Assembly (NCBI RefSeq): GCF_036014015.1
Contig: NZ_CP107905.1
Location: 8,060,001-8,124,000 of the forward strand
Reading direction: 5' to 3'
DNA length: 64,000 nucleotides
Source: Streptomyces sp. NBC_00457
GTDB lineage: Bacteria > Actinomycetota > Actinomycetes > Streptomycetales > Streptomycetaceae
In this document: piece after piece, positions 1 to 64,000 of the stretch
How the letters are laid out: every line of letters begins with the position of its first letter
Numbering within the stretch: position 1 is the stretch's first letter
The notes under the pieces: model-generated
Database searches by the model: none
The model's input: the letters and a program-made list of their open reading frames with translations, nothing else
Told to the model about the DNA's origin: nothing
Program-made: the position numbers and the translations under genes

Positions 1-2
1 GT

Positions 3-1418
3 TCAGTCCGCTGATGGCAATACGCCGCACAGCGCGTCCAGCGCCGCCCCGTACGCGTGCTCCGAGGGCGTCGCGTAGCCCACGACGAGTCCGTCGGCGG
101 CCGGCATGTCCGTCTCCGGGTGCCGGAACTCGGCGAGTCCGTCCAGCGCGACGCCTTGCCAGGTGGCGGCCTTGACGGCGGACCGCTCGGTGCCGGGCGG
201 CAGTCTGAGCACGGCGTGCAGTCCGGCCGCCACACCCGTGACCTCGATGTGCGGCACGTGCTCGGCCAGCGCCGCGACGAGCCGGTCACGGCGGCTCCGG
301 TACCGCTGCCGCATACGCCGCACATGACGGTCGTACGACCCGGAGACGATGAAGTCGGCCAGGCTCAGCTGGTCGAGAACGCTCGCCCACCCCTCCCGCT
401 CGCCCTTGGCCTCGAGCACGGCGCCCATGTACCGCTCCGGAAGCACCATCCAGCCCAGCCGCAGCGCGGGCGACAGGCTCTTGCTCACCGAGCCGATGTG
501 GATCACCCGCTCGGGGTCGAGGCCCTGGACGGCGCCGACGGGCTTGCGGTCGTAGCGGAACTCCCCGTCGTAGTCGTCCTCCAGAACCACCCCGCCACGC
601 GCGCGTGCCCAGTCGACGGCGGCGGCCCGTCGCTCGGCGTGCAGCGGTCCGCCGGTGGGGAACTGATGCGCGGGCGTCAGCAGGACCGCACGCTCGCGCG
701 CCAGCAGGTCGACGCGGGCGCCGTCGTCGTCCAGGGGGAGCGGCACGGTCCGGGCCCCCGCCGTCTGGAGCAGTTCCCGGTGGAAGGCCAGTCCGTACGC
801 CTCCACCGCCACCGGTCCGCGCAGCACGCCGCCCCCGAAGAGCAGCCGGAGGGCGTGCGCGAAACCGGAGCAGACGACGATCCGGCCCGGCTCGGTGCGT
901 ACGCCACGCGCGCGTGCCAGATATTCGGTGAGCGCCTCCCGCAGCTCGCGCCGCCCGGCCGGATCACCGGGCCCGAACACCTCGTTCGGCGCCTGCTGGA
1001 GGGCTCGCCGATAGGAGGCCAGCCAGGCCGCGCGCGGGAACGCCGACGCGTCCGGGGCGCCCTGTCTGAGGTCGTGCCGTGGTCCACGCGCGCGTGGAGG
1101 TGCCTTTATGGGCACCCGCTCGGCGTGTCGCAGGGGCTCGGCCCGGGCGGCGACCCGCGTGCCCGAGCCCTGACGGGCGGTGAGCCAGCCCTCCGCGACG
1201 AGTTCCGCGTACGCGTCGGCCACCGTGTTCCGGGCCACGCCGAGATCGGCGGCGAGCGAACGGTACGGCGGCAGCCGGGTGCCCGGAGCGAGCCGTCCAC
1301 CGCGCACGGCATCGCGCAGCGCCCGGATCAGCGCGGCCCGCCGCCCGCCCGGTCCCGACAGCTCCAGATGCAGGTCGGCGCCGATGCGCTCCGCGGAATT
1401 GACCCACGATTCCGTCAT
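3..1418 (-). CDS. MocR/PdxR-type transcriptional regulator
   Basis: Predicted 471-residue GntR-family regulator fused to a PLP-dependent aminotransferase fold (MocR subfamily). The N-terminal winged helix lies at about residues 15-80 (GTRLPPYRSLAADLGVARNT, then a GSGT wing). The aminotransferase-like part carries DDYDGEFRYDR and a Schiff-base lysine context SVSKSLSPALRLGW. The ATG at 1418 is chosen because translation further upstream is low-complexity Ser/Cys and overlaps the divergent promoter. It is transcribed away from an AhpD-like gene 41 bp off, a common arrangement in which a MocR protein controls its neighbour in response to a PLP-linked ligand. The ligand is not evident. Family call is firm; the target gene is inferred from position. 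Confidence 0.93.
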   Translation of the reverse strand: MTESWVNSAERIGADLHLELSGPGGRRAALIRALRDAVRGGRLAPGTRLPPYRSLAADLGVARNTVADAYAELVAEGWLTARQGSGTRVAARAEPLRHAERVPIKAPPRARGPRHDLRQGAPDASAFPRAAWLASYRRALQQAPNEVFGPGDPAGRRELREALTEYLARARGVRTEPGRIVVCSGFAHALRLLFGGGVLRGPVAVEAYGLAFHRELLQTAGARTVPLPLDDDGARVDLLARERAVLLTPAHQFPTGGPLHAERRAAAVDWARARGGVVLEDDYDGEFRYDRKPVGAVQGLDPERVIHIGSVSKSLSPALRLGWMVLPERYMGAVLEAKGEREGWASVLDQLSLADFIVSGSYDRHVRRMRQRYRSRRDRLVAALAEHVPHIEVTGVAAGLHAVLRLPPGTERSAVKAATWQGVALDGLAEFRHPETDMPAADGLVVGYATPSEHAYGAALDALCGVLPSAD

Positions 1419-1459
1419 GGAAATGCACCCTACAGCCGGTCTTTCGGCTCCATAGATTG
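1419..1459. promoter_or_regulatory. Divergent leaderless promoter region
   Basis: Forty-one bases separate the MocR and AhpD-like starts, leaving no room for two ribosome sites. On the minus strand TAGGGT (1432-1427) lies 8 bases from the MocR ATG, a usual -10 spacing for a leaderless mRNA. On the plus strand TAGATT (1453-1458) abuts the ATG at 1460. A small inverted repeat AGCCG/CGGCT (1434-1438, 1445-1449) could be an operator half-pair. Confidence 0.45.
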
Positions 1460-1951
1460 ATGCGCATGACGACGAACACGACGACGGACACGACGCACAC
1501 GACGACAACCCGCATCAACTTCGCGAAGACCGCCCCGAAGGTGTTCCGCGCCCTCATCGGCTTCGACGCCGCCGCCCGCGAGGGCCTCGACCCGGCCCTC
1601 GTCGAGCTCATCCAGATCCGGGCCTCCCACCTCAACCACTGCGCGTACTGCCTCCACATGCACACCAACGACGCCCGCAAGGCCGGCGAGAGCGAGGACC
1701 GGCTGCACATGGTCCCGGTCTGGCGCGAGGCCCGGCACTTCTTCACCCCACAGGAACAAGCCGCCCTCGCCCTGACCGAAGCGGTCACCCTGATCGCCGA
1801 CGGAGGCGTCCCGGACGACGTCTACGCGGAGGCAGCCGCCCACTTCGACGACGAGGAACTCGCCCACGTGCTCGCCCTGATCTTCACGATCAACACGTGG
1901 AACCGGGTGGCCCTGTCGACGGGGAAGGTGGCGGGCACGGACGAACGCTGA
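1460..1951 (+). CDS. Carboxymuconolactone decarboxylase/AhpD-like protein
   Basis: About 163 residues. The AhpD core is clear: helix ELIQIRASHLNHC followed by CAYCLHMH, the CxxCxxxH redox/active-site signature of the AhpD-like clan. A Thr-rich N-terminus precedes it. The length fits single-domain members, which act as alkylhydroperoxidase-type reductants or small-molecule decarboxylases. Starts at ATG 1460 or 1466; neither has a Shine-Dalgarno, consistent with a leaderless message. The divergent MocR regulator is its likely controller. The substrate cannot be told from sequence. Confidence 0.9.
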   Translation: MRMTTNTTTDTTHTTTTRINFAKTAPKVFRALIGFDAAAREGLDPALVELIQIRASHLNHCAYCLHMHTNDARKAGESEDRLHMVPVWREARHFFTPQEQAALALTEAVTLIADGGVPDDVYAEAAAHFDDEELAHVLALIFTINTWNRVALSTGKVAGTDER

Positions 1952-2014
1952 ACCGCACCCATGGCACCCATGGCACATGGCACCCCTGGCACCCGTGGCC
2001 CTTGTGCCCAGCGC

Positions 2015-3502
2015 CTACACAGCCATCGGTCGGTCATACGGCCCGATCGGCGCCGGCAGCCGCGAACTCCCCGTCAGATGACGGTCGACGGCCGCCGCCA
2101 CCGCCCGCCCCTCCGCGATCGCCCACACGATCAGCGACTGCCCCCGCGCGGCGTCCCCGGCGACGAACACGCCGGGGACGTTCGTGGCGAAGCCGGCATC
2201 CCGCGCGACCGTGCCCCGGGCCTCCATCGTCAGCCCCAACTGGTCGACGAGCCCGTCCCCCCGGTCGGGCCCGGAGAACCCGAGGGCCAGCAGCACAAGG
2301 TCGGCGGGCAGCCTCCGCCCGGTGCCCGGCACCGGCCGCCGCCCCGCGTCCACCTCGACCAGATGCAGTGACCGCACATGCCCACTCTCGTCGCCGGTGA
2401 AGCGGAGCGTGGACGCCGCGAACAACCGTGCGTCCGCATCCGCCGCCGGCGCCGTCCGCAGCTCACCGGCCTCCTCGTGCGCGGCCGACAGCCGGTAGAT
2501 CTTCGGATACGTGGGCCAGGGCTCGGCATCGTCGTCCCGTTCCGCGCCCGGCTGGGTGTAGATGTCCAACTGCGTGACGGACGCGGCGCCTTCACGCACC
2601 GCCGTGCCCAGACAGTCCGCTCCGGTGTCCCCGCCACCGACGATGACGACATGCTTCCCGGCCGCCGACATCGGCGAGGACTCCAGATCGCCCTCGCACA
2701 CCCGGTTGGCCAACGGCAGATACTCCATGGCCTGCTGTATTCCGGCCAACTCCCGTCCCGGTACGGGAAGTTCACGCCACGCGGTCGCTCCCGTGGCGAT
2801 CACGACGGCGTCGTACCGCGCCCGCAGCTCCGCGGCGCCGACGTCCCGCCCCACCGCCGTCGACGTACGGAACTTCGTGCCCTCGGCCCGCATCTGCTCC
2901 AGCCGCCGCTCCAGATGCCGTTTCTCCATCTTGAACTCGGGGATGCCGTACCGCATCAGCCCGCCCAGCCGGTCGTCCTTCTCGTACACGACGACCGTAT
3001 GGCCCGCCCGCGTCAACTGCTGTGCGGCGGCGAGCCCGGTGGGCCCCGACCCGATCACCGCGACCGTCCGCCCAGAGAGCCGGTCCGGCGGCTGCGGCGG
3101 CGCGAACCCCTCCTCCCAGGCCCGGTCGGCGATGGCGCACTCGACGTTCTTGATCGTGACCGCGGGCTGGTTGATGGCCAGCACACAGCCCGCCTCGCAG
3201 GGCGCCGGGCACAACCGGCCGGTGAACTCGGGGAAGTTGTTGGTGGCGTGCAGCCGGTCGGCGGCCGCCCGCCAGTCCTCCCGGGAGACGAGGTCGTTCC
3301 ACTCCGGGATCAGATTGCCCAGCGGACACGCCTCGTGGCAGAACGGGATCCCGCAGTCCATACAGCGGTCAGCCTGCTTGCTGATGATGGGCAGCAACGC
3401 CCCGGGGACATACACCTCGTCCCAGTCCCGGACCCGCTCCTCGACGGGCCGGCGGGGCCATTCCTCGCGAGGCGTGGTCAGGAAACCCTTCGGATCGGCC
3501 AT
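2015..3502 (-). CDS. gltD: Glutamate synthase small subunit (GltD), orphan copy
   Basis: 495 residues, full length for the NADPH-dependent beta subunit of glutamate synthase. Cys47, Cys50, Cys55 and Cys59 (CMDCGIPFCHEAC) form the N-terminal iron-sulfur cluster motif. An FAD dinucleotide fold is at GSGPTGLAAA (151-160), and GGGDTGADC marks the NADPH domain. The ATG at 3502 gives the usual MADPKGFL start. In glutamate synthase this subunit feeds electrons to the large subunit GltB, but no gltB is next to it here; neighbours are unrelated membrane and regulatory genes. It may be a second gltD that works with a distant gltB, or an oxidoreductase for another partner. Confidence 0.93.
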   Translation of the reverse strand: MADPKGFLTTPREEWPRRPVEERVRDWDEVYVPGALLPIISKQADRCMDCGIPFCHEACPLGNLIPEWNDLVSREDWRAAADRLHATNNFPEFTGRLCPAPCEAGCVLAINQPAVTIKNVECAIADRAWEEGFAPPQPPDRLSGRTVAVIGSGPTGLAAAQQLTRAGHTVVVYEKDDRLGGLMRYGIPEFKMEKRHLERRLEQMRAEGTKFRTSTAVGRDVGAAELRARYDAVVIATGATAWRELPVPGRELAGIQQAMEYLPLANRVCEGDLESSPMSAAGKHVVIVGGGDTGADCLGTAVREGAASVTQLDIYTQPGAERDDDAEPWPTYPKIYRLSAAHEEAGELRTAPAADADARLFAASTLRFTGDESGHVRSLHLVEVDAGRRPVPGTGRRLPADLVLLALGFSGPDRGDGLVDQLGLTMEARGTVARDAGFATNVPGVFVAGDAARGQSLIVWAIAEGRAVAAAVDRHLTGSSRLPAPIGPYDRPMAV

Positions 3503-3646
3503 GGCCGTCTTCCTCAGATACGCGTGTGACAGGCCGTGCGTCATCGGGCGGCACTCTTTCGGCCACGATACGTCCCTCCGGCCACGCCCGCAGAGGGCCG
3601 GACAGCGCTTTCTCCTGAGTTTTCCCGCGCTGAGGCACGGGCTCCC

Positions 3647-4129
3647 TCAAGCGATGGCCAGCACATACGCCACCGCCGCGCCGGCCGACGCGACCATGCG
3701 GACGTGATTCCAGGCCGTCCACTCGCGCACATACGTCGGCCAGTACGCCGCCGCCTCCGGAGTGCCGGCGTCCAGCTTCATCAACGCCTCGTTGCGCGGC
3801 ACGTTCGCGAACATCGTCAGCCCGAACGATCCGAACAGATACAGCGCACTGCCGACCAGCAACTCCACGGTGCCCTCGTCCGGCCACAGCACGAACGTCA
3901 CCACCGCGATCACCGCGCACAGCACAGCGGAGCCGACGAACACCAGCATGAAGGCCGGGCGCAGCGCGGTCACGTTGATCGCCTTCATCGCGGCGATTCC
4001 CTGCGCGGGCGGCAGCGCGGCCAGCCCCTGCATCACAAAGGTCGAGAACGCGCAGAAGACCCCGGCCACCAGCCCGGTGCCCACCACACCCAGCACCGTG
4101 AGCACGAAGTACGGCCCGTCGATCGTCAT
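3647..4129 (-). CDS. DUF1772 (anthrone-oxygenase-like) membrane protein
   Basis: 160 residues with four predicted membrane helices (about residues 8-30, 52-72, 77-100 and 138-158). The C-terminal motif TYVREWTAWNHVRMVAS carries the W-N-x-x-R element typical of DUF1772. The family includes anthrone oxygenases and many uncharacterised integral membrane proteins. The start at 4129 puts the first helix directly after MTIDGPY. It stands alone, 144 bp upstream of gltD on the same strand. No substrate can be inferred. Confidence 0.8.
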   Translation of the reverse strand: MTIDGPYFVLTVLGVVGTGLVAGVFCAFSTFVMQGLAALPPAQGIAAMKAINVTALRPAFMLVFVGSAVLCAVIAVVTFVLWPDEGTVELLVGSALYLFGSFGLTMFANVPRNEALMKLDAGTPEAAAYWPTYVREWTAWNHVRMVASAGAAVAYVLAIA

Positions 4130-4282
4130 CTCAACACCCACTCCCACGTCGGCCGAGACCTGCCCGGCACCTTCCGTCACCACAAGTGAAATCCCGTACG
4201 AGATCAGTGACCATGGCCCATGCGCGCGACGACATACGCGAGAGTCCAGAGCCAGGCACTCACTCGGAGCAGTCGGCCGACC

Positions 4283-4972
4283 TCAGACCACCCCCACCGC
4301 TCGCCAGGCCCCCAGCCGCGCCTCCACATCCGCCGCGATCCGCCGCCGCGCCTCATGCCGCGGAACCCCGCTCATCAGCAGTTGGTCGTACGGCGTGTCC
4401 ACATGCCGCACCGACGCCACGACCGCCGACGTCACCGCCCCCTCGGACAGCGCCCGCCCCGCCGCGCTCCGCCCCACGCGCCCACTGCCCCGCACGGACG
4501 CATGCGCCGCGATCTCCCATGCCCGCTCCCGCGGGCAGCCGGGAAACAGCCGCCGTATCTCGCCCGCGAACGCCTCTGTGAACCGCAGATCCTGCGCCGC
4601 CCGCCGCGCGGCGTCCCGCACCCGGCGCCGCCGCCGTGCCTCCGCGTCCACCAGACACCGCTGCTCCGCTCGCGCGAGCGCCGCCTCCTCGACCAGTACG
4701 CCCTGCCGCTCATACCGACTCTGGCGCCGGTTGAACCGCACGACCACCGCCGACAGCCCACTCTCCTCCCGCGACCTGCGCGTCAACGCCGTGTCGCCCC
4801 TCGGCAGAAAGACCAGATGCCCGAGGTCGGCGCAGTCGAGACACCGCGGCGCGCCCTCCTCCATGACGAGCATCGGCAGCGGCCCGCGATGGCATGCGGA
4901 GCAGTTCCGTCTCTTGATCGGCTGGAAGACCAGAAGTCCGGCGCGGTGCACGGACGTTGCGAGGGGTGCCAT
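4283..4972 (-). CDS. DUF2293 domain protein
   Basis: 229 residues. The N-terminal part holds a CSACHRG...CLDCADLG four-cysteine pattern (about residues 24-48) that looks like a zinc ribbon, followed by an Arg-rich helical region (about 95-125). The C-terminal DUF2293 domain (about 130-220) runs from FTEAFAGEIRRLFPGCPRERAWEIAAHA to TPYDQLLMSGVPRHEARRRI. The family is widespread in Streptomyces; function is unknown. The zinc ribbon plus basic stretch suggests nucleic-acid contact, which is inference. Confidence 0.8.
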   Translation of the reverse strand: MAPLATSVHRAGLLVFQPIKRRNCSACHRGPLPMLVMEEGAPRCLDCADLGHLVFLPRGDTALTRRSREESGLSAVVVRFNRRQSRYERQGVLVEEAALARAEQRCLVDAEARRRRRVRDAARRAAQDLRFTEAFAGEIRRLFPGCPRERAWEIAAHASVRGSGRVGRSAAGRALSEGAVTSAVVASVRHVDTPYDQLLMSGVPRHEARRRIAADVEARLGAWRAVGVV

Positions 4973-5061
4973 ACGCGCTTCCTTCCCGCCGGTGACCCGC
5001 GATCCACGCCGGTTTCCCGCCCCCCGTCACCGCCGACCGGGGACGGGCGCATCATGGGCGT

Positions 5062-5694
5062 GTGCGACTCGAAGCGATCACCTGGGAGCGGCTCGGCGAT
5101 CTCCTGGCCGAGCGGCTGCTCGATCTGAAGACGGCCGACGGCAGCCCGTGGCCCCGCATCGCCTTCGACGGCGCCCCGGCCGCCCGCCCGGGAGACCTGG
5201 CCGAACGCGTCTGTGAAGCACTGCGCATACGCGGCCGCCCCTCACTCGTCGTGGGCATGGAGGGCTTTCTGCGCCCTGCCTCCGTGCGTCTGGAATATGG
5301 CCACCGGGACGTCGAGGCCTACTACAACGGCTGGTTCGACACCGGCGCCGTATGGCGCGAGGTCTTCGGCCCCCTCGAACCCTCCGGCGACGGCCGCGTC
5401 CTGCCCGACCTGTGGGACCCGGCCACCGACCGCGCCACCCGCAGTCCCTATGTCCAACTCCCGCCCGGCGGCGTCCTGTTGCTCCACGGTCCCCTCCTGC
5501 TGCGCCACTGGTTCCCCTTCGACCTGTCCGTCCACGTCCGCCTCACGTCCGGCGCCCTCCGCCGCCGCACTCCCGAAGCCGAGCAGTGGACCCTCCCCGC
5601 CTTCGAGCGCTACGACGACGAGACCGACCCCGCCGCCACGGCCGACGTCCTGGTCCGCGCCGACGACCCCCGGCATCCGGCCTGGAGCGGCTGA
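5062..5694 (+). CDS. Uridine kinase-like protein with degenerate P-loop
   Basis: 210 residues from a GTG start, divergent from the DUF2293 gene. The layout resembles the actinobacterial uridine-kinase family: FLRPASVRLEYGHRDVEAYYNGWFD and VLPDLWDPATDRATRSPYV are its usual internal motifs, and LLLHGPLLL is the lid-proximal strand. However, the position of the Walker A loop reads AFDGAPAARPG with no Gly-Lys-Ser/Thr, so phosphate binding is doubtful. It may be a non-catalytic relative or bind nucleotide unconventionally. Confidence 0.75.
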   Translation: MRLEAITWERLGDLLAERLLDLKTADGSPWPRIAFDGAPAARPGDLAERVCEALRIRGRPSLVVGMEGFLRPASVRLEYGHRDVEAYYNGWFDTGAVWREVFGPLEPSGDGRVLPDLWDPATDRATRSPYVQLPPGGVLLLHGPLLLRHWFPFDLSVHVRLTSGALRRRTPEAEQWTLPAFERYDDETDPAATADVLVRADDPRHPAWSG

Positions 5695-5892
5695 CCGGGC
5701 ACACATCTCGCGTGTATGCGCGAAGCCCTCGGTTTTATGGGCGAAGCGCTTGGTCCGACGCCTGCCGCCCGCGCTCGAACGTCATCCCGACGTTCCGGGT
5801 GCATCCGCCCGGCCGCACGGCGAGAATGAGGGCGCCGGGACTAGCGGTGCGTTCCGCGCCGCGCCGGCCGTCCGGCATCGGGAGGTACGCCC

Positions 5893-6324
5893 ATGACCAC
5901 CGCCGGAGACATCATGCACCGTGGCGCCCAGTGGATCCCCGCCCACGAGACCCTCGACCGCGCCGCCCAGCTGATGCGCGAGCTCAACGTCGGAGCCCTG
6001 CCCATCGGCGACTCGAACGACCGGCTCTGCGGCATCCTCACCGACCGCGACATCGTCGTCGGCTGCGTGGCCATGGGCCGCGACCCGGCCAAGGTCACCG
6101 CCGGTGAGATGGCCCAGGGCACCCCGCGCTGGATCGCGGCGAACGCCGATGTCAGCGACGTACTCCACGAGATGCAGGAGCACCAGATCCGCCGGCTCCC
6201 CGTCATCGAGAACAAGCGCCTGGTCGGCATGATCAGCGAGGCCGATCTGGCCCAGCATCTGACGGAGGACCAGATCGCCACCTGGGCCGAGTCCGTCTAC
6301 GCGAGGACGACCCCCACACGCTGA
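5893..6324 (+). CDS. Two-CBS-domain protein (Hrp1-like)
   Basis: 143 residues consisting of two tandem CBS domains (about 5-60 and 72-130), with the strand motifs GALPIGD...LCGILTDRDIV and RRLPVIENKRLVGMISEAD. The pair would form one Bateman module binding an adenine nucleotide. Length and layout match stand-alone CBS proteins such as mycobacterial Hrp1. A GGGAGGT Shine-Dalgarno is just upstream of ATG 5893. No partner enzyme is fused or obviously co-transcribed. Confidence 0.92.
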   Translation: MTTAGDIMHRGAQWIPAHETLDRAAQLMRELNVGALPIGDSNDRLCGILTDRDIVVGCVAMGRDPAKVTAGEMAQGTPRWIAANADVSDVLHEMQEHQIRRLPVIENKRLVGMISEADLAQHLTEDQIATWAESVYARTTPTR

Positions 6325-6354
6325 CCCGCTCGATCACCTCGGGCAGGACGCCGC

Positions 6355-7482
6355 TCAGAGCCAGCCGCTGCGCCGGAAGCCGCGGTACAGCGTCAGACAG
6401 GCGACGGATATCACGGCCATGACCAAGGGATAGCCGAACTGCCAGTGCAGCTCCGGCATGTGCTCGAAGTTCATGCCGTACACCCCGCAGACCATGGTCG
6501 GTACGGCGATGATCGCGGCCCATGCCGTGATCTTCCGCATGTCCTCGTTCTGCGCGACCGTGACCTGCGCCAGATGCGCCTGCAGGATCGAGTTGAGCAG
6601 CTCGTCGAAGGCGGCTATCTGCTCCTTGGCGCGCAGCAAGTGGTCGGAGACGTCGCGGAAATACGCCTGTATCTCCGGATCGACCACCCGTATCGGCCGG
6701 GTGGCGAGATCCTCGAGCGGGCGGCCGAGCGGCACCACGGCCCGCTTCAGTTCGAGGAGTTCGCGCTTGAGCTGGTAGATACGCCCCGGGTCGACCCGCG
6801 CGCCGTTCTCCGCGAACACCGCCGTCTCGACCTCGTCGATGTCCCCCTGCACCGAGTCGGTGACGCTCAGATAGTCGTCGACCACATGGTCCGCGATCGC
6901 GTGCAGCACCGCCGCGGGACCCTGCGCGAGTTGCTGAGGGTCGGACTCCAGCTCCTCACGGAGCGGGCCCAGCGAGCCGTGCCGTCCGTGCCGTACGGTG
7001 ATCACGAAATCCCGGCCGACGAACACCATGATCTCGCCGGTGTTCACCACCTCGCTCGTCGCCGTGAGTTCCTCGTGCTCGACGTAGCAGACCGTCTTGA
7101 ACACCGCGAACAGTGTCTCGTCGTAGCGCTCGAGCTTCGGGCGCTGGTGGGCCTCGATCGCGTCCTCGACCGCCAGCGGATGCAGGTCGAAGAGCTCGGC
7201 GATACCCGCGAACTCCTGGTCCGTCGGCTCGTGGAGGCCGAGCCACACGAAACCGTCGCCGTGCTTGCGCACCCGCTGCACCGCGTCGACCAGATCGCCG
7301 CCGGCGAGATCCCGGGTGCCGTCCCGGTAGGTCACGCAGTTCACCACCGAGGAACCCAGCGGGGACCGGGCGGGATGGCTCAGGTCGACGCGCGGGCGCC
7401 GCCGGGCCAGCCGCGCCACTCTGCGCAGGCCACCGACCTTGCCGAGGCCCGTCACCCTCCGCAGATTCCCTGCCATCGCCAT
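6355..7482 (-). CDS. corA: CorA-family Mg2+/Co2+ channel
   Basis: 375 residues. A large N-terminal cytosolic domain is followed by two C-terminal membrane helices, with the selectivity loop GMN in VYGMNFEHMPEL between them. The reading frame stays open far upstream, but GAGGAG six bases before ATG 7482 sets the start; the sequence further upstream is not CorA-like. CorA pentamers pass divalent cations across the cytoplasmic membrane. It converges on the CBS-protein gene; no regulatory element is apparent. Confidence 0.93.
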   Translation of the reverse strand: MAMAGNLRRVTGLGKVGGLRRVARLARRRPRVDLSHPARSPLGSSVVNCVTYRDGTRDLAGGDLVDAVQRVRKHGDGFVWLGLHEPTDQEFAGIAELFDLHPLAVEDAIEAHQRPKLERYDETLFAVFKTVCYVEHEELTATSEVVNTGEIMVFVGRDFVITVRHGRHGSLGPLREELESDPQQLAQGPAAVLHAIADHVVDDYLSVTDSVQGDIDEVETAVFAENGARVDPGRIYQLKRELLELKRAVVPLGRPLEDLATRPIRVVDPEIQAYFRDVSDHLLRAKEQIAAFDELLNSILQAHLAQVTVAQNEDMRKITAWAAIIAVPTMVCGVYGMNFEHMPELHWQFGYPLVMAVISVACLTLYRGFRRSGWL

Positions 7483-7725
7483 CTGGATCTCCTCGCGTGG
7501 ATCTCCGCGCCGCATTTCTGCGCCCTGGCGTGCCAGTTTGCCAGCTCCGCCGGACTGTTGGGCGGGCCTGTGGGAACAGCCAATTCCGCTTTGTTCCCGG
7601 CTGTGGACAACGTTTGGCGCCGCCTGCGACGTGGCGGCGAAGAGTGGGCAGGGGCGTCTCCGACCGGATCGTCCTACCGGAGCGTCGGCGAACCGGGCAA
7701 GTAGAGCGAATGGGATGATCACGGC

Positions 7726-8520
7726 ATGACGCGAAGCGATGGATACCTTCTCGACAACCGGCAGAGCGAGGCGGCCGAGCGCTTCGCCGCCTTCGCCGCC
7801 CTCTTCGACCCCACGACGTTCCGGCACCTCGAAGCGTTCGGCATCGGACCCGGCTGGCGCTGCTGGGAGGTCGGTGCCGGTGGCACCTCCGTGGTGTCAT
7901 GGCTGGCCAAGAAGGTCGGTCCGACGGGAAAGGTCGTCGCGACCGACATCGACATCTCGCGCCTCGCCCCGGCCGCCCGGCCTCCCGTCGAGATCCGGGT
8001 CCATGACGTGGGTGCCCACGAGCCGCCGGGGGAGGGGTTCGACCTGGTGCACGCCCGGCTCGTCCTCGTCCATGTGCCGGACCGGGAACGGGCGTTGCGC
8101 TCCATGGTCAAGGCCCTGCGTCCCGGCGGACGGCTCCTGATCGAGGACGCCGACCCTGCCCTGCAGCCGTTGACCTGCCCCGACGAGTACGGCCCCGACC
8201 AGCAGCTGGCGAACCGGCTGCGCACCGGCTTCCGCCAACTGCTCGCTGACCGGGGCGCCGACCTTGCGTACGGCCGCACGCTGCCGCGCCTGCTGCGTGA
8301 GGCCGGACTGCGCGGTGTGGAGGCCGACGCGTACTTCCCGGTCGCCTCACCCGCCTGTGCCGCCCTGGAATCCGCGACGATCCGTCAGATCCGCGACCAG
8401 CTCGTCACCGCGGGCCTCGCCACGGACGCCGATATCGACCGCCACCTGACGAACGTCGCCTCCGGCACCATGGATCTGGCCACGGCCCCGATGATCTCGG
8501 CGTGGGGGCGCAGGCCGTAG
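7726..8520 (+). CDS. SAM-dependent class I methyltransferase
   Basis: 264 residues. The Rossmann motif I is CWEVGAGGTSVVSWLA (about 46-61), motif II ends in VVATDIDISRL, and FDLVHARLVLVHVPDRERALRSM plus LRPGGRLLIED give the post-I and motif III region typical of methyltransferase domain 25/11 proteins. The substrate is unknown. It reads divergently from corA across about 240 bp. Nothing in the neighbourhood hints at a pathway. Confidence 0.88.
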   Translation: MTRSDGYLLDNRQSEAAERFAAFAALFDPTTFRHLEAFGIGPGWRCWEVGAGGTSVVSWLAKKVGPTGKVVATDIDISRLAPAARPPVEIRVHDVGAHEPPGEGFDLVHARLVLVHVPDRERALRSMVKALRPGGRLLIEDADPALQPLTCPDEYGPDQQLANRLRTGFRQLLADRGADLAYGRTLPRLLREAGLRGVEADAYFPVASPACAALESATIRQIRDQLVTAGLATDADIDRHLTNVASGTMDLATAPMISAWGRRP

Positions 8521-8615
8521 ATCCGACAGCGGGATGTCGGCCGGCGCGGGAGGCACCGCGTGCGAGGCAGTCCCGTCGTCAGTTGTGCACCGGTGCTCTG
8601 GTCCTTGTCCCGTCG

Positions 8616-9566
8616 TCAGTCATGCACCCGTGGTCTGTCACTCGCCCCGTCGGCATTGCGTCCCGGCGGTCTGCCACCCACCCGTTCGACCGCCAGCGCA
8701 CCCGCCCGGCATCCTTCCGCCGCCGCGTCCTCGGGCCCGGCGCCCGTCAGCAGCGTCGCGAGGAAAGCGCCCGTGAAGGCGTCGCCCGCTCCCGTCGTGT
8801 CCGTCGGTGTCGCCGGGGTTGCGGGGACATGGGCGGACACGGTGCCGGACCGGGCCACGAGCGCGCCCCGCTCGCCCTGCTTGGCAATCACCAGTGGGAC
8901 ATGGCGACTCAGCTTGGCCGCCGCGTCGGCCGCATCGGGCAGGCCGGTCAGCAGACATGCCTCGTCACGGCTGGGCAGCAGGACGTCCACACCCTCGACC
9001 AGCGCCAGGAAGCGGTCGACGCCCAGCTGCGCGAGAAAACCGGCGGACGCCGGATCCATGCTGACCGGCACGCCACGCGCGCGTGCCGACTCCAGGGCCA
9101 CGGCCACCAGCGCCCGGCTCGGTTCGGAGAACAGCAGGTAGCCCGACAGATGCAGCCATGCGACCCCGTCCAGCAGCGCCGCCGACCAGTCGCCGGGTTC
9201 GAGCCGCAACGACGCCCCACTGTCGGTGAGGAACATCCGCTGGGCCGCGGCCTCCGTGTCGACCAGGCAGATCACCGTTCCGGTAGGGGCCTGCGGGTCC
9301 ACCACGAGGTGGGGCCGTACTCCGCTGTCGACCAGCTCCTGGTCGTGCCACGCGCTCGCGTCCGCGCCCACCCGGCCGAGCAGCCGCACCTCGGGACAGC
9401 CCCAATGAGCCGCCCAGCAGGCCACATTGGCGCCCGCGCCGCCCGGTACCGTGCGGATCGTCGCGGCCGTGTCGGTCCCTGAGGCGAGCGGCCCCCGGTG
9501 CCGGGCGACCACGTCCGTGACGACGTCCCCGACGACGAACAGCGCGCCCTGCGGTCCCGCGGTCAC
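8616..9566 (-). CDS. PfkB-family kinase, probable pseudouridine kinase
   Basis: 316 residues of the ribokinase/PfkB family: N-terminal GGAGANVACWAA, and the C-terminal signature DTTGAGDAFTGAF containing the catalytic base Asp. The GTG at 9566 overlaps the stop of the upstream psuG-like gene as GTGA, so the two are translationally coupled. Pseudouridine catabolism needs a PfkB kinase to make pseudouridine 5'-phosphate, which PsuG then cleaves to uracil and ribose 5-phosphate. That pairing is the basis for the substrate guess; the sequence alone shows only a PfkB sugar or nucleoside kinase. Confidence 0.85.
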   Translation of the reverse strand: MTAGPQGALFVVGDVVTDVVARHRGPLASGTDTAATIRTVPGGAGANVACWAAHWGCPEVRLLGRVGADASAWHDQELVDSGVRPHLVVDPQAPTGTVICLVDTEAAAQRMFLTDSGASLRLEPGDWSAALLDGVAWLHLSGYLLFSEPSRALVAVALESARARGVPVSMDPASAGFLAQLGVDRFLALVEGVDVLLPSRDEACLLTGLPDAADAAAKLSRHVPLVIAKQGERGALVARSGTVSAHVPATPATPTDTTGAGDAFTGAFLATLLTGAGPEDAAAEGCRAGALAVERVGGRPPGRNADGASDRPRVHD

Positions 9567-10471
9567 GCCCCGGCCCAGGCCGCCGCGATCTGCGCCGCCA
9601 ACCGCACGTTGCCGCGCACCGCCGCCAGATTGGCGCTCAGCGAGGCACCCTCGGTGTGTCGTACCAGGTAGTCGAGCAGGAACGGTGTGACCGCCTGTCC
9701 GCTGACGCCTTCTTCCTCGCACGCGTGCAGCGCGTCGGCCAGCACGCGCGCGTGCACCTCGGGATCCAGCTGCTCGTCCTCGGGCACCGGATTGGCGACG
9801 ATCAGCGCCGACTCGGGGCCGTCGAGCGCGTCCTGCGCCCGCATGACGTCCGCCGCCTGCTCCGGCGTCCGCAGCGTCCAGTCCACCGGATGCCCCGAGT
9901 CGGACAGATAGAAGCCGGGAAAGCGGTCCGTGCCGTACCCCGCCACGGCGACGCCCAGCGTCTCCAGCCGCTGCAGCGTGGCCGGCACGTCCAGGATCGA
10001 CTTCACGCCCGCGCACACCACCGTGATCCGGGTACGGGCCAGCAACCCCAGGTCCGCCGACTCGTCCTGCGTCACCGTCCACTCCCGGTGCACCCCGCCC
10101 AGACCGCCCGTCGCGAACACCCGGACGCCGGCCGAAGCCGCCAGCAGGGCCGTCGCCGACACCGTGGTCGCCCCGCTCGCACCCGACGCCACGGCGAGCG
10201 GCAGGTCACGATGGCCCAGCTTGCGGATCCCGTCCTCGTTGGCGATCCGCTCCAGCTGCTCCTTGTCCAGGCCGACATGGGGCCGCCCGTCCAGTACGGC
10301 GATCGTCGCCGGTACAGCACCCTGTTGCCGTACGACGGCCTCCAGCTCCAGCGCCACCTGCAGATTGCGCGGGCGCGGCAGCCCGTGCGCGATGATCGTG
10401 GACTCCAGGGCCACCACCGGTCGACGCGCGTCGACCGCCTCCCGCACTTCCTCGGACACCATCAGCACCAC
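9563..10471 (-). CDS. psuG: Pseudouridine-5'-phosphate glycosidase
   Basis: 302 residues, full length for PsuG. Diagnostic stretches are VVALESTIIAHGLPRPRN near the N-terminus, IAVLDGRPHVGL, ASGASGATTVSAT, FATGGLGGVHR and VVCAGVKSILD. The enzyme reversibly breaks the C-C glycosidic bond of pseudouridine 5'-phosphate. GGAGG lies seven bases before GTG 10471, which favours that start over the ATG at 10462. It is the first gene of a two-gene operon with the overlapping PfkB kinase. Confidence 0.93.
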   Translation of the reverse strand: MVLMVSEEVREAVDARRPVVALESTIIAHGLPRPRNLQVALELEAVVRQQGAVPATIAVLDGRPHVGLDKEQLERIANEDGIRKLGHRDLPLAVASGASGATTVSATALLAASAGVRVFATGGLGGVHREWTVTQDESADLGLLARTRITVVCAGVKSILDVPATLQRLETLGVAVAGYGTDRFPGFYLSDSGHPVDWTLRTPEQAADVMRAQDALDGPESALIVANPVPEDEQLDPEVHARVLADALHACEEEGVSGQAVTPFLLDYLVRHTEGASLSANLAAVRGNVRLAAQIAAAWAGA

Positions 10472-10570
10472 GCGCCTGCCTCCTGTCGTTCGGTCTTCCC
10501 TCATCTCTGGCGGGCGGCACGCCACGTCAAACCCTTGCGGCCTGTGGGGGAGAGCACCAGCCTGGGGTGC

Positions 10571-10999
10571 ATGACGGACCACACCACACGTCTTGACCAC
10601 GTCGTTCTCTGGGTGAACGACCCGATCGGTTCGGCCGAGTTCTACGAGAAGACCCTCGGCATGGAGCCCCTGAGGCTCACCGATTTCGCAGCGGGCCAGG
10701 TCCCCTTCCCCTCCGTACGCCTCAACGAGGAGACCATTCTCGACCTGATGCCGCAGACCATGGCGGAACGCATGAAGATGCTCCCCGGCGCCGCGGACAG
10801 CGCCGGACACCCGGTCAACCACGTCTGCGTCGCCCTGGCCGCCGACGACTTCGACGCCCTCCGTGGCCGCCTGGAGGAACGCGCCGTTCCGGTGTCGGAC
10901 ATCTCGTACGACTCCTTCGGCGCCCGCGGTCTGGCAAAGCGCAGCTTTTACTTCCGTGACCCGGACGGGAACGTCATCGAGGCCCGCCACTACGACTAG
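10571..10999 (+). CDS. VOC-superfamily (glyoxalase-like) protein
   Basis: 142 residues with two beta-alpha-beta-beta-beta modules: the first begins LDHVVLWVNDPIGSAEFYEKTLGMEP, the second HVCVALAADDFDALRGRLEERAV and ends SFYFRDPDGNVIEARHYD. His in the first module and Glu in the last strand are the usual metal ligands. The enzyme type (dioxygenase, lyase or antibiotic-binding) cannot be told. It is divergent from psuG and convergent with fdhA, with a shared terminator downstream. Confidence 0.9.
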   Translation: MTDHTTRLDHVVLWVNDPIGSAEFYEKTLGMEPLRLTDFAAGQVPFPSVRLNEETILDLMPQTMAERMKMLPGAADSAGHPVNHVCVALAADDFDALRGRLEERAVPVSDISYDSFGARGLAKRSFYFRDPDGNVIEARHYD

Positions 11000-11028
11000 G
11001 GGCCCGCTGTTCGCGGCAAGGCCACGAC

Positions 11029-11058
11029 GGGGGTGCTCACGCGCGCGTGAGCACCCCC
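11029..11058. terminator. Bidirectional hairpin between VOC gene and fdhA
   Basis: A perfect 15-bp inverted repeat (GGGGGTGCTCACGCG at 11029-11043 and its complement at 11044-11058) with no spacer. It sits 29 bp after the VOC stop and 19 bp beyond the fdhA stop, so it can terminate both convergent transcripts. There is no T-run. Confidence 0.75.
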
Positions 11059-11077
11059 TGCTTGTTCTGCCGGACGC

Positions 11078-12304
11078 TCAGACCGGCTGTACTCCCTTCA
11101 ATGCCCCGTGCGGATCGAGCACGTACTTGCGGCTCGCGCCCTGGTCGAACTCGGCGTAGCCGCGTGGTGCGTCCTCAAGATCGATGACGGTCGCGTTGAC
11201 CGCCTTGGCGATGTGCACACGCTCGTGCAGGATCGCCATCATCAGGCCCCGGTGGTACCGCATCACCGGGCACTGCCCGGTCGTGAACCGGTGGCTCTTG
11301 GCCCAGCCGAGGCCGAGCCGCACTTTCAGCGTCCCGGACTTCGCGTCCTCGTCGACCCCGCCCGGGTCGTCCGTGACATACAACCCCGGAATGCCCAGGG
11401 CACCGCCCGCGCGCGTGATGCCCATCAGTGAGTTGAGGACGGTCGCGGGCGCCTCCGGAGCATCCGGCCCATGGGCCCGGGCTTCAAAGCCGACCGCGTC
11501 GACCGCGACGTCCACCTCGGGTTCCCCGAGGATCTGCGCGATCTGTTCGCCCACGCTGCCGCGCGACACGTCGACGGTCTCGCAGCCGAAGCTCCGCGCC
11601 TGGGCGAGGCGCTCGGCGTTGAGGTCGCCCACGATGACCACCGCGGCCCCCAGCAGCTGCGCGGACGCGGCCGCCGCCAGACCGACCGGGCCCGCCCCGG
11701 CGACGTACACCGTCGAACCGACCCCGGCGCCCGCGCTCACGGCGCCGTGGAAGCCGGTCGGGAAGATGTCCGACAGCATGGTCAGGTCGAGCAGTTTCGC
11801 GCGTGCCTGGTCCCGGTCCGGGAACTTCAGCAGGTTGAAGTCCGCGTAGGGGACCATGGCGTACTCGGCCTGGCCGCCGACCCAGCCGCCCATGTCGACA
11901 TAGCCGTAAGCCGCCCCCGGGCGGGCCGGGTTGACGTTCAGACAGATGCCGGTCTTGCGTTCCTTGCAGTTGCGGCACCGCCCGCAGGCGATGTTGAACG
12001 GTACGGAGACGATGTCGCCGACGTCGATGTTCTCGACGTCCGGACCCCGTTCGACGACCTCTCCGGTGATCTCGTGTCCGAGGACCAGCCCTTCGGGCGC
12101 GGTCGTCCGCCCGCGCACCATGTGCTGGTCGCTTCCGCAGATGTTGCTGGCGAGCACCTTGAGGATCACTCCGTGCCGGCACTTGCGGCCGACGTTGTCG
12201 GGTGCGACCCCCGGCCCGTCCTGGAGTTCAAGCGTCGGGTAGTCGATGGTTGTCACTTCCACCGCGCCCGGCTTGAGATATGCGACTGCCCTGTTTCCGC
12301 TCAT
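11078..12304 (-). CDS. fdhA: Glutathione-independent formaldehyde dehydrogenase
   Basis: 408 residues of the zinc-containing medium-chain dehydrogenase family. The catalytic zinc site has Cys in NICGSDQHM and GHE; the structural zinc lobe is CGRCRNCKERKTGIC. The NAD(P) fold is GAGPVGLAAAAS. The long insertions, VNPARPGAAYGYVDMGGW and the C-terminal region, match the Pseudomonas putida-type enzyme, which dismutates or oxidises formaldehyde without thiol cofactor. Streptomyces also possess mycothiol-dependent routes, so this may be a parallel detoxification path. Monocistronic by position. Confidence 0.92.
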   Translation of the reverse strand: MSGNRAVAYLKPGAVEVTTIDYPTLELQDGPGVAPDNVGRKCRHGVILKVLASNICGSDQHMVRGRTTAPEGLVLGHEITGEVVERGPDVENIDVGDIVSVPFNIACGRCRNCKERKTGICLNVNPARPGAAYGYVDMGGWVGGQAEYAMVPYADFNLLKFPDRDQARAKLLDLTMLSDIFPTGFHGAVSAGAGVGSTVYVAGAGPVGLAAAASAQLLGAAVVIVGDLNAERLAQARSFGCETVDVSRGSVGEQIAQILGEPEVDVAVDAVGFEARAHGPDAPEAPATVLNSLMGITRAGGALGIPGLYVTDDPGGVDEDAKSGTLKVRLGLGWAKSHRFTTGQCPVMRYHRGLMMAILHERVHIAKAVNATVIDLEDAPRGYAEFDQGASRKYVLDPHGALKGVQPV

Positions 12305-12415
12305 GCGTGATCGCCGTCCCTTCGGCTCCGAGCCCTCGGATGCCAGTGGCTGTACGCATGGCGGAGTCTGCTACCGGCTCCGCCTCCCGGCCAGCCTCCG
12401 CGCGGGACCGAACCC

Positions 12416-12970
12416 TCAGAACAGCGGCTCGGGCAGTACCCCCTCCAGCGCCAGCAGCCGCCGCTTGGTCTCCAGGCCGCCCCCGAACCCCCCGATGCCG
12501 CCGTCGCTCTCCACGACCCGGTGGCAGGGCACGACGACCGGCAGAGGATTGGCGCCCATCGCCACTCCGACCGCCTGGGCGGCGCCGGGCTGACCGACCC
12601 GCCCCGCGAGATCGCCGTAGCCGACGACCGCGCCGTACGGCACGCCGGAGGCCAGCTCGCGCAGCACCTCCCGGTTGAACCCCGAGATCAGCGACCAGTC
12701 CAGCGGCAGCTCGAAGTCGCGCCGCTCACCCGCGAAATACGCCTTGAACTGCCGTATCGCCTCGGCCAGCAGCGGGGAGTCAGGTGCCTCGACGGGCTCG
12801 CTGCCCAGGCGGGACCCGAGCCGGTCGAGGGCCTTGTCGCGCACCGCCTCCGTGGCGTGGAACACGACATTGACCAGGCCGTCGCGGGTCCCGGCCAGCA
12901 GCAGCGGACCGATGTCGGTGCCGACGACGGTCCACACGACCTGCTGCTCGTACTGCCCATGGCTGTCCAT
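12416..12970 (-). CDS. ogt: Methylated-DNA-protein cysteine methyltransferase
   Basis: 184 residues. The acceptor cysteine is in PVVVPCHRVVESDGGIGGFGGGLETKRRLL, the suicide O6-methylguanine repair signature. The upstream helix-turn-helix SGVPYGAVVGYGDLAGRVGQPGAAQAVG is the DNA-binding recognition region. No AdaA/AraC domain is fused, so this is an Ogt-type repair enzyme rather than Ada. The ATG at 12970 gives MDSHGQYEQQ. It lies downstream of a secreted phosphodiesterase gene on the same strand. Confidence 0.94.
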   Translation of the reverse strand: MDSHGQYEQQVVWTVVGTDIGPLLLAGTRDGLVNVVFHATEAVRDKALDRLGSRLGSEPVEAPDSPLLAEAIRQFKAYFAGERRDFELPLDWSLISGFNREVLRELASGVPYGAVVGYGDLAGRVGQPGAAQAVGVAMGANPLPVVVPCHRVVESDGGIGGFGGGLETKRRLLALEGVLPEPLF

Positions 12971-13019
12971 GCGCTCCACCGTACGGTCCGCCACTGACAA
13001 CGCCCCGGCCGCGCGGAAC

Positions 13020-13898
13020 TCAGGACCTCTCGACCGCGTCCCGCACCAAGTCCGGCTTGTTGGTGATAATGCCGTCGACGCCGTACCCGGCGACACGGCG
13101 GGCGGTCCGCGCGTCGTCGACGGTCCAGGTGAAGACCTCCAGCGGCTTGCCGTGCGGACCGGTGAACCCGTGGACGGCGGAGACGTAGCCTGTCGAAACG
13201 GTGAGGTGGGACGGGTTGATCTGGTCGGTGAAGCGTGCGTACTCCTGAAGGGCCGCCACGGACGGCGTGCCGAGAAAACCGGTCTTGACGTCGGGCTTGA
13301 CCTCGTGGACGGTCCGGATGCTGTCCGCGCTGAAACTCTGCACGATCAGCCGACCGGCGAGGTGCCGCTGGTCCAGCCAGCCCTCGTTGGCGAGGACCTT
13401 GAGGGTTTCCCGCTCGATGCCGGCATACAGCCCGGGGTTCTTGATCTCCAGAAGCAGCTTCTGGTCGTGGTGCTCCACGCGCCGTACGTACTGCTGCAGC
13501 GTCGGCACGCGCGCGCCCGCGTAGGCGGGGTCGAACCAGCTGCCCGCGTCGAGGCGGGCGATCTCCGCCGCGGTGAAGTCCTTCACCTTCCAGGGAGCCC
13601 GGCCCGGGAAGACGTCCTCGACGTCGGTCGTGCGCGCCAGGCTGTCGTCGTGCAGGACGACCAGCTCGCCGTCCTTGGTGCGCTGGACGTCGTTCTCGAC
13701 CCAGTCGATGCCCAGCTCGGCCGCCTTGTCGATGGCGGCCAGAGTGTTCTCGGGCGCGTACGCGGAGGCCCCGCGGTGCGCGATGACCGTAGGGGGCTCG
13801 GCGGCGGGGTCGGCCTGCGCACCGGAGGTGGGGAGCAGGAGGGCGGCGGTGCCCAGGGCCACCGCGGTGCTCGCGGTGGCGACTGCGCGCGCGTGCAT
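13020..13898 (-). CDS. Secreted glycerophosphodiester phosphodiesterase
   Basis: 292 residues with a signal peptide (MHARAVATASTAVALGTAALLL, cleaved near the AQA-DP site). The catalytic TIM-barrel starts VIAHRGASAYAPENTLAA, with the HRG and EN pair that bind metal and phosphate, then VLHDDSLARTTD, and ends VFTWTVDDARTARRVAGYGVDGIITNKPD. GAGGAG six bases upstream supports ATG 13898. It should hydrolyse deacylated phospholipid head groups outside the cell to glycerol 3-phosphate. Confidence 0.93.
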   Translation of the reverse strand: MHARAVATASTAVALGTAALLLPTSGAQADPAAEPPTVIAHRGASAYAPENTLAAIDKAAELGIDWVENDVQRTKDGELVVLHDDSLARTTDVEDVFPGRAPWKVKDFTAAEIARLDAGSWFDPAYAGARVPTLQQYVRRVEHHDQKLLLEIKNPGLYAGIERETLKVLANEGWLDQRHLAGRLIVQSFSADSIRTVHEVKPDVKTGFLGTPSVAALQEYARFTDQINPSHLTVSTGYVSAVHGFTGPHGKPLEVFTWTVDDARTARRVAGYGVDGIITNKPDLVRDAVERS

Positions 13899-14181
13899 GC
13901 GTACTCCTCGCGTCGAGGCGATCACGGACAGATCGACTGTGACAGCGGAGGGTCAACGGCGGAGGGGTACAGAATGGCCACAGGTTGAATGAAGTCGCCC
14001 GACTCCGCTCACTGGTGCCGCACAAGTGCGGCAAGGGCGTGTTTCTTCGCCGGATAATCGTTCGACCGTTCCGGGTGGAGACATACTCTCCACCACAACC
14101 TTGACCGCTCGTCGGTGGTCCTGGGATGGGGGCTTGTTTCATGTAGGTCCGGGACGTAAGAGGGTGGAAAGGCAGCCGCGC

Positions 14182-15048
14182 ATGCAGGGCACGGTCGACG
14201 GATTCAGCTACGGACTCGTCACACCGCTGGTGGCCTACCTGATGGCCTGCCTCGGCGGTGCGCTCGGTCTGCGCTGCACCACGCGGTCCATGCTGGTCTC
14301 CCAGTCCTGGAGACCGGGATGGCTGGCCCTGGGCTCGGCCGCGATCGGCTCCGGCATTTGGACCATGCACTTCGTCGCGATGATGGGCTTCACCGTCGTG
14401 GGCGCGCCGATCCGCTACGACATGCTGACGACCTTCGCCAGCCTGGGCGTCGCGATCGTCATGGTGGGCATCGGGATCTTCATAGTCGGCTACAAGGGCG
14501 CGCGGGGAACGGCTCTGTTCACCGGAGGCACCATCACCGGCCTGGGCATCGCCTCCATGCACTATCTGGGCATGGCCGGAATGCGCCTCAACGGAAACCT
14601 GGAGTACAACACCTTCACCGTGGCCGCGTCCGTCGTCATAGCCATGGTCGCGGCCACCGCCGCCCTGTGGGCGGCCGGACAGGTCAGAGGGTTCATGTGG
14701 AGCGTGGGGGCGAGCCTTGTCATGGGGCTCGCCGTCAGCGGCATGCACTACACGGGGATGGCCGCCCTCAAGGTCCACGTCCACACCGCGAGCGCCCCCA
14801 CCTCGGGAGACTCGCCGGCCGGCATCCTCGCGCCCCTCATGGTCGGCCCGCTGGCCTTCCTCCTCCTCGCGGGCGTCGTGGTGATGTTCGACCCGCTCAT
14901 GATCATGGGGAAGCCTGCCGGGGCCCCCGTCGAGAACAAGCCCGGCATCCCGGCCCACTCCACCCTTTCGCACACCACCCGGCGCCCGATGATCCGCACC
15001 CGCCGCAGAGTGGGCGGCCGGAGTTCCCGCGCCCCGCAGAACAGGTGA
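14182..15048 (+). CDS. MHYT-domain integral membrane sensor
   Basis: About 288 residues with seven to eight membrane helices. Three motifs of the MHYT type are visible: [18 protein letters not shown] and MHYTGMAAL. These are thought to bind copper at the outer membrane face and to sense oxygen, CO or NO. Unlike many MHYT proteins there is no fused GGDEF/EAL or kinase domain; after the last helix comes only a basic tail. It lies upstream of uvrB, 10 bp before the uvrB promoter. Confidence 0.9.
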
Positions 15049-15058
15049 TCAGGCCGCG

Positions 15059-15081
15059 TTGTCAGTGGGGGGTCGTACGGT
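15059..15081 (+). promoter_or_regulatory. RecA-NDp/PafBC-type DNA-damage promoter of uvrB
   Basis: TTGTCAGTG at 15059-15067, eight bases, then TACGGT at 15076-15081. This fits the LexA-independent damage promoter TTGTCRGTG-N8-TANNNT of actinobacteria. Transcription would begin about 7 bases later, at or next to the ATG at 15089, predicting a leaderless uvrB mRNA. Confidence 0.75.
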
Positions 15082-15088
15082 GGATCCC

Positions 15089-17227
15089 ATGCGGCCCGTT
15101 TCCAGCATCGAACGCACGGTGGCGCCCTTCGAGGTCGTCAGCCCCTACCAGCCCAGCGGCGACCAGCCGCAGGCCATCGCCGAGCTAGCCCGGCGCATCG
15201 AGGCCGGTGAGAAGGACGTGGTCCTCCTCGGCGCGACCGGCACCGGCAAGTCCGCCACCACCGCGTGGATGATCGAGAAGCTTCAGCGGCCCACCCTGGT
15301 GATGGCCCCGAACAAAACACTGGCCGCCCAGCTGGCCAACGAGTTCCGGGAACTGCTGCCGAACAACGCCGTCGAGTACTTCGTCTCGTACTACGACTAC
15401 TACCAGCCCGAGGCCTACGTCCCGCAGTCGGACACCTACATCGAGAAGGACTCCTCCATCAACGAGGAGGTCGAGCGGCTGCGTCACTCCGCGACCAACT
15501 CGCTGCTCACCCGCCGTGACGTCGTCGTGGTCGCCTCCGTCTCCTGCATCTACGGCCTCGGTACTCCGCAGGAGTACGTGGACCGCATGGTCCCCCTCCG
15601 CGTCGGCGAGGAGCACGACCGCGACCAGCTCCTGCGCCGCTTCGTGGACATCCAGTACACGCGCAACGACATGGCCTTCACCCGCGGTACCTTCCGCGTC
15701 CGCGGCGACACCATCGAGATCTTCCCGGTCTACGAGGAGCTGGCCGTCCGCATCGAGATGTTCGGTGACGAGATCGAGGCCCTGTCCACGCTCCACCCGG
15801 TCACCGGCGAGATCATCAGCGACGACGACCAGCTGTACGTCTTCCCGGCCTCCCACTACGTCGCAGGGCCCGAGCGCCTGGAGCGGGCCGTCAACGACAT
15901 CGAGAAGGAACTCGGGGAGCGCCTGGCGGAACTGGAGAAGCAGGGCAAGCTCCTGGAGGCCCAGCGGCTGCGGATGCGCACGACGTACGACCTCGAGATG
16001 CTCCGCCAGATCGGCTCCTGCTCCGGCGTGGAGAACTACTCGATGCACTTCGACGGCCGCGAGCCCGGCTCCCCGCCGAACACCCTGCTCGACTACTTCC
16101 CGGACGACTTCCTGCTCGTCATCGACGAGTCGCACGTCACCGTCCCGCAGATCGGCGCCATGTACGAGGGCGACGCCTCCCGCAAGCGCACCCTCGTCGA
16201 CCACGGCTTCCGGCTGCCCTCCGCGCTGGACAACCGCCCCCTGAAGTGGGAGGAGTTCCAGGAGCGCATCGGCCAGGCCGTCTACCTGTCCGCGACTCCG
16301 GGCAAGTACGAGCTCTCGCGTGGGGACGGCTTCGTCGAGCAGATCATCCGCCCCACCGGCCTCGTCGACCCCGAGGTCGTCGTCAAACCCACCGAGGGCC
16401 AGATCGACGACCTGGTGCACGAGATCCGCAAGCGCACCGAGAAGGACGAGCGCGTCCTGGTCACCACCCTCACCAAGAAGATGGCCGAGGACCTCACGGA
16501 CTACTTCCTCGAACTCGGCATCCAGGTGCGCTATCTGCACAGCGACGTCGACACCCTGCGCCGCGTCGAGCTGCTGCGCGAGCTGCGCTCGGGCGAGTAC
16601 GACGTCCTCGTCGGCATCAACCTCCTGAGGGAGGGCCTCGACCTGCCCGAGGTGTCCCTGGTGGCCATCCTCGACGCCGACAAGGAGGGCTTCCTGCGCT
16701 CGGGGACGTCCCTGATCCAGACCATCGGCCGCGCGGCGCGCAATGTCTCCGGCCAGGTCCACATGTACGCCGACAAGATCACCCCGGCGATGGAGAAGGC
16801 CATCGAGGAGACCAACCGCCGACGGGAGAAGCAGGTCGCGTACAACAAGGAGAGGGGCCTCGACCCCCAGCCGCTCCGCAAGAAGATCAATGACATCGTC
16901 GCGCAGATCGCCCGCGAAGACATCGACACGGAACAGCTCCTCGGCTCGGGCTACCGCAAGATGACGGACGGCAAGGGGGCCAAGGCCCCCGTGCCCTCGC
17001 TCGGCGCCAAAACGGCCAAGGGCGGCAAGTCCGCCAAGGGCAAGGCCAAGGAGACGGTGCCGACCGACCGTCCGGCGGCCGAGCTCGCCGGGCAGATCGA
17101 GGAGATGACCGAGCGCATGCGTGCCGCCGCCGCCGACCTCCAGTTTGAGATCGCGGCCCGGCTGCGCGACGAGGTCTCCGAGATGAAGAAGGAACTGCGC
17201 CAGATGCGGGAGGCCGGGCTGTCCTGA
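15089..17227 (+). CDS. uvrB: Excinuclease ABC subunit B
   Basis: 712 residues, full length. Walker A GATGTGKS (about 44-51), the DNA-clamping beta-hairpin around [24 protein letters not shown] helicase box in [24 protein letters not shown], and helicase motif VI in [11 protein letters not shown]-terminal UVR domain ([22 protein letters not shown]) binds UvrC. A Lys/Ala-rich linker ([15 protein letters not shown]) precedes it. UvrB verifies lesions delivered by UvrA and recruits UvrC in nucleotide excision repair. ATG 15089 is preferred because the promoter predicts a leaderless start there; GTG 15080 is the alternative. Confidence 0.98.
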
Positions 17228-17286
17228 CCTCGCGTCGAACGCGCTGTGTTGCAAGACCGACACAAAGTGCGGACCGGGGTACGTCA

Positions 17287-17309
17287 CTGTCAGTGGCTCT
17301 GCGTAGGGT
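17287..17309 (+). promoter_or_regulatory. RecA-NDp/PafBC-type promoter upstream of terD
   Basis: CTGTCAGTG at 17287-17295, eight bases, TAGGGT at 17304-17309: one mismatch in the first base to the DNA-damage consensus, with exact spacing. It lies 57 bp before the terD GTG. Together with the same motif at uvrB and uvrA it suggests co-induction. Confidence 0.65.
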
Positions 17310-17366
17310 TCACGTCATCCGCGGATTCCGCGGCAACAGGGGACAGCTCGAGAGGGGAATCAGCGC

Positions 17367-17945
17367 GTGACCGTCAACATGACCAAGGGTCAGGCCATCA
17401 GTCTGCAGAAGAACGACGGCGGCAGCCTGACTTCGGTGCGCATGGGTCTCGGCTGGCAGGCGGCTCCCCGGCGCGGCCTCTTCGGCTCGCGCACCCGGGA
17501 GATCGACCTCGACGCCTCCGCCGTGCTGTTCGCGGACAAGCAGCCGGTCGACGTCGTCTTCTTCCGCCACCTGGTGAGCGACGACGGCTCGGTGCGGCAC
17601 ACCGGTGACAACCTGGTCGGCGGTGTCGGCCAGGGCGGCGACGACGAGGCGATCCTCGTCGACCTCGCGCGTGTCCCGGTCCACATCGACCAGATCGTCT
17701 TCACCGTGAACTCCTTCACGGGCCAGACCTTCCAGGAAGTGCAGAACGCGTTCTGCCGCATCGTCGACGAGACCAACGGCGAGGAACTCGCCCGCTACAC
17801 GCTCGCCGGCGGCGGTGCCTACACGGCCCAGATCATGGCGAAGGTGCACCGCAACGGCCCGGGCTGGACGATGACGGCCCTGGGTACCCAGGCCAACGGC
17901 CGCACCTTCCAGGACCTGATGCCGGCGATCCTGCCGCACCTGTAA
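17367..17945 (+). CDS. terD: TerD-family stress protein
   Basis: 192 residues, standard TerD length. It begins with the TerD core NMTKGQAISLQKNDGG, then GLGWQAAP, EIDLDASAVLF, VVFFRHLVSDDGSVRHTGDN and VPVHIDQIVFTVNSF. Paired acidic residues (DLDAS and the GDN...DDEAI region) are the calcium-binding sites of the family. Ter proteins are membrane-associated, calcium-binding scaffolds linked to tellurite, phage and oxidative stress responses. GTG 17367 has AGAGGGG upstream. The next gene, another TerD protein, starts 50 bp downstream. Confidence 0.95.
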   Translation: MTVNMTKGQAISLQKNDGGSLTSVRMGLGWQAAPRRGLFGSRTREIDLDASAVLFADKQPVDVVFFRHLVSDDGSVRHTGDNLVGGVGQGGDDEAILVDLARVPVHIDQIVFTVNSFTGQTFQEVQNAFCRIVDETNGEELARYTLAGGGAYTAQIMAKVHRNGPGWTMTALGTQANGRTFQDLMPAILPHL

Positions 17946-17995
17946 CGCGCCCGGCGGGGGGCACACGACACGATGAAGCACAGGGGGACGCAGGC

Positions 17996-19957
17996 ATGAC
18001 GGCCGAGTTGGTGCGGGGGCAGAACCACCCGCTCTCCCAGGCCCGCCTCGAGATCCGGGTCTCGGCCGGCAAGCCGATCGTCGCCGCAGCCACGCTCAGC
18101 GACGAGCGCGGCAAGGTGCGGGGCGTCGAGTGGGTGGCCCACCCGGGCACACCCACCCTGCCGGGCCTGGAGGTCTCCCGGCAGGCGGCCGCCGACCATC
18201 GCCTCGCGGTGGACCTCGACTCCGTGCCGGAGGCCGTGCACCGGGTCAGTGTGCTGCTCGCCCTGCCCTCCGGGGTAGGAGGCCCGGTCCAGTTCGGCGC
18301 CGTGGCCGCCCCCTTCGTCGCGGTCACGGGCCTCGACGGGACCGAGATCGCCAGCTACACCATCACCGGCCTGGAGGCCGAGTCGGCCGTTGTCGCCCTG
18401 GAGTTGTACCGCAGGCAGGGCGCCTGGAAGGTGCGTGCCATCGGCCAGGGATACGCCGGCGGCCTCGCCGAGCTGCTCGCCGACCAGGGCCTGTCCCAAG
18501 CCCACCAGCTCGCCGGTGGCATCAACGAAGCGGTGGCCCAGGGCGTGGCCCGCTCGGTGCAGGCCCCGCGCACCTCGGACGGCGACCGCTCCCGGCAGGC
18601 GGCCGCACCGGCCCTCGGCCCGGACCAGACCGGCTCTCCGTACGGCGCTCAGGGCGCCCCGGAGCCCCGGCAGGGCTACCCCACCGGGTCGGTGGACCCC
18701 TCGGCCGCCACCCAGCCGTCCGCGTCCGGCGCCGGCGGCCCGATCGACTACAGCCATCCACAACGGCAGAACGCGGCCCCGCCCCCACCCCCGCCGGCCG
18801 CACCCCCGGCCCAGCCGGGGCAGCCCGCCCGGCCCGTCGCGGGTGACGCGACCGGCTGGTCCATGGAGGAGCGGCTCTACAACCAGGTCTGGGGCATGTT
18901 CGAGGACCTGGCCCGCACCACGGCCGCCTACCGCAGCGCCGTCGACTTCGCCGACTCGCGGATGGAGAAGGAACTCGACCAGGTCCTGTCCGACCCGCGC
19001 AGCCGGATCGGCGGACAGGGCGACGCCGCGCGGGAGACCGCACGGGCCAAGCACACTCAGCTCGTCGACCAGGCCAGGACGGCCCTCGACCGGGACCTCG
19101 CCCAGCTCACCGCCGAGATCGAAGTCGTCGAGCCGGCGCTGCCCTTGGCGTTCGCCCGCTGGGACAACCCGGTGTGGCACGGCTACCGGGTGCCGATGGA
19201 GATCCCCATGGCCCTGCGCCTCGGCGACCTGCATCTGCCCGAATGCCCCGAGCTGCGCATACCCATGCTGGTCAGGCTGCCGCTGGAGCGGGGCCTGTGG
19301 ATCGACAGCGGCAGGTCCGGATCGCTGGACGATGTGTACAACGACTCACATGACCTGCGGAAGTTGGCCATGGAGACGGCGGTGGCGCATGCGGCCCGGC
19401 TGCTCGCCGTCTATCCGGCGGGTGAGTTCACCGTGCACGCCATCGACCCCGCCGGTTCGGGAGCACAGGCGCTCGCACCGCTCGTGCAGACCGGCGTGCT
19501 CGCCGCGCCGCCCGCCATCGGGGCGGCCGGTGTGTCGGACGTCCTCGCCCGGCTCACCCAGCGCGTCGACCTGGTGCAGATGGCGGTGCGCGGCGGCGCG
19601 GCCGACTCGCTCCCGCCCGGCTTCGACACCTCCGAGCAACTCCTCATCGTCAATGACTTCCCGCACGGCTTCGACGACCGGGCCGTGACTCAGCTGCGCT
19701 ACCTCGCGGACGAGGGCCCGGCCGTCGGCGTCCATCTGATGATGGTCGCCGATCGCGAGGAGGCCAGCGCCTACGGCCCGTTGCTCGACCCGCTGTGGCG
19801 TTCGCTGATGCGACTCACCCCGGTACCCGACGACCACCTCGCCGACCCGTGGGTCGGCCATGCGTGGACGTACGAGCCGTGCCTCGTACCGCACGGCAGC
19901 GAGGTGCTCCAGCAGGTGCTCACCCAGGTCGCCATAGCCCGCACCAAGCACAGGTAA
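17996..19957 (+). CDS. TerD domain fused to a P-loop-less FtsK/HerA-like domain
   Basis: 653 residues in three parts. Residues 1-175 are a divergent TerD domain (LVRGQNHPLSQARLEIRV ... TITGLEAESAVVALELYRRQG). Residues 180-285 are a Pro/Ala/Gln-rich linker. Residues 290-653 resemble the inactive half of FtsK/SpoIIIE-type ATPases found in actinobacteria: ALPLAFARWDNPVWHGY, IPMLVRLPLERGLWID, FTVHAIDPAGSG, and LLIVNDFPHGFDDRAVTQL followed by GVHLMMVADREE. No GxxxxGK[S/T] is present, so it probably does not hydrolyse ATP. It is likely co-transcribed with terD and may link Ter membrane scaffolds to DNA or a translocase partner. TerD is certain; the C-terminal relation is by pattern. Confidence 0.82.
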   Translation: MTAELVRGQNHPLSQARLEIRVSAGKPIVAAATLSDERGKVRGVEWVAHPGTPTLPGLEVSRQAAADHRLAVDLDSVPEAVHRVSVLLALPSGVGGPVQFGAVAAPFVAVTGLDGTEIASYTITGLEAESAVVALELYRRQGAWKVRAIGQGYAGGLAELLADQGLSQAHQLAGGINEAVAQGVARSVQAPRTSDGDRSRQAAAPALGPDQTGSPYGAQGAPEPRQGYPTGSVDPSAATQPSASGAGGPIDYSHPQRQNAAPPPPPPAAPPAQPGQPARPVAGDATGWSMEERLYNQVWGMFEDLARTTAAYRSAVDFADSRMEKELDQVLSDPRSRIGGQGDAARETARAKHTQLVDQARTALDRDLAQLTAEIEVVEPALPLAFARWDNPVWHGYRVPMEIPMALRLGDLHLPECPELRIPMLVRLPLERGLWIDSGRSGSLDDVYNDSHDLRKLAMETAVAHAARLLAVYPAGEFTVHAIDPAGSGAQALAPLVQTGVLAAPPAIGAAGVSDVLARLTQRVDLVQMAVRGGAADSLPPGFDTSEQLLIVNDFPHGFDDRAVTQLRYLADEGPAVGVHLMMVADREEASAYGPLLDPLWRSLMRLTPVPDDHLADPWVGHAWTYEPCLVPHGSEVLQQVLTQVAIARTKHR

Positions 19958-20037
19958 AGCCTATCTGACCAGGTCTTTTGGCCTTTCTTTTGCCAAGCGC
20001 TTTACCAATCCTTGGTGATTGAGGTAGTGTTTTCAGT

Positions 20038-20176
20038 GCGGAGGGGAGTACTCCCTGTCTACTGCGGCGTACCCGTCAATACGGATCAGGCCAGATCCCG
20101 GGGCGTCGGCCCACTTGGGTGGAAGAGACCTCCGGCAGCGACGACGCTGACATTTGCCGTTACGTACTGCCGGAGG
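20038..20176 (+). ncRNA. yybP-ykoY manganese riboswitch with SD-sequestering platform
   Basis: The leader of the TerC-family gene shows yybP-ykoY landmarks: GGGGAGTA (20043-20050), CGTCAATACG (20073-20082), a C(T)TGGGTGG arm (20113-20122) and the 3' box AAGAGACC (20123-20130). The closing helix P1 would pair GGAGG (20040-20044) with CCTCC (20129-20133). The same CCTCCGGCAG (20129-20138) is a perfect complement of CTGCCGGAGG (20167-20176), which contains the Shine-Dalgarno of terC. The two helices exclude each other, so ligand (Mn2+ in this class) should free the ribosome site: a translational on-switch. Confidence 0.85.
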
Positions 20177-20180
20177 CGCA

Positions 20181-21182
20181 GTGGATGTTTCCGTGACCCT
20201 ATGGGTCCTGACGATCTTGGGGCTTGCCGCCCTCATCGCGGTCGACTTCTTCATCGGCCGCAAGCCGCACGACGTATCCATCAAGGAAGCCGGAATCTGG
20301 ACCATCGTCTGGATCGTCCTGGCCGGCCTCTTCGGGCTCGGCCTGGCCATCTTCGGCGGCGGACAGCCCGCCGGTGAGTTCTTCGCCGGGTTCATCACCG
20401 AGAAGTCGCTGAGCGTCGACAACCTCTTCGTCTTCGTCCTGATCATGGCGAAGTTCGCCGTGCCCACGCAGTACCAGCAGCGCGTGCTGCTCGTCGGCGT
20501 GCTCATAGCCCTGGTGCTGCGCGCGATATTCATCGCCGCGGGCGCCGCGATCATCGCCAGCTTCGCGTGGGTGTTCTACATCTTCGGCGCCTTCCTGATC
20601 TGGACCGCCTGGAAGCTGATCCAGGAGGCCCGGGCCGACGAGGAGGACGAGGAGTTCGAGGAGAACAAGCTCCTCAAGGCCGCCGAGCGCCGCTTCGGTG
20701 TGGCCGACCGCTACCACGGCACCAAGCTGTGGATCCAGCAGAACGGCAAGCGGGTCATGACCCCGATGCTGGTCGTGATGCTCGCCATCGGCTCCACCGA
20801 CGTGCTGTTCGCGCTCGACTCGATCCCCGCGATCTTCGGCCTGACCCAGGACCCGTACATCGTGTTCACGGCCAACGCGTTCGCGCTGATGGGTCTGCGG
20901 CAGCTGTACTTCCTCATCGGCGGCCTGCTGAAGAAGCTGGTCCACCTCAGCTACGGCCTGTCGGTCATCCTCGGCTTCATCGGCGTCAAGCTGGTGCTGC
21001 ACGCCCTGCACGAGTCCGGGGTCCACGTCCCCGAGATCTCCATCCCCGTCTCGCTCGGCGTGATCTGCTCGGTCCTCATCGTGACCACGATCACCAGTCT
21101 GCGGGCGTCGAAGAAGCAGGCGGCGGCCGAGGATGCGCAGAAGGAGGCCGAAGGCGCTCCCAAGGCCGACATCGAAGCCTGA
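20181..21182 (+). CDS. TerC/Alx-family membrane protein, likely Mn2+ exporter
   Basis: 333 residues, eight to nine membrane helices. TerC hallmarks are TEKSLSVDNLFVFVLIM (with the conserved acidic residues in the first repeat) and STDVLFALDSIPAIFGLTQD in the second. The C-terminus is charged and cytosolic. TerC-family proteins export manganese and act with secreted-enzyme metallation. Start is GTG 20181 directly after the GGAGG in the riboswitch platform; GTG 20193 is less likely. Control by a Mn2+ riboswitch agrees with a manganese-export role. Confidence 0.94.
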   Translation: MDVSVTLWVLTILGLAALIAVDFFIGRKPHDVSIKEAGIWTIVWIVLAGLFGLGLAIFGGGQPAGEFFAGFITEKSLSVDNLFVFVLIMAKFAVPTQYQQRVLLVGVLIALVLRAIFIAAGAAIIASFAWVFYIFGAFLIWTAWKLIQEARADEEDEEFEENKLLKAAERRFGVADRYHGTKLWIQQNGKRVMTPMLVVMLAIGSTDVLFALDSIPAIFGLTQDPYIVFTANAFALMGLRQLYFLIGGLLKKLVHLSYGLSVILGFIGVKLVLHALHESGVHVPEISIPVSLGVICSVLIVTTITSLRASKKQAAAEDAQKEAEGAPKADIEA

Positions 21183-21207
21183 CCGCTTCGGGCGTAGAAA
21201 CAACCAT

Positions 21208-21252
21208 CACCGGGAGCGGTGCGCGGCGAATTGCCGGGCACCGCTCCCGGTG
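21208..21252 (+). terminator. Terminator after the TerC-family gene
   Basis: Perfect 15-bp stem (CACCGGGAGCGGTGC at 21208-21222, complement at 21238-21252) with a 15-base loop, followed by CTTGGTTGGG. It starts 26 bp after the stop codon. Confidence 0.85.
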
Positions 21253-21313
21253 CTTGGTTGGGTCTTGAGCGCGTTCCCCGTTCCGGGGACGCCGCGTCCG
21301 GGTGGAGGCACCC

Positions 21314-21616
21314 ATGAAGTTCGTGCAGATCATCGGCTTCGAGACCGAGCGCCTCGAGGAAATGGAGCAACAACTCCAGGAGTTCGCCCAGCGCAACGCG
21401 GGCAAAGCCGGCGGCCCCACGCACCGCATGCTCCTGAAGGACCGCGACAACCCCCGCCGCTACCTCGCCGTGCTCGAGTTCGACTCGTACGACGACGCCA
21501 TGCGCAACAGCGAAGACCCCGAGACGGCCAAGTTGGCGGAGCAACTGGGCGCGTTGAGCATCGGTGAACGCACCTACACCAACTGCGACGTGCTGGACAT
21601 GCGCGAGCTCAAGTAG
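21314..21616 (+). CDS. Small conserved hypothetical protein
   Basis: 100 residues, ATG 21314 after GGTGGAGG. The sequence MKFVQIIGFETER ... RYLAVLEFDSYDDAMRNSEDPET reads like a dimeric alpha-beta barrel (ABM-like) fold: strand, helix, strand around LAVLEF. Its last residues LDMRELK are followed by 58 bp to the antiporter gene, so co-transcription is possible. No function can be assigned. Confidence 0.75.
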   Translation: MKFVQIIGFETERLEEMEQQLQEFAQRNAGKAGGPTHRMLLKDRDNPRRYLAVLEFDSYDDAMRNSEDPETAKLAEQLGALSIGERTYTNCDVLDMRELK

Positions 21617-21674
21617 CCCGGGCGGCCGGTCGGACCGGAATGCGTGGCCTGTCCCGGTCTGCGACGATCACCGC

Positions 21675-22775
21675 ATGATCGCTCGGCTCAGGTCGCTCAC
21701 GACACAGTGGACGCTCCTCGTGCCGGTGCTCGCGGCGATCCTGCTGATTCTCACCTGGGGGCGAGACCTGCCCGGCGCTGTCGTCGCCGTGGTGACGCTG
21801 GTGCTGGCCGGCGCCGTACTGGCCGCTGTCCACCATGCCGAAGTCGTCGCCCACCGGGTCGGGGAGCCCTTCGGCTCCCTCGTTCTCGCCGTCGCCGTCA
21901 CGATCATCGAGGTCGCTCTGATCGTCACCTTGATGGCGGACGGCGGCGACAAGAGTTCCACGCTCGCCCGGGACACGGTTTTCGCGGCCGTGATGATCAC
22001 CTGTAACGGCATCGTCGGCCTGTGCCTCCTGGTCGCCTCGATCCGTCACGGCACGGCCGTCTTCAATCCCGAAGGCACCGGCGCCGCTCTCGCGACGGTC
22101 GCCACGCTGTCCACGCTCAGCCTGGTCCTGCCGACGTTCACCACGAGCAGGCCCGGCCCGGAATTCTCCGGCGTCCAACTGACCTTCGCCGCGCTCTCCT
22201 CGCTGATCCTGTACGGCCTGTTCGTCGCCACCCAGACCGTGCGGCACCGTGACTACTTCCTCCCGATCACCCGGCAGGGCGAGGTGATCACCGCCGACGA
22301 CCACGCGGACGCGCCGTCCGCCCATGCCGCCGGTGTCAGCCTGGGACTGCTCGGCCTCGCCCTGATCGGCGTGGTCGGCCTGGCCAAGGGGGTGTCGCCG
22401 ACCATCGAGTCCGGCGTTGCCGCCGCCGGACTGCACCACGCCGTCGTGGGTGTGATCATCGCGCTGCTCGTGCTGCTTCCCGAGACCATCGCCGCGCTGC
22501 GCTCCGCCCGCCGCGACCGGGTGCAGACCAGCCTGAATCTCGCGCTCGGCTCCGCGATCGCCAGCATCGGCCTGACCATCCCCGCCGTCGCGCTGGCGTC
22601 GGTCTGGCTGTCCGGGCCGCTGGTCCTCGGCCTCGGCTCCACCCACATGGTGCTGCTCGCACTGACTGTGGTGGTCAGCTCCCTGACGGTCGTGCCAGGA
22701 CGGGCCACGCCACTCCAAGGAGGCGTCCATCTGGTGCTGTTCGCGGCGTACTTGGAGCTGGCCATCAATCCATAA
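21675..22775 (+). CDS. chaA: ChaA-type Ca2+(Na+)/H+ antiporter
   Basis: 366 residues with about eleven membrane helices. Two related halves contain the alpha-repeats of the CaCA superfamily: GEPFGSLVLAVAVTIIEVALIV in the first and LHHAVVGVIIALLVLLPETIAALRSA in the second, each with the conserved glutamate. ATG 21675 gives MIARLRSLTTQW. It probably extrudes calcium or sodium in exchange for protons. Ion specificity is not readable from sequence. Confidence 0.9.
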   Translation: MIARLRSLTTQWTLLVPVLAAILLILTWGRDLPGAVVAVVTLVLAGAVLAAVHHAEVVAHRVGEPFGSLVLAVAVTIIEVALIVTLMADGGDKSSTLARDTVFAAVMITCNGIVGLCLLVASIRHGTAVFNPEGTGAALATVATLSTLSLVLPTFTTSRPGPEFSGVQLTFAALSSLILYGLFVATQTVRHRDYFLPITRQGEVITADDHADAPSAHAAGVSLGLLGLALIGVVGLAKGVSPTIESGVAAAGLHHAVVGVIIALLVLLPETIAALRSARRDRVQTSLNLALGSAIASIGLTIPAVALASVWLSGPLVLGLGSTHMVLLALTVVVSSLTVVPGRATPLQGGVHLVLFAAYLELAINP

Positions 22776-22802
22776 GGCGATTCATCGACCCATGGTGCGT
22801 AG

Positions 22803-22818
22803 TCGCTTGCGCAAGCGA
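22803..22818. repeat. Perfect 16-bp palindrome TCGCTTGCGCAAGCGA
   Basis: Lies in the 57 bp between the convergent antiporter and MFS genes. It could be a short terminator stem, but it has no loop or T-run. Its centre CTTGCGCAA is the same as the centre of the LacI-type operator at 56860-56883. Confidence 0.5.
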
Positions 22819-22832
22819 TTACGCGCCATCCG

Positions 22833-24137
22833 TCATCCCGCAGCAGCCTTCGCCGCCACCACCCGCACCGGGCGCGTCTCCGGCAGCAGCGCGAAGCACC
22901 CCAGGCTGAGTAGCGCGATCCCCGTCAGATACGCGGCCACGCCCCACGGCACACGGCCGCTCTGCTCGGCCAGCGCGGTCGCCACGATCGGCGTCAGCGC
23001 GCCGCCCAGGACCCCGCCGAGGTTGTAGCCCACCGCGGCGCCGGTGCAACGCACCCGCGGTTCGTACAGCTCCGGCAGATACGCGGCGATCACGGCGAAC
23101 ATCGTGATGAACGCCAGCATCGCCCCCAGGAAGCCGAGGAACATCAGCAGCGGTGCCCCCGTGGCGAGCAGCGCGACCATCGGGAACATCCACAGGGCGG
23201 CGGCAGCGCACCCCGCAAGGCACAGGGGCCGCCGGCCGCAGCGGTCGCCCAGCAGCGCCGCCACCGGCGTGAGGGCTCCCTTCACCACCACGGCGGCCAT
23301 GATGCAGGTCAGCATGACGGTACGGCTCACCCCGAGCCGCTCCGTCGCATAGGCGAGCGACCAGGTCGTCACGGCGTAGAAGATCGCGTACCCCACCGCG
23401 AGCGCACCGGCGGTCAGCAGGACGAGCCTCCAGTGGTCGCGCACCACCTCCGCGAGCGGCACGCGCGCGTGGTCGTCGATTTCCAGGAAGCTGGGGCTCT
23501 CGGTGAGGGAGGACCGCAGCCAAAGGCCCGCCACGGCGAGCACTCCGGCCGCCCAGAACGGCACCCGCCATCCCCAGGTCGCGAACTGCGCGTCGGTCAG
23601 GGTCGCCGACAGCGCCAGCATCACGCCATTGGCGAGCAGGAACCCCAGCGCCGGCCCGACCTGCGGAAAGCTCGACCACAGCCCGCGCCGTTCGGCGGGC
23701 GCGTGCTCCGCCGTCAGCAGCACGGCCCCGCCCCACTCCCCGCCGAGCCCGAGGCCCTGCAGAAACCGCAGGACGAGGAGCAGCACGGGAGCGGCCACAC
23801 CGATCGTGTCGTACGTCGGCACGCAGCCCACCGCGACGGTGGAAGCGCCGGTGAGGAGCAGCGACGCGACAAGGACCGGACGTCTGCCGTGCCGGTCCCC
23901 GATGTGCCCGAACAGCACCGAGCCGAGCGGCCGGGCGACGAAGCCCACGCCGAACGTGCCGAACGCGGCCAGCGTCCCCGCCACCGGTGAGAACGTCGGG
24001 AAGAACAGTGGACCCAGGACCAGCGCCGCCGCGGTCCCGTAGACGAAGAAGTCGTAGAACTCGATGGCCGTCCCCGCGAGCGAGGCGGTCGCGAGCCGCA
24101 GCATGGAGGGTGCCCTTACGGTGCGTACATCGTGCAT
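22833..24137 (-). CDS. MFS transporter, metabolite:H+ symporter subfamily
   Basis: 434 residues, twelve membrane helices. The start MLRLATASLAGTAIEFYDFFVYGTAAALVL is characteristic of the MHS subfamily (shikimate, alpha-ketoglutarate, proline/betaine transporters), as are GHIGDRHGRRPVL in loop 2-3 and RFLQGLGLGGEWGGAVLL in helix 4-5. The cargo is probably an organic acid or compatible solute. Starts: ATG 24137, or ATG 24104 (MLRLATAS). Monocistronic and convergent with the antiporter. Confidence 0.92.
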   Translation of the reverse strand: MHDVRTVRAPSMLRLATASLAGTAIEFYDFFVYGTAAALVLGPLFFPTFSPVAGTLAAFGTFGVGFVARPLGSVLFGHIGDRHGRRPVLVASLLLTGASTVAVGCVPTYDTIGVAAPVLLLVLRFLQGLGLGGEWGGAVLLTAEHAPAERRGLWSSFPQVGPALGFLLANGVMLALSATLTDAQFATWGWRVPFWAAGVLAVAGLWLRSSLTESPSFLEIDDHARVPLAEVVRDHWRLVLLTAGALAVGYAIFYAVTTWSLAYATERLGVSRTVMLTCIMAAVVVKGALTPVAALLGDRCGRRPLCLAGCAAAALWMFPMVALLATGAPLLMFLGFLGAMLAFITMFAVIAAYLPELYEPRVRCTGAAVGYNLGGVLGGALTPIVATALAEQSGRVPWGVAAYLTGIALLSLGCFALLPETRPVRVVAAKAAAG

Positions 24138-24199
24138 GCCGCGTCAACTACCCACGGTGATCAACGGTTACGGGAGCGCGCAGGAGCGCGGGACGTGCC

Positions 24200-25243
24200 T
24201 CAGTACGTCACTGTGATGCGCCGGGCCGGGCCGTCGACGCGGATCGTGCCGCCGTACGGAATGACGAGTTGCGGATCGGTGTGTCCGAAGTCCACATCGA
24301 AGACCACCGGAAGGCCGGGGGCGTACGCCTCCAGCGCCCGCACCACCGCCTCGCGCTGCCCGGCCGCATAACGCGCGCTCTCCTCCGGGCTGTTGGGGTG
24401 CGCGAAGGACCACGTCTTGGGACGGCCCATCAGGAGCGCGTCGAACCGCTGGAGCAGCCCGCGCTCGCCCATGTTCCGCAGGGTGCGGAAGACCTCGTCG
24501 CTGCTCGGCAAGTCCTCCGAGGTCTCCAGCAGCAGCACTCCGCCGTCGTACTCCGTGAGGTCGTGCGAGATCTCCCGGTCGGCCATCAGCAGCCAGCCGA
24601 GGATCTCCAGGCAGCCGCCCCAACTGCGGCCCTCGACCACCTGGTCGGCGTTCCGCCAGGTCCATCCGGTGCCCGGCCGGGTCTCCGGCTGAGCGTCGAA
24701 GGTCGCCGGATCGGCCCAGTCGCGGTCGATGTCCCGCCAGTGCTCGGCGGGCCGCAGTTCGTACTCGCCCGAGGTGAACAGCGCTGCCCGCAGGGAGTCG
24801 GCGGTCTGCGGGTGCATGGCGCCGGGACGGCCCAGCTCCACCATCACGGACGCGCCGTGATAGCCGACGATCCCCGTGTTGTGCAGATACGCGAGCAGGT
24901 TGGTGTTGTCGCTCATCCCGAAGAACGGCTTCGGATTCGCCCGGATCAACTCCCGGTCCAGCAACGGCAGCACGGTGATCTGGTCGTCGCCGCCGATCGA
25001 GGCGATGACCGCCTTGATGTCGGGGTCGGAGAAGGCCGCGTGGATGTCGTCGGCGCGCTCCTGGGGCGTCGAGCCCATCGTCCGGGTCGCCGGATACTCG
25101 ACCGGTACAAGGCTGAACTCCTTGCGCAGCCGCTCCACGCCCAGTTCGTAGGGGCGCGGGAAGAGCCCGGCGAGCCCGGCGGACGGCGAGATCACGGCGA
25201 TACGGTCACCCGGCGACGGCTTGGGTGGGTACGAGATCGTCAT
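24200..25243 (-). CDS. S66-family peptidase (LD-carboxypeptidase/MccF-like)
   Basis: 347 residues. The nucleophile elbow is FFGMSDNTNLL (Ser in GxSDxT), preceded by VIASIGGDDQITVLPLLD, and the catalytic Glu/His lie in LLLETSEDLPSS and FDVDFGHTDPQ. These are the S66 Ser-Glu-His triad contexts. Length and insertions resemble MccF-type members that can inactivate microcin C-like peptides, though murein LD-carboxypeptidase is equally possible. No Shine-Dalgarno is seen; TACCCT (25256-25251) lies seven bases before the ATG, predicting a leaderless mRNA. Confidence 0.9.
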   Translation of the reverse strand: MTISYPPKPSPGDRIAVISPSAGLAGLFPRPYELGVERLRKEFSLVPVEYPATRTMGSTPQERADDIHAAFSDPDIKAVIASIGGDDQITVLPLLDRELIRANPKPFFGMSDNTNLLAYLHNTGIVGYHGASVMVELGRPGAMHPQTADSLRAALFTSGEYELRPAEHWRDIDRDWADPATFDAQPETRPGTGWTWRNADQVVEGRSWGGCLEILGWLLMADREISHDLTEYDGGVLLLETSEDLPSSDEVFRTLRNMGERGLLQRFDALLMGRPKTWSFAHPNSPEESARYAAGQREAVVRALEAYAPGLPVVFDVDFGHTDPQLVIPYGGTIRVDGPARRITVTY

Positions 25244-25347
25244 CCCAGGGAGGGTAGAGCCGGTCGCGCTGTCGGCGCACCGTGATAAACCGGGTCCGAG
25301 CAGCGGTCCTCGACGGATCGCCCCACCCGTGACGGACCGGAGGAACC

Positions 25348-25821
25348 GTGCCCCGCACCCTGGCCAACGCCCCGATCATGATCCTCAACGGCCCCAACCT
25401 GAACCTGCTCGGCCAGCGCCAGCCGGAGATCTACGGCTCCGACACACTCGCCGACGTCGAGGCGATGTGCGCCAAGGCGGCGGCAGCGCACGGCGGCACG
25501 GTGGACTTCCGGCAGTCCAACCACGAGGGTGAGTTGGTCGACTGGATCCATGAGGCGCGGCTGAACCACTGCGGCATCGTGATCAACCCCGGCGCCTACT
25601 CGCACACGTCGGTGGCGATTCTGGACGCACTCAACACCTGTGACGGCATGCCGGTGTTGGAGGTCCACATCTCCAACATCCACCAGCGCGAGTCGTTCCG
25701 GCACCACTCGTATGTCTCGCTGCGCGCGAACGGGGTCATCGCGGGCTGCGGGGTCCAGGGGTATGTGTTCGGCGTGGAGCGGGTCGCCGCGCTCGTCGGC
25801 GCGGCACAGACCGAGGCGTAA
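25348..25821 (+). CDS. aroQ: Type II 3-dehydroquinate dehydratase
   Basis: 157 residues. Family signature [19 protein letters not shown] near the N-terminus (with the active-site Arg and Tyr), [29 protein letters not shown] with the catalytic His, and VLEVHISNI. It dehydrates 3-dehydroquinate in the shikimate pathway or in quinate use. GTG 25348 follows GGAGGAA. Divergent from the S66 peptidase gene with 104 bp between. It is the last complete chromosomal gene before the integrated element. Confidence 0.96.
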
Positions 25822-26028
25822 GTCCCGTCGCCCAGGCGCGGGCCCCTTACCGCCGCCCCGCTTCCACGAGCGCGACGCCCCGTCCGAGGCATACGCCGGG
25901 GCCGCCGGCCGAGGGCGGGGATCGAAGGGCCGGCGGCCCGTGCCACGCAGGAGCCGTCATCCTGCGCGGGGCTACTTCCAGTTGACTGCGCAACCACGTA
26001 CGCCGGGAGCGTGCGCAGGGCTCCGGCG

Positions 26029-26047
26029 CGTGTGAAAGGTTCACACG
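26029..26047. repeat. Short inverted repeat CGTGTGAA-AGG-TTCACACG
   Basis: Perfect 8-bp arms with a three-base loop, in the 253-bp stretch between aroQ and the MBL 3' remnant where I see no gene. It could be an operator or a short terminator for either side. Confidence 0.35.
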
Positions 26048-26074
26048 GGGTGCGCGCGCCCTCCGCGTCTGCCC

Positions 26075-26263
26075 TCACCACCCCCGCGCGTGCCACTCCG
26101 GCAGATGCGGTCGCTCCGCGCCCAGGGACGTGTCGTTGCCGTGCCCCGGGTAGACCCAGGTCTCGTCCGGGAGGGCGGCGAAGATCTTCGTCTCGACGTC
26201 GTGGATCAGGCTGGCGAACGCCTTCGGGTCCTTGCGGGTGTTGCCCACGCCGCCCGGGAACAG
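26075..26263 (-). pseudogene. Displaced native 3' end of the MBL-fold hydrolase gene
   Basis: Sixty-two codons ending TGA encode the C-terminal tail of a metallo-beta-lactamase-fold protein: LFPGGVGNT...SLIHDVETKIFAALPDETWVYPGHGNDTSLGAERPHLPEWHARGW region. About 60% of residues match the tail of the intact gene at 50138-50791, which has the same orientation. No start or N-terminal domain exists here. The open frame begins exactly at the 14-bp core. Joining 50791-50324 to this piece would restore one continuous frame, so this is the host's own 3' end, cut off by the element. Confidence 0.9.
26250..26263. other. Left attachment core (attL)
   Basis: CCGCCCGGGAACAG, encoding LFPGG on the minus strand; identical to 50310-50323. 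Bases outside the core differ completely on both sides, as expected of a site-specific crossover. Confidence 0.8.
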
Positions 26264-26271
26264 CAAAGATC

Positions 26272-26313
26272 ACCGGGTAACACACCAAAGGTCTCCGGGT
26301 AACACAGCAAATG
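26272..26313 (+). repeat. Direct repeats in the left att arm
   Basis: CCGGGTAACACA occurs at 26273-26284 and 26295-26306, 22 bp apart, each followed by a similar CAAA sequence. They lie between the core and the integrase start, so they are candidate recombinase or regulator binding sites. Confidence 0.55.
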
Positions 26314-26420
26314 TGACCGCCAACCTTGCCCCCGCCCGCACCGTGGCGTTTCTGTACGCCCGTATCAACGAGGACCCCCGCGACCTGAAGCGCGGTGTCG
26401 ACCGACAGATGGACGACCCC
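26313..26420 (+). pseudogene. Serine integrase, N-terminal stub
   Basis: From GTG 26313 the frame reads VTANLAPARTVAFLYARIN then EDPRDLKRGVDRQMDD, matching the start of the resolvase/invertase domain of large serine recombinases (usual pattern YARISEDPRDLxRGVxRQ). After about 36 residues the match ends abruptly where sequence from the end of a radical SAM gene begins on the other strand. The position normally held by the catalytic serine (YARIS) is Asn (AAC). Its place 50 bp from the core is typical of an integrase gene next to attP. It is a deletion remnant and cannot be functional. Confidence 0.75.
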
Positions 26421-26435
26421 CGAGCCAACGCCCTC

Positions 26436-27255
26436 TCAGATCAGCGAGAGCTGCGTCGGCTCGCTCACCGGCTCGTCGACCGGCTGCGCCGGCTCGGGAA
26501 TCCGGCGGGGCATGCCCGCGCGCGGGACGGATGCCGTACTCCTGCGCCAGGTCGTGGACCTGACGGGTGATCCGGCGCTGGTACCACTTCGGTGCGTACG
26601 AGCCCTCCGCGTACAGCCGCTCGTAACGGCGCATCAGATGCGGGTGGTGGTGTCCGAGCCAGGCCATGAACCACTCTCGGGCGCCGGGCCGCAGATACAG
26701 CACCAGGGGAGTCACCGAGCTGGCCCCGGAGGCCGCTATCGCCCTTACAGTGGCCCGCAGTTGGGCCGGGTGGTCGCTCAGGAAGGGGATCACCGGTGCC
26801 ATCAGGACCCCGACGTCGATGCCGTGCTCGGTCAGTGTCCGTACGGCGTCCAGGCGCCGCTCCGGGGAGGGCGTGCCGGGTTCCACCGTGCGCCACAGCG
26901 CGGGGTCGGTGAAGCCGACGGAGGCGGAGATGCCGACGTCGGTGACCTGGGAGGCCTGCACCAGGAGGTCCAGGTCGCGCAGGATCAGCGTGCCCTTCGT
27001 GAGGATCGAGAAGGGGTTCGCGTGGTCGCGCAGGGCGCCGAGGATGCCCGGCATCAGCCGGTAGCGGCCCTCCGCTCGCTGGTCGCAGTCGACGTTCGTG
27101 CCCATCGCGATGTACTCGCCGAGCCAGCGCCGTGAGCCGAGCTGGCGGCGCAGCAGGTCCGGGGCGTTCACCTTGACGACGATCTGCGAGTCGAAGCCGA
27201 GGCCGGTGTCGAGGTCCAGATAGCTGTGGGTCTTGCGGGCGAAGCAGTACACGCA
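26436..27255 (-). pseudogene. Rv2578c-family radical SAM protein, truncated and frameshifted
   Basis: The remnant begins at CVYCFARKTHSYLDLDTG and continues through IVVKVNAPDLLRRQL, ILTKGTLILRDLDLL, VGISASVGF and VLMAPVIPFLSDHPAQL, the SplB-like radical SAM family. Only the last two cysteines of CxxxCxxC remain: the sequence upstream of 27255 is unrelated, so the N-terminus is lost. Near 26513-26527 the frame slips after QEYGIRPARG; a small deletion in the CGCGCG run moves the natural tail MPRRIPEPAQPVDEPVSEP (stop TGA 26436-26438) out of frame, and the current frame runs on to 26365. Confidence 0.85.
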
Positions 27256-27372
27256 GGTACTGCTTCACCCTCGGTATCTTCTCGTGTCCGAGGCGGGAGG
27301 CATGAGGCAGGGTCGTTTCAAAGTCCTGTTTGCGGGTGATCGTGCAGGTCAGACACCCCATGTCGTTTGATG

Positions 27373-28599
27373 TCAAGCGGCAGGGGTGTAGGCGTGGTGC
27401 GACCAGGCGGTCGCTTCGTCGTAGAGGGTTCGGGTCTTGAGGCATCCGTGGAGGATGCCGACGAGACGGTTGCCGAGCTGCCGCAGGGCCGGGTTGTAGC
27501 CGGCCTCGCGGGCTCGTTGCTTGTCGTAGTAGCGGCGGGCACCGGGCGAGGCCCGCAGGGCGGAGAACGCCTGGGTCTGCAGCGCATCGGCGAGCCGGTT
27601 GTTGCGGACGTAGCGGGCCTGGACGGTGTGGCTCTTGCCGGAGGCCCGGGTGATAGGGCTGGTGCCGGCGTAGTTCTTGCGCGCCTTCGCGGATGCGTAT
27701 CGGGTGGAGTCGTCTCCGAACTCGGCGAGCACCCGGGCGCCGGTGACGTGCGCGATGCCGGGCATCGAGAGGTAGATCTCAGCGTCCGGGTGCTTCAGAA
27801 AATGGGCCTTCACCTGCCCTTCCAGGTCGGCTATCTGCTCGTTCAGGGCGATCAGCAGCCGGGCGTGAGCGATGACGGTGGCCGCGTAGGCGGCCGTGAC
27901 CGGCTCGGGCAGGCCCAGCTGGCGTTCGCGCAGCGCGGCCTGGATCGTGGCCGCTTTCGCGTCCCGGTTGTGCCGGCGGGCACGGGCCAGGACGGCATGG
28001 ATCTGCGTGCGGGTCAGCTTCGCCCCGGTCTGCGGGGTGGGCGCCTTGATCAACAGTTCCAAGGCGTCCGTGCTGTTCAACGTGAGGTCCGCGTAGGCAG
28101 CCAGGGCGGCGGGGAAGTACTCGCGCAGCGTGCTGCGCAGCCGCTGGAAGGTGCGGGTGCGTTCCCAGATCAAGGTCTGGTGGGCGCGGGCGACAACCTT
28201 GACGGCCTGCGCCTGCTCGCTGTCCCCGGCCACCGGCCGCAACTGGGCCCGGTCGATGCGGACCATGTCGGCCAGCGCGTGCGCGTCTCCCCTGTCGCTC
28301 TTGGCGCCGGAGGAGGCATAGCGTTCCTTGAACCGGGCGACCTGCCGCGGGTTGATGGCATAGACCTGGTAGCCGGAGGCGATCAGGGCCTGTACCCAGG
28401 AGCCGCGGTCGGTCTCGATCCCGACCACCACTTCGGCGGCATCCAGGTCCCCGCCACCGTGCTTCGCGAGGAGCTCGTGCAGCTTCCCGATCCCCTCCAC
28501 ACCTTCGGGCAGTCTCGCCGCGGCGAGTTTGTGGCCTGCCTCGTCCTGGACCTCGACGTCATGGTGGTCTTCGGCCCAGTCGTCGCCGATCAGCAGCAA
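27373..28599 (-). CDS. IS110-family transposase
   Basis: About 408 residues. N-terminal DEDD (RuvC-like) domain: LLIGDDWAEDHHDVEV, VVGIETDRGSWVQALIASGY, and KSDRGDAHALADMVRID. The C-terminal transposase_20 domain has LSMPGIAHVTGARVLAEFGDDSTRYASAKARKNYAGTSPITRASGKS with the conserved serine. TTG 28599 preceded by AGGAGG five bases away is the best start; GTG 28653 would add an unmatched 18 residues. IS110 elements use a bridge RNA from a flanking non-coding end and leave little or no terminal repeat, so I cannot mark the exact ends. Intact and probably active. Confidence 0.92.
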   Translation of the reverse strand: MLLIGDDWAEDHHDVEVQDEAGHKLAAARLPEGVEGIGKLHELLAKHGGGDLDAAEVVVGIETDRGSWVQALIASGYQVYAINPRQVARFKERYASSGAKSDRGDAHALADMVRIDRAQLRPVAGDSEQAQAVKVVARAHQTLIWERTRTFQRLRSTLREYFPAALAAYADLTLNSTDALELLIKAPTPQTGAKLTRTQIHAVLARARRHNRDAKAATIQAALRERQLGLPEPVTAAYAATVIAHARLLIALNEQIADLEGQVKAHFLKHPDAEIYLSMPGIAHVTGARVLAEFGDDSTRYASAKARKNYAGTSPITRASGKSHTVQARYVRNNRLADALQTQAFSALRASPGARRYYDKQRAREAGYNPALRQLGNRLVGILHGCLKTRTLYDEATAWSHHAYTPAA

Positions 28600-28862
28600 C
28601 TCGTCCTCCTGGTCAGGTGCTTCGCTCCTTGCAGCCTGCGGAAGGCACGGCACGTGGCCTAATGGATCCAGTGCTCACGCCCCACTGCCCGGCGGGCACG
28701 CCACCCCATCAACGGTCTGGCCTCCCGGCCGACCAGCAGGGGCACGGTCTGACCTCAGAAGTCGAATGCTTCCGGCGACGAAAGTGCTCACCTACTGGCG
28801 GCTACGGCATCGAGTCTCTACGACCCAACAGCTCCCATTAGGCGATGCCGAGTAGGTCGAGC
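28600..28862. other. Non-coding stretch next to IS110
   Basis: No gene seen. Because it lies on the 5' side of the IS110 transposase gene it may include that element's non-coding end, but no fold or repeat that I can assign is visible. Confidence 0.3.
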
Positions 28863-29077
28863 GGCCTGTTGAAGGGGTCGTGGCCGCCGCGGTCCGGGCT
28901 CTGGGCCTGAGCTGGGGGTGCTTCACGTCGAGCTGCGGCTGACGGCGAGCGGTCCCCGCGTGATCGAGGTCAACCGTCGGCCGGCGGGGGACCTCATACC
29001 ACTCCTCGTCGAGCGGGCCACCGGCATCAACATCTCCCAGGCCCTGGCCACCCTCGCCACTGGCGAGACGCCCGACC
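28863..29077 (+). pseudogene. ATP-grasp ligase fragment
   Basis: The piece VVAAAVRALGLSWG continues one base out of frame as VLHVELRLTASGPRVIEVN then RRPAGDLIPLLVERATGINI, the catalytic metal-binding segment of carbamoyl-phosphate-synthase-like ATP-grasp enzymes (E in HVEL and N in EVN bind Mg-ATP). One G is missing from the run at 28914-28919, and the 3' side is cut by the IS5-like element at 29077. No start or N-terminal lobe is present. Confidence 0.7.
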
Positions 29078-30127
29078 TAACGACCTCGTGCACGGTTGGC
29101 CGCGCCACGTCGAGGTCTATGCGCTGGCGGTGTTCACGCTCGACGACCGCGGGAGCGGGTGGCGGTCTGCTGGTGTGAGAGTAGTCCGGCGACGGCTTGG
29201 ACGATGTCGCTCATGTGTCGCGGCGGCCGAGGTGGCGGGCCAGAGACCGCCAGTTCTTCAGGTGTGCGATGCCGTGCTCGACGCGGATGCGGCGTGAGGA
29301 GTGTGCCTTGCGCTGCAGTTCGTATCGCTCCTCGTACCAGGCGGGAGCGTTCTTCTTGAACTTGCGGTGGGGCGGTGTCACCACCCGTCCGCCGGTCTGC
29401 GCGCCCATGCCTTGATAGCCGGCGTCCGCAAGGATCTCCATGAAGGGGCCGTCGGCCAGGAGCTTGACCAGTCCGAGCTGTCGGGCCTGGGTGATGTCGG
29501 CGCAGCTGCCGGGCCGGACCGGGCTGCAGAACAGCACGCGTCCCTCGGCGTCCGTGAGGACCATGGACTTCACGGCGTTCTGCTTGGTCTTGCCGGAGAC
29601 GAACTTGTCCCGGTCCTTGCGGCCTGCGGCCGGGCGCCGCACGCGGATCTCCGTGCCGTCGATGATCCCGGTTCGACCGTCGGTGCCCAGGTGCTCGATG
29701 ACCTCGGTGAGGGAGCGCAGCCGGATGCCCGGTGCGACGTGCAGCCTCGTTGCGCCAGCAGGGGCCGCACCTCGCCGATGGCGCGGGTGATGGTGGAGCG
29801 GTCCACGCCGAACCAGCAGGCCAGCACGTCATGAGTGGTGCCGTGGCGCAGATTCACCAGCGTGGCCAGCAGCCGGTCGACGAAGACGAACCTGTACTTC
29901 GCCCCGGCTCCCACCGCCCGCCGCCGCGGCCGAGCCGTGAGCCGAGCGTGATGCTGCTCGTGCCACAACGGCCCTACCTCGGCGATGAGTTCAGCGATCA
30001 CATCCGGCGACAGCCCGGTGATCCGGTACTCCGCCACGATCAACTCACGCGCCCCAGCCCTTACCATGATCAGTGCAACGAGCAACCTGGGCGCCGGGCC
30101 ACTGCCAACCGTGCACGAGGTCGTTAG
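29077..30127 (-). mobile_element. IS5-like insertion sequence
   Basis: Bounded by perfect 24-bp terminal inverted repeats, CTAACGACCTCGTGCACGGT... at 29077-29100 and its complement at 30104-30127, about 1.05 kb in all. It carries one frameshifted transposase. It sits inside the ATP-grasp fragment. The CTAA/TTAG ends suggest a short T-A-rich target duplication of the IS5 type, but I cannot fix its length. Confidence 0.88.
29211..30085 (-). pseudogene. IS5-family DDE transposase, frameshifted
   Basis: The N-terminal half (30085 to about 29745) has an HTH/Tnp_4 start: ITGLSPDVIAELIAEVGPLW, VFVDRLLATLVNLRHGTTHDVLACWFGVDRSTITRAIGEV. After LLAQRGCT the frame is lost; the next frame continues to RKDRDKFVSGKTKQNAVKSM, GSCADITQARQLG, ILADAGYQGMG and RRIRVEHGIAHLKNWRSLARHLGR, with the D and E of the DDE catalytic triad. 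A single missing base in ACG(G)TCGCA near 29746 explains it. No slippery heptamer is visible, so I favour inactivation over programmed frameshifting. Confidence 0.82.
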
Positions 30128-30449
30128 AAGCGAGGGTGAGGCATGACTGACGGGCGTCGCATCCGGCTACGCACCAATCTAACTAGTACTCCGGCAGCGT
30201 TTCGCTATCTGGCCTGGTCCGAGGCGTCGCTGGGAGTGCAATGGCCAGGCGGCGGGCCGGTAGCAAACTCGGTAGAAGACCCCTCCAACGAGGCCGTCGG
30301 GGCACTGGCTGAGGCCCAGTACGGGCAGGGCCCGAACATGAGCGACGACACGGCGGACGCAACGCACAATTTCACCTGGCGCCACGAGCGGGCCGGCAGT
30401 ATCTCCCCGCCACGGTCTGTCTGTTGGGCATCGACGTGCTGTGCCGCTG

Positions 30450-30665
30450 GGCGGGTTCGCGTCGGACGCGCATCCGTGACCGGCGGCAGCACTATGCGGA
30501 AGGCCGCCCCTTGTCCCGGACCGGTGGTCATTTCGACCCGTCCATGGTGGGCGGTGTGACCAGGGACTGGACGATGGAAGGGCCGAGACCCGCCCCAGCG
30601 CCACGGGCGCGGGGAGCAGGAACTGTCGGCGCGGTAGAAGCGTTCGAAGGAACACACAGCGTCGA
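30450..30665 (-). pseudogene. Sensor histidine kinase, C-terminal fragment
   Basis: Pieces in neighbouring frames add up to the end of a HATPase domain: FERFYRADSS, then GGLGPSIVQSLVT (G2 box), then AHHGRVEMTTGPGQGAAFRIVLPPV. At least two small indels separate them; between the last two pieces an extra AC in GTCAC(AC)CGCC near 30557 shifts the frame. The rest of the kinase is absent. A decayed cargo or host gene scrap. Confidence 0.65.
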
Positions 30666-31253
30666 TCAAGGGCTCGGCATCTCCGCCCTCAAGGACTGGA
30701 AGCGCACCGAACGTAACATCGCTGCCTTCGTCGCAAGTTGCCGGAAGTCCCTGCATGAGCTTGCCCCCGTGGAGCAGCGAAGCAGGCTGTGAGGCCACGG
30801 CGACCTCCTGCAAACCCATGACGGGGACAGGCAGACAGTTGTTCGCGCCCTCTTCCAACTGCAGCGCCAAGAAGTGCACTTGGAACCAGCACTGCTGGCC
30901 AGCCACTCGGATCACCTGATCCGCCTTCTGGCGGCAGGCCTGTGGTGCGAGGCCAAGAATGCCGACCCCGTCACTGGGGAGGTTCTCGCCCGAGACCGGA
31001 ACGCACTGGTACGTCAGTACATGGCCCTGCATGCCGACGGGGCTCACTTCCAGGAGCTTCTGAGAAAGGATCCCCGACGGTCTGTTCGCTCGCGTGTGCC
31101 CCTTCACCAGAGCTGAGCGGCTCATCGCTCCCCGACTCGGATCTCATCCGCGTCAACGGCCGCACGTCAAAGTAGTCGCCTGGCGGGAGTTCTCGCCACC
31201 ACCGGCACGACCATGGTCGTCGTCACCCAAACGGCAGCCCCGCGAGCACCCAC
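30666..31253. other. Degenerate stretch without a recognisable gene
   Basis: A plus-strand open frame around 30874-31116 (LLASHSDHLIRLLAAGLWCEAKNADP...) has coding-like composition but no start signal and no family I recognise. It is most likely another remnant. Nothing else supported. Confidence 0.4.
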
Positions 31254-31411
31254 CCCGCAGGTCCTTGCGGGTCGACCCGACGGGGGTCAGCCGGCTGCTG
31301 CGCTGCGGCCAGACCGCGTCCTGCCACGAGTGCGGCAATCCGGTCGAGTGGTACGTGCGCAGTGACGAGCGCCAGGTGCGGCTGCATCCACACGAGATGC
31401 CCTCTCAGTAG
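31254..31411 (+). pseudogene. DUF6083-like fragment
   Basis: The frame reads GVSRLLRCGQTASCHECGNPVEWYVRSDERQVRLHPHEMPSQ region, resembling the N-terminal zinc-ribbon part of actinobacterial DUF6083 proteins (CxxCGN-x-VEWY), then stops early. The second cysteine pair and the rest of the domain are missing, and no convincing start lies upstream. Confidence 0.5.
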
Positions 31412-31497
31412 TAGTGGTGCCCCCTTGGCTCAATCAACAGACCTGCTTGTAGGGCCCGTACTCGCGCCCTACGTATTACGAGTTGCCCCTGCTTGGC

Positions 31498-34400
31498 TCA
31501 CAGCTTGACCGAAATCGCACCCGCGCCCGCCGGTCCGCCGAAGGCGAGCAGCGGATCCGAGAGCTGCGGATCGCCCTCGGTGGGCAGGGCGCAGAGCGAC
31601 GTCAGAGCAGCGCCAGTGACGACACGCGCCAGCTCATCGCCCGTGCGGGGATCCCACACGCGCACGGTGGTGTCCTGTTGGCCTGCCGTGGCAAGTAGGC
31701 ATGGTGCGGTGGGTGAAGCTTGGAAGCTAGTAATGGCGGTGACCGGGCCCTGATGGCCGTGCAGTACGGGGTACGCCTCCCGCCTCGGTGCCTCCGGGGA
31801 CCAGAGGCGGACGGTGCCGTCGGAGCCTCCGGTGGCGAGGAGGATAGAACCGTCCTCCGCCGTCCATGTAGTCAGGCAACCGACGACGCCGATACGCCGA
31901 GGGAGCAGTGGTGCGGATGGCTGCTCGGGACGGCAGAACCGTACGGCGGCAGCGGCTGAGAAGGCCACCATCACGCCATCCGGGTGTGGCAGAGCCGCCA
32001 GGGCGCGGACCGCTCCTCTTTCATGGATGACAGACCACGGCTCGCGGGTGTCCAAGTCGTGGAAGGTCACGGTGCCTGAACTGGTACCGCTGGCCAGGAA
32101 CACCTGGTCCGTGCCATCTGCCCGGAACGTGGCCAGGGCACGTGTCCGGGTCAGCCTATGTATCGGCATGAGCCGCTCCATCGCCTCGATCGGATCATGC
32201 ATGCGAAACCAGCCGTTTTCCTGGTCCCAACGGAAGATGTCGCCACGGAACGTGCCCGCAATCACTGATACCGACCCATTGGGCCACAGGTGGCTGGTGA
32301 TAGCGGTCAGCCCCTCGGGGGCCACCTCTTCGGGCAGACTGAACTGCTGCAGTACTTCTCCGGTGGCGGCTGCGGTGACGTTGAGGAAGCGAATGGAGAT
32401 CGGTCTCAGAAGGCGGGTCGCCCCTCCCGGCGCGGGCAGCGGGGCCAGGAGTGAACCGTCACTCGGCTCTTCCCAGCGTGTAGCTCGGAGTGATGCGGGG
32501 GCGGAAGGGTCCCAGATCCGCACGGTGTGATCGTCGGATCCGGACACCAGCAGCGGTGGCCTCCCTCCCGTGTCGAGGATGGCCAGGCCCTTGACCCTCT
32601 TGTCGTGGTCGGCTGCGAACTCGCTCACCGCCGCCCCAGTTTCTGGATCCCAGAGGCGTACAGGCCCGCCCCGGCTGGGGCCTAGAGCAAGCAGCATTCC
32701 TCTGCGGGGATCGGGGCCGACGGGGTACAAGCAGATGGCCACGGCAGACTCGCGGATGACAGGTGCGGTCTCCTCGCCTGTCCACGCGTCGTAGTTGCGC
32801 ACGGACCCCGTGGACCGTGAAGCCGCGGCCATCCGCGGCCTGCCGTCAGGGTCGAGGTACAGGGCGAGCGCCGAGACCCCTCGTCCTTGGCCCGCGACCT
32901 GAATGACCGGCCGGAGCGACTCGGCATCGAGAATCTCGACCGTGCTGCCCTCTCCGCCGACGGCGAGCAGGGGCTGGCCGGTGGGCAGCCGCAGCGCCGC
33001 AAGGGCCTTGACCGAATCGCCCCACATGGTTGCCCGGGGTGTTCTGGAAAGCACCTGCCGGACGAGAGGATCGCAGATCACTAGGCCCTCGGTGGTGCCC
33101 AGCGCCAGCCGGGCACTGCCGCCCGCTGTGGCGAAGACGGCCAGGGCGTGCACAGGGACCGAAACGGGGAGGTGGTCGATCCGGCCGCTCTGCGGATCGT
33201 AGAGCCACGCGCCGTTGTTGCAGCCGACCGCAAGGAGGGGTTCTCCCTGGTGGCCAGCCAGCACAGCCAGGGCACGTGCGTATGGAGCGCGGCGTACGGG
33301 CAGCCCGAAGTCGGTGCCGGAGAGCGGGTCCCACAGGCGGACCTCGCCACTGGTGTCTCCGGCCGCCACGAGGAGGGTGCCGTCGGGCAGAGTGAAGGAC
33401 ACGAGGGAGGAGACTGGCGCATGGGAGCGACCCAGCAGGTTTCCGGCCAGCCGCAATTCGTTCCACTGCGGGGCGAGACGCGGCTGTGTAGGTGCCTCAT
33501 CGTGCTCGCTGCGGGTGGTCGGCCCCGCTTCGTCCACCGTCACGTCCTGCGCGCTGAATGCGATGCCGTCGTAGTCGCTGGCCATTCCGAAGGCGGCCAG
33601 GGCCAGGCTGTCGGCGCGTGCCGAGTGCAGGGCATCGGCGAGGAACGGCTCGATACGTGCCCAGGAGGCCAAGTGCAGCGTCCGGGACGTCGGGTTCGAA
33701 GGGAGCCCGAGAGCGCCCCGTACGGTGCCGCTGGTCTCCCAGGGCAGGAAGTGCGTCGGAACGTGACCGCCGTCGAGGGCCTTGGCGGCTGTGGAGTGGG
33801 CCACTAGGTGGCGCCGCAGATAGGGGTGCGGTGCCTGATGGTGGCTCGCGCGGGGAATCAGCCGCTCGAACGCCTCGACCAGTGACCGGTGAGTAGCCGT
33901 GATCTCCTCGTCCGAGAGTCTCTCCCGCCCGCCTGTTTTCGGGGCGCCGACGAGGGTGTGCGGGGCGTACCGGAGTGTTTCGCTGATCCGCTCGTGCACC
34001 GGCCGGTATACCGTCCTGCCGTCCTCGATGGCGGTGATGAGGTAGCCGGAGAGGCGGCTGTCCCAGACTTTGCGGATGACGTCGTCTGGGTCGGTGACGG
34101 GGGACGGTGACAGGCACTCTACGGCGGTTGGCCAGATATCAGCCCATGGCAGGCCAGCTCCGTGCGCGAATGCGGTGGCGCGCAGTGCGGACATGAGTTG
34201 CTCAGTGGCCGTGGAGTGTGTGTCGGCGACCTCAAGGAGGTCTTCCCGCAGGAGGGCTTCGGTGCCCTGCCGCAGGGTCTGGAGCCATTCAGGGTCCTCC
34301 GGATCGGGCAGGGTGCGCCGTGCCCGGAGCCGCTGGGCAGCGATGCGGGCGTCCAGGAAGGAAGGGGCCACCTCCCGGGCCATTGTCTCGGCCAGTTCTC

Positions 34401-36063
34401 CGTAGCGGTCCAGCAGCGACGCCGACGGAACCTCTCCACCTTCCTGGTCCCCGAATGGTGCCTCCAGCAACGCGAAGGCGTACGCGGCAATGTCCGGCGT
34501 GGCGTCAGGATCGTCCGTACGAAGTGGGGGACCGGCGGCAGTGGCCCGGATCAGCAGGTCGAGGAGGTCCGGGGCCTGCGGGCGGACGGTCGGAGCGCCG
34601 CCTTGGGCCGACGTACCGAACGAGCTACTGCGGATGCCGAGCAGCAGCCGGACGGCAGGCCGTTCGTCTGGCATCCGCAGATCCGCCAGCGGCCGCAAAA
34701 GGTCGGTGATGGTGCGCGTCGGGTTCCTGGCTTCATCAATGCCGTCTACCACGAGGGTCAGCGGCTCGCCCTGCTGCCGAGCCGTGCTCTGCACCAGGCT
34801 CCGCAGCCGAGCGAGATGTCCGCTCTCGTAGCCACCGGCCCCGAACGGGACTGCCCGGCCCGGGGCGTCGCCGAGCGCCTCGCAGAGCACCCGGGCGAGC
34901 TCGTCCGGGTCGGTGTTGCGGGCGAGAACGGCAGCGTCCACGGAGCCTTCCGGGACCTGAAGTTCCTCCGGTATCTCGGCGACCAGCGCGCGGTACGTCT
35001 CGTCGGCTCGGAAGCGGGTGTCGCTGAGGGTCACCGTACGGGCCAGGAGGGCGGATTTTCCGGAGCCGGCGACCCCGGTAACGATCAGTACGCCTTCGGC
35101 GCCGGTCAAGAAGGAGAGGATGCGCTTGACCAGCTTGGTGCGGCCGGTGAAGTACCAGCTGGGACTCTCCTGTTCGGAGGCGCCGGTGGCACGCGAGACC
35201 CAGAATGTGTCGAGCTGGGCCTGTGTCCACCCGACTTGGCGGGAGGAAGCCCTCAGCACCGGTTCGCTCCCCGTGTGGCCGGGGTTGGGGAGGCAGGGGC
35301 TCAGCCGTTCCTGTGCCCTCTCCATGCTCGCCGACGGTGTGGGCCAGGCGTACGTGAGGTCGGCCATGGTGCTCTCGTCGAACACCTCGTTGACGATGCC
35401 CTTCCAGTCCTGCCAGCTGAGGTGCGGCTCGGCGAAGCCGTTGGTCTTGTCCTCGCAGTGTGCGCGCACGGCTCGCAGGATGTTGGCGAAGGCGTTCGTG
35501 CGGGGCGTGCTCTGGTCGTTCCCGGCGACGAGGACGACCAGCGAGCCGAGGGCGCGGCGCTCCTGCCGTAGGCCGTTCAGCATGGTCTTGAGCTCGGTCT
35601 CGAGCCGACCGGAGAAGCATGAGTCCACCATCACCAGGACGTGCGTGGCGTGGGAGTCCAGCACGGTGGTGATGATCTCGGCGGTCGGGAACGCGGTGGC
35701 GTACGGCCTTTCCACGTACGTGTCCCGCAACTGAAGGAAATGCTGGGGGGAGTTAGTCGGGGCCAAACCGTGCCCGGTGATGTAGACGACGAGGGCTTCG
35801 TCGTCGTCCGCATTCCCGAGGTCTTCCTCTATGAGGAAGGTGCGCAGATCGCGCAGATCGTGGAGCTGCTTAGCTTCGGAGGGCTCGAAACGGCGCGCGT
35901 TGTCGAGAGAGGGGTGTGCCCACCAGTCCTTCACCGTCGTCACCTGCGCGGTGATTTCCTTGCTGAACGCCTGCTGCTTGGCTGCAGATCCGTCGTCGTA
36001 ATCCGAGATCGCGATGACGACGAGGCGGCGGGCGAAGGTATCCGGGGCTGGCGCGCGTGTCAC
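31498..36063 (-). CDS. Caspase-like protease / STAND NTPase / WD40 protein
   Basis: 1,521 residues. Residues 10-230 form a caspase/metacaspase p20-like domain: His98 in VVYITGHGL and Cys149 in VLVMVDSCFSG are the catalytic dyad. Residues 300-620 are a STAND-type NTPase with Walker A GVAGSGKS (330-337) and Walker B LTLVVDGIDE (435-444). A helical region follows, and from about residue 866 to the end there are repeated WD40 blades (GEVRLWDPLSG, HTVRIWDPSAP, GTVRLWSPEAP, TTVRVWDPRTG). The layout is that of sensor-switch-effector proteins: WD40 as trigger sensor, NTPase as oligomerising switch, caspase as protease. GTG 36063 overlaps the upstream hydrolase stop (GTGA), so translation is coupled. 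Likely role, inferred: abortive-infection or programmed cell death. Confidence 0.93.
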   Translation of the reverse strand: MTRAPAPDTFARRLVVIAISDYDDGSAAKQQAFSKEITAQVTTVKDWWAHPSLDNARRFEPSEAKQLHDLRDLRTFLIEEDLGNADDDEALVVYITGHGLAPTNSPQHFLQLRDTYVERPYATAFPTAEIITTVLDSHATHVLVMVDSCFSGRLETELKTMLNGLRQERRALGSLVVLVAGNDQSTPRTNAFANILRAVRAHCEDKTNGFAEPHLSWQDWKGIVNEVFDESTMADLTYAWPTPSASMERAQERLSPCLPNPGHTGSEPVLRASSRQVGWTQAQLDTFWVSRATGASEQESPSWYFTGRTKLVKRILSFLTGAEGVLIVTGVAGSGKSALLARTVTLSDTRFRADETYRALVAEIPEELQVPEGSVDAAVLARNTDPDELARVLCEALGDAPGRAVPFGAGGYESGHLARLRSLVQSTARQQGEPLTLVVDGIDEARNPTRTITDLLRPLADLRMPDERPAVRLLLGIRSSSFGTSAQGGAPTVRPQAPDLLDLLIRATAAGPPLRTDDPDATPDIAAYAFALLEAPFGDQEGGEVPSASLLDRYGELAETMAREVAPSFLDARIAAQRLRARRTLPDPEDPEWLQTLRQGTEALLREDLLEVADTHSTATEQLMSALRATAFAHGAGLPWADIWPTAVECLSPSPVTDPDDVIRKVWDSRLSGYLITAIEDGRTVYRPVHERISETLRYAPHTLVGAPKTGGRERLSDEEITATHRSLVEAFERLIPRASHHQAPHPYLRRHLVAHSTAAKALDGGHVPTHFLPWETSGTVRGALGLPSNPTSRTLHLASWARIEPFLADALHSARADSLALAAFGMASDYDGIAFSAQDVTVDEAGPTTRSEHDEAPTQPRLAPQWNELRLAGNLLGRSHAPVSSLVSFTLPDGTLLVAAGDTSGEVRLWDPLSGTDFGLPVRRAPYARALAVLAGHQGEPLLAVGCNNGAWLYDPQSGRIDHLPVSVPVHALAVFATAGGSARLALGTTEGLVICDPLVRQVLSRTPRATMWGDSVKALAALRLPTGQPLLAVGGEGSTVEILDAESLRPVIQVAGQGRGVSALALYLDPDGRPRMAAASRSTGSVRNYDAWTGEETAPVIRESAVAICLYPVGPDPRRGMLLALGPSRGGPVRLWDPETGAAVSEFAADHDKRVKGLAILDTGGRPPLLVSGSDDHTVRIWDPSAPASLRATRWEEPSDGSLLAPLPAPGGATRLLRPISIRFLNVTAAATGEVLQQFSLPEEVAPEGLTAITSHLWPNGSVSVIAGTFRGDIFRWDQENGWFRMHDPIEAMERLMPIHRLTRTRALATFRADGTDQVFLASGTSSGTVTFHDLDTREPWSVIHERGAVRALAALPHPDGVMVAFSAAAAVRFCRPEQPSAPLLPRRIGVVGCLTTWTAEDGSILLATGGSDGTVRLWSPEAPRREAYPVLHGHQGPVTAITSFQASPTAPCLLATAGQQDTTVRVWDPRTGDELARVVTGAALTSLCALPTEGDPQLSDPLLAFGGPAGAGAISVKL

Positions 36064-36938
36064 GGTTGACCGCCCGTCATGGCGCGGGCAACCGGCACAC
36101 TGCGGAGATACCTCAGGGCGCTGTGCGGGTCACCGATGCCGTTGTTCACCTGGGCTTCGGTGAGCTTCCGCGCGCCGGCGGAAAGGCTTGCGCCTCCGGT
36201 GATGAAGTCGTTGGGGTCGAAGACATTAACCCACCTGATGTTCGAGTCGAGCTGGAGGGGCGTGCCGTCGGTGATTCCCATAAGCCGCCGCACGGCGGGA
36301 ATGCCCAACGGCGATCCGCAGGTCACCAGCGTGTGCAGGGCAGAGCCGGGCGTGTCGGCAGCACTGACCTCCTTGCGGCGGAGCAGATCGTAGGCGATGA
36401 CGCTGCCGAGCGAATGGCCGATGACCACGGCGGTATCCAGCGTGAACCCGTCCCGGACGAATGCCCGCACCTCGGCAGCTAAGGCCGGCTTGGTGAGGTA
36501 ATAGCGCACCTCCCGCATGCGCCGGACGAAGAACTGCACGCCACCACCCGGATAACGGCGGTCATAGGCCATCGCCAGCCGGGTCAACCGCGGTGACCAC
36601 AGCTTGGGCAGTCCCAGGGTTGCCATGGGTTGGGTCTCGGCGAAGGCTACGTCCTCGGGCCGTACAAGGTCGGCGAAGGCCTCGGCGACGAACTCTTCTT
36701 CCGTTAGCTCCATCGGCACGGACTCGCCGAAGAGGTCGTCCTCGGGGCCAAGACAGTCCGTTCCCCTCGCCAGGAGCGCCGTCCAGTGCGGCACTTCGAG
36801 GGACGTCCCACAGGCTGCTACGTCGGGCAGCGAGTCGATGCCGCGCTGGAGCGCCCGGCCCCAGTCGGCGGTCAGCTGATGCTGGGAGGTTTTCGACTGC
36901 CCGATTCCGTGCACGCCGACGACCGGTATTGTCTGCAC
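36060..36938 (-). CDS. Alpha/beta hydrolase paired with the caspase-STAND protein
   Basis: 292 residues from GTG 36938. The oxyanion-region motif VVGVHGIGQSK opens the protein and the nucleophile elbow is VVIGHSLGSVIAYDLL (Ser176); a candidate acid and His follow in VNVFDPNDF and GDPHSALRYL. It resembles lipase/serine-esterase-like hydrolases, without signal peptide, so it acts in the cytoplasm. It is first in a two-gene operon, its stop overlapping the next start by four bases. In conflict systems such hydrolases can be second effectors (membrane or ester attack), or substrates cleaved by the protease; both are inference. Confidence 0.88.
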   Translation of the reverse strand: MQTIPVVGVHGIGQSKTSQHQLTADWGRALQRGIDSLPDVAACGTSLEVPHWTALLARGTDCLGPEDDLFGESVPMELTEEEFVAEAFADLVRPEDVAFAETQPMATLGLPKLWSPRLTRLAMAYDRRYPGGGVQFFVRRMREVRYYLTKPALAAEVRAFVRDGFTLDTAVVIGHSLGSVIAYDLLRRKEVSAADTPGSALHTLVTCGSPLGIPAVRRLMGITDGTPLQLDSNIRWVNVFDPNDFITGGASLSAGARKLTEAQVNNGIGDPHSALRYLRSVPVARAMTGGQP

Positions 36939-37243
36939 GCCTTACCCCGCCTCGCTCACCGTGTGCCTGCCTTCAAGCCCCGGATATGCTTTTGTCCCCT
37001 CCGGGCTGAAGACCATTGTGCTGCATGTGGTGTGGGCACAGGGGCGGTTCAAGGCCGGAGGTCACGTCCGCTGGAGTGGTATACCGACGGCCACTCAGTG
37101 ATCTCTTTTTTTGAGGCTGTGCGGTGCGTTCGGTGGGCAGGTCGGCTCCGTAGTTCTCTGACTCGATCGAGTGGAAGCGGGCCTTGGCCAGCATCAAGCG
37201 CCATGATCTGCACCACAGATCGAAGGGTAGGGAGCCCGACTAC
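36939..37243. other. 305-bp gap upstream of the hydrolase/caspase operon
   Basis: No gene is evident. A run CTCTTTTTTT (37103 region) could be part of a terminator or an A/T-rich operator. The region must contain the leftward promoter of the hydrolase operon and the rightward promoter of the ASCH gene; no strong -35/-10 pair stands out. Confidence 0.4.
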
Positions 37244-37600
37244 ATGAGTCGCACCACCTCAGCCCGCGTCATCGAGCTGAACCTGTACCCCCAGTACTTC
37301 GACCTCGTGGCCGCCGGCCGCAAGACCCGGGAAGTCCGGGTGAAGTACCCGAAGTTCGACGGCCTGACGGCCGGTGACCTGATCCGGTTCGCCGTGAAGG
37401 ACACCGACCGGTCATGCCTGACGCGGGTAACGCGGGTCGCCGAATACGCCTCGTTCGAGGAACTCCTGGACGCCGAAGGGCCCTCCCAGGTGAACCCCGA
37501 CGCGACCCGTGAGGAGCAACTGGCCAACATCCGTCGCATCTACCCGCCGGAAAAGGAACGGCTGGGGTGCCTGGCCATCGGTATCGAGCTGGTCAACTGA
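37244..37600 (+). CDS. ASCH-domain protein
   Basis: 118 residues, a single ASCH domain: IELNLYPQYFDLVAAGRKTREVRVKYPKFDGLTAGDLIRFAV, with the Lys-Thr-x-Glu-x-R motif (RKTREVR) that lines the RNA/nucleobase pocket, and the terminal helix of the fold at RIYPPEKERLGCLAIGIELV. ASCH proteins resemble PUA domains; some are RNases or amidohydrolases of modified nucleosides. It is isolated by its own strong terminator. Possible association with the adjacent conflict operon is positional only. Confidence 0.9.
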   Translation: MSRTTSARVIELNLYPQYFDLVAAGRKTREVRVKYPKFDGLTAGDLIRFAVKDTDRSCLTRVTRVAEYASFEELLDAEGPSQVNPDATREEQLANIRRIYPPEKERLGCLAIGIELVN

Positions 37601-37612
37601 CCCCAGAGAACG

Positions 37613-37660
37613 AGGCCCCCGGCCGCCCCTCCACGCGAGGGAGCGGCCGGGGGCCTTTTT
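37613..37660 (+). terminator. Rho-independent terminator after the ASCH gene
   Basis: Perfect 14-bp stem (AGGCCCCCGGCCGC at 37613-37626, complement at 37643-37656), 16-base loop, T-tract to 37660. It begins 13 bp after the stop. Confidence 0.95.
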
Positions 37661-37708
37661 CGTGCGTCTGCGCACGTCGCCGCGTTGTGGCACACTTCCC
37701 CGCTGCTT

Positions 37709-37748
37709 CGGTCCGTTGCACTTCATTGCGGTCCGTTGCGGTACGTCA
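37709..37748 (+). repeat. Double CGGTCCGTTGC motif before the HTH gene
   Basis: CGGTCCGTTGCA (37709-37720) and CGGTCCGTTGCGGTACGTCA (37729-37748) are direct repeats 20 bp apart. A close copy of the 13-mer GTCCGTTGCGGTC recurs at 40483-40495 and 45192-45204. Candidate operator for an element regulator. Confidence 0.5.
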
Positions 37749-37771
37749 TTGACCGACCGAAGGAGGCCCGT

Positions 37772-37993
37772 ATGGGCACCGCCGACGACGGCCCGGAGTG
37801 GCTGACCCGGGCACAGTTCGCCGCCGCCCTCCAGGTCCACGTGGGCACCGTCTCCCGCTGGATCGCCGCCGACCCGGACATGCGCGTGAAGCGCCTGGGC
37901 CCGAACGGGCACCGCGTCCGTATCCACCGCTCCGAGCTGGAGCGCCGCCGCTCCGAGACGTCCCCAATTGGGGACACCACGGCGACCGTCTGA
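37772..37993 (+). CDS. Excisionase/AlpA-like helix-turn-helix protein
   Basis: 73 residues, ATG 37772 after AGGAGG. The fold is a MerR-type winged helix: WLTRAQFAAALQVHVGTVSRWIAADPDMRVKRLGPNGHRVRIHRSELERRR, with the helix-turn-helix at about 10-32 and a wing ending in RIHRSEL. Small proteins of this sort are recombination directionality factors or element regulators. It opens the rightward gene block of the element and lies just after the GTCCGTTGC repeats, which may be its target. Confidence 0.8.
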   Translation: MGTADDGPEWLTRAQFAAALQVHVGTVSRWIAADPDMRVKRLGPNGHRVRIHRSELERRRSETSPIGDTTATV

Positions 37994-38119
37994 CCGTCGC
38001 CGAACGCGCCTGCGTGGTTATGGGCCCGGGCGCGCTGCACAACCCCGAGGCCGGCCACCGCGCCGCCTCGCACGTCGCTGGTTGAGGGCCGGACGAAACC
38101 CACGAGCACGGAGGCGCCC

Positions 38120-38503
38120 ATGCCTGCCGTCGACCTCATCCCCCGACAGTCCGCCGGTCCCGTCCCGGCCACCTACCTCGGGCTCCTCGCCCGCGAGTGG
38201 GAGGCCACCATGCCGCCCGTCCTGATCCGCTCCCGGTTCCTCGGGCTGCTGTACGTCCTCCACGACCGCGCCGACGAGATCGGGCACGTCCGCCCGCGCC
38301 ACGGCGGCGACGTCGTCCAGGACCTCGCCCGGGGCGCCTGCCTCAGCACGGAGGACGCGGTGCGGTACCTCGCCGCAGCCATGGCGGCCGGGGTCGTCGA
38401 ACGGCAGAGCACGGACGTCTACGCCCTCCGCCCGGCCGCCGTCCCCGACTGGTCCGCGGCCGTCGACCACATCACCGCCACCCGAGAGAGGACCGCCCCG
38501 TGA
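38120..38503 (+). CDS. Hypothetical protein of the element
   Basis: 127 residues, ATG 38120 with GGAGG at 38110-38114. Predicted mostly helical; the core RFLGLLYVLHDRADEIGHVRPRHGGDVVQDLARGACLSTEDAVRYLAAAMAAGVVERQ looks like a winged-helix replication- or regulation-type domain (helices followed by AAGVV hairpin). I do not recognise the family. It overlaps the next gene by four bases (GTGA), so it is in an operon. Confidence 0.7.
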   Translation: MPAVDLIPRQSAGPVPATYLGLLAREWEATMPPVLIRSRFLGLLYVLHDRADEIGHVRPRHGGDVVQDLARGACLSTEDAVRYLAAAMAAGVVERQSTDVYALRPAAVPDWSAAVDHITATRERTAP

Positions 38504-38970
38504 AGGCCACCAGGTCCACAGCCGCCGCCCGCATCGCCGGGACCCGCCGCCCCGAGCACAATCACTGCTGGCTCTGCGGCCTGCCCGGCCTCCCGCCGCC
38601 GCACGGCAACCTGCGCTCCGACGTCCACGTGAGCGCCCACCCGTGCCCGCGCTGCTGGAACGCCCAACCGCGCGGCCGCAACGCCAGGTGCCGCGCCGCC
38701 TCCGCCCTGTACGTCGCCCTCGCCCTGCCCCGCGCCTGGCACGACACCGGCTTTCGCACGGGGTGGCTGGAGGAGGTCTCCCGCCGCCACGGCGTCACGG
38801 CCTGGTACGACGCACCGAAGGACACCCCACCACCGTCCGAGCCGTTCGTATGGATCCCCCCGGACGTCCTGGAGGCCGCGGCCGCCGACCTCGCCCGCCT
38901 GGAGGAGGAGTTCGAGCGGTCCCGCATCGCGCCCTCCGCCCGCCCCACGGGAAAGGCTGGCGCCCGGTGA
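38500..38970 (+). CDS. Hypothetical protein with CxxC pairs
   Basis: 156 residues from GTG 38500, coupled to the preceding gene. HCWLCGLPG (near residue 24) and HPCPRCWNA (near residue 48) form a probable zinc-binding knuckle pair; a run of basic residues follows (RGRNARCR). The C-terminal half is helical and acidic. No known family recognised. Zinc plus basic residues hint at nucleic-acid binding. Confidence 0.65.
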   Translation: MKATRSTAAARIAGTRRPEHNHCWLCGLPGLPPPHGNLRSDVHVSAHPCPRCWNAQPRGRNARCRAASALYVALALPRAWHDTGFRTGWLEEVSRRHGVTAWYDAPKDTPPPSEPFVWIPPDVLEAAAADLARLEEEFERSRIAPSARPTGKAGAR

Positions 38971-39050
38971 CCCCGCCCCGCTCCTGGCCCCACGACGAGC
39001 TACGAAAGGTAGCCAAAACGCTGACATTCGTTGCACTCCGAGCGGCCTGA
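38967..39050 (+). CDS. Very short overlapping frame
   Basis: Twenty-seven codons from GTG 38967, overlapping the preceding stop by four bases. It reads VTPPRSWPHDELRKVAKTL and ends at TGA 39050. The stop-start coupling follows the pattern of its neighbours, but the frame may be a truncated gene or chance. Confidence 0.3.
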   Translation: MTPPRSWPHDELRKVAKTLTFVALRAA

Positions 39051-39144
39051 CCGTCCTGTACCGCTACACATCCGCGCAGGTCACGGCCCGTGCACGCGTA
39101 TACACCCCTGACACCGACCGTCAGACCCGACCGGAGGCCACGCC

Positions 39145-39543
39145 ATGGCGTCCAAGCCACTGACCACCCGCGTCTCCCCGGCCGTCCACGAGGCCCTGAC
39201 CTCACTCGCCGCCCGCCGCCGCACGTCCCTCGCCGCGACGGCCGCCGATCTGCTGAGCGCCGCCGTGGCCGACGAGGACGGCACACCGCCACCGCCTGAC
39301 GGCGAGATGACCGCCGCCGTGCTGCGCGCCCTGGGCGACGTCACCGTGCCCGCCGCCGTGATGTACCGGGAGATCGCCCTACAGATGGCCCGATGCATCG
39401 AACGCGACCGGCACGGCGCCCCGGGCGCAGCACGACGGCTCATGGAGGCCGCCGACAAGGCACTCCAGATCCAGAACCGGGCCGACCAGCCAACCGACCC
39501 CACCATGAGCGCCCTCCTGGGCGGCCTCTTCGCGGGCCTGTAG
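39145..39543 (+). CDS. Hypothetical protein, RHH-like N-terminus
   Basis: 132 residues, ATG 39145 after GGAGG. MASKPLTTRVSPAVHEALTSLAARRRTSLAATAADLLSAAV has the strand-helix-helix pattern of ribbon-helix-helix or relaxosome accessory proteins. The remainder (AAVMYREIALQMARCIERDRHG) is helical. It ends MSALLGGLFAGL-stop where the next frame opens one base back; that frame has no start of its own (see next entry). Confidence 0.65.
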   Translation: MASKPLTTRVSPAVHEALTSLAARRRTSLAATAADLLSAAVADEDGTPPPPDGEMTAAVLRALGDVTVPAAVMYREIALQMARCIERDRHGAPGAARRLMEAADKALQIQNRADQPTDPTMSALLGGLFAGL

Positions 39544-39545
39544 AG

Positions 39546-40277
39546 GCGGCCGGGAAGCCCTTCCCGGGCACTCCCGGCCCCTTTACACCCCGGCCGCCGA
39601 AGGCTGACCCGGCCGTCCCGCCCGAGGAGCGCCGGGCCCGCCGCGAGCGCTGGTACGCAGAGGTCTACTGGCCGTGGAAGGTCACCGTCGCCGAGGAGAT
39701 CCGCCGCGCACCCCTCGCCGCGGCCGACCTGTTCGAGCGCCTGGTGCCCGAGCACGAGCGGCCCCGGGCCGTGTTCGCCGCCATCCTGGACGGCCGCCCC
39801 ACCCGCGAGGCCCTGGACGCGATGGAGCGCCAGGAGGAGGCAGACCGGGAACACCTGCGCACGGTCGCCGTCCTGGCGGCCGCCGGCCTCCCGTACCGGC
39901 ACATCGCCCGCGCTTACCGGGTGTCGCCGTCGACCGTGTGGCGCTGGGCGCAGCGCGGCACGGCGCTATGGCACCAGGAGAACGACCCGGAGGGCCTGGC
40001 GGCAGCTCTCGCCGCGCTCCCGCCCCTGGACGACCTCAAGGCCCGCACAGCCGCTCCACGGCCCCCACAGCGCCCGGCACCGGCCCCACCGCCCGAGGAC
40101 CCTGACGAGGCGTTCACCGCGTGGGCACGGGCCCGGTTCGGCATCGCCCCGGAGGACCTGGCGGAGCTGGAGGCCGCCGGAACCGACTGGGCGGACCTGG
40201 ACGCCCTGAACGAGGCCGACGCCGACCAGCTCGCCGCGCTCCTGGACGACCTCGCCGACGAGGAACCCGCCGCCTGA
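39546..40277 (+). CDS. HTH-domain protein without a proper start
   Basis: The frame runs from 39546 to TGA 40277 (about 243 residues), with RRERWYAEVYWPWKVTVAEEI, an HTH of Trp-rich type LPYRHIARAYRVSPSTVWRWAQRG (about residues 115-138), a Pro-rich linker and an acidic C-terminal tail rich in Asp/Ala. No ATG, GTG or TTG in frame occurs between 39543 and about 39747; the only upstream ATG (39393) lies inside the previous gene without a ribosome site. It is either expressed by a -1 frameshift from the previous gene or was separated from its start by an indel. Confidence 0.6.
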   Translation, partial: AAGKPFPGTPGPFTPRPPKADPAVPPEERRARRERWYAEVYWPWKVTVAEEIRRAPLAAADLFERLVPEHERPRAVFAAILDGRPTREALDAMERQEEADREHLRTVAVLAAAGLPYRHIARAYRVSPSTVWRWAQRGTALWHQENDPEGLAAALAALPPLDDLKARTAAPRPPQRPAPAPPPEDPDEAFTAWARARFGIAPEDLAELEAAGTDWADLDALNEADADQLAALLDDLADEEPAA

Positions 40278-40761
40278 CGCGCCGCGCCAGAACACCCGCC
40301 GCGCGGGCGAGGGGTTGAACCGGGTCACGCGAGGGTTGAACCTCCGGGCCCCGCGTACCCGCGCCCGTGCGCGTGGACCTGCGCAAGTAGCGCAACAACC
40401 CGGCGATCCGTCCCGGTTCGGCACGGTCCGCAACGGCGACCACCGGGAGTGGTTCCGGTGGATCTGGTTGCCCTTGATCTAGTTCCGTTGCGGTCTACCC
40501 GCAGTCCGGACTTGCGGTAGAGCGCAACTCCGGACTAACGCTCCACCGTCACTCGCGGCTGCGGCCCCGGGCGCCGGCGCCTCGCCCGGGCCGTACGTGA
40601 ACCGGTTGACGTACGGCGGCCGCCGATGACGTACGCGACCGTCCCGGCCGGGACGAACTAGGCCCAGTTCGCACTATCTCGCTGAGGCTTCCTGTGGTCT
40701 TGGCTCCGAGCGCCCCTCAAGGGGTGAGGCGGGAAGTGCCCGCCCGATCGGAGGTCCTGAC
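40278..40761. other. 484-bp non-coding region with stem-loop
   Basis: No gene. It holds a 13-of-14-bp hairpin (AGTCCGGACTTGCG at 40503-40516 against 40523-40536) and, 8 bp before it, TTCCGTTGCGGTC (40483-40495), the third member of the element's repeat family. The cluster looks like a regulatory or transfer/replication site rather than a simple terminator. Confidence 0.5.
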
Positions 40762-40968
40762 GTGAAGGTGCGATTCCTGGGCGGCCCCCTGGCCGGACGC
40801 GTGCTGTCGACGTCCCCGGAGCCGTGGCCCGGCGGCTGGCTCACGGCAGACGGCGTTCACTGGGCGCTGTACCGCCCCGTCCACCGGGACCCGGTGAGCG
40901 GGATCGTCCTCGCCGAGGTTCAGGAGACGGGGCGGCCAACGCCCGGTCGGGGCCCCATCGACGGGTGA
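40762..40968 (+). CDS. Small hypothetical protein
   Basis: 68 residues from GTG 40762 with GGAGG upstream. VKVRFLGGPLAGRVLSTSPEPWPGGWLTADGVHWALYRPVHRDPVSGIVLAEVQET looks like a compact beta-rich domain seen in small phage or element proteins. No known function. Confidence 0.6.
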   Translation: MKVRFLGGPLAGRVLSTSPEPWPGGWLTADGVHWALYRPVHRDPVSGIVLAEVQETGRPTPGRGPIDG

Positions 40969-41024
40969 ACGTGTCCCCGGTCAGTCGTCCAAGGGGCCGG
41001 TGTTTGGCGGCCTTGACCAGAAGG

Positions 41025-41231
41025 TCACTCGTCAGGGACGCCACCAGGCGGCCCACATTGCCGTGTGTGCCCGGTTCCAGCTCTCGGACGCGTTAGGACG
41101 GGCGGGCCGTCCTCACCCCACTCCACGGCGTACACCAGGGCGGGGCGGCCGTCGCGCAGCCGACCCCGGGCGCCGGGGGCGTAGCCGCCGTGCTGGTCGA
41201 CCAGGCGGGCCACGGCGTGCCGCTCCTCCAC
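41025..41231 (-). CDS. Small leftward frame, probably a gene remnant
   Basis: From GTG 41231 the first 45 residues (EERHAVARLVDQHGGYAPGARGRLRDGRPALVYAVEWGEDGPPVLT) show strong G/C third-position bias; after 41095 this bias is lost, so the true 3' end is probably missing. The sense of coding also extends a few codons upstream of the GTG. No family recognised. Confidence 0.35.
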   Translation of the reverse strand: MEERHAVARLVDQHGGYAPGARGRLRDGRPALVYAVEWGEDGPPVLTRPRAGTGHTRQCGPPGGVPDE

Positions 41232-41348
41232 CTCCCGCCAGGACGAGTTATGAGTTCGTGGCGGGCGCCCGCCATGCGATAACGGGATTGCGGGAAATAC
41301 CGGGTGTTGTCATGGTAATGACCCCTAGTATGTCGCCGAGGGGGGCCC

Positions 41349-42317
41349 ATGGCTGAACGGCGTTTGACGCACGCGGTGTTCGGAACGCTGGGGGCGGTCC
41401 TGCTCGCGGTCGGCGGGTACGCGCTTGTGGACGCGTCCGGAGGTGTTCCCGAGTCGTCGGGCGGGTCCTCGCCGAGGCAGGGGGAGCGGGACGACGGGTC
41501 CAGCGGCGGGTCGTCCGGGACGTCGGGGTCGTCGGGGTCGTCGGGGTCGTCGGGGTCGTCGGGATCCTCCGGGACGTCGGGGTCGTCCGGCGGGAAGCCG
41601 GGGGGCGGGACGCCTCCGGGACCGACGGTGGACGACATGTTCCCGCAGAATAAGAACAACGGTGTGTTCGACAGCCCGGAGGGCGGCTGCGGGGTCCTAG
41701 TCAACAACTCCCCGGCCCCCCTGCGGGTCGAGTCCTTCAGCGTCGTCCGCGGCGAGGGCGTGTCGGTCGAATCCGGCTGCGGGGGCGAGATCTTTGCACC
41801 CGGGTCCTGGGGCGTCGACCTGAACCTCATCGAGGGCCTCGTTCCCCCCTGCCAGCCGGGGACGACCGTGCTGCAGCCCAAACAGGGCCCGCCCCGCCAG
41901 GCCTGCGTCTTCTACGTGCACCGCGAGGCCGGCCACGACGCGGGGACGGCCACCGTCGGAGCACGGGTCAGTGTGGTCGACTGTGGTGCGCACGAGGTCA
42001 GACCGTGCGAGGGGATGTGGACGCGGGTGTACGGCTTCATGTCCTCGCAACCGACGGGGACGTCGGAGGGGCAGAGTGAGGGACAGACGAGCGAGGGTCA
42101 GACCACGGACGGGCAGACCACGGAGGGGCAGACGAGCGAGGGCCAGACGAGCGAGGGTCAGACCACGGAGGGGCAGAGCGAGGGCCAGACGACTGACGGC
42201 ACGGGCGAGGTCGGTGGCGGCGAAATCGGTGGGGGCGAGATCGCGGGCACGGAGACGACGGGATCGCAGACGGAGGGCACCGGAACGGACGACGCAATGG
42301 ATACGGGCACACCGTGA
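41349..42317 (+). CDS. Exported or membrane-anchored low-complexity protein
   Basis: 322 residues. One N-terminal hydrophobic segment (about 8-29) acts as signal or anchor. Then a Ser-Gly-rich stalk with repeated GSS, encoded by a 9-bp tandem repeat (41521-41590). The middle (about 95-235) is a globular domain with five to six cysteines. The C-terminus is a run of EGQ[TS] repeats (15-bp DNA units, about 42060-42200) and a Gly/Thr-rich tail. It overlaps the next membrane-protein gene by four bases, so they are made together. Function unknown; the shape suggests a surface protein projecting through the wall. Confidence 0.75.
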   Translation: MAERRLTHAVFGTLGAVLLAVGGYALVDASGGVPESSGGSSPRQGERDDGSSGGSSGTSGSSGSSGSSGSSGSSGTSGSSGGKPGGGTPPGPTVDDMFPQNKNNGVFDSPEGGCGVLVNNSPAPLRVESFSVVRGEGVSVESGCGGEIFAPGSWGVDLNLIEGLVPPCQPGTTVLQPKQGPPRQACVFYVHREAGHDAGTATVGARVSVVDCGAHEVRPCEGMWTRVYGFMSSQPTGTSEGQSEGQTSEGQTTDGQTTEGQTSEGQTSEGQTTEGQSEGQTTDGTGEVGGGEIGGGEIAGTETTGSQTEGTGTDDAMDTGTP

Positions 42318-43444
42318 GCCGAACCACCCCGGACCCCTCCAACCCCGCACCCATCCCAACCCCGGTCCCAGCCCCCCGCCCGGCCACCCCGGCACCGGAC
42401 CCCGTACCAAGCCCTGACCCGGCCACCCGGCCGCCCCCCGATCCAGGCCCAGACCGTGAGCCTCAGCCCGTACCCGACCCGGCGCCAACGCCCGACCCCG
42501 CCGGAAGCCCCCCGCTGGGCGACCTCTGGTCGCGGCTGACCGCCCTCGCCAACGTCGTCGCGCCCACCACGGTCGTGACCGCGCTGCTCTTCTACTTCGG
42601 CTACGTCGCAACCAACGCCCGCTTTCGCTCCTTCGGCGTCTCCCTCGACCTCGTCGACCTGTCGCTCCAGGACCTGCTGCTGTACGGCGTCGAGGCCCTC
42701 GTACCGCCGCTGATCTTCATCGCCCTGGCCAGCCTGCTCGTCGTCGCCGCCCGCACCGGCCTGCGGTGGCTGATGGCCGCCCCCCGCCGCGACGCGATCA
42801 GCGGCTGGACAGGCGTGCTCATGGCCCTCGCCGGCCTGCTGGCGCTCCTGCGCGGCGTCATGGGCCTGCTGGTGCCCGGCGTTGCCCGCAACGAGGCCAT
42901 CGCCACCACCCCCGCCTCGCTGGCCGGCGGCGCCGTGCTGCTGGCCTGCGGGCTGCACGTGCTGCGGGTTGTGGCGGTCCGCTGGGACCGGGCCCGCCCC
43001 GCCGCCGAGGGCACCCGCCCCGGCGAGCTCGCCGACTGGCTGGAGTCGCCCGCCCTCGCCCGGACCCTGCGCTACGGCCTGGCCTGGGTCGCCGTCCTCC
43101 TCGTGGCCGGCGCCTTCTGGGCCGTCAACAGCTTCGCCGCCTCGTACGGCCGGGCCCGCGCCCTCGACGACGCCGCGGCGCTTCCGGACCGCCCCGCCGT
43201 CGTCCTCTACACGAAGGAGCCGCTGAACGATCTCCCGCCCGGCGTACGGCAGTCGGTCCTGCCGGGCGCGGACGGCAAGGCGGCGTTCCGCTACCGTTGT
43301 ACGGGCCTACGCCTGCTCGTCGAGTCCGGCTCGCGCCTGTTCCTGGTCCCCGCGGACTGGGACCCCGATACGGCCCGGACCCTTGTCGTGCCGTACGACG
43401 ACACGGTCCGCATGCAGGTGCAGCCCCCACCGCAGGTGCGGTGA
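42314..43444 (+). CDS. Multi-pass membrane protein, Pro-rich N-terminus
   Basis: 376 residues from GTG 42314, coupled to the previous gene. Residues 1-70 are almost all Pro/Asp/Ala repeats (PDPAP-type), then four or more membrane helices (about 85-105, 125-150, 165-195, 198-220) and one more near 255-275, followed by an extracellular or cytosolic domain of about 100 residues (RPAVVLYTKEPLNDLPPGVRQS). Not a family I recognise. Pairing with the low-complexity exported protein suggests one envelope complex. Confidence 0.75.
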   Translation: MSRTTPDPSNPAPIPTPVPAPRPATPAPDPVPSPDPATRPPPDPGPDREPQPVPDPAPTPDPAGSPPLGDLWSRLTALANVVAPTTVVTALLFYFGYVATNARFRSFGVSLDLVDLSLQDLLLYGVEALVPPLIFIALASLLVVAARTGLRWLMAAPRRDAISGWTGVLMALAGLLALLRGVMGLLVPGVARNEAIATTPASLAGGAVLLACGLHVLRVVAVRWDRARPAAEGTRPGELADWLESPALARTLRYGLAWVAVLLVAGAFWAVNSFAASYGRARALDDAAALPDRPAVVLYTKEPLNDLPPGVRQSVLPGADGKAAFRYRCTGLRLLVESGSRLFLVPADWDPDTARTLVVPYDDTVRMQVQPPPQVR

Positions 43445-43652
43445 GGGCTGCCGTACCGCCCGCGTCAGTCCGCGATGTCCGCGACCCCCTCCACCGACTG
43501 CGGCGGCCGGGTCCCCGACCCTACGTCCCGGGGTTGATACTGGTGGCCTCGCCTATTCAACTGTGAGGACGACCACCGGGCGCTCTGCGTCGCCTTCCGA
43601 GGCCTCTCCACCCGTTCCCCGAGGCCGCGGTAGGGGGGCCAGAATCTCAGTC

Positions 43653-44419
43653 ATGTCAGAGACCTTCTGGACCGCCGTCGGCTCGATCGGCACGACGCTC
43701 GCCCTGGGCTTCGTCGGGTGGCAGGCGTACCTCACCCGCGAATCGCTCAGGGTCAGCCAGCTCATGACGGCGGACGCGATCCGCAGTCGGCTCGACTCCC
43801 AGGCCCCGGGCGTCACCCTCAAGCTGACCGCCCGCCCTGGGAGCCGCTGGCGTGGAACAACACCGGGATGCCGTGCAGCACCTGGCCAGTGGGGCACACA
43901 TGGCACTTCCCCGCGCAGCAGGAAGGCTCCAACCGTCTCGTGCTTCAGCAGGTCCTGGTGCTGGAGAACCTCAGCGACCGGCGGGTGCAGGTCCGGTGCG
44001 GCGGCGACCTGGTGGTGGCCAGCGAGGAGAACAGGCCCACGGCCGCCGGGGTGTTCCTCCTGGAGCCGGGCGAGACGAGCCCGGAGGTCTACCTCCAGCG
44101 TGACTTCACCATCAAGGAACTCGCGGAGAACTTCACGGCGAAGCAGGCCGGCCACGAGCTGCCTCACCAGGTGCGCGGCAGCGTGACCGTGGAGGACGAC
44201 CGCGACAACGGCAGCACGGACCGGTGGGACCTGGTGCTGACTGGCTGCCCGGTCGAGCCTGTTCCGGACCACGAGGGCCTGTGGAGGGTCGCGCCCTGGC
44301 ACCTGACCGAGGGCTCAGGCCTGCGGACGCTGGACTACAGCCTGCTGCCGCCGCGTCAGCGTATCCACTGGGTGTCGCGCGCCCGGGGCGTCCAGCTCCC
44401 GGCCCCGGACGGTTCGTAG
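43653..44419 (+). pseudogene. Small membrane-anchored protein gene, frameshifted
   Basis: Starts ATG 43653 as MSETFWTAVGSIGTTLALGF, one membrane segment, then ESLRVSQLMTADAIRSRLDSQAPGVTLKLTARP. Just after the C-rich CGCCCGCCCTGGG (43838-43848) the frame is lost; the downstream frame PPWEPLAWNNTGMPCSTWPVGHTW continues with coding bias to 44419. A small indel in the C-run accounts for it. Whether it is real decay or a base-calling error needs the reads. Confidence 0.7.
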
Positions 44420-44489
44420 CGGCTTCTTGTCCTCGGGCCCGAGCCACGAACTGCCACAAGGCGTCCGGTGTGTCGGCTTAGATGTGACC

Positions 44490-45057
44490 ATGGCTGAGCA
44501 GTCCGTCGCATTGATCAGCGCTGCCAGTGCGCTGGCAGGCGTGGTCCTCACGGGGGGCTTTGCCTTGCTCAAGGGGCGCCAGGAGCGCTTAGACAAGCAA
44601 GCAGACCGGGACGTGCAACGCCGAGTGATGCATCGCGAGTCACGACGTGAGGTCTACGGCCAGTTCATCAGCCGGTACCAACGAAGCTGATCGAAAGCTC
44701 CGGGCCACGGGCCAGCTCACACCCCCTGCGTCAGCAGACGCACCGGTGGCCGACAAAATCGCTGAGGCCGAGGAGTCGGTCATTGCCTTGTACGAAGCAG
44801 CCGCTGCCGTGTCGCTGGAAGGCCCGGAATCGGTGAGCAGCGCCGCCGACGAGCTGGCGGAGGCTTGCTGGTCCCTGCTGCAGGTCGTCACTGCCCTCTA
44901 TGCGGATCCTGCCGGGGCCCACACGCAGCTGTGGGCTCTGGACTCGCCCCGCAGGGACGAAGCTCGCACCGACGTCATACGCGCCAAGCAATCCTTTGCA
45001 CGGCAGGCCAGAAGCGTGCTTGGGGGCGACTTTCCCGGCTTCGGACACGAGCAATGA
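44490..45057 (+). pseudogene. Small membrane-anchored helical protein, frameshifted
   Basis: ATG 44490: MAEQSVALISAASALAGVVLTGGFALLKGRQ is one membrane helix followed by a charged helix RREVYGQFISRY. At TACCAACGAAG (44677-44687) one extra C ends the frame; the other frame goes on as NEADRKLRATGQLTPPASAD...EESVIALYEAAAAVSLEGPESV to 45057. The intact product would be about 188 residues, like actinobacterial proteins with a single N-terminal helix and a coiled cytosolic domain. Function unknown. Confidence 0.7.
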
Positions 45058-45202
45058 GGTCAGTGGCTGAGCCCCGTGCCGTCGTCGCCGTCCCGGCGTG
45101 GGCGGGTGCGGCTCGGAGTCGGGCCGACGCATGCGGCTGCTCCCACCGTAGCGACCCGGGGGGATGTTGCGGTCCGCTTCGGTCTGTTGTCGTCCGTTGC
45201 GG

Positions 45203-45239
45203 TCTGACGTCGGATAACCTCTCCTTATCCGACGTCAGA
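45203..45239. promoter_or_regulatory. Perfect 15-bp inverted repeat before the tyrosine recombinase
   Basis: TCTGACGTCGGATAA (45203-45217) and its exact complement (45225-45239) with a 7-base loop CCTCTCC, ending 20 bp before the recombinase start. Just upstream is GTCCGTTGCGGTC (45192-45204). Probable operator or attenuator controlling the recombinase; a recombination site is possible. Confidence 0.7.
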
Positions 45240-45259
45240 AACCGCAGGAGGAAAGCCCG

Positions 45260-46357
45260 TTGACCACCGCCACCGAGCACCTGTCAGGAGAGGCCGGCGC
45301 GGTTCTCGTTCCGGCCGCGTCCGAGGGGCGGCCCGCCCTCGTCGTCCAGTGGGCGCAGCGCCACGGCGTGGAGGTCGCCCAGCGCCTCGCCGACGCCGAG
45401 GACTTCGCCGACGAGGTCCAGCGGCGGCTGCGCCCAGCGAACACGACGGAGACCTACTCGAAGTCGTGGAAGGTCTGGACGCGGTTCTGCGCCGCGCAGC
45501 AGCTCCCTGAGCTGGAGGCCACGCGCGGTGCCCTGGTGGCGTTCGTGATGTGGATGCTGGACCGGGGCCAGACGAACGGGAAGGGCTACGCCTCGTCGTC
45601 GGCCGGGACGATCCTCGCCGGGGCTGTCGTGGAGCTGCGCCGCCGTGGCGCGGAGGTGAGCAGGGACGACCAGGCGCAGGCCCGCGGGACGTTGGAGGCT
45701 GCCTCCGTCGAACTCCTCAAGGCCGGGGAGCGACGCGGCCGGGGCCAGGCGGCGGCTGCCGAAGTCCCGGACATGTACCGGGTGGTGCGGGCCTGCCCCG
45801 ACACCCTCGCCGGGGCCCGGGACAAGGCGCTCATCCTGACCGGCTTCCACTACGCCTCGCGCGCCCAGGACCCCGCCGGCCTCCTCGCCGGGGACGTCGC
45901 CCTCACGCCGCGCGGCCTGGTCGTATCCGTGCTCACCGGCAAGACCAAGCACAGCGTCCGTGACGCGAAGATCAACTATCAGGACGACCCGGAGGTCTGC
46001 CCCGTGGAGGCGTGGAAGGCGTACCGGCGCCGCCTCGCCGCCGAGGCCGAGCCGCGCTGGTCCGAGCCGACCGCGCCCGCGTTCGTCGGTGTCGACCGGC
46101 ACGGCAACGTCACCGGCGGCATGGTCCCCGACTCCGTCACCCGGGCCGTGAAGCGGATCAGCGTCCGCGCGGGTGTCGCTCTAGCGTGGACCGGCCACAG
46201 CCTCCGCATCGGCCTGGCCACGACCGCCCGCAAGAAGGGGAAGGACGCCGTGGCGATCGCCGACCAGGGCGGATGGGCCCGGCACTCTCGCTCCATGAAC
46301 GGCTACTTCCAGCGGGTCGACGGCTGGGAGGACAACGCGACCGCCGGCCTCACCTGA
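45260..46357 (+). CDS. Tyrosine recombinase (phage-integrase family)
   Basis: 365 residues from TTG 45260 after GGAGGAA. The N-terminal SAM-like core-binding domain is at about 55-145. Catalytic residues are visible: Arg201 (HYASRAQDPAGL), Lys228/230 (TGKTKH), His313-x-x-Arg316 (GHSLRIGLA), His342 (GGWARHSRSM) and the nucleophile Tyr349 (NGYFQ). All members of the R-K-H-R-H-Y set are present, so it should be active. It is about 5 kb from the right core, not at an end, so it may be the element's integrase, belong to a nested element, or act in resolution. Confidence 0.92.
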   Translation: MTTATEHLSGEAGAVLVPAASEGRPALVVQWAQRHGVEVAQRLADAEDFADEVQRRLRPANTTETYSKSWKVWTRFCAAQQLPELEATRGALVAFVMWMLDRGQTNGKGYASSSAGTILAGAVVELRRRGAEVSRDDQAQARGTLEAASVELLKAGERRGRGQAAAAEVPDMYRVVRACPDTLAGARDKALILTGFHYASRAQDPAGLLAGDVALTPRGLVVSVLTGKTKHSVRDAKINYQDDPEVCPVEAWKAYRRRLAAEAEPRWSEPTAPAFVGVDRHGNVTGGMVPDSVTRAVKRISVRAGVALAWTGHSLRIGLATTARKKGKDAVAIADQGGWARHSRSMNGYFQRVDGWEDNATAGLT

Positions 46358-46386
46358 CATCGCCAGACCAGCCAGGAGGAGACCCC

Positions 46387-47052
46387 GTGGGGCGCACCAT
46401 CCATGAGGACATCGCCGAGGATGAGTTGGCCGACATGCTGGCCGACGCCGACAAGGCGAAGCACCTGCACGCCGTGGCCGCCCGGCTGCGTGAGGGACGC
46501 TTTCCTGACTGGCTCGCCGCCATGGTCGGGCAGACGCCGTCGCAACCGGGGTCCTGGCCGCCGCACCAGGTCGCCGCGTTCGCGAGCGTCCTGACGAGGC
46601 TCGCCTTCGGCCGGGTCGCCCGCCGCCGTATCCGGCTCGGGGCGTCTCCCGGAGCGGACGCCGACCGCACTGGCAACGCCGCTCGCCTCCAGGGCCTCCC
46701 GGCGCCGTTCGTGGCCCACCTCAGCATGACCCAACACGGGGCTGACTGTGACGGCCTGCTGGAGTGGACAGAGCCTGTCGTGACGTGGCGCAGCACGGCC
46801 ACGCCCGTCCTGGGGGCGCACGTGCTCCACGGGGCCATTCAGGCGCCGTTCGAGGTACGCCCGTCCTCAGTACCGCTGGAGGTCGGATACACCCTGCCAA
46901 GCCGCACCTTCGCGCACCTGCTCACGGAGGGCGCCGTGGCCCGCTGGCCGTACGACGACGAGGTGCACCTCCTGGTAGATCTGGAGCGGGCCGGGCTGTT
47001 CATGGGAGCGCGTCCGCTCCCCGCTGACGTGGAGCCGGTGAGGATGCTGTGA
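46387..47052 (+). CDS. Hypothetical protein downstream of the recombinase
   Basis: 221 residues from GTG 46387, with GGAGGAG upstream and only 29 bp from the recombinase stop, so in the same transcript. The first 65 residues are helical (EDIAEDELADMLADADKAKHLHAVAARLREG). The C-terminal part (APFVAHLSMTQHGADCDGLLEW ... FAHLLTEGAVARWPYDDEVHLLVDLERAGLFMG) is beta-rich. No recognised domain. Confidence 0.65.
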   Translation: MGRTIHEDIAEDELADMLADADKAKHLHAVAARLREGRFPDWLAAMVGQTPSQPGSWPPHQVAAFASVLTRLAFGRVARRRIRLGASPGADADRTGNAARLQGLPAPFVAHLSMTQHGADCDGLLEWTEPVVTWRSTATPVLGAHVLHGAIQAPFEVRPSSVPLEVGYTLPSRTFAHLLTEGAVARWPYDDEVHLLVDLERAGLFMGARPLPADVEPVRML

Positions 47053-47100
47053 CCGGCCCGGGGGAAGCGCGCAGCCGGGCCGTACCGGCTGGAGGCAGCC

Positions 47101-48277
47101 GTGAGCTTCACTGCCGTTCACCCGGACCGGGGTCGTCTGGACGCCTCTCTGCCGGATCTTGGCTGCGGCTGGCAGTGGGAAGCGGTCCACCGGGTACGGC
47201 CGCCGGCCCCGCTGGCCTGCCCGGAGTGCGGCCACGGGATGCACGCCAAGGTGTCGAGCCTGGGACTGCGATTCTTCGCCCATGCGCCGGGGGCTCCGAC
47301 CTGCACGCTGGCGGAGGAGTCCATGGCCCACCACCTGCTCAAACTGGAGCTTGCCCAGGCAGCCCGCGCGGCCGGGTGGATGGCCGAGCTAGAGGTGAGC
47401 GGGCCAGACGGCAGTTGGCGGGCGGACGTCCTCACCTCCACGGCCAGCGGCCGCCGGATCGCCCTGGAGGCGCAGTTGGCAAGCATCACCATTGCCGACA
47501 TCCGCGACCGCACGGTGCGGATGAGCTCTTACGGAGTCCGTTCCTGCTGGTTCAGCGACCGCGGCCGCATCCCCTGGCTAGGCGCCGTGCCCTCAGTACG
47601 GTTGGCCCGGCAGGGTGACGACCTGGTCGCCGTCGAACCCATGGCCCGGTTCGACGACGCCTACTGGACCCCCGAGCCGTCCCATGCCGCTCACCGAGTT
47701 CGTGGGCAGGCTCCTTACCTCGCGGGTCATCTCGCATACTCCACGCACGCCACAGCGGCACGTGGCCCGGTCCGTGGCGCGGCTTTGGGCCCACCCCAGA
47801 TGCGTTCTGGCGGAAGCCAAGAAGCTGGGGGCCGAGGAAAGACAGCAGCGTGCGGTGCGGGAGGAGCAGGAGCGTGCCGAGCGACGCGGTTACGCCCGAC
47901 AGGAGGCGGCGCTCGCCGAACGTAGGGCCCGCACTGACCCCGACCGGGGGGCCCTGGCCTGGCACTCCGCGCGGCTGCCTGGGATAGACCAGGCCATTGC
48001 CCAGGTCGCCGCAAGGTATCTCGGGCGCATGCGCGTGACCGTCGGCTGGAGCGTAGGAGACAGCCGGTACGCCTGCGGGGTCCCGCTCGTCAACGAGAAC
48101 GGGACCCTCCTCGGTGTCTTCGATCCGCTCCCGCAGGCCGGCCCTTGCCCCGCGTTCCTCCTTGACGTCGACCTGCCGCTGCTTTTCCCGACGGAGGAAC
48201 GGCGCGAACACTTCGAGCAGTACAGGGCGATCAGTGAGCGGGTCCGGGCGGCCAACCAATCCCCCGACCTTGAGTAA
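47101..48277 (+). pseudogene. CoiA-like nuclease gene, frameshifted
   Basis: GTG 47101 after GGAGG. The N-terminal zinc ribbon is CPECGHGMHAKVSS...HAPGAPTC. A restriction-type nuclease core follows: WRADVLT (catalytic Asp) and RIALEAQLAS (E-x-Q), as in CoiA competence proteins. After MARFDDAYWTPEPS (near 47680) the frame is lost; MPLTEFVGRLLTSRVISH then continues to 48277 with a helical domain rich in Arg/Glu (AEERQQRAVREEQERAERR). The whole protein would be about 390 residues. The nuclease domain itself stays in the first frame and might still be made. Confidence 0.72.
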
Positions 48278-48298
48278 GGGGAGCGCGGCCGGCGGGGT

Positions 48299-48568
48299 CT
48301 ACAACGACCGGAGCACGTCGGCGCAGTCGCGGCACTCCCAGTCGCTCATGTTGGGCGGTAGCCACGGCGCGCTCGGGCCCGAAGGCTGGTAGTTCACCCG
48401 CTCCATGTCCAGGGTCGGCTTCCCGCAGAACGTCCGGTCGTCCGGGTCTCCCGAGACATCCGAGTCGGCCGGCGCCGCGTGTACCGCCTTGATGAACGAG
48501 ACCGCAGTGCCTGGGCCGAAGTCCTGTGACATTTCTTTGCGCAGCTCGCGCAGCACGACGATCGTCAT
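48299..48568 (-). CDS. Small hypothetical protein, Cys-containing
   Basis: 89 residues from ATG 48568, preceded by GAAGGTGG. It ends PPNMSDWECRDCADVLRSL, with an earlier RTFCGKPTLD; the three cysteines may bind zinc. Convergent with the CoiA-like gene (21 bp between stops). Family unknown. Confidence 0.6.
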   Translation of the reverse strand: MTIVVLRELRKEMSQDFGPGTAVSFIKAVHAAPADSDVSGDPDDRTFCGKPTLDMERVNYQPSGPSAPWLPPNMSDWECRDCADVLRSL

Positions 48569-48760
48569 GTGGCCACCTTCGGCTCTGTCTGTCACGGCCG
48601 CATCCCGGGCCGCCGCAAGTCGGGGTGTCGGGAAGACCACGTCACCAGCCGCAAACGACGGCAATCAGTGCCTGGTCTTGCGGCTGGTAGTTCAAACGCG
48701 CGTGATGCGACCAGACCGACAAAAGCGGCAGACAGTACCTGACCGCCTTAGCCTGCGATC

Positions 48761-49387
48761 ATGGGTACCGAGCCGGACGTGGCCGCGCGCCTGGCCGCCA
48801 TCCGCCGGATGCAGCGCCGGGCGGAGCGCGCCTCCCGGCGTGCCTACCTGGCGCTCGGCATGACCGATCCGCCGCCCCTGACGATGTGGCGCCGGATCGC
48901 CGTCGTCTATTGGAAATGGGTGCGCTGGCCCTTCTTCGTTTGGTTCCGCCACCGAGGGGTTTGGCTCTTCGTTGCGCTGGGGGCTATGTACGTGACGGTC
49001 ACTGTTGTTCTTGGCTTCCGTTGGGTCCTGGCCGCTCGATTCATGCTCGGGTATGCGGATCCGTTCGCTCCCAAAGGCGATCTACATCTACGACCTGTTC
49101 AACAGTTCATGGCGATCGTTCTCCGTTTCGCTGGCTGGCTCGCGGTTCCGGCGGCGGTGGGTTCGGCGGCCGGACTTCTCGCTGCGGAGCAGAAAAGGCT
49201 GCTGTACACCCGTGACCCAGAGTCAACGCCTACCCGGTCGAGGACTTCCCGGTTCCTCCTGTGGATCTTCGCGGTGATCACTTGGCCGATCAAGTGGGTG
49301 GTCTGGCCGTTCGTCTGGCCGTTCGTTTACCCGTTCGTCTACTTGTTCAGATGCCTTGGCCGGAGGGTGGGTGGTCAGTCCGGATGA
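48761..49387 (+). CDS. Membrane protein of unknown function
   Basis: 208 residues. A charged N-terminus (AARLAAIRRMQRRAERASRRAY) precedes an aromatic-rich membrane region: WKWVRWPFFVWFRHRGVWLFVALGAMYVTVTVV, then AIVLRFAGWLAVPAAVGSAAGLLA, and a C-terminal Trp/Phe/Pro repeat WPFVWPFVYPFVYLF. Three to four helices. It overlaps the next gene as ATGA. Unusually Trp-rich for a Streptomyces protein. Confidence 0.65.
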   Translation: MGTEPDVAARLAAIRRMQRRAERASRRAYLALGMTDPPPLTMWRRIAVVYWKWVRWPFFVWFRHRGVWLFVALGAMYVTVTVVLGFRWVLAARFMLGYADPFAPKGDLHLRPVQQFMAIVLRFAGWLAVPAAVGSAAGLLAAEQKRLLYTRDPESTPTRSRTSRFLLWIFAVITWPIKWVVWPFVWPFVYPFVYLFRCLGRRVGGQSG

Positions 49388-49632
49388 GCAGCCTCTTTGA
49401 TCCCCGGCCGGAGACACCCGCTGACCTGAGAATGTGCATCCGCTTTCGAGACCTTCACGCGGGGAGACCTGGTCGTGCGGAGAACCACTACAGCCGGATT
49501 GAGGGCTGGGTCTCGCAGTTTCCGCATGTGCACGGTCAACCGGAGTCTGCGGTGCGGCGTGCTGCGCTGGAGTTCATGAAGAGAACGATCTTCGGTAATC
49601 CGGCGGGGGTGTGCAAGTTCTGTCGCCGGTAA
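49384..49632 (+). CDS. Small hypothetical protein, coupled to membrane gene
   Basis: 82 residues from ATG 49384, overlapping the previous stop by four bases. MCIRFRDLHAGRPGRAENHYSRIEGWVSQFPHVHGQPESAVRRAALEFMKRTIFG ends VCKFCRR; the Cys pair may hold a metal with the two His. No family recognised. Confidence 0.6.
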   Translation: MSSLFDPRPETPADLRMCIRFRDLHAGRPGRAENHYSRIEGWVSQFPHVHGQPESAVRRAALEFMKRTIFGNPAGVCKFCRR

Positions 49633-49654
49633 GCGGAAGCAGTATGGTGGCGGC

Positions 49655-49939
49655 ATGGGCCATGGCCGTGCACTGAGCTACTCAGAAGTTTCTTCGACGG
49701 AAGAAGCGGACCTCGTCAAGGATGTGCTTAACGACGCTCACAGCATGGAGCTCTTTTCCGGGTCGCTACCCGGGGCTTCCGCGGAGGAGGTAGAAGCGGC
49801 AGTCAGGGCGTGGGCGCATGGCTACCTCCAGAGGCAATCCGCTGCCGTAGCTCAAGGCCGGCAGCCGCGGGAACTGGGTAGGGCCGTGACAGCGGAGGCT
49901 TCAAGCGTGCGGCCACGCAAGAGCGATGCCCCTCGTTGA
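49655..49939 (+). CDS. Small acidic hypothetical protein
   Basis: 94 residues from ATG 49655, 22 bp after the previous gene. Helical, acidic first half (SSTEEADLVKDVLNDAHSMELF) and a basic tail. It is the last gene of the element before the att core. Function unknown. Confidence 0.55.
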   Translation: MGHGRALSYSEVSSTEEADLVKDVLNDAHSMELFSGSLPGASAEEVEAAVRAWAHGYLQRQSAAVAQGRQPRELGRAVTAEASSVRPRKSDAPR

Positions 49940-50090
49940 CTCTGTCCTGGCCGACCGCGTATTCGGCTGGTGACACGGTTCTTACCGGCACCCCACCTCC
50001 GGCGGTCTGCTGCTGGCGTCGGCGACGGAGTTCTGGACGCCACCGTCCGTGGGGCATGACGCTCCCCGAGCGCCGACGGACTGAACGCGC

Positions 50091-50125
50091 GACCGCCCCC
50101 GCTTCGGTTAGAAACGGGGGCGGTC
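50091..50125. terminator. Hairpin between the element's last gene and the MBL gene
   Basis: GACCGCCCCCG (50091-50101) pairs with CGGGGGCGGTC (50115-50125), loop of 13. It lies 12 bp beyond the MBL stop on that strand and serves convergent transcripts. It is element-borne. Confidence 0.8.
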
Positions 50126-50137
50126 ATCGTTGGGCGG

Positions 50138-50791
50138 TTACCAGCCTCGTGCGCGCCACTCCGCGAGGAAAGGCCGCTCCGTGCCGATGGTGGTGTCGTT
50201 GCCGTGACCGGGGTAGATCCACGTCTCGTCGGGCAGTACGTCGAATAGCCTGGTCTCCAGGCCGCCCATCAGGGAGTTGAACTCCTCCGGACGTGTTGTC
50301 CGGCCAGGACCGCCCGGGAACAGGCAGTCGCCGGTGAAGACGTGGGGATGTCCGTGCGGGTCGTCGTAGACGAGGGCGATGGAGCCCGGCGTGTGCCCGA
50401 CCAGGTGGCGCGCGGTGAGTTCCACGTGTCCCACCCGGATGGTGTCGCCGTCGTCGACCAGGACGTCGGTCGGCACGGGGATGCCGTCTGCGTCGTCCCG
50501 GCCGGCGTAGGTGCGGGCGCCGGTGGCCGCGACGACCTCGGCGAGCGCCTGCCAGTGGTCCCCGTGCTGATGCGTGGTGACGACGGACGCGATGCCGTCG
50601 TCACCGATCATGCCGATCAGCGTCTCCGCGTCGTTGGCGGCGTCGATCAGCAGCTGCTCGTCCGTGGCCCGGCAGCGCAGCAGATAGCAGTTGTTGTCCA
50701 TCGGACCGACCGCGATCTTGGTGATCATCAGGTCCTTCAGCTCGTGCACGTCCGCCGGGCCGCCGGCCGTCACCTCTCCGCTGTACGTCAT
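50138..50791 (-). CDS. MBL-fold metallo-hydrolase (hybrid host/element gene)
   Basis: 217 residues, glyoxalase II-like. Metal ligands: THQHGDHW (77-84 region), HLVGHTPGS, GDCLFPGG and the last His in IYPGHGND. The 5' part (50791 to about 50324) is host DNA next to the uvrA cluster. From the 14-bp core on (50310-50323), the final 56 residues come from the element and differ from the native tail at 26075-26263 (about 60% alike), yet keep YPGHGNDT and the EW-ARGW end. Function should therefore survive integration. Substrate unknown; hydroxyacylglutathione/mycothiol thioester hydrolysis is plausible. Confidence 0.92.
   Translation of the reverse strand: MTYSGEVTAGGPADVHELKDLMITKIAVGPMDNNCYLLRCRATDEQLLIDAANDAETLIGMIGDDGIASVVTTHQHGDHWQALAEVVAATGARTYAGRDDADGIPVPTDVLVDDGDTIRVGHVELTARHLVGHTPGSIALVYDDPHGHPHVFTGDCLFPGGPGRTTRPEEFNSLMGGLETRLFDVLPDETWIYPGHGNDTTIGTERPFLAEWRARGW
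50310..50323. other. Right attachment core (attR)
   Basis: CCGCCCGGGAACAG, identical to 26250-26263 and in the same codon phase of the MBL gene. On the element side lies a short inverted repeat CCGGAC-GTGTT-GTCCGG (50287-50303), a possible recombinase arm site. Confidence 0.8.
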
Positions 50792-50835
50792 GGCGGCAGC
50801 CTATAGCGGGGAGGTGCCCGAGAACCGATCGCGCC

Positions 50836-51522
50836 CTACAGCGGGGGCAGTGCGGGCAGCGGACCGCCGCCCGCGGTCAGCCCGGAGCCGTCCCGGCGCC
50901 CGGCGAGCCAGCCGAGCAGGTCGGGCCGGCTCCCTGTCACGGTGACGTCCGGTGCATCGGCCTCCCGGCCCGTGCTCCACGTGCGCGTGCCGTTCGTGAG
51001 ACGGGTGGGCGGCACGTCGGCGTGGCCCGTGAACCGTGCCGCGAGAAAGTCGATCTCCCGCTCGACGAACTCCTCCGACAGATCCTCCAGCTCGTACCCG
51101 ATCCCGAGGTCCACATGGTGCAGCTCCACCTCGACCCACCGCCTGAACGGCACCCGGGACGCCGAGTCGGTCACTCCGCCCCGCAGCTCCACCGTGCGCG
51201 ACCAGTCCGCGGGTACGGCCCCCGCCTCCTGGAAGCGGGCGGCGCTGTCCCGCACATCGGCGAGCTGGACGTCGAGGGGGCGCGGGGCGTCCCGCTCGAT
51301 GTCGGCGTCCCGGGCCTCGGCGGAGACGTACATGGGCCGGCCCTGGAACACGTTCACGAGGGCGTCCGCATTGCGGGCGAGGTGGGCGAGGACATGGCCA
51401 CGGGTCCAGCCGGGGAGCCGTGACGGCTCGGTCACCGCCGCGTCGTCCAGCTTCACGGCTGCGCTGAGCAGCCGCTCCGTCGCGTCACGTACAGACACCA
51501 GGTCACGAGCGTGATCAATCAT
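50836..51522 (-). CDS. Maleylpyruvate isomerase-family (mycothiol/DinB-like) protein
   Basis: 228 residues. The N-terminal DinB-like four-helix bundle has the metal-binding His in LPGWTRGHVLAHLARNADAL and a second site VPFRRWVEVELHHVDLGIGYE, as in mycothiol-dependent maleylpyruvate isomerases. The C-terminal domain ends in DVTVTGSRPDLLGWLAGRRDG, a family mark. ATG 51522 gives MIDHARDLVSVRDA. It lies 44 bp upstream of the MBL gene on the same strand, so the two may be one transcript for thiol-linked detoxification. Confidence 0.88.
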   Translation of the reverse strand: MIDHARDLVSVRDATERLLSAAVKLDDAAVTEPSRLPGWTRGHVLAHLARNADALVNVFQGRPMYVSAEARDADIERDAPRPLDVQLADVRDSAARFQEAGAVPADWSRTVELRGGVTDSASRVPFRRWVEVELHHVDLGIGYELEDLSEEFVEREIDFLAARFTGHADVPPTRLTNGTRTWSTGREADAPDVTVTGSRPDLLGWLAGRRDGSGLTAGGGPLPALPPL

Positions 51523-51667
51523 GGTGCTGACCCTAGCCTCGCCACACCTTTGGGTGAAGGTGGTGAACGTGTGCCGTAAATCGAAAGCCCGTGCTATATC
51601 GTCGGGAGCGGCGTCGGGCATGCTGGATGGCCCGGGATTGTTATGCCTTCGAGAATCCGACCCGGCG

Positions 51668-51690
51668 TTGTCAGTGGCTCCCCCTAGTCT
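51668..51690 (+). promoter_or_regulatory. RecA-NDp/PafBC-type promoter of uvrA
   Basis: TTGTCAGTG (51668-51676), eight bases, TAGTCT (51685-51690): a full match to the LexA-independent damage promoter. The transcript start would be near 51697, giving a 50-base leader that includes AAGAAAGGTG before the GTG at 51747. Confidence 0.8.
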
Positions 51691-51746
51691 GAGAAAGCAC
51701 GGGGGCCTCGCCCCTGTCACTTCTCTCAAGAAAGGTGCGGACCGGC

Positions 51747-54776
<3,030 letters not shown>

Positions 54777-54787
54777 GCGGACTCACC

Positions 54788-54818
54788 GGTGCCGCCCGGC
54801 TCCCCGCCGGGCGGCACC
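54788..54818 (+). terminator. Terminator between uvrA and the PfkB kinase
   Basis: Perfect 13-bp stem (GGTGCCGCCCGGC at 54788-54800, complement 54806-54818), loop TCCCC. Eleven bases after the uvrA stop and 15 before the kinase stop on the other strand; works for both. Confidence 0.88.
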
Positions 54819-54832
54819 GCACCGGAAGCCCG

Positions 54833-55744
54833 TTACAGATCACCCAGCTCAGAGGCGTACGGAGGCTCCGCCCCCGCCCGTGAGCAGGTGATCGCCGCCG
54901 CGCGCGCCGCGAACCGCAGCAGTCGGCTCCAGCCCTCGGCGCCCAGCTTCGTGAGCGCCTCCGGAGACAGGGCCTCCCATGCGGACAGGCCGTGCAACAG
55001 GGCCGCGTTCACGGTGTCGCCGGCGCCGATCGTGTCGACGACATCGACCACCTCGCCCGGCACGGAGTGCACCGCGCCGTCCCGGGTGAAGGCGGTCAGC
55101 CCGTCGCCGCCCTGCGTGATCACGACGGCCGAGGGCCCCGCGGCCAGCCACTCGCGCGGGGTGCCGCCCAGCCACAAGGCGTCCTCCTCGGAGAGCTTGA
55201 GCAGCGACACCGAAGGCAGCCAGCTCTTGAAGCGGGCGCGATAGGCGTCCGCATCCGGGATCAGTCCGGCGCGGATGTTCGGGTCGAGCGCGGTGAACAC
55301 ACCCTGCGCGGACGCGGTGCGCATCAGCTCCTCGTACGCGGTCGCGCCCGGCTCCAGGACGAGCGAGCAGGTGCCGAAGGACACCGCGCGGGCCGACTCG
55401 GGGAGCCGGTCGGGCACGGCGAAGAGGCGGTCGGCGGTGCCCTCGACGTAGAAGGAGTAGGCGGCCGAGCCGTTCCCGTCGATCGTGGCGACCGCGAGCG
55501 TGGTCGGTTCGGCGCCGCGCTGTACGGCCGACACGTCCACGTCCGCCTGCCGCAGCCCGTCGAGCAGCGCCTCGCCGAAGGCGTCGTACGACGTCCGGGA
55601 GCAGAAGGCGGTGGGGGAGCCGAGGCGGCCGAGGGCGACCGCCGTGTTGTAGGGGCCGCCGCCGAGCGCCGGCTGCAGGCCCGCGAGGGCGCCCCGGCCC
55701 TGCGGTACCAGGTCGATCAGGGCCTCACCGGCGACGACGATCAC
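54833..55744 (-). CDS. PfkB-family sugar kinase (fructokinase-like)
   Basis: 303 residues. IVVAGEALIDLVPQG start, GGGPYNTAVALGRLG substrate-binding stretch, and the C-terminal DTIGAGDTVNAALL with the catalytic Asp. The GLAxLQPALGGGPYNTA pattern is close to fructokinases. GTG 55744 lies inside the end of the LacI gene (20-bp overlap) with GAAAGGAA seven bases before it, so the regulator and kinase are co-translated. It would phosphorylate the sugar that the LacI protein senses. Confidence 0.92.
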   Translation of the reverse strand: MIVVAGEALIDLVPQGRGALAGLQPALGGGPYNTAVALGRLGSPTAFCSRTSYDAFGEALLDGLRQADVDVSAVQRGAEPTTLAVATIDGNGSAAYSFYVEGTADRLFAVPDRLPESARAVSFGTCSLVLEPGATAYEELMRTASAQGVFTALDPNIRAGLIPDADAYRARFKSWLPSVSLLKLSEEDALWLGGTPREWLAAGPSAVVITQGGDGLTAFTRDGAVHSVPGEVVDVVDTIGAGDTVNAALLHGLSAWEALSPEALTKLGAEGWSRLLRFAARAAAITCSRAGAEPPYASELGDL

Positions 55745-56792
55745 GAGACGTTCCTTTCTCGGGCGTGCGGGGCCGGCCGGGCTGCTCGGCGCAGCCGCAC
55801 GAGGTGCGATGGACGAAGGTGCAGTCGAGCCGTACGGTCCGGGCGGGCCGGTCCGGCGAGGAGAGGCGGTCCAGCAGCACCCGGACCGCCTGGGCGCCGA
55901 TCTCCCTGCTGGGCTGGGCGATCGCGGTGAGCCGGGGCGAGAACAGGTCCGCCCAGGCGAAGTCGTCGAAGCAGCACAGCGCGATGTCGTCGGGCACGGA
56001 CCGGCCGTGGGCGCGCAGCGCGCGCAGGGCGCCGAGCGTCATCGTGTTGTTGGCGGTGACCAGCGCGCTGGGCGGTGCGCCGAGGGACAGCAGGGCGGCG
56101 GTGGCCCGCTCGGCGCCCGCCGACTCTGAGTCGCCGTGCACGACGAGACGTTCGTCGTACGGGAGCCCGGCGGCGGCGAGGCCGTGCCGGTAGCCGGTGA
56201 TCCGCTCGGCGGTGGTGCTGAGCCCGGCCAGGCCCGCGACCAGGCCGATACGCCGGTGACCCAGCTCGGCGAGATGGCTGACCAACCGCGTCGTCGGTGC
56301 CGCGCTCTCGGCGCAGACCTGGTCGAAGCGCGACGCCCCGTCCGCGTCGACCACCCGGTCGAGAAGCACGGTGGGTACGGCGTGCCGGTCGAGGTACGCG
56401 AGGAGTTCCCGCGGGTCCGCGGAGGGGGCGACGATCATGCCGTCCACGCGTCGCTCGTGCAGGAGTTGGACGACCTTGCGCTCGTGCTCGGGGTCGTCGT
56501 GCGGGTCGGCGATGAGCAGGCTGTAGCCGTGTTCCAGGGCGCAGGCCTCGACACCCTGGAGGATCTCCGTGAAGTACGGGTTGCTGATCGCCGACACCGC
56601 CAGCCCGATCGAGCGGGTGCGGGACGTGACCAGTGAGCGGGCGAGGGTGTTCGGCGTGTAGCCGAGCTCCTCCATGGCGTCCAGGACTGCCTGACGGGTG
56701 TGGGGCAGCACCGGCCGCGTGTCGTTCAGCACGTGCGAGACGGTCGCCACGGATACGCCGGCGCTCCGTGCGACATCGGCCATGGTCGGCAC
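55725..56792 (-). CDS. LacI-family transcriptional regulator
   Basis: 355 residues. N-terminal HTH MADVARSAGVSVATVSHVLN (about 4-23) and hinge helix TPNTLARSLVT, then a periplasmic-binding-protein-like sensor domain (GLAVSAISNPYFTEILQGVE, MIVAPSADPRELLAYL, IALCCFDDFAWADLFSPRLTAIAQP). GTG 56792 follows GGAAGGGGAAC. It probably represses itself and the kinase through the operator 68 bp upstream; the inducer is likely a sugar or its phosphate. Confidence 0.94.
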   Translation of the reverse strand: MPTMADVARSAGVSVATVSHVLNDTRPVLPHTRQAVLDAMEELGYTPNTLARSLVTSRTRSIGLAVSAISNPYFTEILQGVEACALEHGYSLLIADPHDDPEHERKVVQLLHERRVDGMIVAPSADPRELLAYLDRHAVPTVLLDRVVDADGASRFDQVCAESAAPTTRLVSHLAELGHRRIGLVAGLAGLSTTAERITGYRHGLAAAGLPYDERLVVHGDSESAGAERATAALLSLGAPPSALVTANNTMTLGALRALRAHGRSVPDDIALCCFDDFAWADLFSPRLTAIAQPSREIGAQAVRVLLDRLSSPDRPARTVRLDCTFVHRTSCGCAEQPGRPRTPEKGTSRDRRRR

Positions 56793-56859
56793 GTCCCGTT
56801 CCCCTTCCCGGGCCGGCGTGGGCCCTCCGACCGGGAAGGTATCCCATCCGACGGCGGAC

Positions 56860-56883
56860 GTAAACGCTTGCGCAAACGTTTAC
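56860..56883. promoter_or_regulatory. LacI-type operator upstream of the regulator
   Basis: A 24-bp near-perfect palindrome with left half GTAAACGCTTGC and right half GCAAACGTTTAC (one mismatch), centre CGCTTGCGCAAACG, the usual LacI-family CG-centred form. It lies 68 bp before the regulator's GTG. Confidence 0.85.
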
Positions 56884-56940
56884 GAGCAACCGAACAACAG
56901 CCCACCCGGACCGAGTCTCGCCCCCGACCGAATCCCGCCC

Positions 56941-56985
56941 CCAGCACACCCGCCCCCAGCACACCCGCCCCCAGCACACCCGCCC
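56941..56985. repeat. Three tandem 15-bp repeats
   Basis: Three exact copies of CCAGCACACCCGCCC in the 239-bp region between the LacI gene and the XRE-like regulator gene, followed by imperfect CCCAGCGC copies. Probably slippage; no evident function. Confidence 0.7.
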
Positions 56986-57031
56986 CGAGCGCGGCCCGCC
57001 CCCAGCGCAACCCGCCCTCAGCCCCGCCCCC

Positions 57032-57979
57032 TCACTCCCAGTCCCACCCGATCCCCACCATCCCCGTCCGCACCCGCGGCTCGACGATGTGCACCGAGTG
57101 GTGCCGTCCGCTCAGCGTCAGCTCCTGGCGGCCGCTGCGGGGCGCGGCCGGCGAGTGCTGATGGAACCGGTGGCAGCGCACCGGCAGGGCGTGTTCGTCG
57201 AACCGCACCTCAAGGGCGTACTGGCCGCCCGCCGGCCCGGACCCGCGGACGTACTCGCGGGAGACACCGGCGGTGCCGTCCTCGACGCCGTACCGGAAGA
57301 GGAAGGTGTCGCCGGCCCGCAGCCGGGTGTCGAAGAGCAGCTCGGCCACCAGCACACCCGTGGCGTGATCCCAACAGATGCGCCCCGTACGGCAGTTCTC
57401 CAGGGCGTGCACCGTCATGCGCTCCGGAGCGCACCCTTCGTCGCCGTGGTGGACGGCGAAGAAGCGGTCGACGCCGTCCCGGTGGGCGCGCACGATGTGG
57501 TGCGACTCGCGGCCCTGCAGTTCGCGGTGCGCCCCGATCCGTATCCGCTCGTGGTGTCCGAGGGCATGCAGCCCGCCCTCGGCCCGCGCATCGAGGTCGG
57601 CCAGCAGCCGCTCAAGGACGCCCGAAGCCTCGACGAACGAGCGGTAGGAGCGTCCGGCGGGCCGCTGCCCGGCGGAGGAGGGTTCGTCGGTGTCGGCGAG
57701 CAGCCGGATCAGGGACTCCTCCGGCAGCCCGAGGATCTCCTCCAGCGCCCGCACGGCCCGCAGCGACTCGGGGCGCTGCGGGCGCCGTGCCCCCTGCTGC
57801 CAGTAACTCAGGCTCGTCACACCGACCTTGACGCCGTAGCGGGACAGATGGTGCTGCACGCGCTGCAGCGGCAGTCCACGGGCGGCGATCGCGGCGCGCA
57901 GCGCGACGTGGAACGGGCCGCCTCGCAGGGCCGTGTCCAGTTCGGCGGCGACGTCCGCGGCTTGGGTGGCGTGCGGCAT
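57032..57979 (-). CDS. XRE-like actinobacterial regulator
   Basis: 315 residues from ATG 57979. An N-terminal helix-turn-helix is seen in LRAAIAARGLPLQRVQHHLSRYGVKVGVTSLSYWQQGARRPQRPESLRAVRALEEILGLP (about 25-85), the pattern of a Cro/CI-type domain with unusual spacing. The C-terminal 200 residues are beta-rich (HIVRAHRDGVDRFFAVHH, GVLVAELLFDTRLRAGDTFLFRYGVEDG) and may bind a ligand. The family is common in Streptomyces; no target is known. Confidence 0.75.
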   Translation of the reverse strand: MPHATQAADVAAELDTALRGGPFHVALRAAIAARGLPLQRVQHHLSRYGVKVGVTSLSYWQQGARRPQRPESLRAVRALEEILGLPEESLIRLLADTDEPSSAGQRPAGRSYRSFVEASGVLERLLADLDARAEGGLHALGHHERIRIGAHRELQGRESHHIVRAHRDGVDRFFAVHHGDEGCAPERMTVHALENCRTGRICWDHATGVLVAELLFDTRLRAGDTFLFRYGVEDGTAGVSREYVRGSGPAGGQYALEVRFDEHALPVRCHRFHQHSPAAPRSGRQELTLSGRHHSVHIVEPRVRTGMVGIGWDWE

Positions 57980-58192
57980 GCAGGGGCCCTTCTGTCGAAT
58001 GTTCAACGGCTGGTCAGACCGTTCGCGCAGGCTGTCAGGGGGCCACCCCCGTCGGCGCCGGGGAAGTCTTCACATCCGTACGCCTGCGTTCACGGCCCCG
58101 AGTTCCCCCGCATTGAAGCGTGTTGACCAGGTCCCGACAACACCTCATGCGGAACGGACGGTGCGGTCCCGGCCGTGTCGCCGTCCCCGACG

Positions 58193-58564
58193 TCAAGTCG
58201 GCGCGCCGGGGTCGTCGTTGCCGATAACCTCCTGGATCGCGCGGGCGGACAGCGCGGACTTGTGCAGGAACCCGCGCGCGGGGCTGGCCGCGATGAGCTC
58301 CTGGAAGTCCTCCCGGAAGTGGGTCGAGACCAGGATCACCGCGGGTACCTCGCCGGTCAGCAGCCGGGCCACATCGAAGCCGTTCTCGCCGTCGAGGTCG
58401 AGATCGACCAGCGCGACGTCCGGTGCCGCCTGTCTGGCCAGCGCGAGCGCCTCAGCGCCCGTCGTGGCGAGACCGACGACCCGTACACCACCCCGCTCCA
58501 GCAAGGCGCATGCGGCCTCCAGGAACCGGGCGCTGTCATCGACGAGGAGACAGCGCAAGGTCAT
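58193..58564 (-). CDS. Stand-alone response-regulator receiver protein
   Basis: 123 residues consisting only of a CheY-like receiver: MTLRCLLVDDSARFLEAACALL (acidic pocket DD), VALVDLDLDGENGFDVA (phospho-acceptor Asp in LVDLDL), ILVSTHF and FLHKSALSA (conserved Lys). No output domain. It could act as a phosphate sink or allosteric partner. ATG 58564 or GTG 58570; no ribosome site, perhaps leaderless. Confidence 0.88.
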   Translation of the reverse strand: MTLRCLLVDDSARFLEAACALLERGGVRVVGLATTGAEALALARQAAPDVALVDLDLDGENGFDVARLLTGEVPAVILVSTHFREDFQELIAASPARGFLHKSALSARAIQEVIGNDDPGAPT

Positions 58565-58734
58565 GGGCACAGATTGCCAACCAAGGGGCGGCTGCGCCTT
58601 CCTGCTAGCCGGAAAGTGCTGAAGTCCTGTGCCGGAAGAGACGGTTCGGACTCACCCAGCGCAGTCGCCCGCCGACCGGCGGTAGCATGACGGCACCCTG
58701 GGGAGGCCCGTGTCGCCCGGTGAGGGGGTGCGTC

Positions 58735-60147
58735 ATGAACGCCACGAAGGTGTCGCACGAAAGCACGGGCACGCGCGCGTGGCCCTGCGTCCGCCGGGTC
58801 CGGGGTGTCCTGGTGCCGGGGACATTGTGTGCCGCTCTCCTGCTGGCCGCCTGCGACAGCGGAGGCAGCGGCTCGTCGGATGACGGGCGCTCGGCGCGCA
58901 AGGACACCACCTGTGACGGGAAGATCGACGGGACCGTGCACCTCAGGGTGTGGTTCCACGCCGGGCCGAGTGGTGAGCTCCGCACGCTGAAGGCGCAGGT
59001 CCGCGAGTTCAACAAGGGGCAGCGGCAAGTGCGGGTCGAGCTGGTCACGCTGCCCGAGAACCGCCCGTACACCGACCTGGTGCTGTCCGCCGCGGCCAGC
59101 GGCGACCTGCCCGACCTGCTCGACTTCGACGGGCCGAACCTGTACAGCTACGCCTGGTCGGGCAAGCTCAAGCCGATCGACTCCTGCGTTCCCGACGGCG
59201 TCCGCGACGATCTGCTGCCCTCGATCCGCCGACAGGGCAGCTACGCGGGCCGGTTGTGGGGCGTCGGCACCTTCGACTCGGGCCTCGGGCTGTGCGTGCG
59301 TACGTCGGCCCTCAAGGAAGCCGGGGTACGCATACCCGCCGGCCCCGACGACGCCTGGACGGCCACCGAACTCACCGGCATCCTCCGCGAACTCCGCGAG
59401 CAGGGCTACCAGGCCCCGCTCGACCTCCGGCTCGTCGACGCGTCACCGGGCGAGGAGTGGAACACGTACGGCTTCGCGCCCGCCGTGTGGTCGGCGGGCG
59501 GCGACCTCATCGACCCCCGGAGCGGAGGCACGGCCGACGGCCACGTGAACGGGCCGGAGTCGGTCAAGGCGCTGACCACGATGCGGAGCTGGGTCGAGGA
59601 AGGGCTCGTCGACCTCGTCGAGGACGACCGGGCGTTCGTGACGGGCCGCAGCGCGATCAGCTGGTGCGGGCACTGGGTGTACGGGGAGTTCGACAAGGCG
59701 TTTCCCGGTGACGTCACGATCGTTCCGCTGCCCGACTTCGGCTCGGGCACCGTCACCGGCATGGGCTCCTGGCAGTGGGGCATCCCGGCGGACGCCACCG
59801 ACGGTGACGCGGCCTGGCGGTTCCTCTCGTATCTGCTCGAGCCCGCGCAGGTGCACCGGATGACCGTGGCCAACGGGGCGATTCCGGCCACGAACAGCGC
59901 CCTGAAGCTCTCCACGAAGTACGCCCGCGGCGGCGCCGAGCGCCTGTTCCTCGAGCAGTTGCGGGGCGGATTCGCCCGCCCCAGGCCACAGACCCCCGCC
60001 TATCCGACGATCACGGACGCCTTCTCCCGGGCCTTCGCGAAGATCATGCTCGACGGGGCTCCTGTCCAGTCCACCCTGGACGCGGCGGCCGAGCGGATCG
60101 ACGAGGACCTGGCCGCTCACGACGGCTATCCGACGAACGGGCCGTAG
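58735..60147 (+). CDS. Sugar ABC-transporter substrate-binding lipoprotein
   Basis: 470 residues. A lipoprotein signal peptide ends at LLAAC (lipidated Cys near residue 40). The mature part is a family 1 extracellular solute-binding protein: VRVWFHAGPSGE-like strand VHLRVWFHAG, then ASGDLPDLLDFDGPNLYSY, WGVGTFDSGLGLCVRTSALKEAGV and GSWQWGIPADATDGDAAWRFL. Expected to bind oligosaccharide or polyol outside the membrane. No permease or ATPase genes adjoin it; instead a sensor kinase gene follows 142 bp downstream, so it may serve as that kinase's ligand-binding partner. Confidence 0.9.
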   Translation: MNATKVSHESTGTRAWPCVRRVRGVLVPGTLCAALLLAACDSGGSGSSDDGRSARKDTTCDGKIDGTVHLRVWFHAGPSGELRTLKAQVREFNKGQRQVRVELVTLPENRPYTDLVLSAAASGDLPDLLDFDGPNLYSYAWSGKLKPIDSCVPDGVRDDLLPSIRRQGSYAGRLWGVGTFDSGLGLCVRTSALKEAGVRIPAGPDDAWTATELTGILRELREQGYQAPLDLRLVDASPGEEWNTYGFAPAVWSAGGDLIDPRSGGTADGHVNGPESVKALTTMRSWVEEGLVDLVEDDRAFVTGRSAISWCGHWVYGEFDKAFPGDVTIVPLPDFGSGTVTGMGSWQWGIPADATDGDAAWRFLSYLLEPAQVHRMTVANGAIPATNSALKLSTKYARGGAERLFLEQLRGGFARPRPQTPAYPTITDAFSRAFAKIMLDGAPVQSTLDAAAERIDEDLAAHDGYPTNGP

Positions 60148-60289
60148 ACCGGACGTGCCGCCCCGCAGGGCGCGCGCCCGTGGACGGCCGCCGGGCCACC
60201 GAACCATTCGATCTCCCCGCGGAGTTCGCGGGGGATACGCCCCCTGGAATCCGCCCCTGGAATCCACCCCTGGAACCTGAGAGCCGGTC

Positions 60290-62989
60290 ATGCTCCGCCT
60301 TCGACCACTCACCGCGCCGCGCATCCCCTTCCTCGCCCGTCTCCGCATCGGCCGGAAGCTGATGCTCCTCGTGCTGCTGCCGGTGACGTCCATGCTGGTC
60401 TTCACTCTGGTCGGCGGTGTGAGCCAGTGGCGGGAGGCACGGGCTCTGGAGGAGTTCAGCGCCGCGACCCAGGTGTCGTTCGCGACCACGGCGCTCACCG
60501 ATGCGGTCGCCCGGGAGCGCATCGCGGCCGTCCAGGCCCGGCTGCGCCCCGGCTCGACCACCCTGCGGGAACGGTCCGCCACCCAGCAGGCCACCGAGGC
60601 CGTCCTCCACAACGCCCTCGACGACAGCCGCTCCTGGACCGGCCAACCCGACGTCCCCGGCCGGCTCGACGCCGCCGACCGCAAGCTGCACGCCCTGCGC
60701 ATCCAGATCCGGACCGGCTCCCTCACTGCCCCGCAGCTCGCCGGCCAGTACGACACGATCGAGGACGACCTGCTCAGCACGGTCGCCACCCTCGAATCCG
60801 GCCGCCCCACCCGGGAGTCGGGCCGCGCCGCCGATGCGCACCTCGCGCTCCTGGACGCCATCGAGGCCGCCGAACGCGAACGCGCCGAACTCGCCGTCCT
60901 CTTCCACGCCCCGCCCGCCCGAGCAGTCGCCACGAACCGCTGGCCGGCCCTGGAGCGGTCCCGCCTGGACGCCTTCCGGCAGACCGCCTCCGCCGCCCTC
61001 CAGAGCGAGCTCTACGCCACGCTCTTGCAGAACCCGGGCCTGGTCGTGCGCAAGACCCGGGACACACTCGCGGATCCGGACAGCGGACGGGACTGGCCGT
61101 CGTACGACCGCTGGATGACCGCCTCGACGGCCCGGATCGACGCCCTGCGCGGCATCCAGGGACGGGCGGCGGCCGAGCTGGGACGCACCGCCGCCGCCGA
61201 CCTCGACGCCGCCCAGCGGCGCGAGATACGCGACCTCGTCGTCTCCATCGGCGTCCTCGCTTCCGTCACCGCCCTCGCGCTGGCACTGCGGCGCTCGATC
61301 ACCCGGCCGCTGAGCGAGGTCTCCGCGGGCGCCAGGGCGCTGTCGGAGGGCGATCTGTCGTACGACATCCGGTACGCCGGCCGGGACGAACTCGGAGACG
61401 TCGCCGACACGTTCCGCGAGTTGCGGGTGACCACAGAACAGCTCGCCGCCGAGATCCACGCCATGAACGAGGCGATCGACGACAACCGGCTCCAGCACCG
61501 GGCGGACGTCGGCGCGTTCCAGGGGACCTGGGCGCGGCTGCTGGGCGGCATGAACGGCACCATGGCGTCGTTCGCCGCGGCCCACGGACGGCGCCGACAG
61601 GCGGAGCGGGAGCTGGCGAGCATCTTCCACCTCTCGCTCGACCTGCTGTGCATCGCCGGGCTCGACGGCTTCTTCAAGCGGGTCAATCCCGCCTTCGAAC
61701 GGACCCTCGGCCACACCACCGAGGCCCTCATCGGCACGCCCTTGCTGGAGTTCGTGCACCCGGACGACCGGGCACGCACGCGTGCCGCCCTCGAACGGCT
61801 CGCCGGCGGTGTGGAGCTGGCCGAGTTCGAGAACCGCCTGCTGCGGGCCGACGGCACCGAACGCTGGCTCCAGTGGAGCGCGCGCCCCGTCACCGACGAA
61901 GGCCTCATCTACGCCGCCGCCCGCGACGTCACCGAGAGCCGCCGCACGGCCCGTGAGCAGGCGGCGCTGCGCCGGGTCGCCACCCTCGTGGCCCGCGGTG
62001 TGCCGCCGCAGGAGGTGTTCTCCGAAGTCGCCGACCAGGTCGGCACGGTCCTGGGCAGCGGCTCCGTCGCCGTCCTGCGGTACGCCGCCGACGGCACCGC
62101 CACCGTCCTCGGTACCGCCCGCGGTCCCGCGGCCGAGGGCGAGGCGGTCGCGGCCGAGGTGGCGGCGACGCGGCGCCCCGCGCGCGTGGGGTGTGCCGTC
62201 GGTGCGCCGATCGTCGTCGACGGCCGTCTGTGGGGTGCCGTCGTCGCGGCCGCCGCCGGGCCGGAACCCCTGCCCCCGGGCACCGAGTCGAGGCTCGCCG
62301 ACTTCACGGAACTCGCCGCAACCGCCCTCGCCAACGCCGACAGCCGGGCCCAGCTCACGGCGTCACGCGCGCGCGTGGTGGCCGCCGGGGACGCCTCCCG
62401 GCGCCGTATCGAACGCGATCTGCACGACGGGGTCCAGCAGCGCCTGGTCTCGCTCCAACTGGACCTGAGGACGGCTCAGTCGATGCTGGAGGAGCAGCCC
62501 GACGCCCTGCCCGACCAGCTCGACCACATCGCCAAGGGGCTCAACGACGCCTTCGCGGATCTGCTCCAGGTCGCCCGCGGCATCCACCCGGCGATCCTCT
62601 CCAAGGGCGGCCTCGGTCCCGCCCTGCGCGCCCTGGCCCGGCGCTCCCCGGTCCCCGTCGAGCTGGACCTCCGTCTGCCGCCGGACCGGCTCGCCGAGCA
62701 GACGGAGGTCGCCGTCTACTACGTCACCTCCGAATGCCTCACCAACGCCGCCAAGTACGCGCGCGCGAGCGTCGTACAAGTGACGGCGCGGACCTACGAC
62801 GACGTCCTGGAGGTGACGATCGCCGACGACGGGACGGGCGGCGCCGAGCCCGCACGGGGTTCCGGCCTGATCGGCCTCATCGACCGTGTCGAGGCGATCG
62901 GCGGCAGGCTGGCCGTCAGCAGCCCGCCGGACCAGGGCACGACCCTGACCGTACGGTTGCCGCTGAACGGGGCCGCGCCGGATACGTGA
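60290..62989 (+). CDS. Large sensor histidine kinase (HAMP-PAS-GAF-HisKA_3)
   Basis: 899 residues. Membrane helix 1 (about 22-44), extracellular helical sensor of about 270 residues resembling nitrate/nitrite-sensing (NIT) domains, membrane helix 2 (about 314-332), HAMP (333-385), PAS (441-555, FHLSLDLLCIAGLDGFFKRVNPAFERTLG), GAF (576-690), then the NarL-type dimerisation box RRRIERDLHDGVQQRL (from 703, phospho-His in DLHDG) and an HATPase domain with NAAKYARA and DDGTGGAEPARGSGLIGLIDRVEAIGG. Its partner response regulator begins 466 bp downstream. Its ligand may come from the upstream binding lipoprotein. Confidence 0.94.
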   Translation: MLRLRPLTAPRIPFLARLRIGRKLMLLVLLPVTSMLVFTLVGGVSQWREARALEEFSAATQVSFATTALTDAVARERIAAVQARLRPGSTTLRERSATQQATEAVLHNALDDSRSWTGQPDVPGRLDAADRKLHALRIQIRTGSLTAPQLAGQYDTIEDDLLSTVATLESGRPTRESGRAADAHLALLDAIEAAERERAELAVLFHAPPARAVATNRWPALERSRLDAFRQTASAALQSELYATLLQNPGLVVRKTRDTLADPDSGRDWPSYDRWMTASTARIDALRGIQGRAAAELGRTAAADLDAAQRREIRDLVVSIGVLASVTALALALRRSITRPLSEVSAGARALSEGDLSYDIRYAGRDELGDVADTFRELRVTTEQLAAEIHAMNEAIDDNRLQHRADVGAFQGTWARLLGGMNGTMASFAAAHGRRRQAERELASIFHLSLDLLCIAGLDGFFKRVNPAFERTLGHTTEALIGTPLLEFVHPDDRARTRAALERLAGGVELAEFENRLLRADGTERWLQWSARPVTDEGLIYAAARDVTESRRTAREQAALRRVATLVARGVPPQEVFSEVADQVGTVLGSGSVAVLRYAADGTATVLGTARGPAAEGEAVAAEVAATRRPARVGCAVGAPIVVDGRLWGAVVAAAAGPEPLPPGTESRLADFTELAATALANADSRAQLTASRARVVAAGDASRRRIERDLHDGVQQRLVSLQLDLRTAQSMLEEQPDALPDQLDHIAKGLNDAFADLLQVARGIHPAILSKGGLGPALRALARRSPVPVELDLRLPPDRLAEQTEVAVYYVTSECLTNAAKYARASVVQVTARTYDDVLEVTIADDGTGGAEPARGSGLIGLIDRVEAIGGRLAVSSPPDQGTTLTVRLPLNGAAPDT

Positions 62990-63100
62990 CCGCCCGGAAC
63001 GTACACGAGGGGAGTCGTCCGGGACGGGGGGACCCAGGACTCTGTGACGTGCGCATACGCTCCGGGCGGCCTCTTCGGACGGTGGGCCTGCCGTCCGGCT

Positions 63101-63256
63101 CTAGAGGCGGTCGGTACCGCCGTTCCCGGCGAGCCGCAGACGCTTGGCTCGCACGATGTCGGGGTCTCTGGGGTCCAGGGCCCGCGCGTACAGATCGTCC
63201 GCGTCGTGGCGGGTCCGGGCCGGCCGCCGTGCTTTCTCGATCCGCGTCCGCCGCAT
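63101..63256 (-). CDS. Possible small leftward protein
   Basis: 51 codons, ATG 63256 to TAG 63101: MRRTRIEKARRPARTRHDA then DDLYARALDPRDPDIVRAKRLRLAGNGGTDRL. Third positions are about 85% G/C, as in neighbouring genes, and the composition is protein-like (basic, then charged helical). No good ribosome site at this ATG. It lies in the 466-bp gap between sensor kinase and response regulator, antisense to them. Confidence 0.42.
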   Translation of the reverse strand: MRRTRIEKARRPARTRHDADDLYARALDPRDPDIVRAKRLRLAGNGGTDRL

Positions 63257-63455
63257 CCGCCGCGCCCTTCGCCGTGACCCGCGGCCTCCTGCGGAGGCTG
63301 CCGGTCCGTTTGCAACCGCTGCCTAGAGCATCGCCTGCCGATGTCCCCATGTCGTCACGGCCACCCCCCAATTCCGCTTCCGGCTAGCCGTAACCCAGGC
63401 GGTCGGGCAGGCTGTTGGGGCGCAGGACATCGGCCGGGCAAGGGGAGCCGGGACC

Positions 63456-64000
63456 ATGGACGCATCGCAGCAGCCCGCGCGGGGACGGGTCGTACTCGCC
63501 GACGACGACGTTCTGCTGCGCGAGGGTCTCGCCAGCCTCTGCGAGCGCGTCGGATACGACGTGGTGGGCCAGGCGGGTGACGCGGAACGGCTGCTGGAAC
63601 TGGTTGCCGAGCTAAGACCCGACCTCGCGATCGTCGACATAAGAATGCCGCCGGACCACTCCACCGAGGGCCTGAAGGCGGCCCGCACGATCCGCGAGCG
63701 CCACCCCGGCACCGGCATCCTCGTGCTGTCCGCGTACGTCGAGGTCGAGGACGCCCTGGAGCTGCTGGCGAGCGGCCGGCAGGTCGGCTATCTCCTCAAG
63801 AGCCGGGTCACGGTGGTCGACGAGTTCATCGAGGCCCTGGAACGGATCCACCGGGGCGGCTCGGTCGTCGACCCTTCCTTGGTGCACGAACTGTTCGCCG
63901 CCCAGCGCCGCGACGACCCGCTCTCCCAGCTCAGCGCCCGTGAGCGCGAGGTGCTCGCCCTGATGGCCGAGGGCCGCTCCAACGCGGGCATCGGCCGCCG
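63456..64000 (+). CDS. NarL/LuxR-type response regulator (3' end beyond window)
   Basis: 181 codons visible, ATG 63456 after AAGGGGAG. The receiver domain has VVLADDDVLLREGLASLCE, DLAIVDIRMPPDHSTEG with the phospho-Asp, ILVLSAYVE and YLLKSRV with the conserved Lys. The LuxR-type DNA-binding domain begins LSQLSAREREVLALMAEGRSNAGIGRR and is cut by the window end. It forms the two-component pair with the upstream kinase. Confidence 0.95.
   Translation, partial: MDASQQPARGRVVLADDDVLLREGLASLCERVGYDVVGQAGDAERLLELVAELRPDLAIVDIRMPPDHSTEGLKAARTIRERHPGTGILVLSAYVEVEDALELLASGRQVGYLLKSRVTVVDEFIEALERIHRGGSVVDPSLVHELFAAQRRDDPLSQLSAREREVLALMAEGRSNAGIGR

What the first reader, a model, noticed from the sequence alone, without database searches (positions are those of the whole stretch)
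26075..50791. Element splits a host MBL-fold gene and gives it a new 3' end
Seen: the intact gene (50791 to 50138) and a headless tail (26263 to 26075) lie in the same orientation 24 kb apart, both joined at CCGCCCGGGAACAG in the same codon phase. The tail next to aroQ continues the chromosome, so it is the native end; the tail now in use is element DNA. The exchanged 56 residues include the last metal ligand (YPGHG), which integration would otherwise remove. Known parallel: phage 21/e14 replacing the 3' end of icd. I know of no described element using an MBL-fold gene this way. The two tails are only about 60% alike, so the host enzyme may change in activity.
Basis: partly seen in the sequence, partly recalled or inferred. 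Interest (0 to 1): 0.9.

Follow-up and report, generated by a model that had tools for sequence, protein, structure and literature searches.

The report
Integrating elements replace host enzyme's end
A family of mobile DNA elements, found in soil bacteria and in free viruses of their relatives, inserts into the end of one ordinary host enzyme gene and brings a spare copy of the lost end, so the host keeps a whole but hybrid gene.

Summary
The MBL gene (50791-50138, -) ends in a foreign tail; the native tail lies headless at 26260-26075 beside aroQ; both join at TTCCCGGGCGG in one frame. Relative G022 shows the empty site. Of 392 Streptomyces genomes, 33 carry the substitute (FPGGPGRTT) tail; in 24 of these the native tail, whole (18) or in part (6), lies headless downstream.

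Here only an N-terminal relic remains (26325-26423, +). Ten of 11 near-complete relatives start at a headless MBL tail. Twelve free Mycobacterium phage records (Larva, Kratio and kin) carry the LSR beside a SUBSTITUTE tail, integrated Streptomyces copies beside a NATIVE one, as strand exchange predicts. The P' arm looks dual-use: Thr7-8 are rare ACA codons in 48 of 60 cases, against 2 of 129 elsewhere in the tails.

Phages, ICE-like elements and recombinase-less 4.4-kb cargo units share the site. Against: 9 of 33 carriers lack the second tail, two of them without any insert. 3'-end replacement is known; this LSR/MBL version is a new variant. The literature could barely be checked.

The parts
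50138..50791 (-). MBL-fold hydrolase gene in use (217 aa); native head, foreign 3' end
   Evidence: ORF; Pfam PF00753 E 3.4e-12; closest solved chains are hydroxyacylglutathione-hydrolase-like MBL proteins
50138..50320 (-). Substitute tail FPGGPGRTT...RGW (60 residues), attL / P' side
   Evidence: same tail class on the gene in 33 of 392 genomes and in free phages
50310..50323 (-). Joint at attL: CTGTTCCCGGGCGG
26075..26260 (-). Headless native tail FPGGVGNT...RGW, attR / B' side
   Evidence: 95.3% to the intact gene of G022; native pattern in 353 of 392 genomes
26250..26263 (-). Joint at attR: CTGTTCCCGGGCGG
26261..26283 (-). Element-side (P) arm, GTGTTACCC...; variant of the GTGTTCAC arm of LSR-bearing relatives
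   Evidence: Alignment (spacing here about 3 bp shorter)
26325..26423 (+). N-terminal relic of the large serine recombinase; the rest of the gene is not found in this genome
   Evidence: 22 of 33 residues identical to residues 40-72 of the G164 LSR, next best place in the window 12 of 33; the only match of this LSR in G000. The tblastn stretch 26181-26423 also takes in antisense of the native tail, which is not LSR
45260..46357 (+). Tyrosine-recombinase-like gene, first of a three-gene module
   Evidence: PF00589 just below its cut-off; 78% in the G343 element that has a whole LSR
46354..47052 (+). Open frame of the module, no family assigned; start codon not determined
   Evidence: 88% over residues 9-232 in G343, same order
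47101..47925 (+). CoiA-nuclease-like gene, third of the module
   Evidence: PF06054 E 2.3e-9; 93% over residues 1-152 in G343
25348..25821 (+). aroQ, chromosomal gene beside the native tail
   Evidence: aroQ follows the intact MBL gene in relatives, for example L010
50836..51729 (-). Isomerase-like chromosomal gene upstream of the MBL gene (uvrA follows at 51735, +)
   Evidence: Found upstream of the MBL head in all 30 loci checked

Best explanation
An integrative element entered the MBL gene at the Phe codon of the FPGG motif by serine-recombinase attB x attP exchange. attP lies at the 5' end of the LSR gene, and its P' arm is also an in-frame coding segment for the last 60 residues of the MBL enzyme. 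Integration joins the host head to the element's tail (attL, a whole gene) and leaves the host tail headless next to the LSR gene (attR). SHOWN: both tails, the empty site, recurrence, LSR at the headless tail, phage attP with a substitute tail, integrated copies with a native tail, rare codons in the P' arm. INFERRED: the exchange point (probably TT of TTCCC), that the hybrid enzyme works, and that recombinase-less cargo units are moved in trans. In this genome no other copy of this LSR was found, so the element is probably stuck.
For: Empty site. 33 of 392 genomes with the tail on the gene, 24 of 33 with a headless native tail downstream. Near-complete LSRs of this family: 10 of 11 have a headless MBL tail at their 5' end, nine native-type and one (Streptosporangiaceae MAG) substitute-type. 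Controls among loci held: distant LSRs 0 of 21 in Streptomyces and 0 of 18 in the class sample (a few flanks cut short). LSR domains PF00239 and PF07508. Free phages: in 12 of 12 Mycobacterium phage records the substitute tail ends 6 bases from the LSR match (gene maps seen for three). Viral contigs of 115 kb and 59.5 kb likewise. G589: uvrA, head with PGRTT tail, 9.3 kb, Larva-type LSR (81%), headless VGKT tail. Thr7-8 ACA 48 of 60 against 2 of 129; GC3 19 of 90 against 1407 of 1580. At least 19 state changes on the head tree. Substitute tails pN/pS 0.27.
Against: In 9 of 33 carriers no native tail was found downstream: two reach a contig end (G242, G028), G230 keeps only an LSR fragment, G160 and G272 have aroQ directly next to the gene and no insert, G049 and G201 reach aroQ 3.3 kb on without it, G225 and G330 show none in about 19 kb. 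Six of the 24 native tails are fragments. Only 13 of 33 carriers have an LSR or a piece of one in the stretches read (window included). In G269 1.4 kb separate LSR and tail. The attP symmetry that would place the exchange at TT is not significant (153 of 2000 shuffles). P arms of the cargo units, G254, G108 and G269 do not fit the LSR motif. Head and tail identities remain correlated among carriers (0.46, native 0.58). A same-codon measure was lower, not higher, in the P' arm (0.57 against 0.76); the rare-codon count was made afterwards.
Confidence: 0.94

Rival explanations
1. The tyrosine recombinase at 45260-46357 is the integrase of this site and the LSR relic is a bystander.
For: It is the only whole recombinase seen in the element; in G342 a truncated copy abuts the headless tail and G230 holds a fragment in its element.
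Against: In the 29 loci held from other genomes for this recombinase, none has an MBL tail or this LSR within about 1.5 kb. In G343 it sits inside an element whose whole LSR is at the tail. Phages with the tail carry the LSR there.
Confidence: 0.04
2. Duplication: two MBL paralogues, one broken, with no integration.
For: Two tails 73% alike at DNA level.
Against: The native tail beside aroQ continues the uninterrupted sequence of G022 from the joint on; recombinase at the joint; free phages carry a lone tail.
Confidence: 0.01
3. Tail exchange by homologous recombination or gene conversion, with the island unrelated.
For: G160 and G272 have PGRTT-type tails and no insert; some tails look mixed.
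Against: 24 of 33 carriers have the second tail at the far side of an insert; G249 and G260 share an insert 94.8% identical while flanks are 78-79%.
Confidence: 0.03
4. The swap is not mere repair: the foreign tail is selected because it changes the enzyme in the element's favour.
For: Tails differ at about 38% of residues and P-type sequence is kept across genera.
Against: The rare-codon pattern gives a DNA-level reason for P-type sequence; purifying selection on the tail is ordinary.
Confidence: 0.15

Closest known systems
Phage 21 / e14 at icd of E. coli (recalled)
   Same: Integration inside a coding gene near its 3' end, with an element-borne substitute 3' end that keeps the gene whole
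   Different: Tyrosine integrase and a longer homologous core there (recalled); here a serine recombinase, an 11-bp joint and tails only 62% identical
Mycobacterium phages Larva, Kratio and kin (Larva and Kratio are Kratiovirus; 12 records in all)
   Same: LSR 41-42% identical to that of G164, attP with a PGRTT tail directly at the LSR start
   Different: Whole phages; the tail is annotated there as a separate 'hydrolase' or hypothetical gene. The window element keeps only an LSR relic
LSR elements surveyed by Durrant et al. 2022 (PMC10083194; passages seen)
   Same: LSR elements with attB in host genes
   Different: Passages seen speak of target genes 'disrupted'; main text has no hit for metallo, MBL, hydrolase or restor; its supplementary table was not readable here
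Actinobacterial ICEs (AICEs; recalled)
   Same: G169 and G269 elements at this site encode an FtsK-like protein
   Different: No FtsK-like gene among the window ORFs tested; AICEs mostly use tyrosine integrases at tRNA genes (recalled)

Membership tests
LSR-integrated element (serine integrase type) | Resolvase and Recombinase domains in the integrase | tested here: met
   PF00239 and PF07508 in the G164 LSR; the window has only an N-terminal relic
LSR-integrated element (serine integrase type) | attP beside the integrase gene; attL and attR flank the element | tested here: met
LSR-integrated element (serine integrase type) | 2-bp exchange core at the centre of attP symmetry | tested here: inconclusive
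   Best centre at TT, 153 of 2000 shuffles as good
LSR-integrated element (serine integrase type) | A whole integrase of the family in this strain | tested here: not met
   Only the relic is found in G000; all 41 first-look candidates were scored
3'-end-replacing element (icd type) | Host gene kept whole in frame by an element-borne 3' end | tested here: met
3'-end-replacing element (icd type) | Tyrosine integrase as agent (recalled) | tested here: not met
   LSR at the tail; the tyrosine gene is internal
3'-end-replacing element (icd type) | Hybrid enzyme active | not testable with these tools
   Only open frames and selection were tested
Kratiovirus-type prophage | Phage structural genes | not tested
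   Of the window's ORFs only 31498-36063 was compared with PHROGs (no match)
AICE | FtsK/TraB-like translocase and Rep | tested here: inconclusive
   FtsK-like in G169 and G269; not among the window ORFs tested

The most novel reading that the evidence does not exclude
One LSR + attP cassette, whose P' arm is at once a recombinase-binding site and the coding end of a conserved host enzyme, serves temperate phages, ICE-like elements and recombinase-less 4.4-kb cargo units across several actinobacterial families. The cargo units are moved in trans by LSRs of other elements, so the enzyme gene is a shared landing pad whose C-terminus is swapped again and again in evolution.
Probability: 0.5. Interest if true: 0.75.

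Novelty: new variant of a known kind. Interest (0 to 1): 0.66.

Why it matters
It shows a serine-recombinase family using gene-sparing integration into one protein-coding gene, explains a stray 'hydrolase' gene in sequenced mycobacteriophages, and offers natural attB/attP pairs with many orthologous LSRs. The P' arm is a case of one stretch apparently selected both as protein code and as recombination site, and the recombinase-less cargo units make mobilisation in trans testable.

Tried and rejected
Tyrosine recombinase as integrase: disfavoured. Paralogue duplication: rejected by the empty site. attP symmetry to fix the exchange point: not significant. Same-codon conservation as a sign of dual coding went the other way; the rare-codon count was made after seeing it and its rows are related. 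Headless native tails show no relaxed pN/pS (0.23, 14 tails). Of the 14 non-mycobacterial phage records with a tail match I opened two; both hold whole MBL genes. The 33 plasmid records with a tail match and 33 with an LSR match were not followed. Pattern match in G181 was chance and dropped. PADLOC found nothing in 8 window proteins. Tree: 3 of 33 carriers and 6 of 58 native rows were lost to a motif filter. The LSR search printed a capped list.

Literature: 12 paper searches ended in database errors; look-ups also failed and one paper is not held. Seen as search-within-text passages or zero hits only: PMC3203893 (no hit for Larva), PMC10083194, PMC4408529 (no hits), PMC3206046 (wrong paper). 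I make no claim that this is unpublished.

Full report
OBSERVATION. The gene at 50791-50138 (-) and the headless tail at 26263-26075 (-) are as described, joined at the same 14 bases in the same codon phase. The tails share 38 of 61 aligned residues and 73% of 151 bases. Both keep YPGHG (ligand role recalled).

EMPTY SITE. In G022 (L010), whose gene head is the nearest of the native heads compared (96%), the locus is uninterrupted: 2155 bp at 93% to window 52289-50140, the native tail at 95.3% to window 26263-26071, then sequence leading to aroQ (aroQ). L015 (G122) gives the same picture. So the tail beside aroQ is native and the one in use is foreign.

RECURRENCE. The native motif FPGGVGNT is coded in 353 of 392 Streptomyces genomes, the substitute FPGGPGRTT in 34 of 392. 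I read the surroundings of all 34; one (G181) has no MBL gene and is chance. Of the other 33, 24 have the native tail headless downstream in the same orientation. Whole or nearly so, 18: G000, G124, G013, G108, G164, G169, G352, G350, G342, G249, G343, G260, G354, G254, G149, G269, G290, G097. In part, 6: G003, G110, G139, G361, G226, G216. Distances run from about 1 kb (G139) to about 93 kb (G097) and 217 kb (G290). Nine lack it: G242 and G028 (contig ends), G230 (LSR fragment only), G160 and G272 (aroQ directly adjacent, no insert), G049 and G201 (aroQ 3.3 kb on, no tail), G225 and G330 (none in about 19 kb). On a tree of gene heads (30 carriers, 52 native) at least 19 changes of tail type are needed (many forks weakly supported).

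THE AGENT. In G164 (S. lucensis) a whole 539-aa large serine recombinase starts at the headless tail (Resolvase and Recombinase domains). Near-complete members were found in G164, G343 (S. resistomycificus), G350, G290, G269, Streptomyces sp. AC1-42W, S. chryseus, S. benahoarensis, Kitasatospora sp. A2-31, a Streptosporangiaceae MAG and a Micromonospora (G290 and G269 have one in-frame stop). Ten of these 11 have a headless MBL tail at the LSR's 5' end, nine native-type; the MAG's is substitute-type (FPGGAGRTT), as in an unintegrated attP; in G269 the tail is 1.4 kb off. Control: more distant LSRs, 0 of 21 loci in Streptomyces and 0 of 18 in a class-wide sample, where the two closest, L227 and L228, do have it. 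In the window the LSR is an N-terminal relic, 26325-26423, 22 of 33 residues identical, next best place 12 of 33; it is the only match in this genome. An LSR or a piece of one accompanies 13 of the 33 carriers (and window).

FREE PHAGES. Twelve Mycobacterium phage records (Larva, Kratio and Collard twice each, Edugator, AlleyCat, Psycho, Dadosky, Agent47, InvictusManeo) encode a 41-42% identical LSR and, six bases from that match, a headless PGRTT tail 66-69% identical to the window's. It is annotated as gene 38 'hydrolase' in Larva. Viral contigs L178 (115 kb, LSR 36%) and L180 (59.5 kb, LSR 47%) have the same unintegrated arrangement; L182 has a head with PGRTT tail at one end and an LSR with a PGKT tail at the other. 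Topology is the decisive point: LSR beside a substitute tail in free phages, beside a native-type tail when integrated.

ATT SITES. Element-side arms read GTGTTCAC about 26 bases before TTCCC in G343, G290, AC1-42W, S. chryseus, S. benahoarensis and Kitasatospora, and GTATTCAC in Larva, Kratio and Agent47; G169, the MAG and the window have RTRTTACC-like variants; cargo units, G254, G108 and G269 do not fit. The LSR frame could start in this motif (my reading). The P' arm reads TTCCCNGGNGGTCCTGGCCGGACAACA. In 30 substitute tails Thr7-8 are ACA in 48 of 60 cases, against 2 of 129 other Thr codons of the tails and 10 of 403 in the heads; GC3 at codons 4, 7 and 8 is 19 of 90 against 1407 of 1580 elsewhere. 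This points to a DNA-level constraint besides coding; rows are related, so the p-value is nominal, and a plain same-codon measure did not show it. The symmetry centre at TT is suggestive only.

WHAT MOVES. The G343 element shares with the window a three-gene module (tyrosine-recombinase-like, unassigned, CoiA-like) in the same order at 78, 88 and 93% (the last over 152 residues), so the window's island looks like a decayed relative enlarged by IS elements and cargo. G169 and G269 encode FtsK-like proteins. In G124, G013, G352, G249 and G260 the insert is 4.2-4.5 kb; in G124 and G013 I read TetR, MFS and FAD-reductase genes (Pfam for G124). No recombinase beyond chance was found in these five. 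G216 carries a similar stretch. Inserts are 92-95% identical where flanks are less alike: G249/G260 94.8 against 78-79%, G249/G013 94.2 against 78%, G013/G352 92.7 against 84%. So they moved between species into the same site; movement in trans is inference. G216 holds elements in tandem. G343 and G290 share 98% over 2.7 kb after the tail.

FUNCTION. All 30 substitute tails parsed are open to the stop and under purifying selection (mean pN/pS 0.27 in 23 equal-length tails; native 0.17 in 52). The simplest reading is repair of a gene worth keeping; a change in activity is possible and untested. The substrate is unknown; the protein is similar to hydroxyacylglutathione hydrolases but far below that family's cut-off.

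STATUS. Gene-sparing 3'-end replacement is known from icd (recalled). The serine-recombinase version at this MBL gene, across phage, ICE-like and cargo elements, is new to me, but paper searches failed, so I make no claim about print. Passages of PMC10083194 treat LSR target genes as disrupted; PMC3203893 has no hit for Larva.

Noticed in passing
window 31498-36063 (-): 1521-aa protein with AAA/STAND NTPase and C-terminal WD40 repeats, caspase-like N-terminus by eye; no PADLOC match. Possible defence or signalling cargo, with a weakly alpha/beta-hydrolase-like gene beside it (36060-36938).
   Followed up: partly
window 29077-30127: Insertion sequence with 36-bp imperfect inverted ends and a DDE transposase in two overlapping frames; an IS110-type transposase lies at 27373-28653.
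   Followed up: partly
L172 3055-3186 (Larva gene 38), L225, L226: A gene annotated 'hydrolase' or hypothetical is the attP-borne MBL tail; in the three records whose maps I saw (Larva, Kratio, Agent47) the start is called inside the tail although the frame is open from the joint.
   Followed up: partly
L157 (G216): Tandem elements: a second substitute-tail joint 4.6 kb after the first, a further substitute tail, then an LSR fragment with the end of a native tail.
   Followed up: partly
L167 and L168 (G290): attL-type gene and LSR with native tail are about 217 kb apart; large element, accretion or rearrangement.
   Followed up: no
L066 and L257 (G097): Substitute-tail gene and headless native tail (before aroQ) are about 93 kb apart; content of the stretch not examined.
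   Followed up: no
L064 (G160), L159 (G272): PGRTT-type tail with aroQ directly downstream and no insert: scars of lost elements, or exchange by recombination.
   Followed up: partly
window 26260-26303: Imperfect 22-bp direct repeat (86%) directly before the headless tail.
   Followed up: no
window 26365-27252 (-): Radical-SAM-like ORF (below Pfam cut-off) overlapping where the LSR gene should continue; may have arrived when the LSR was lost.
   Followed up: no
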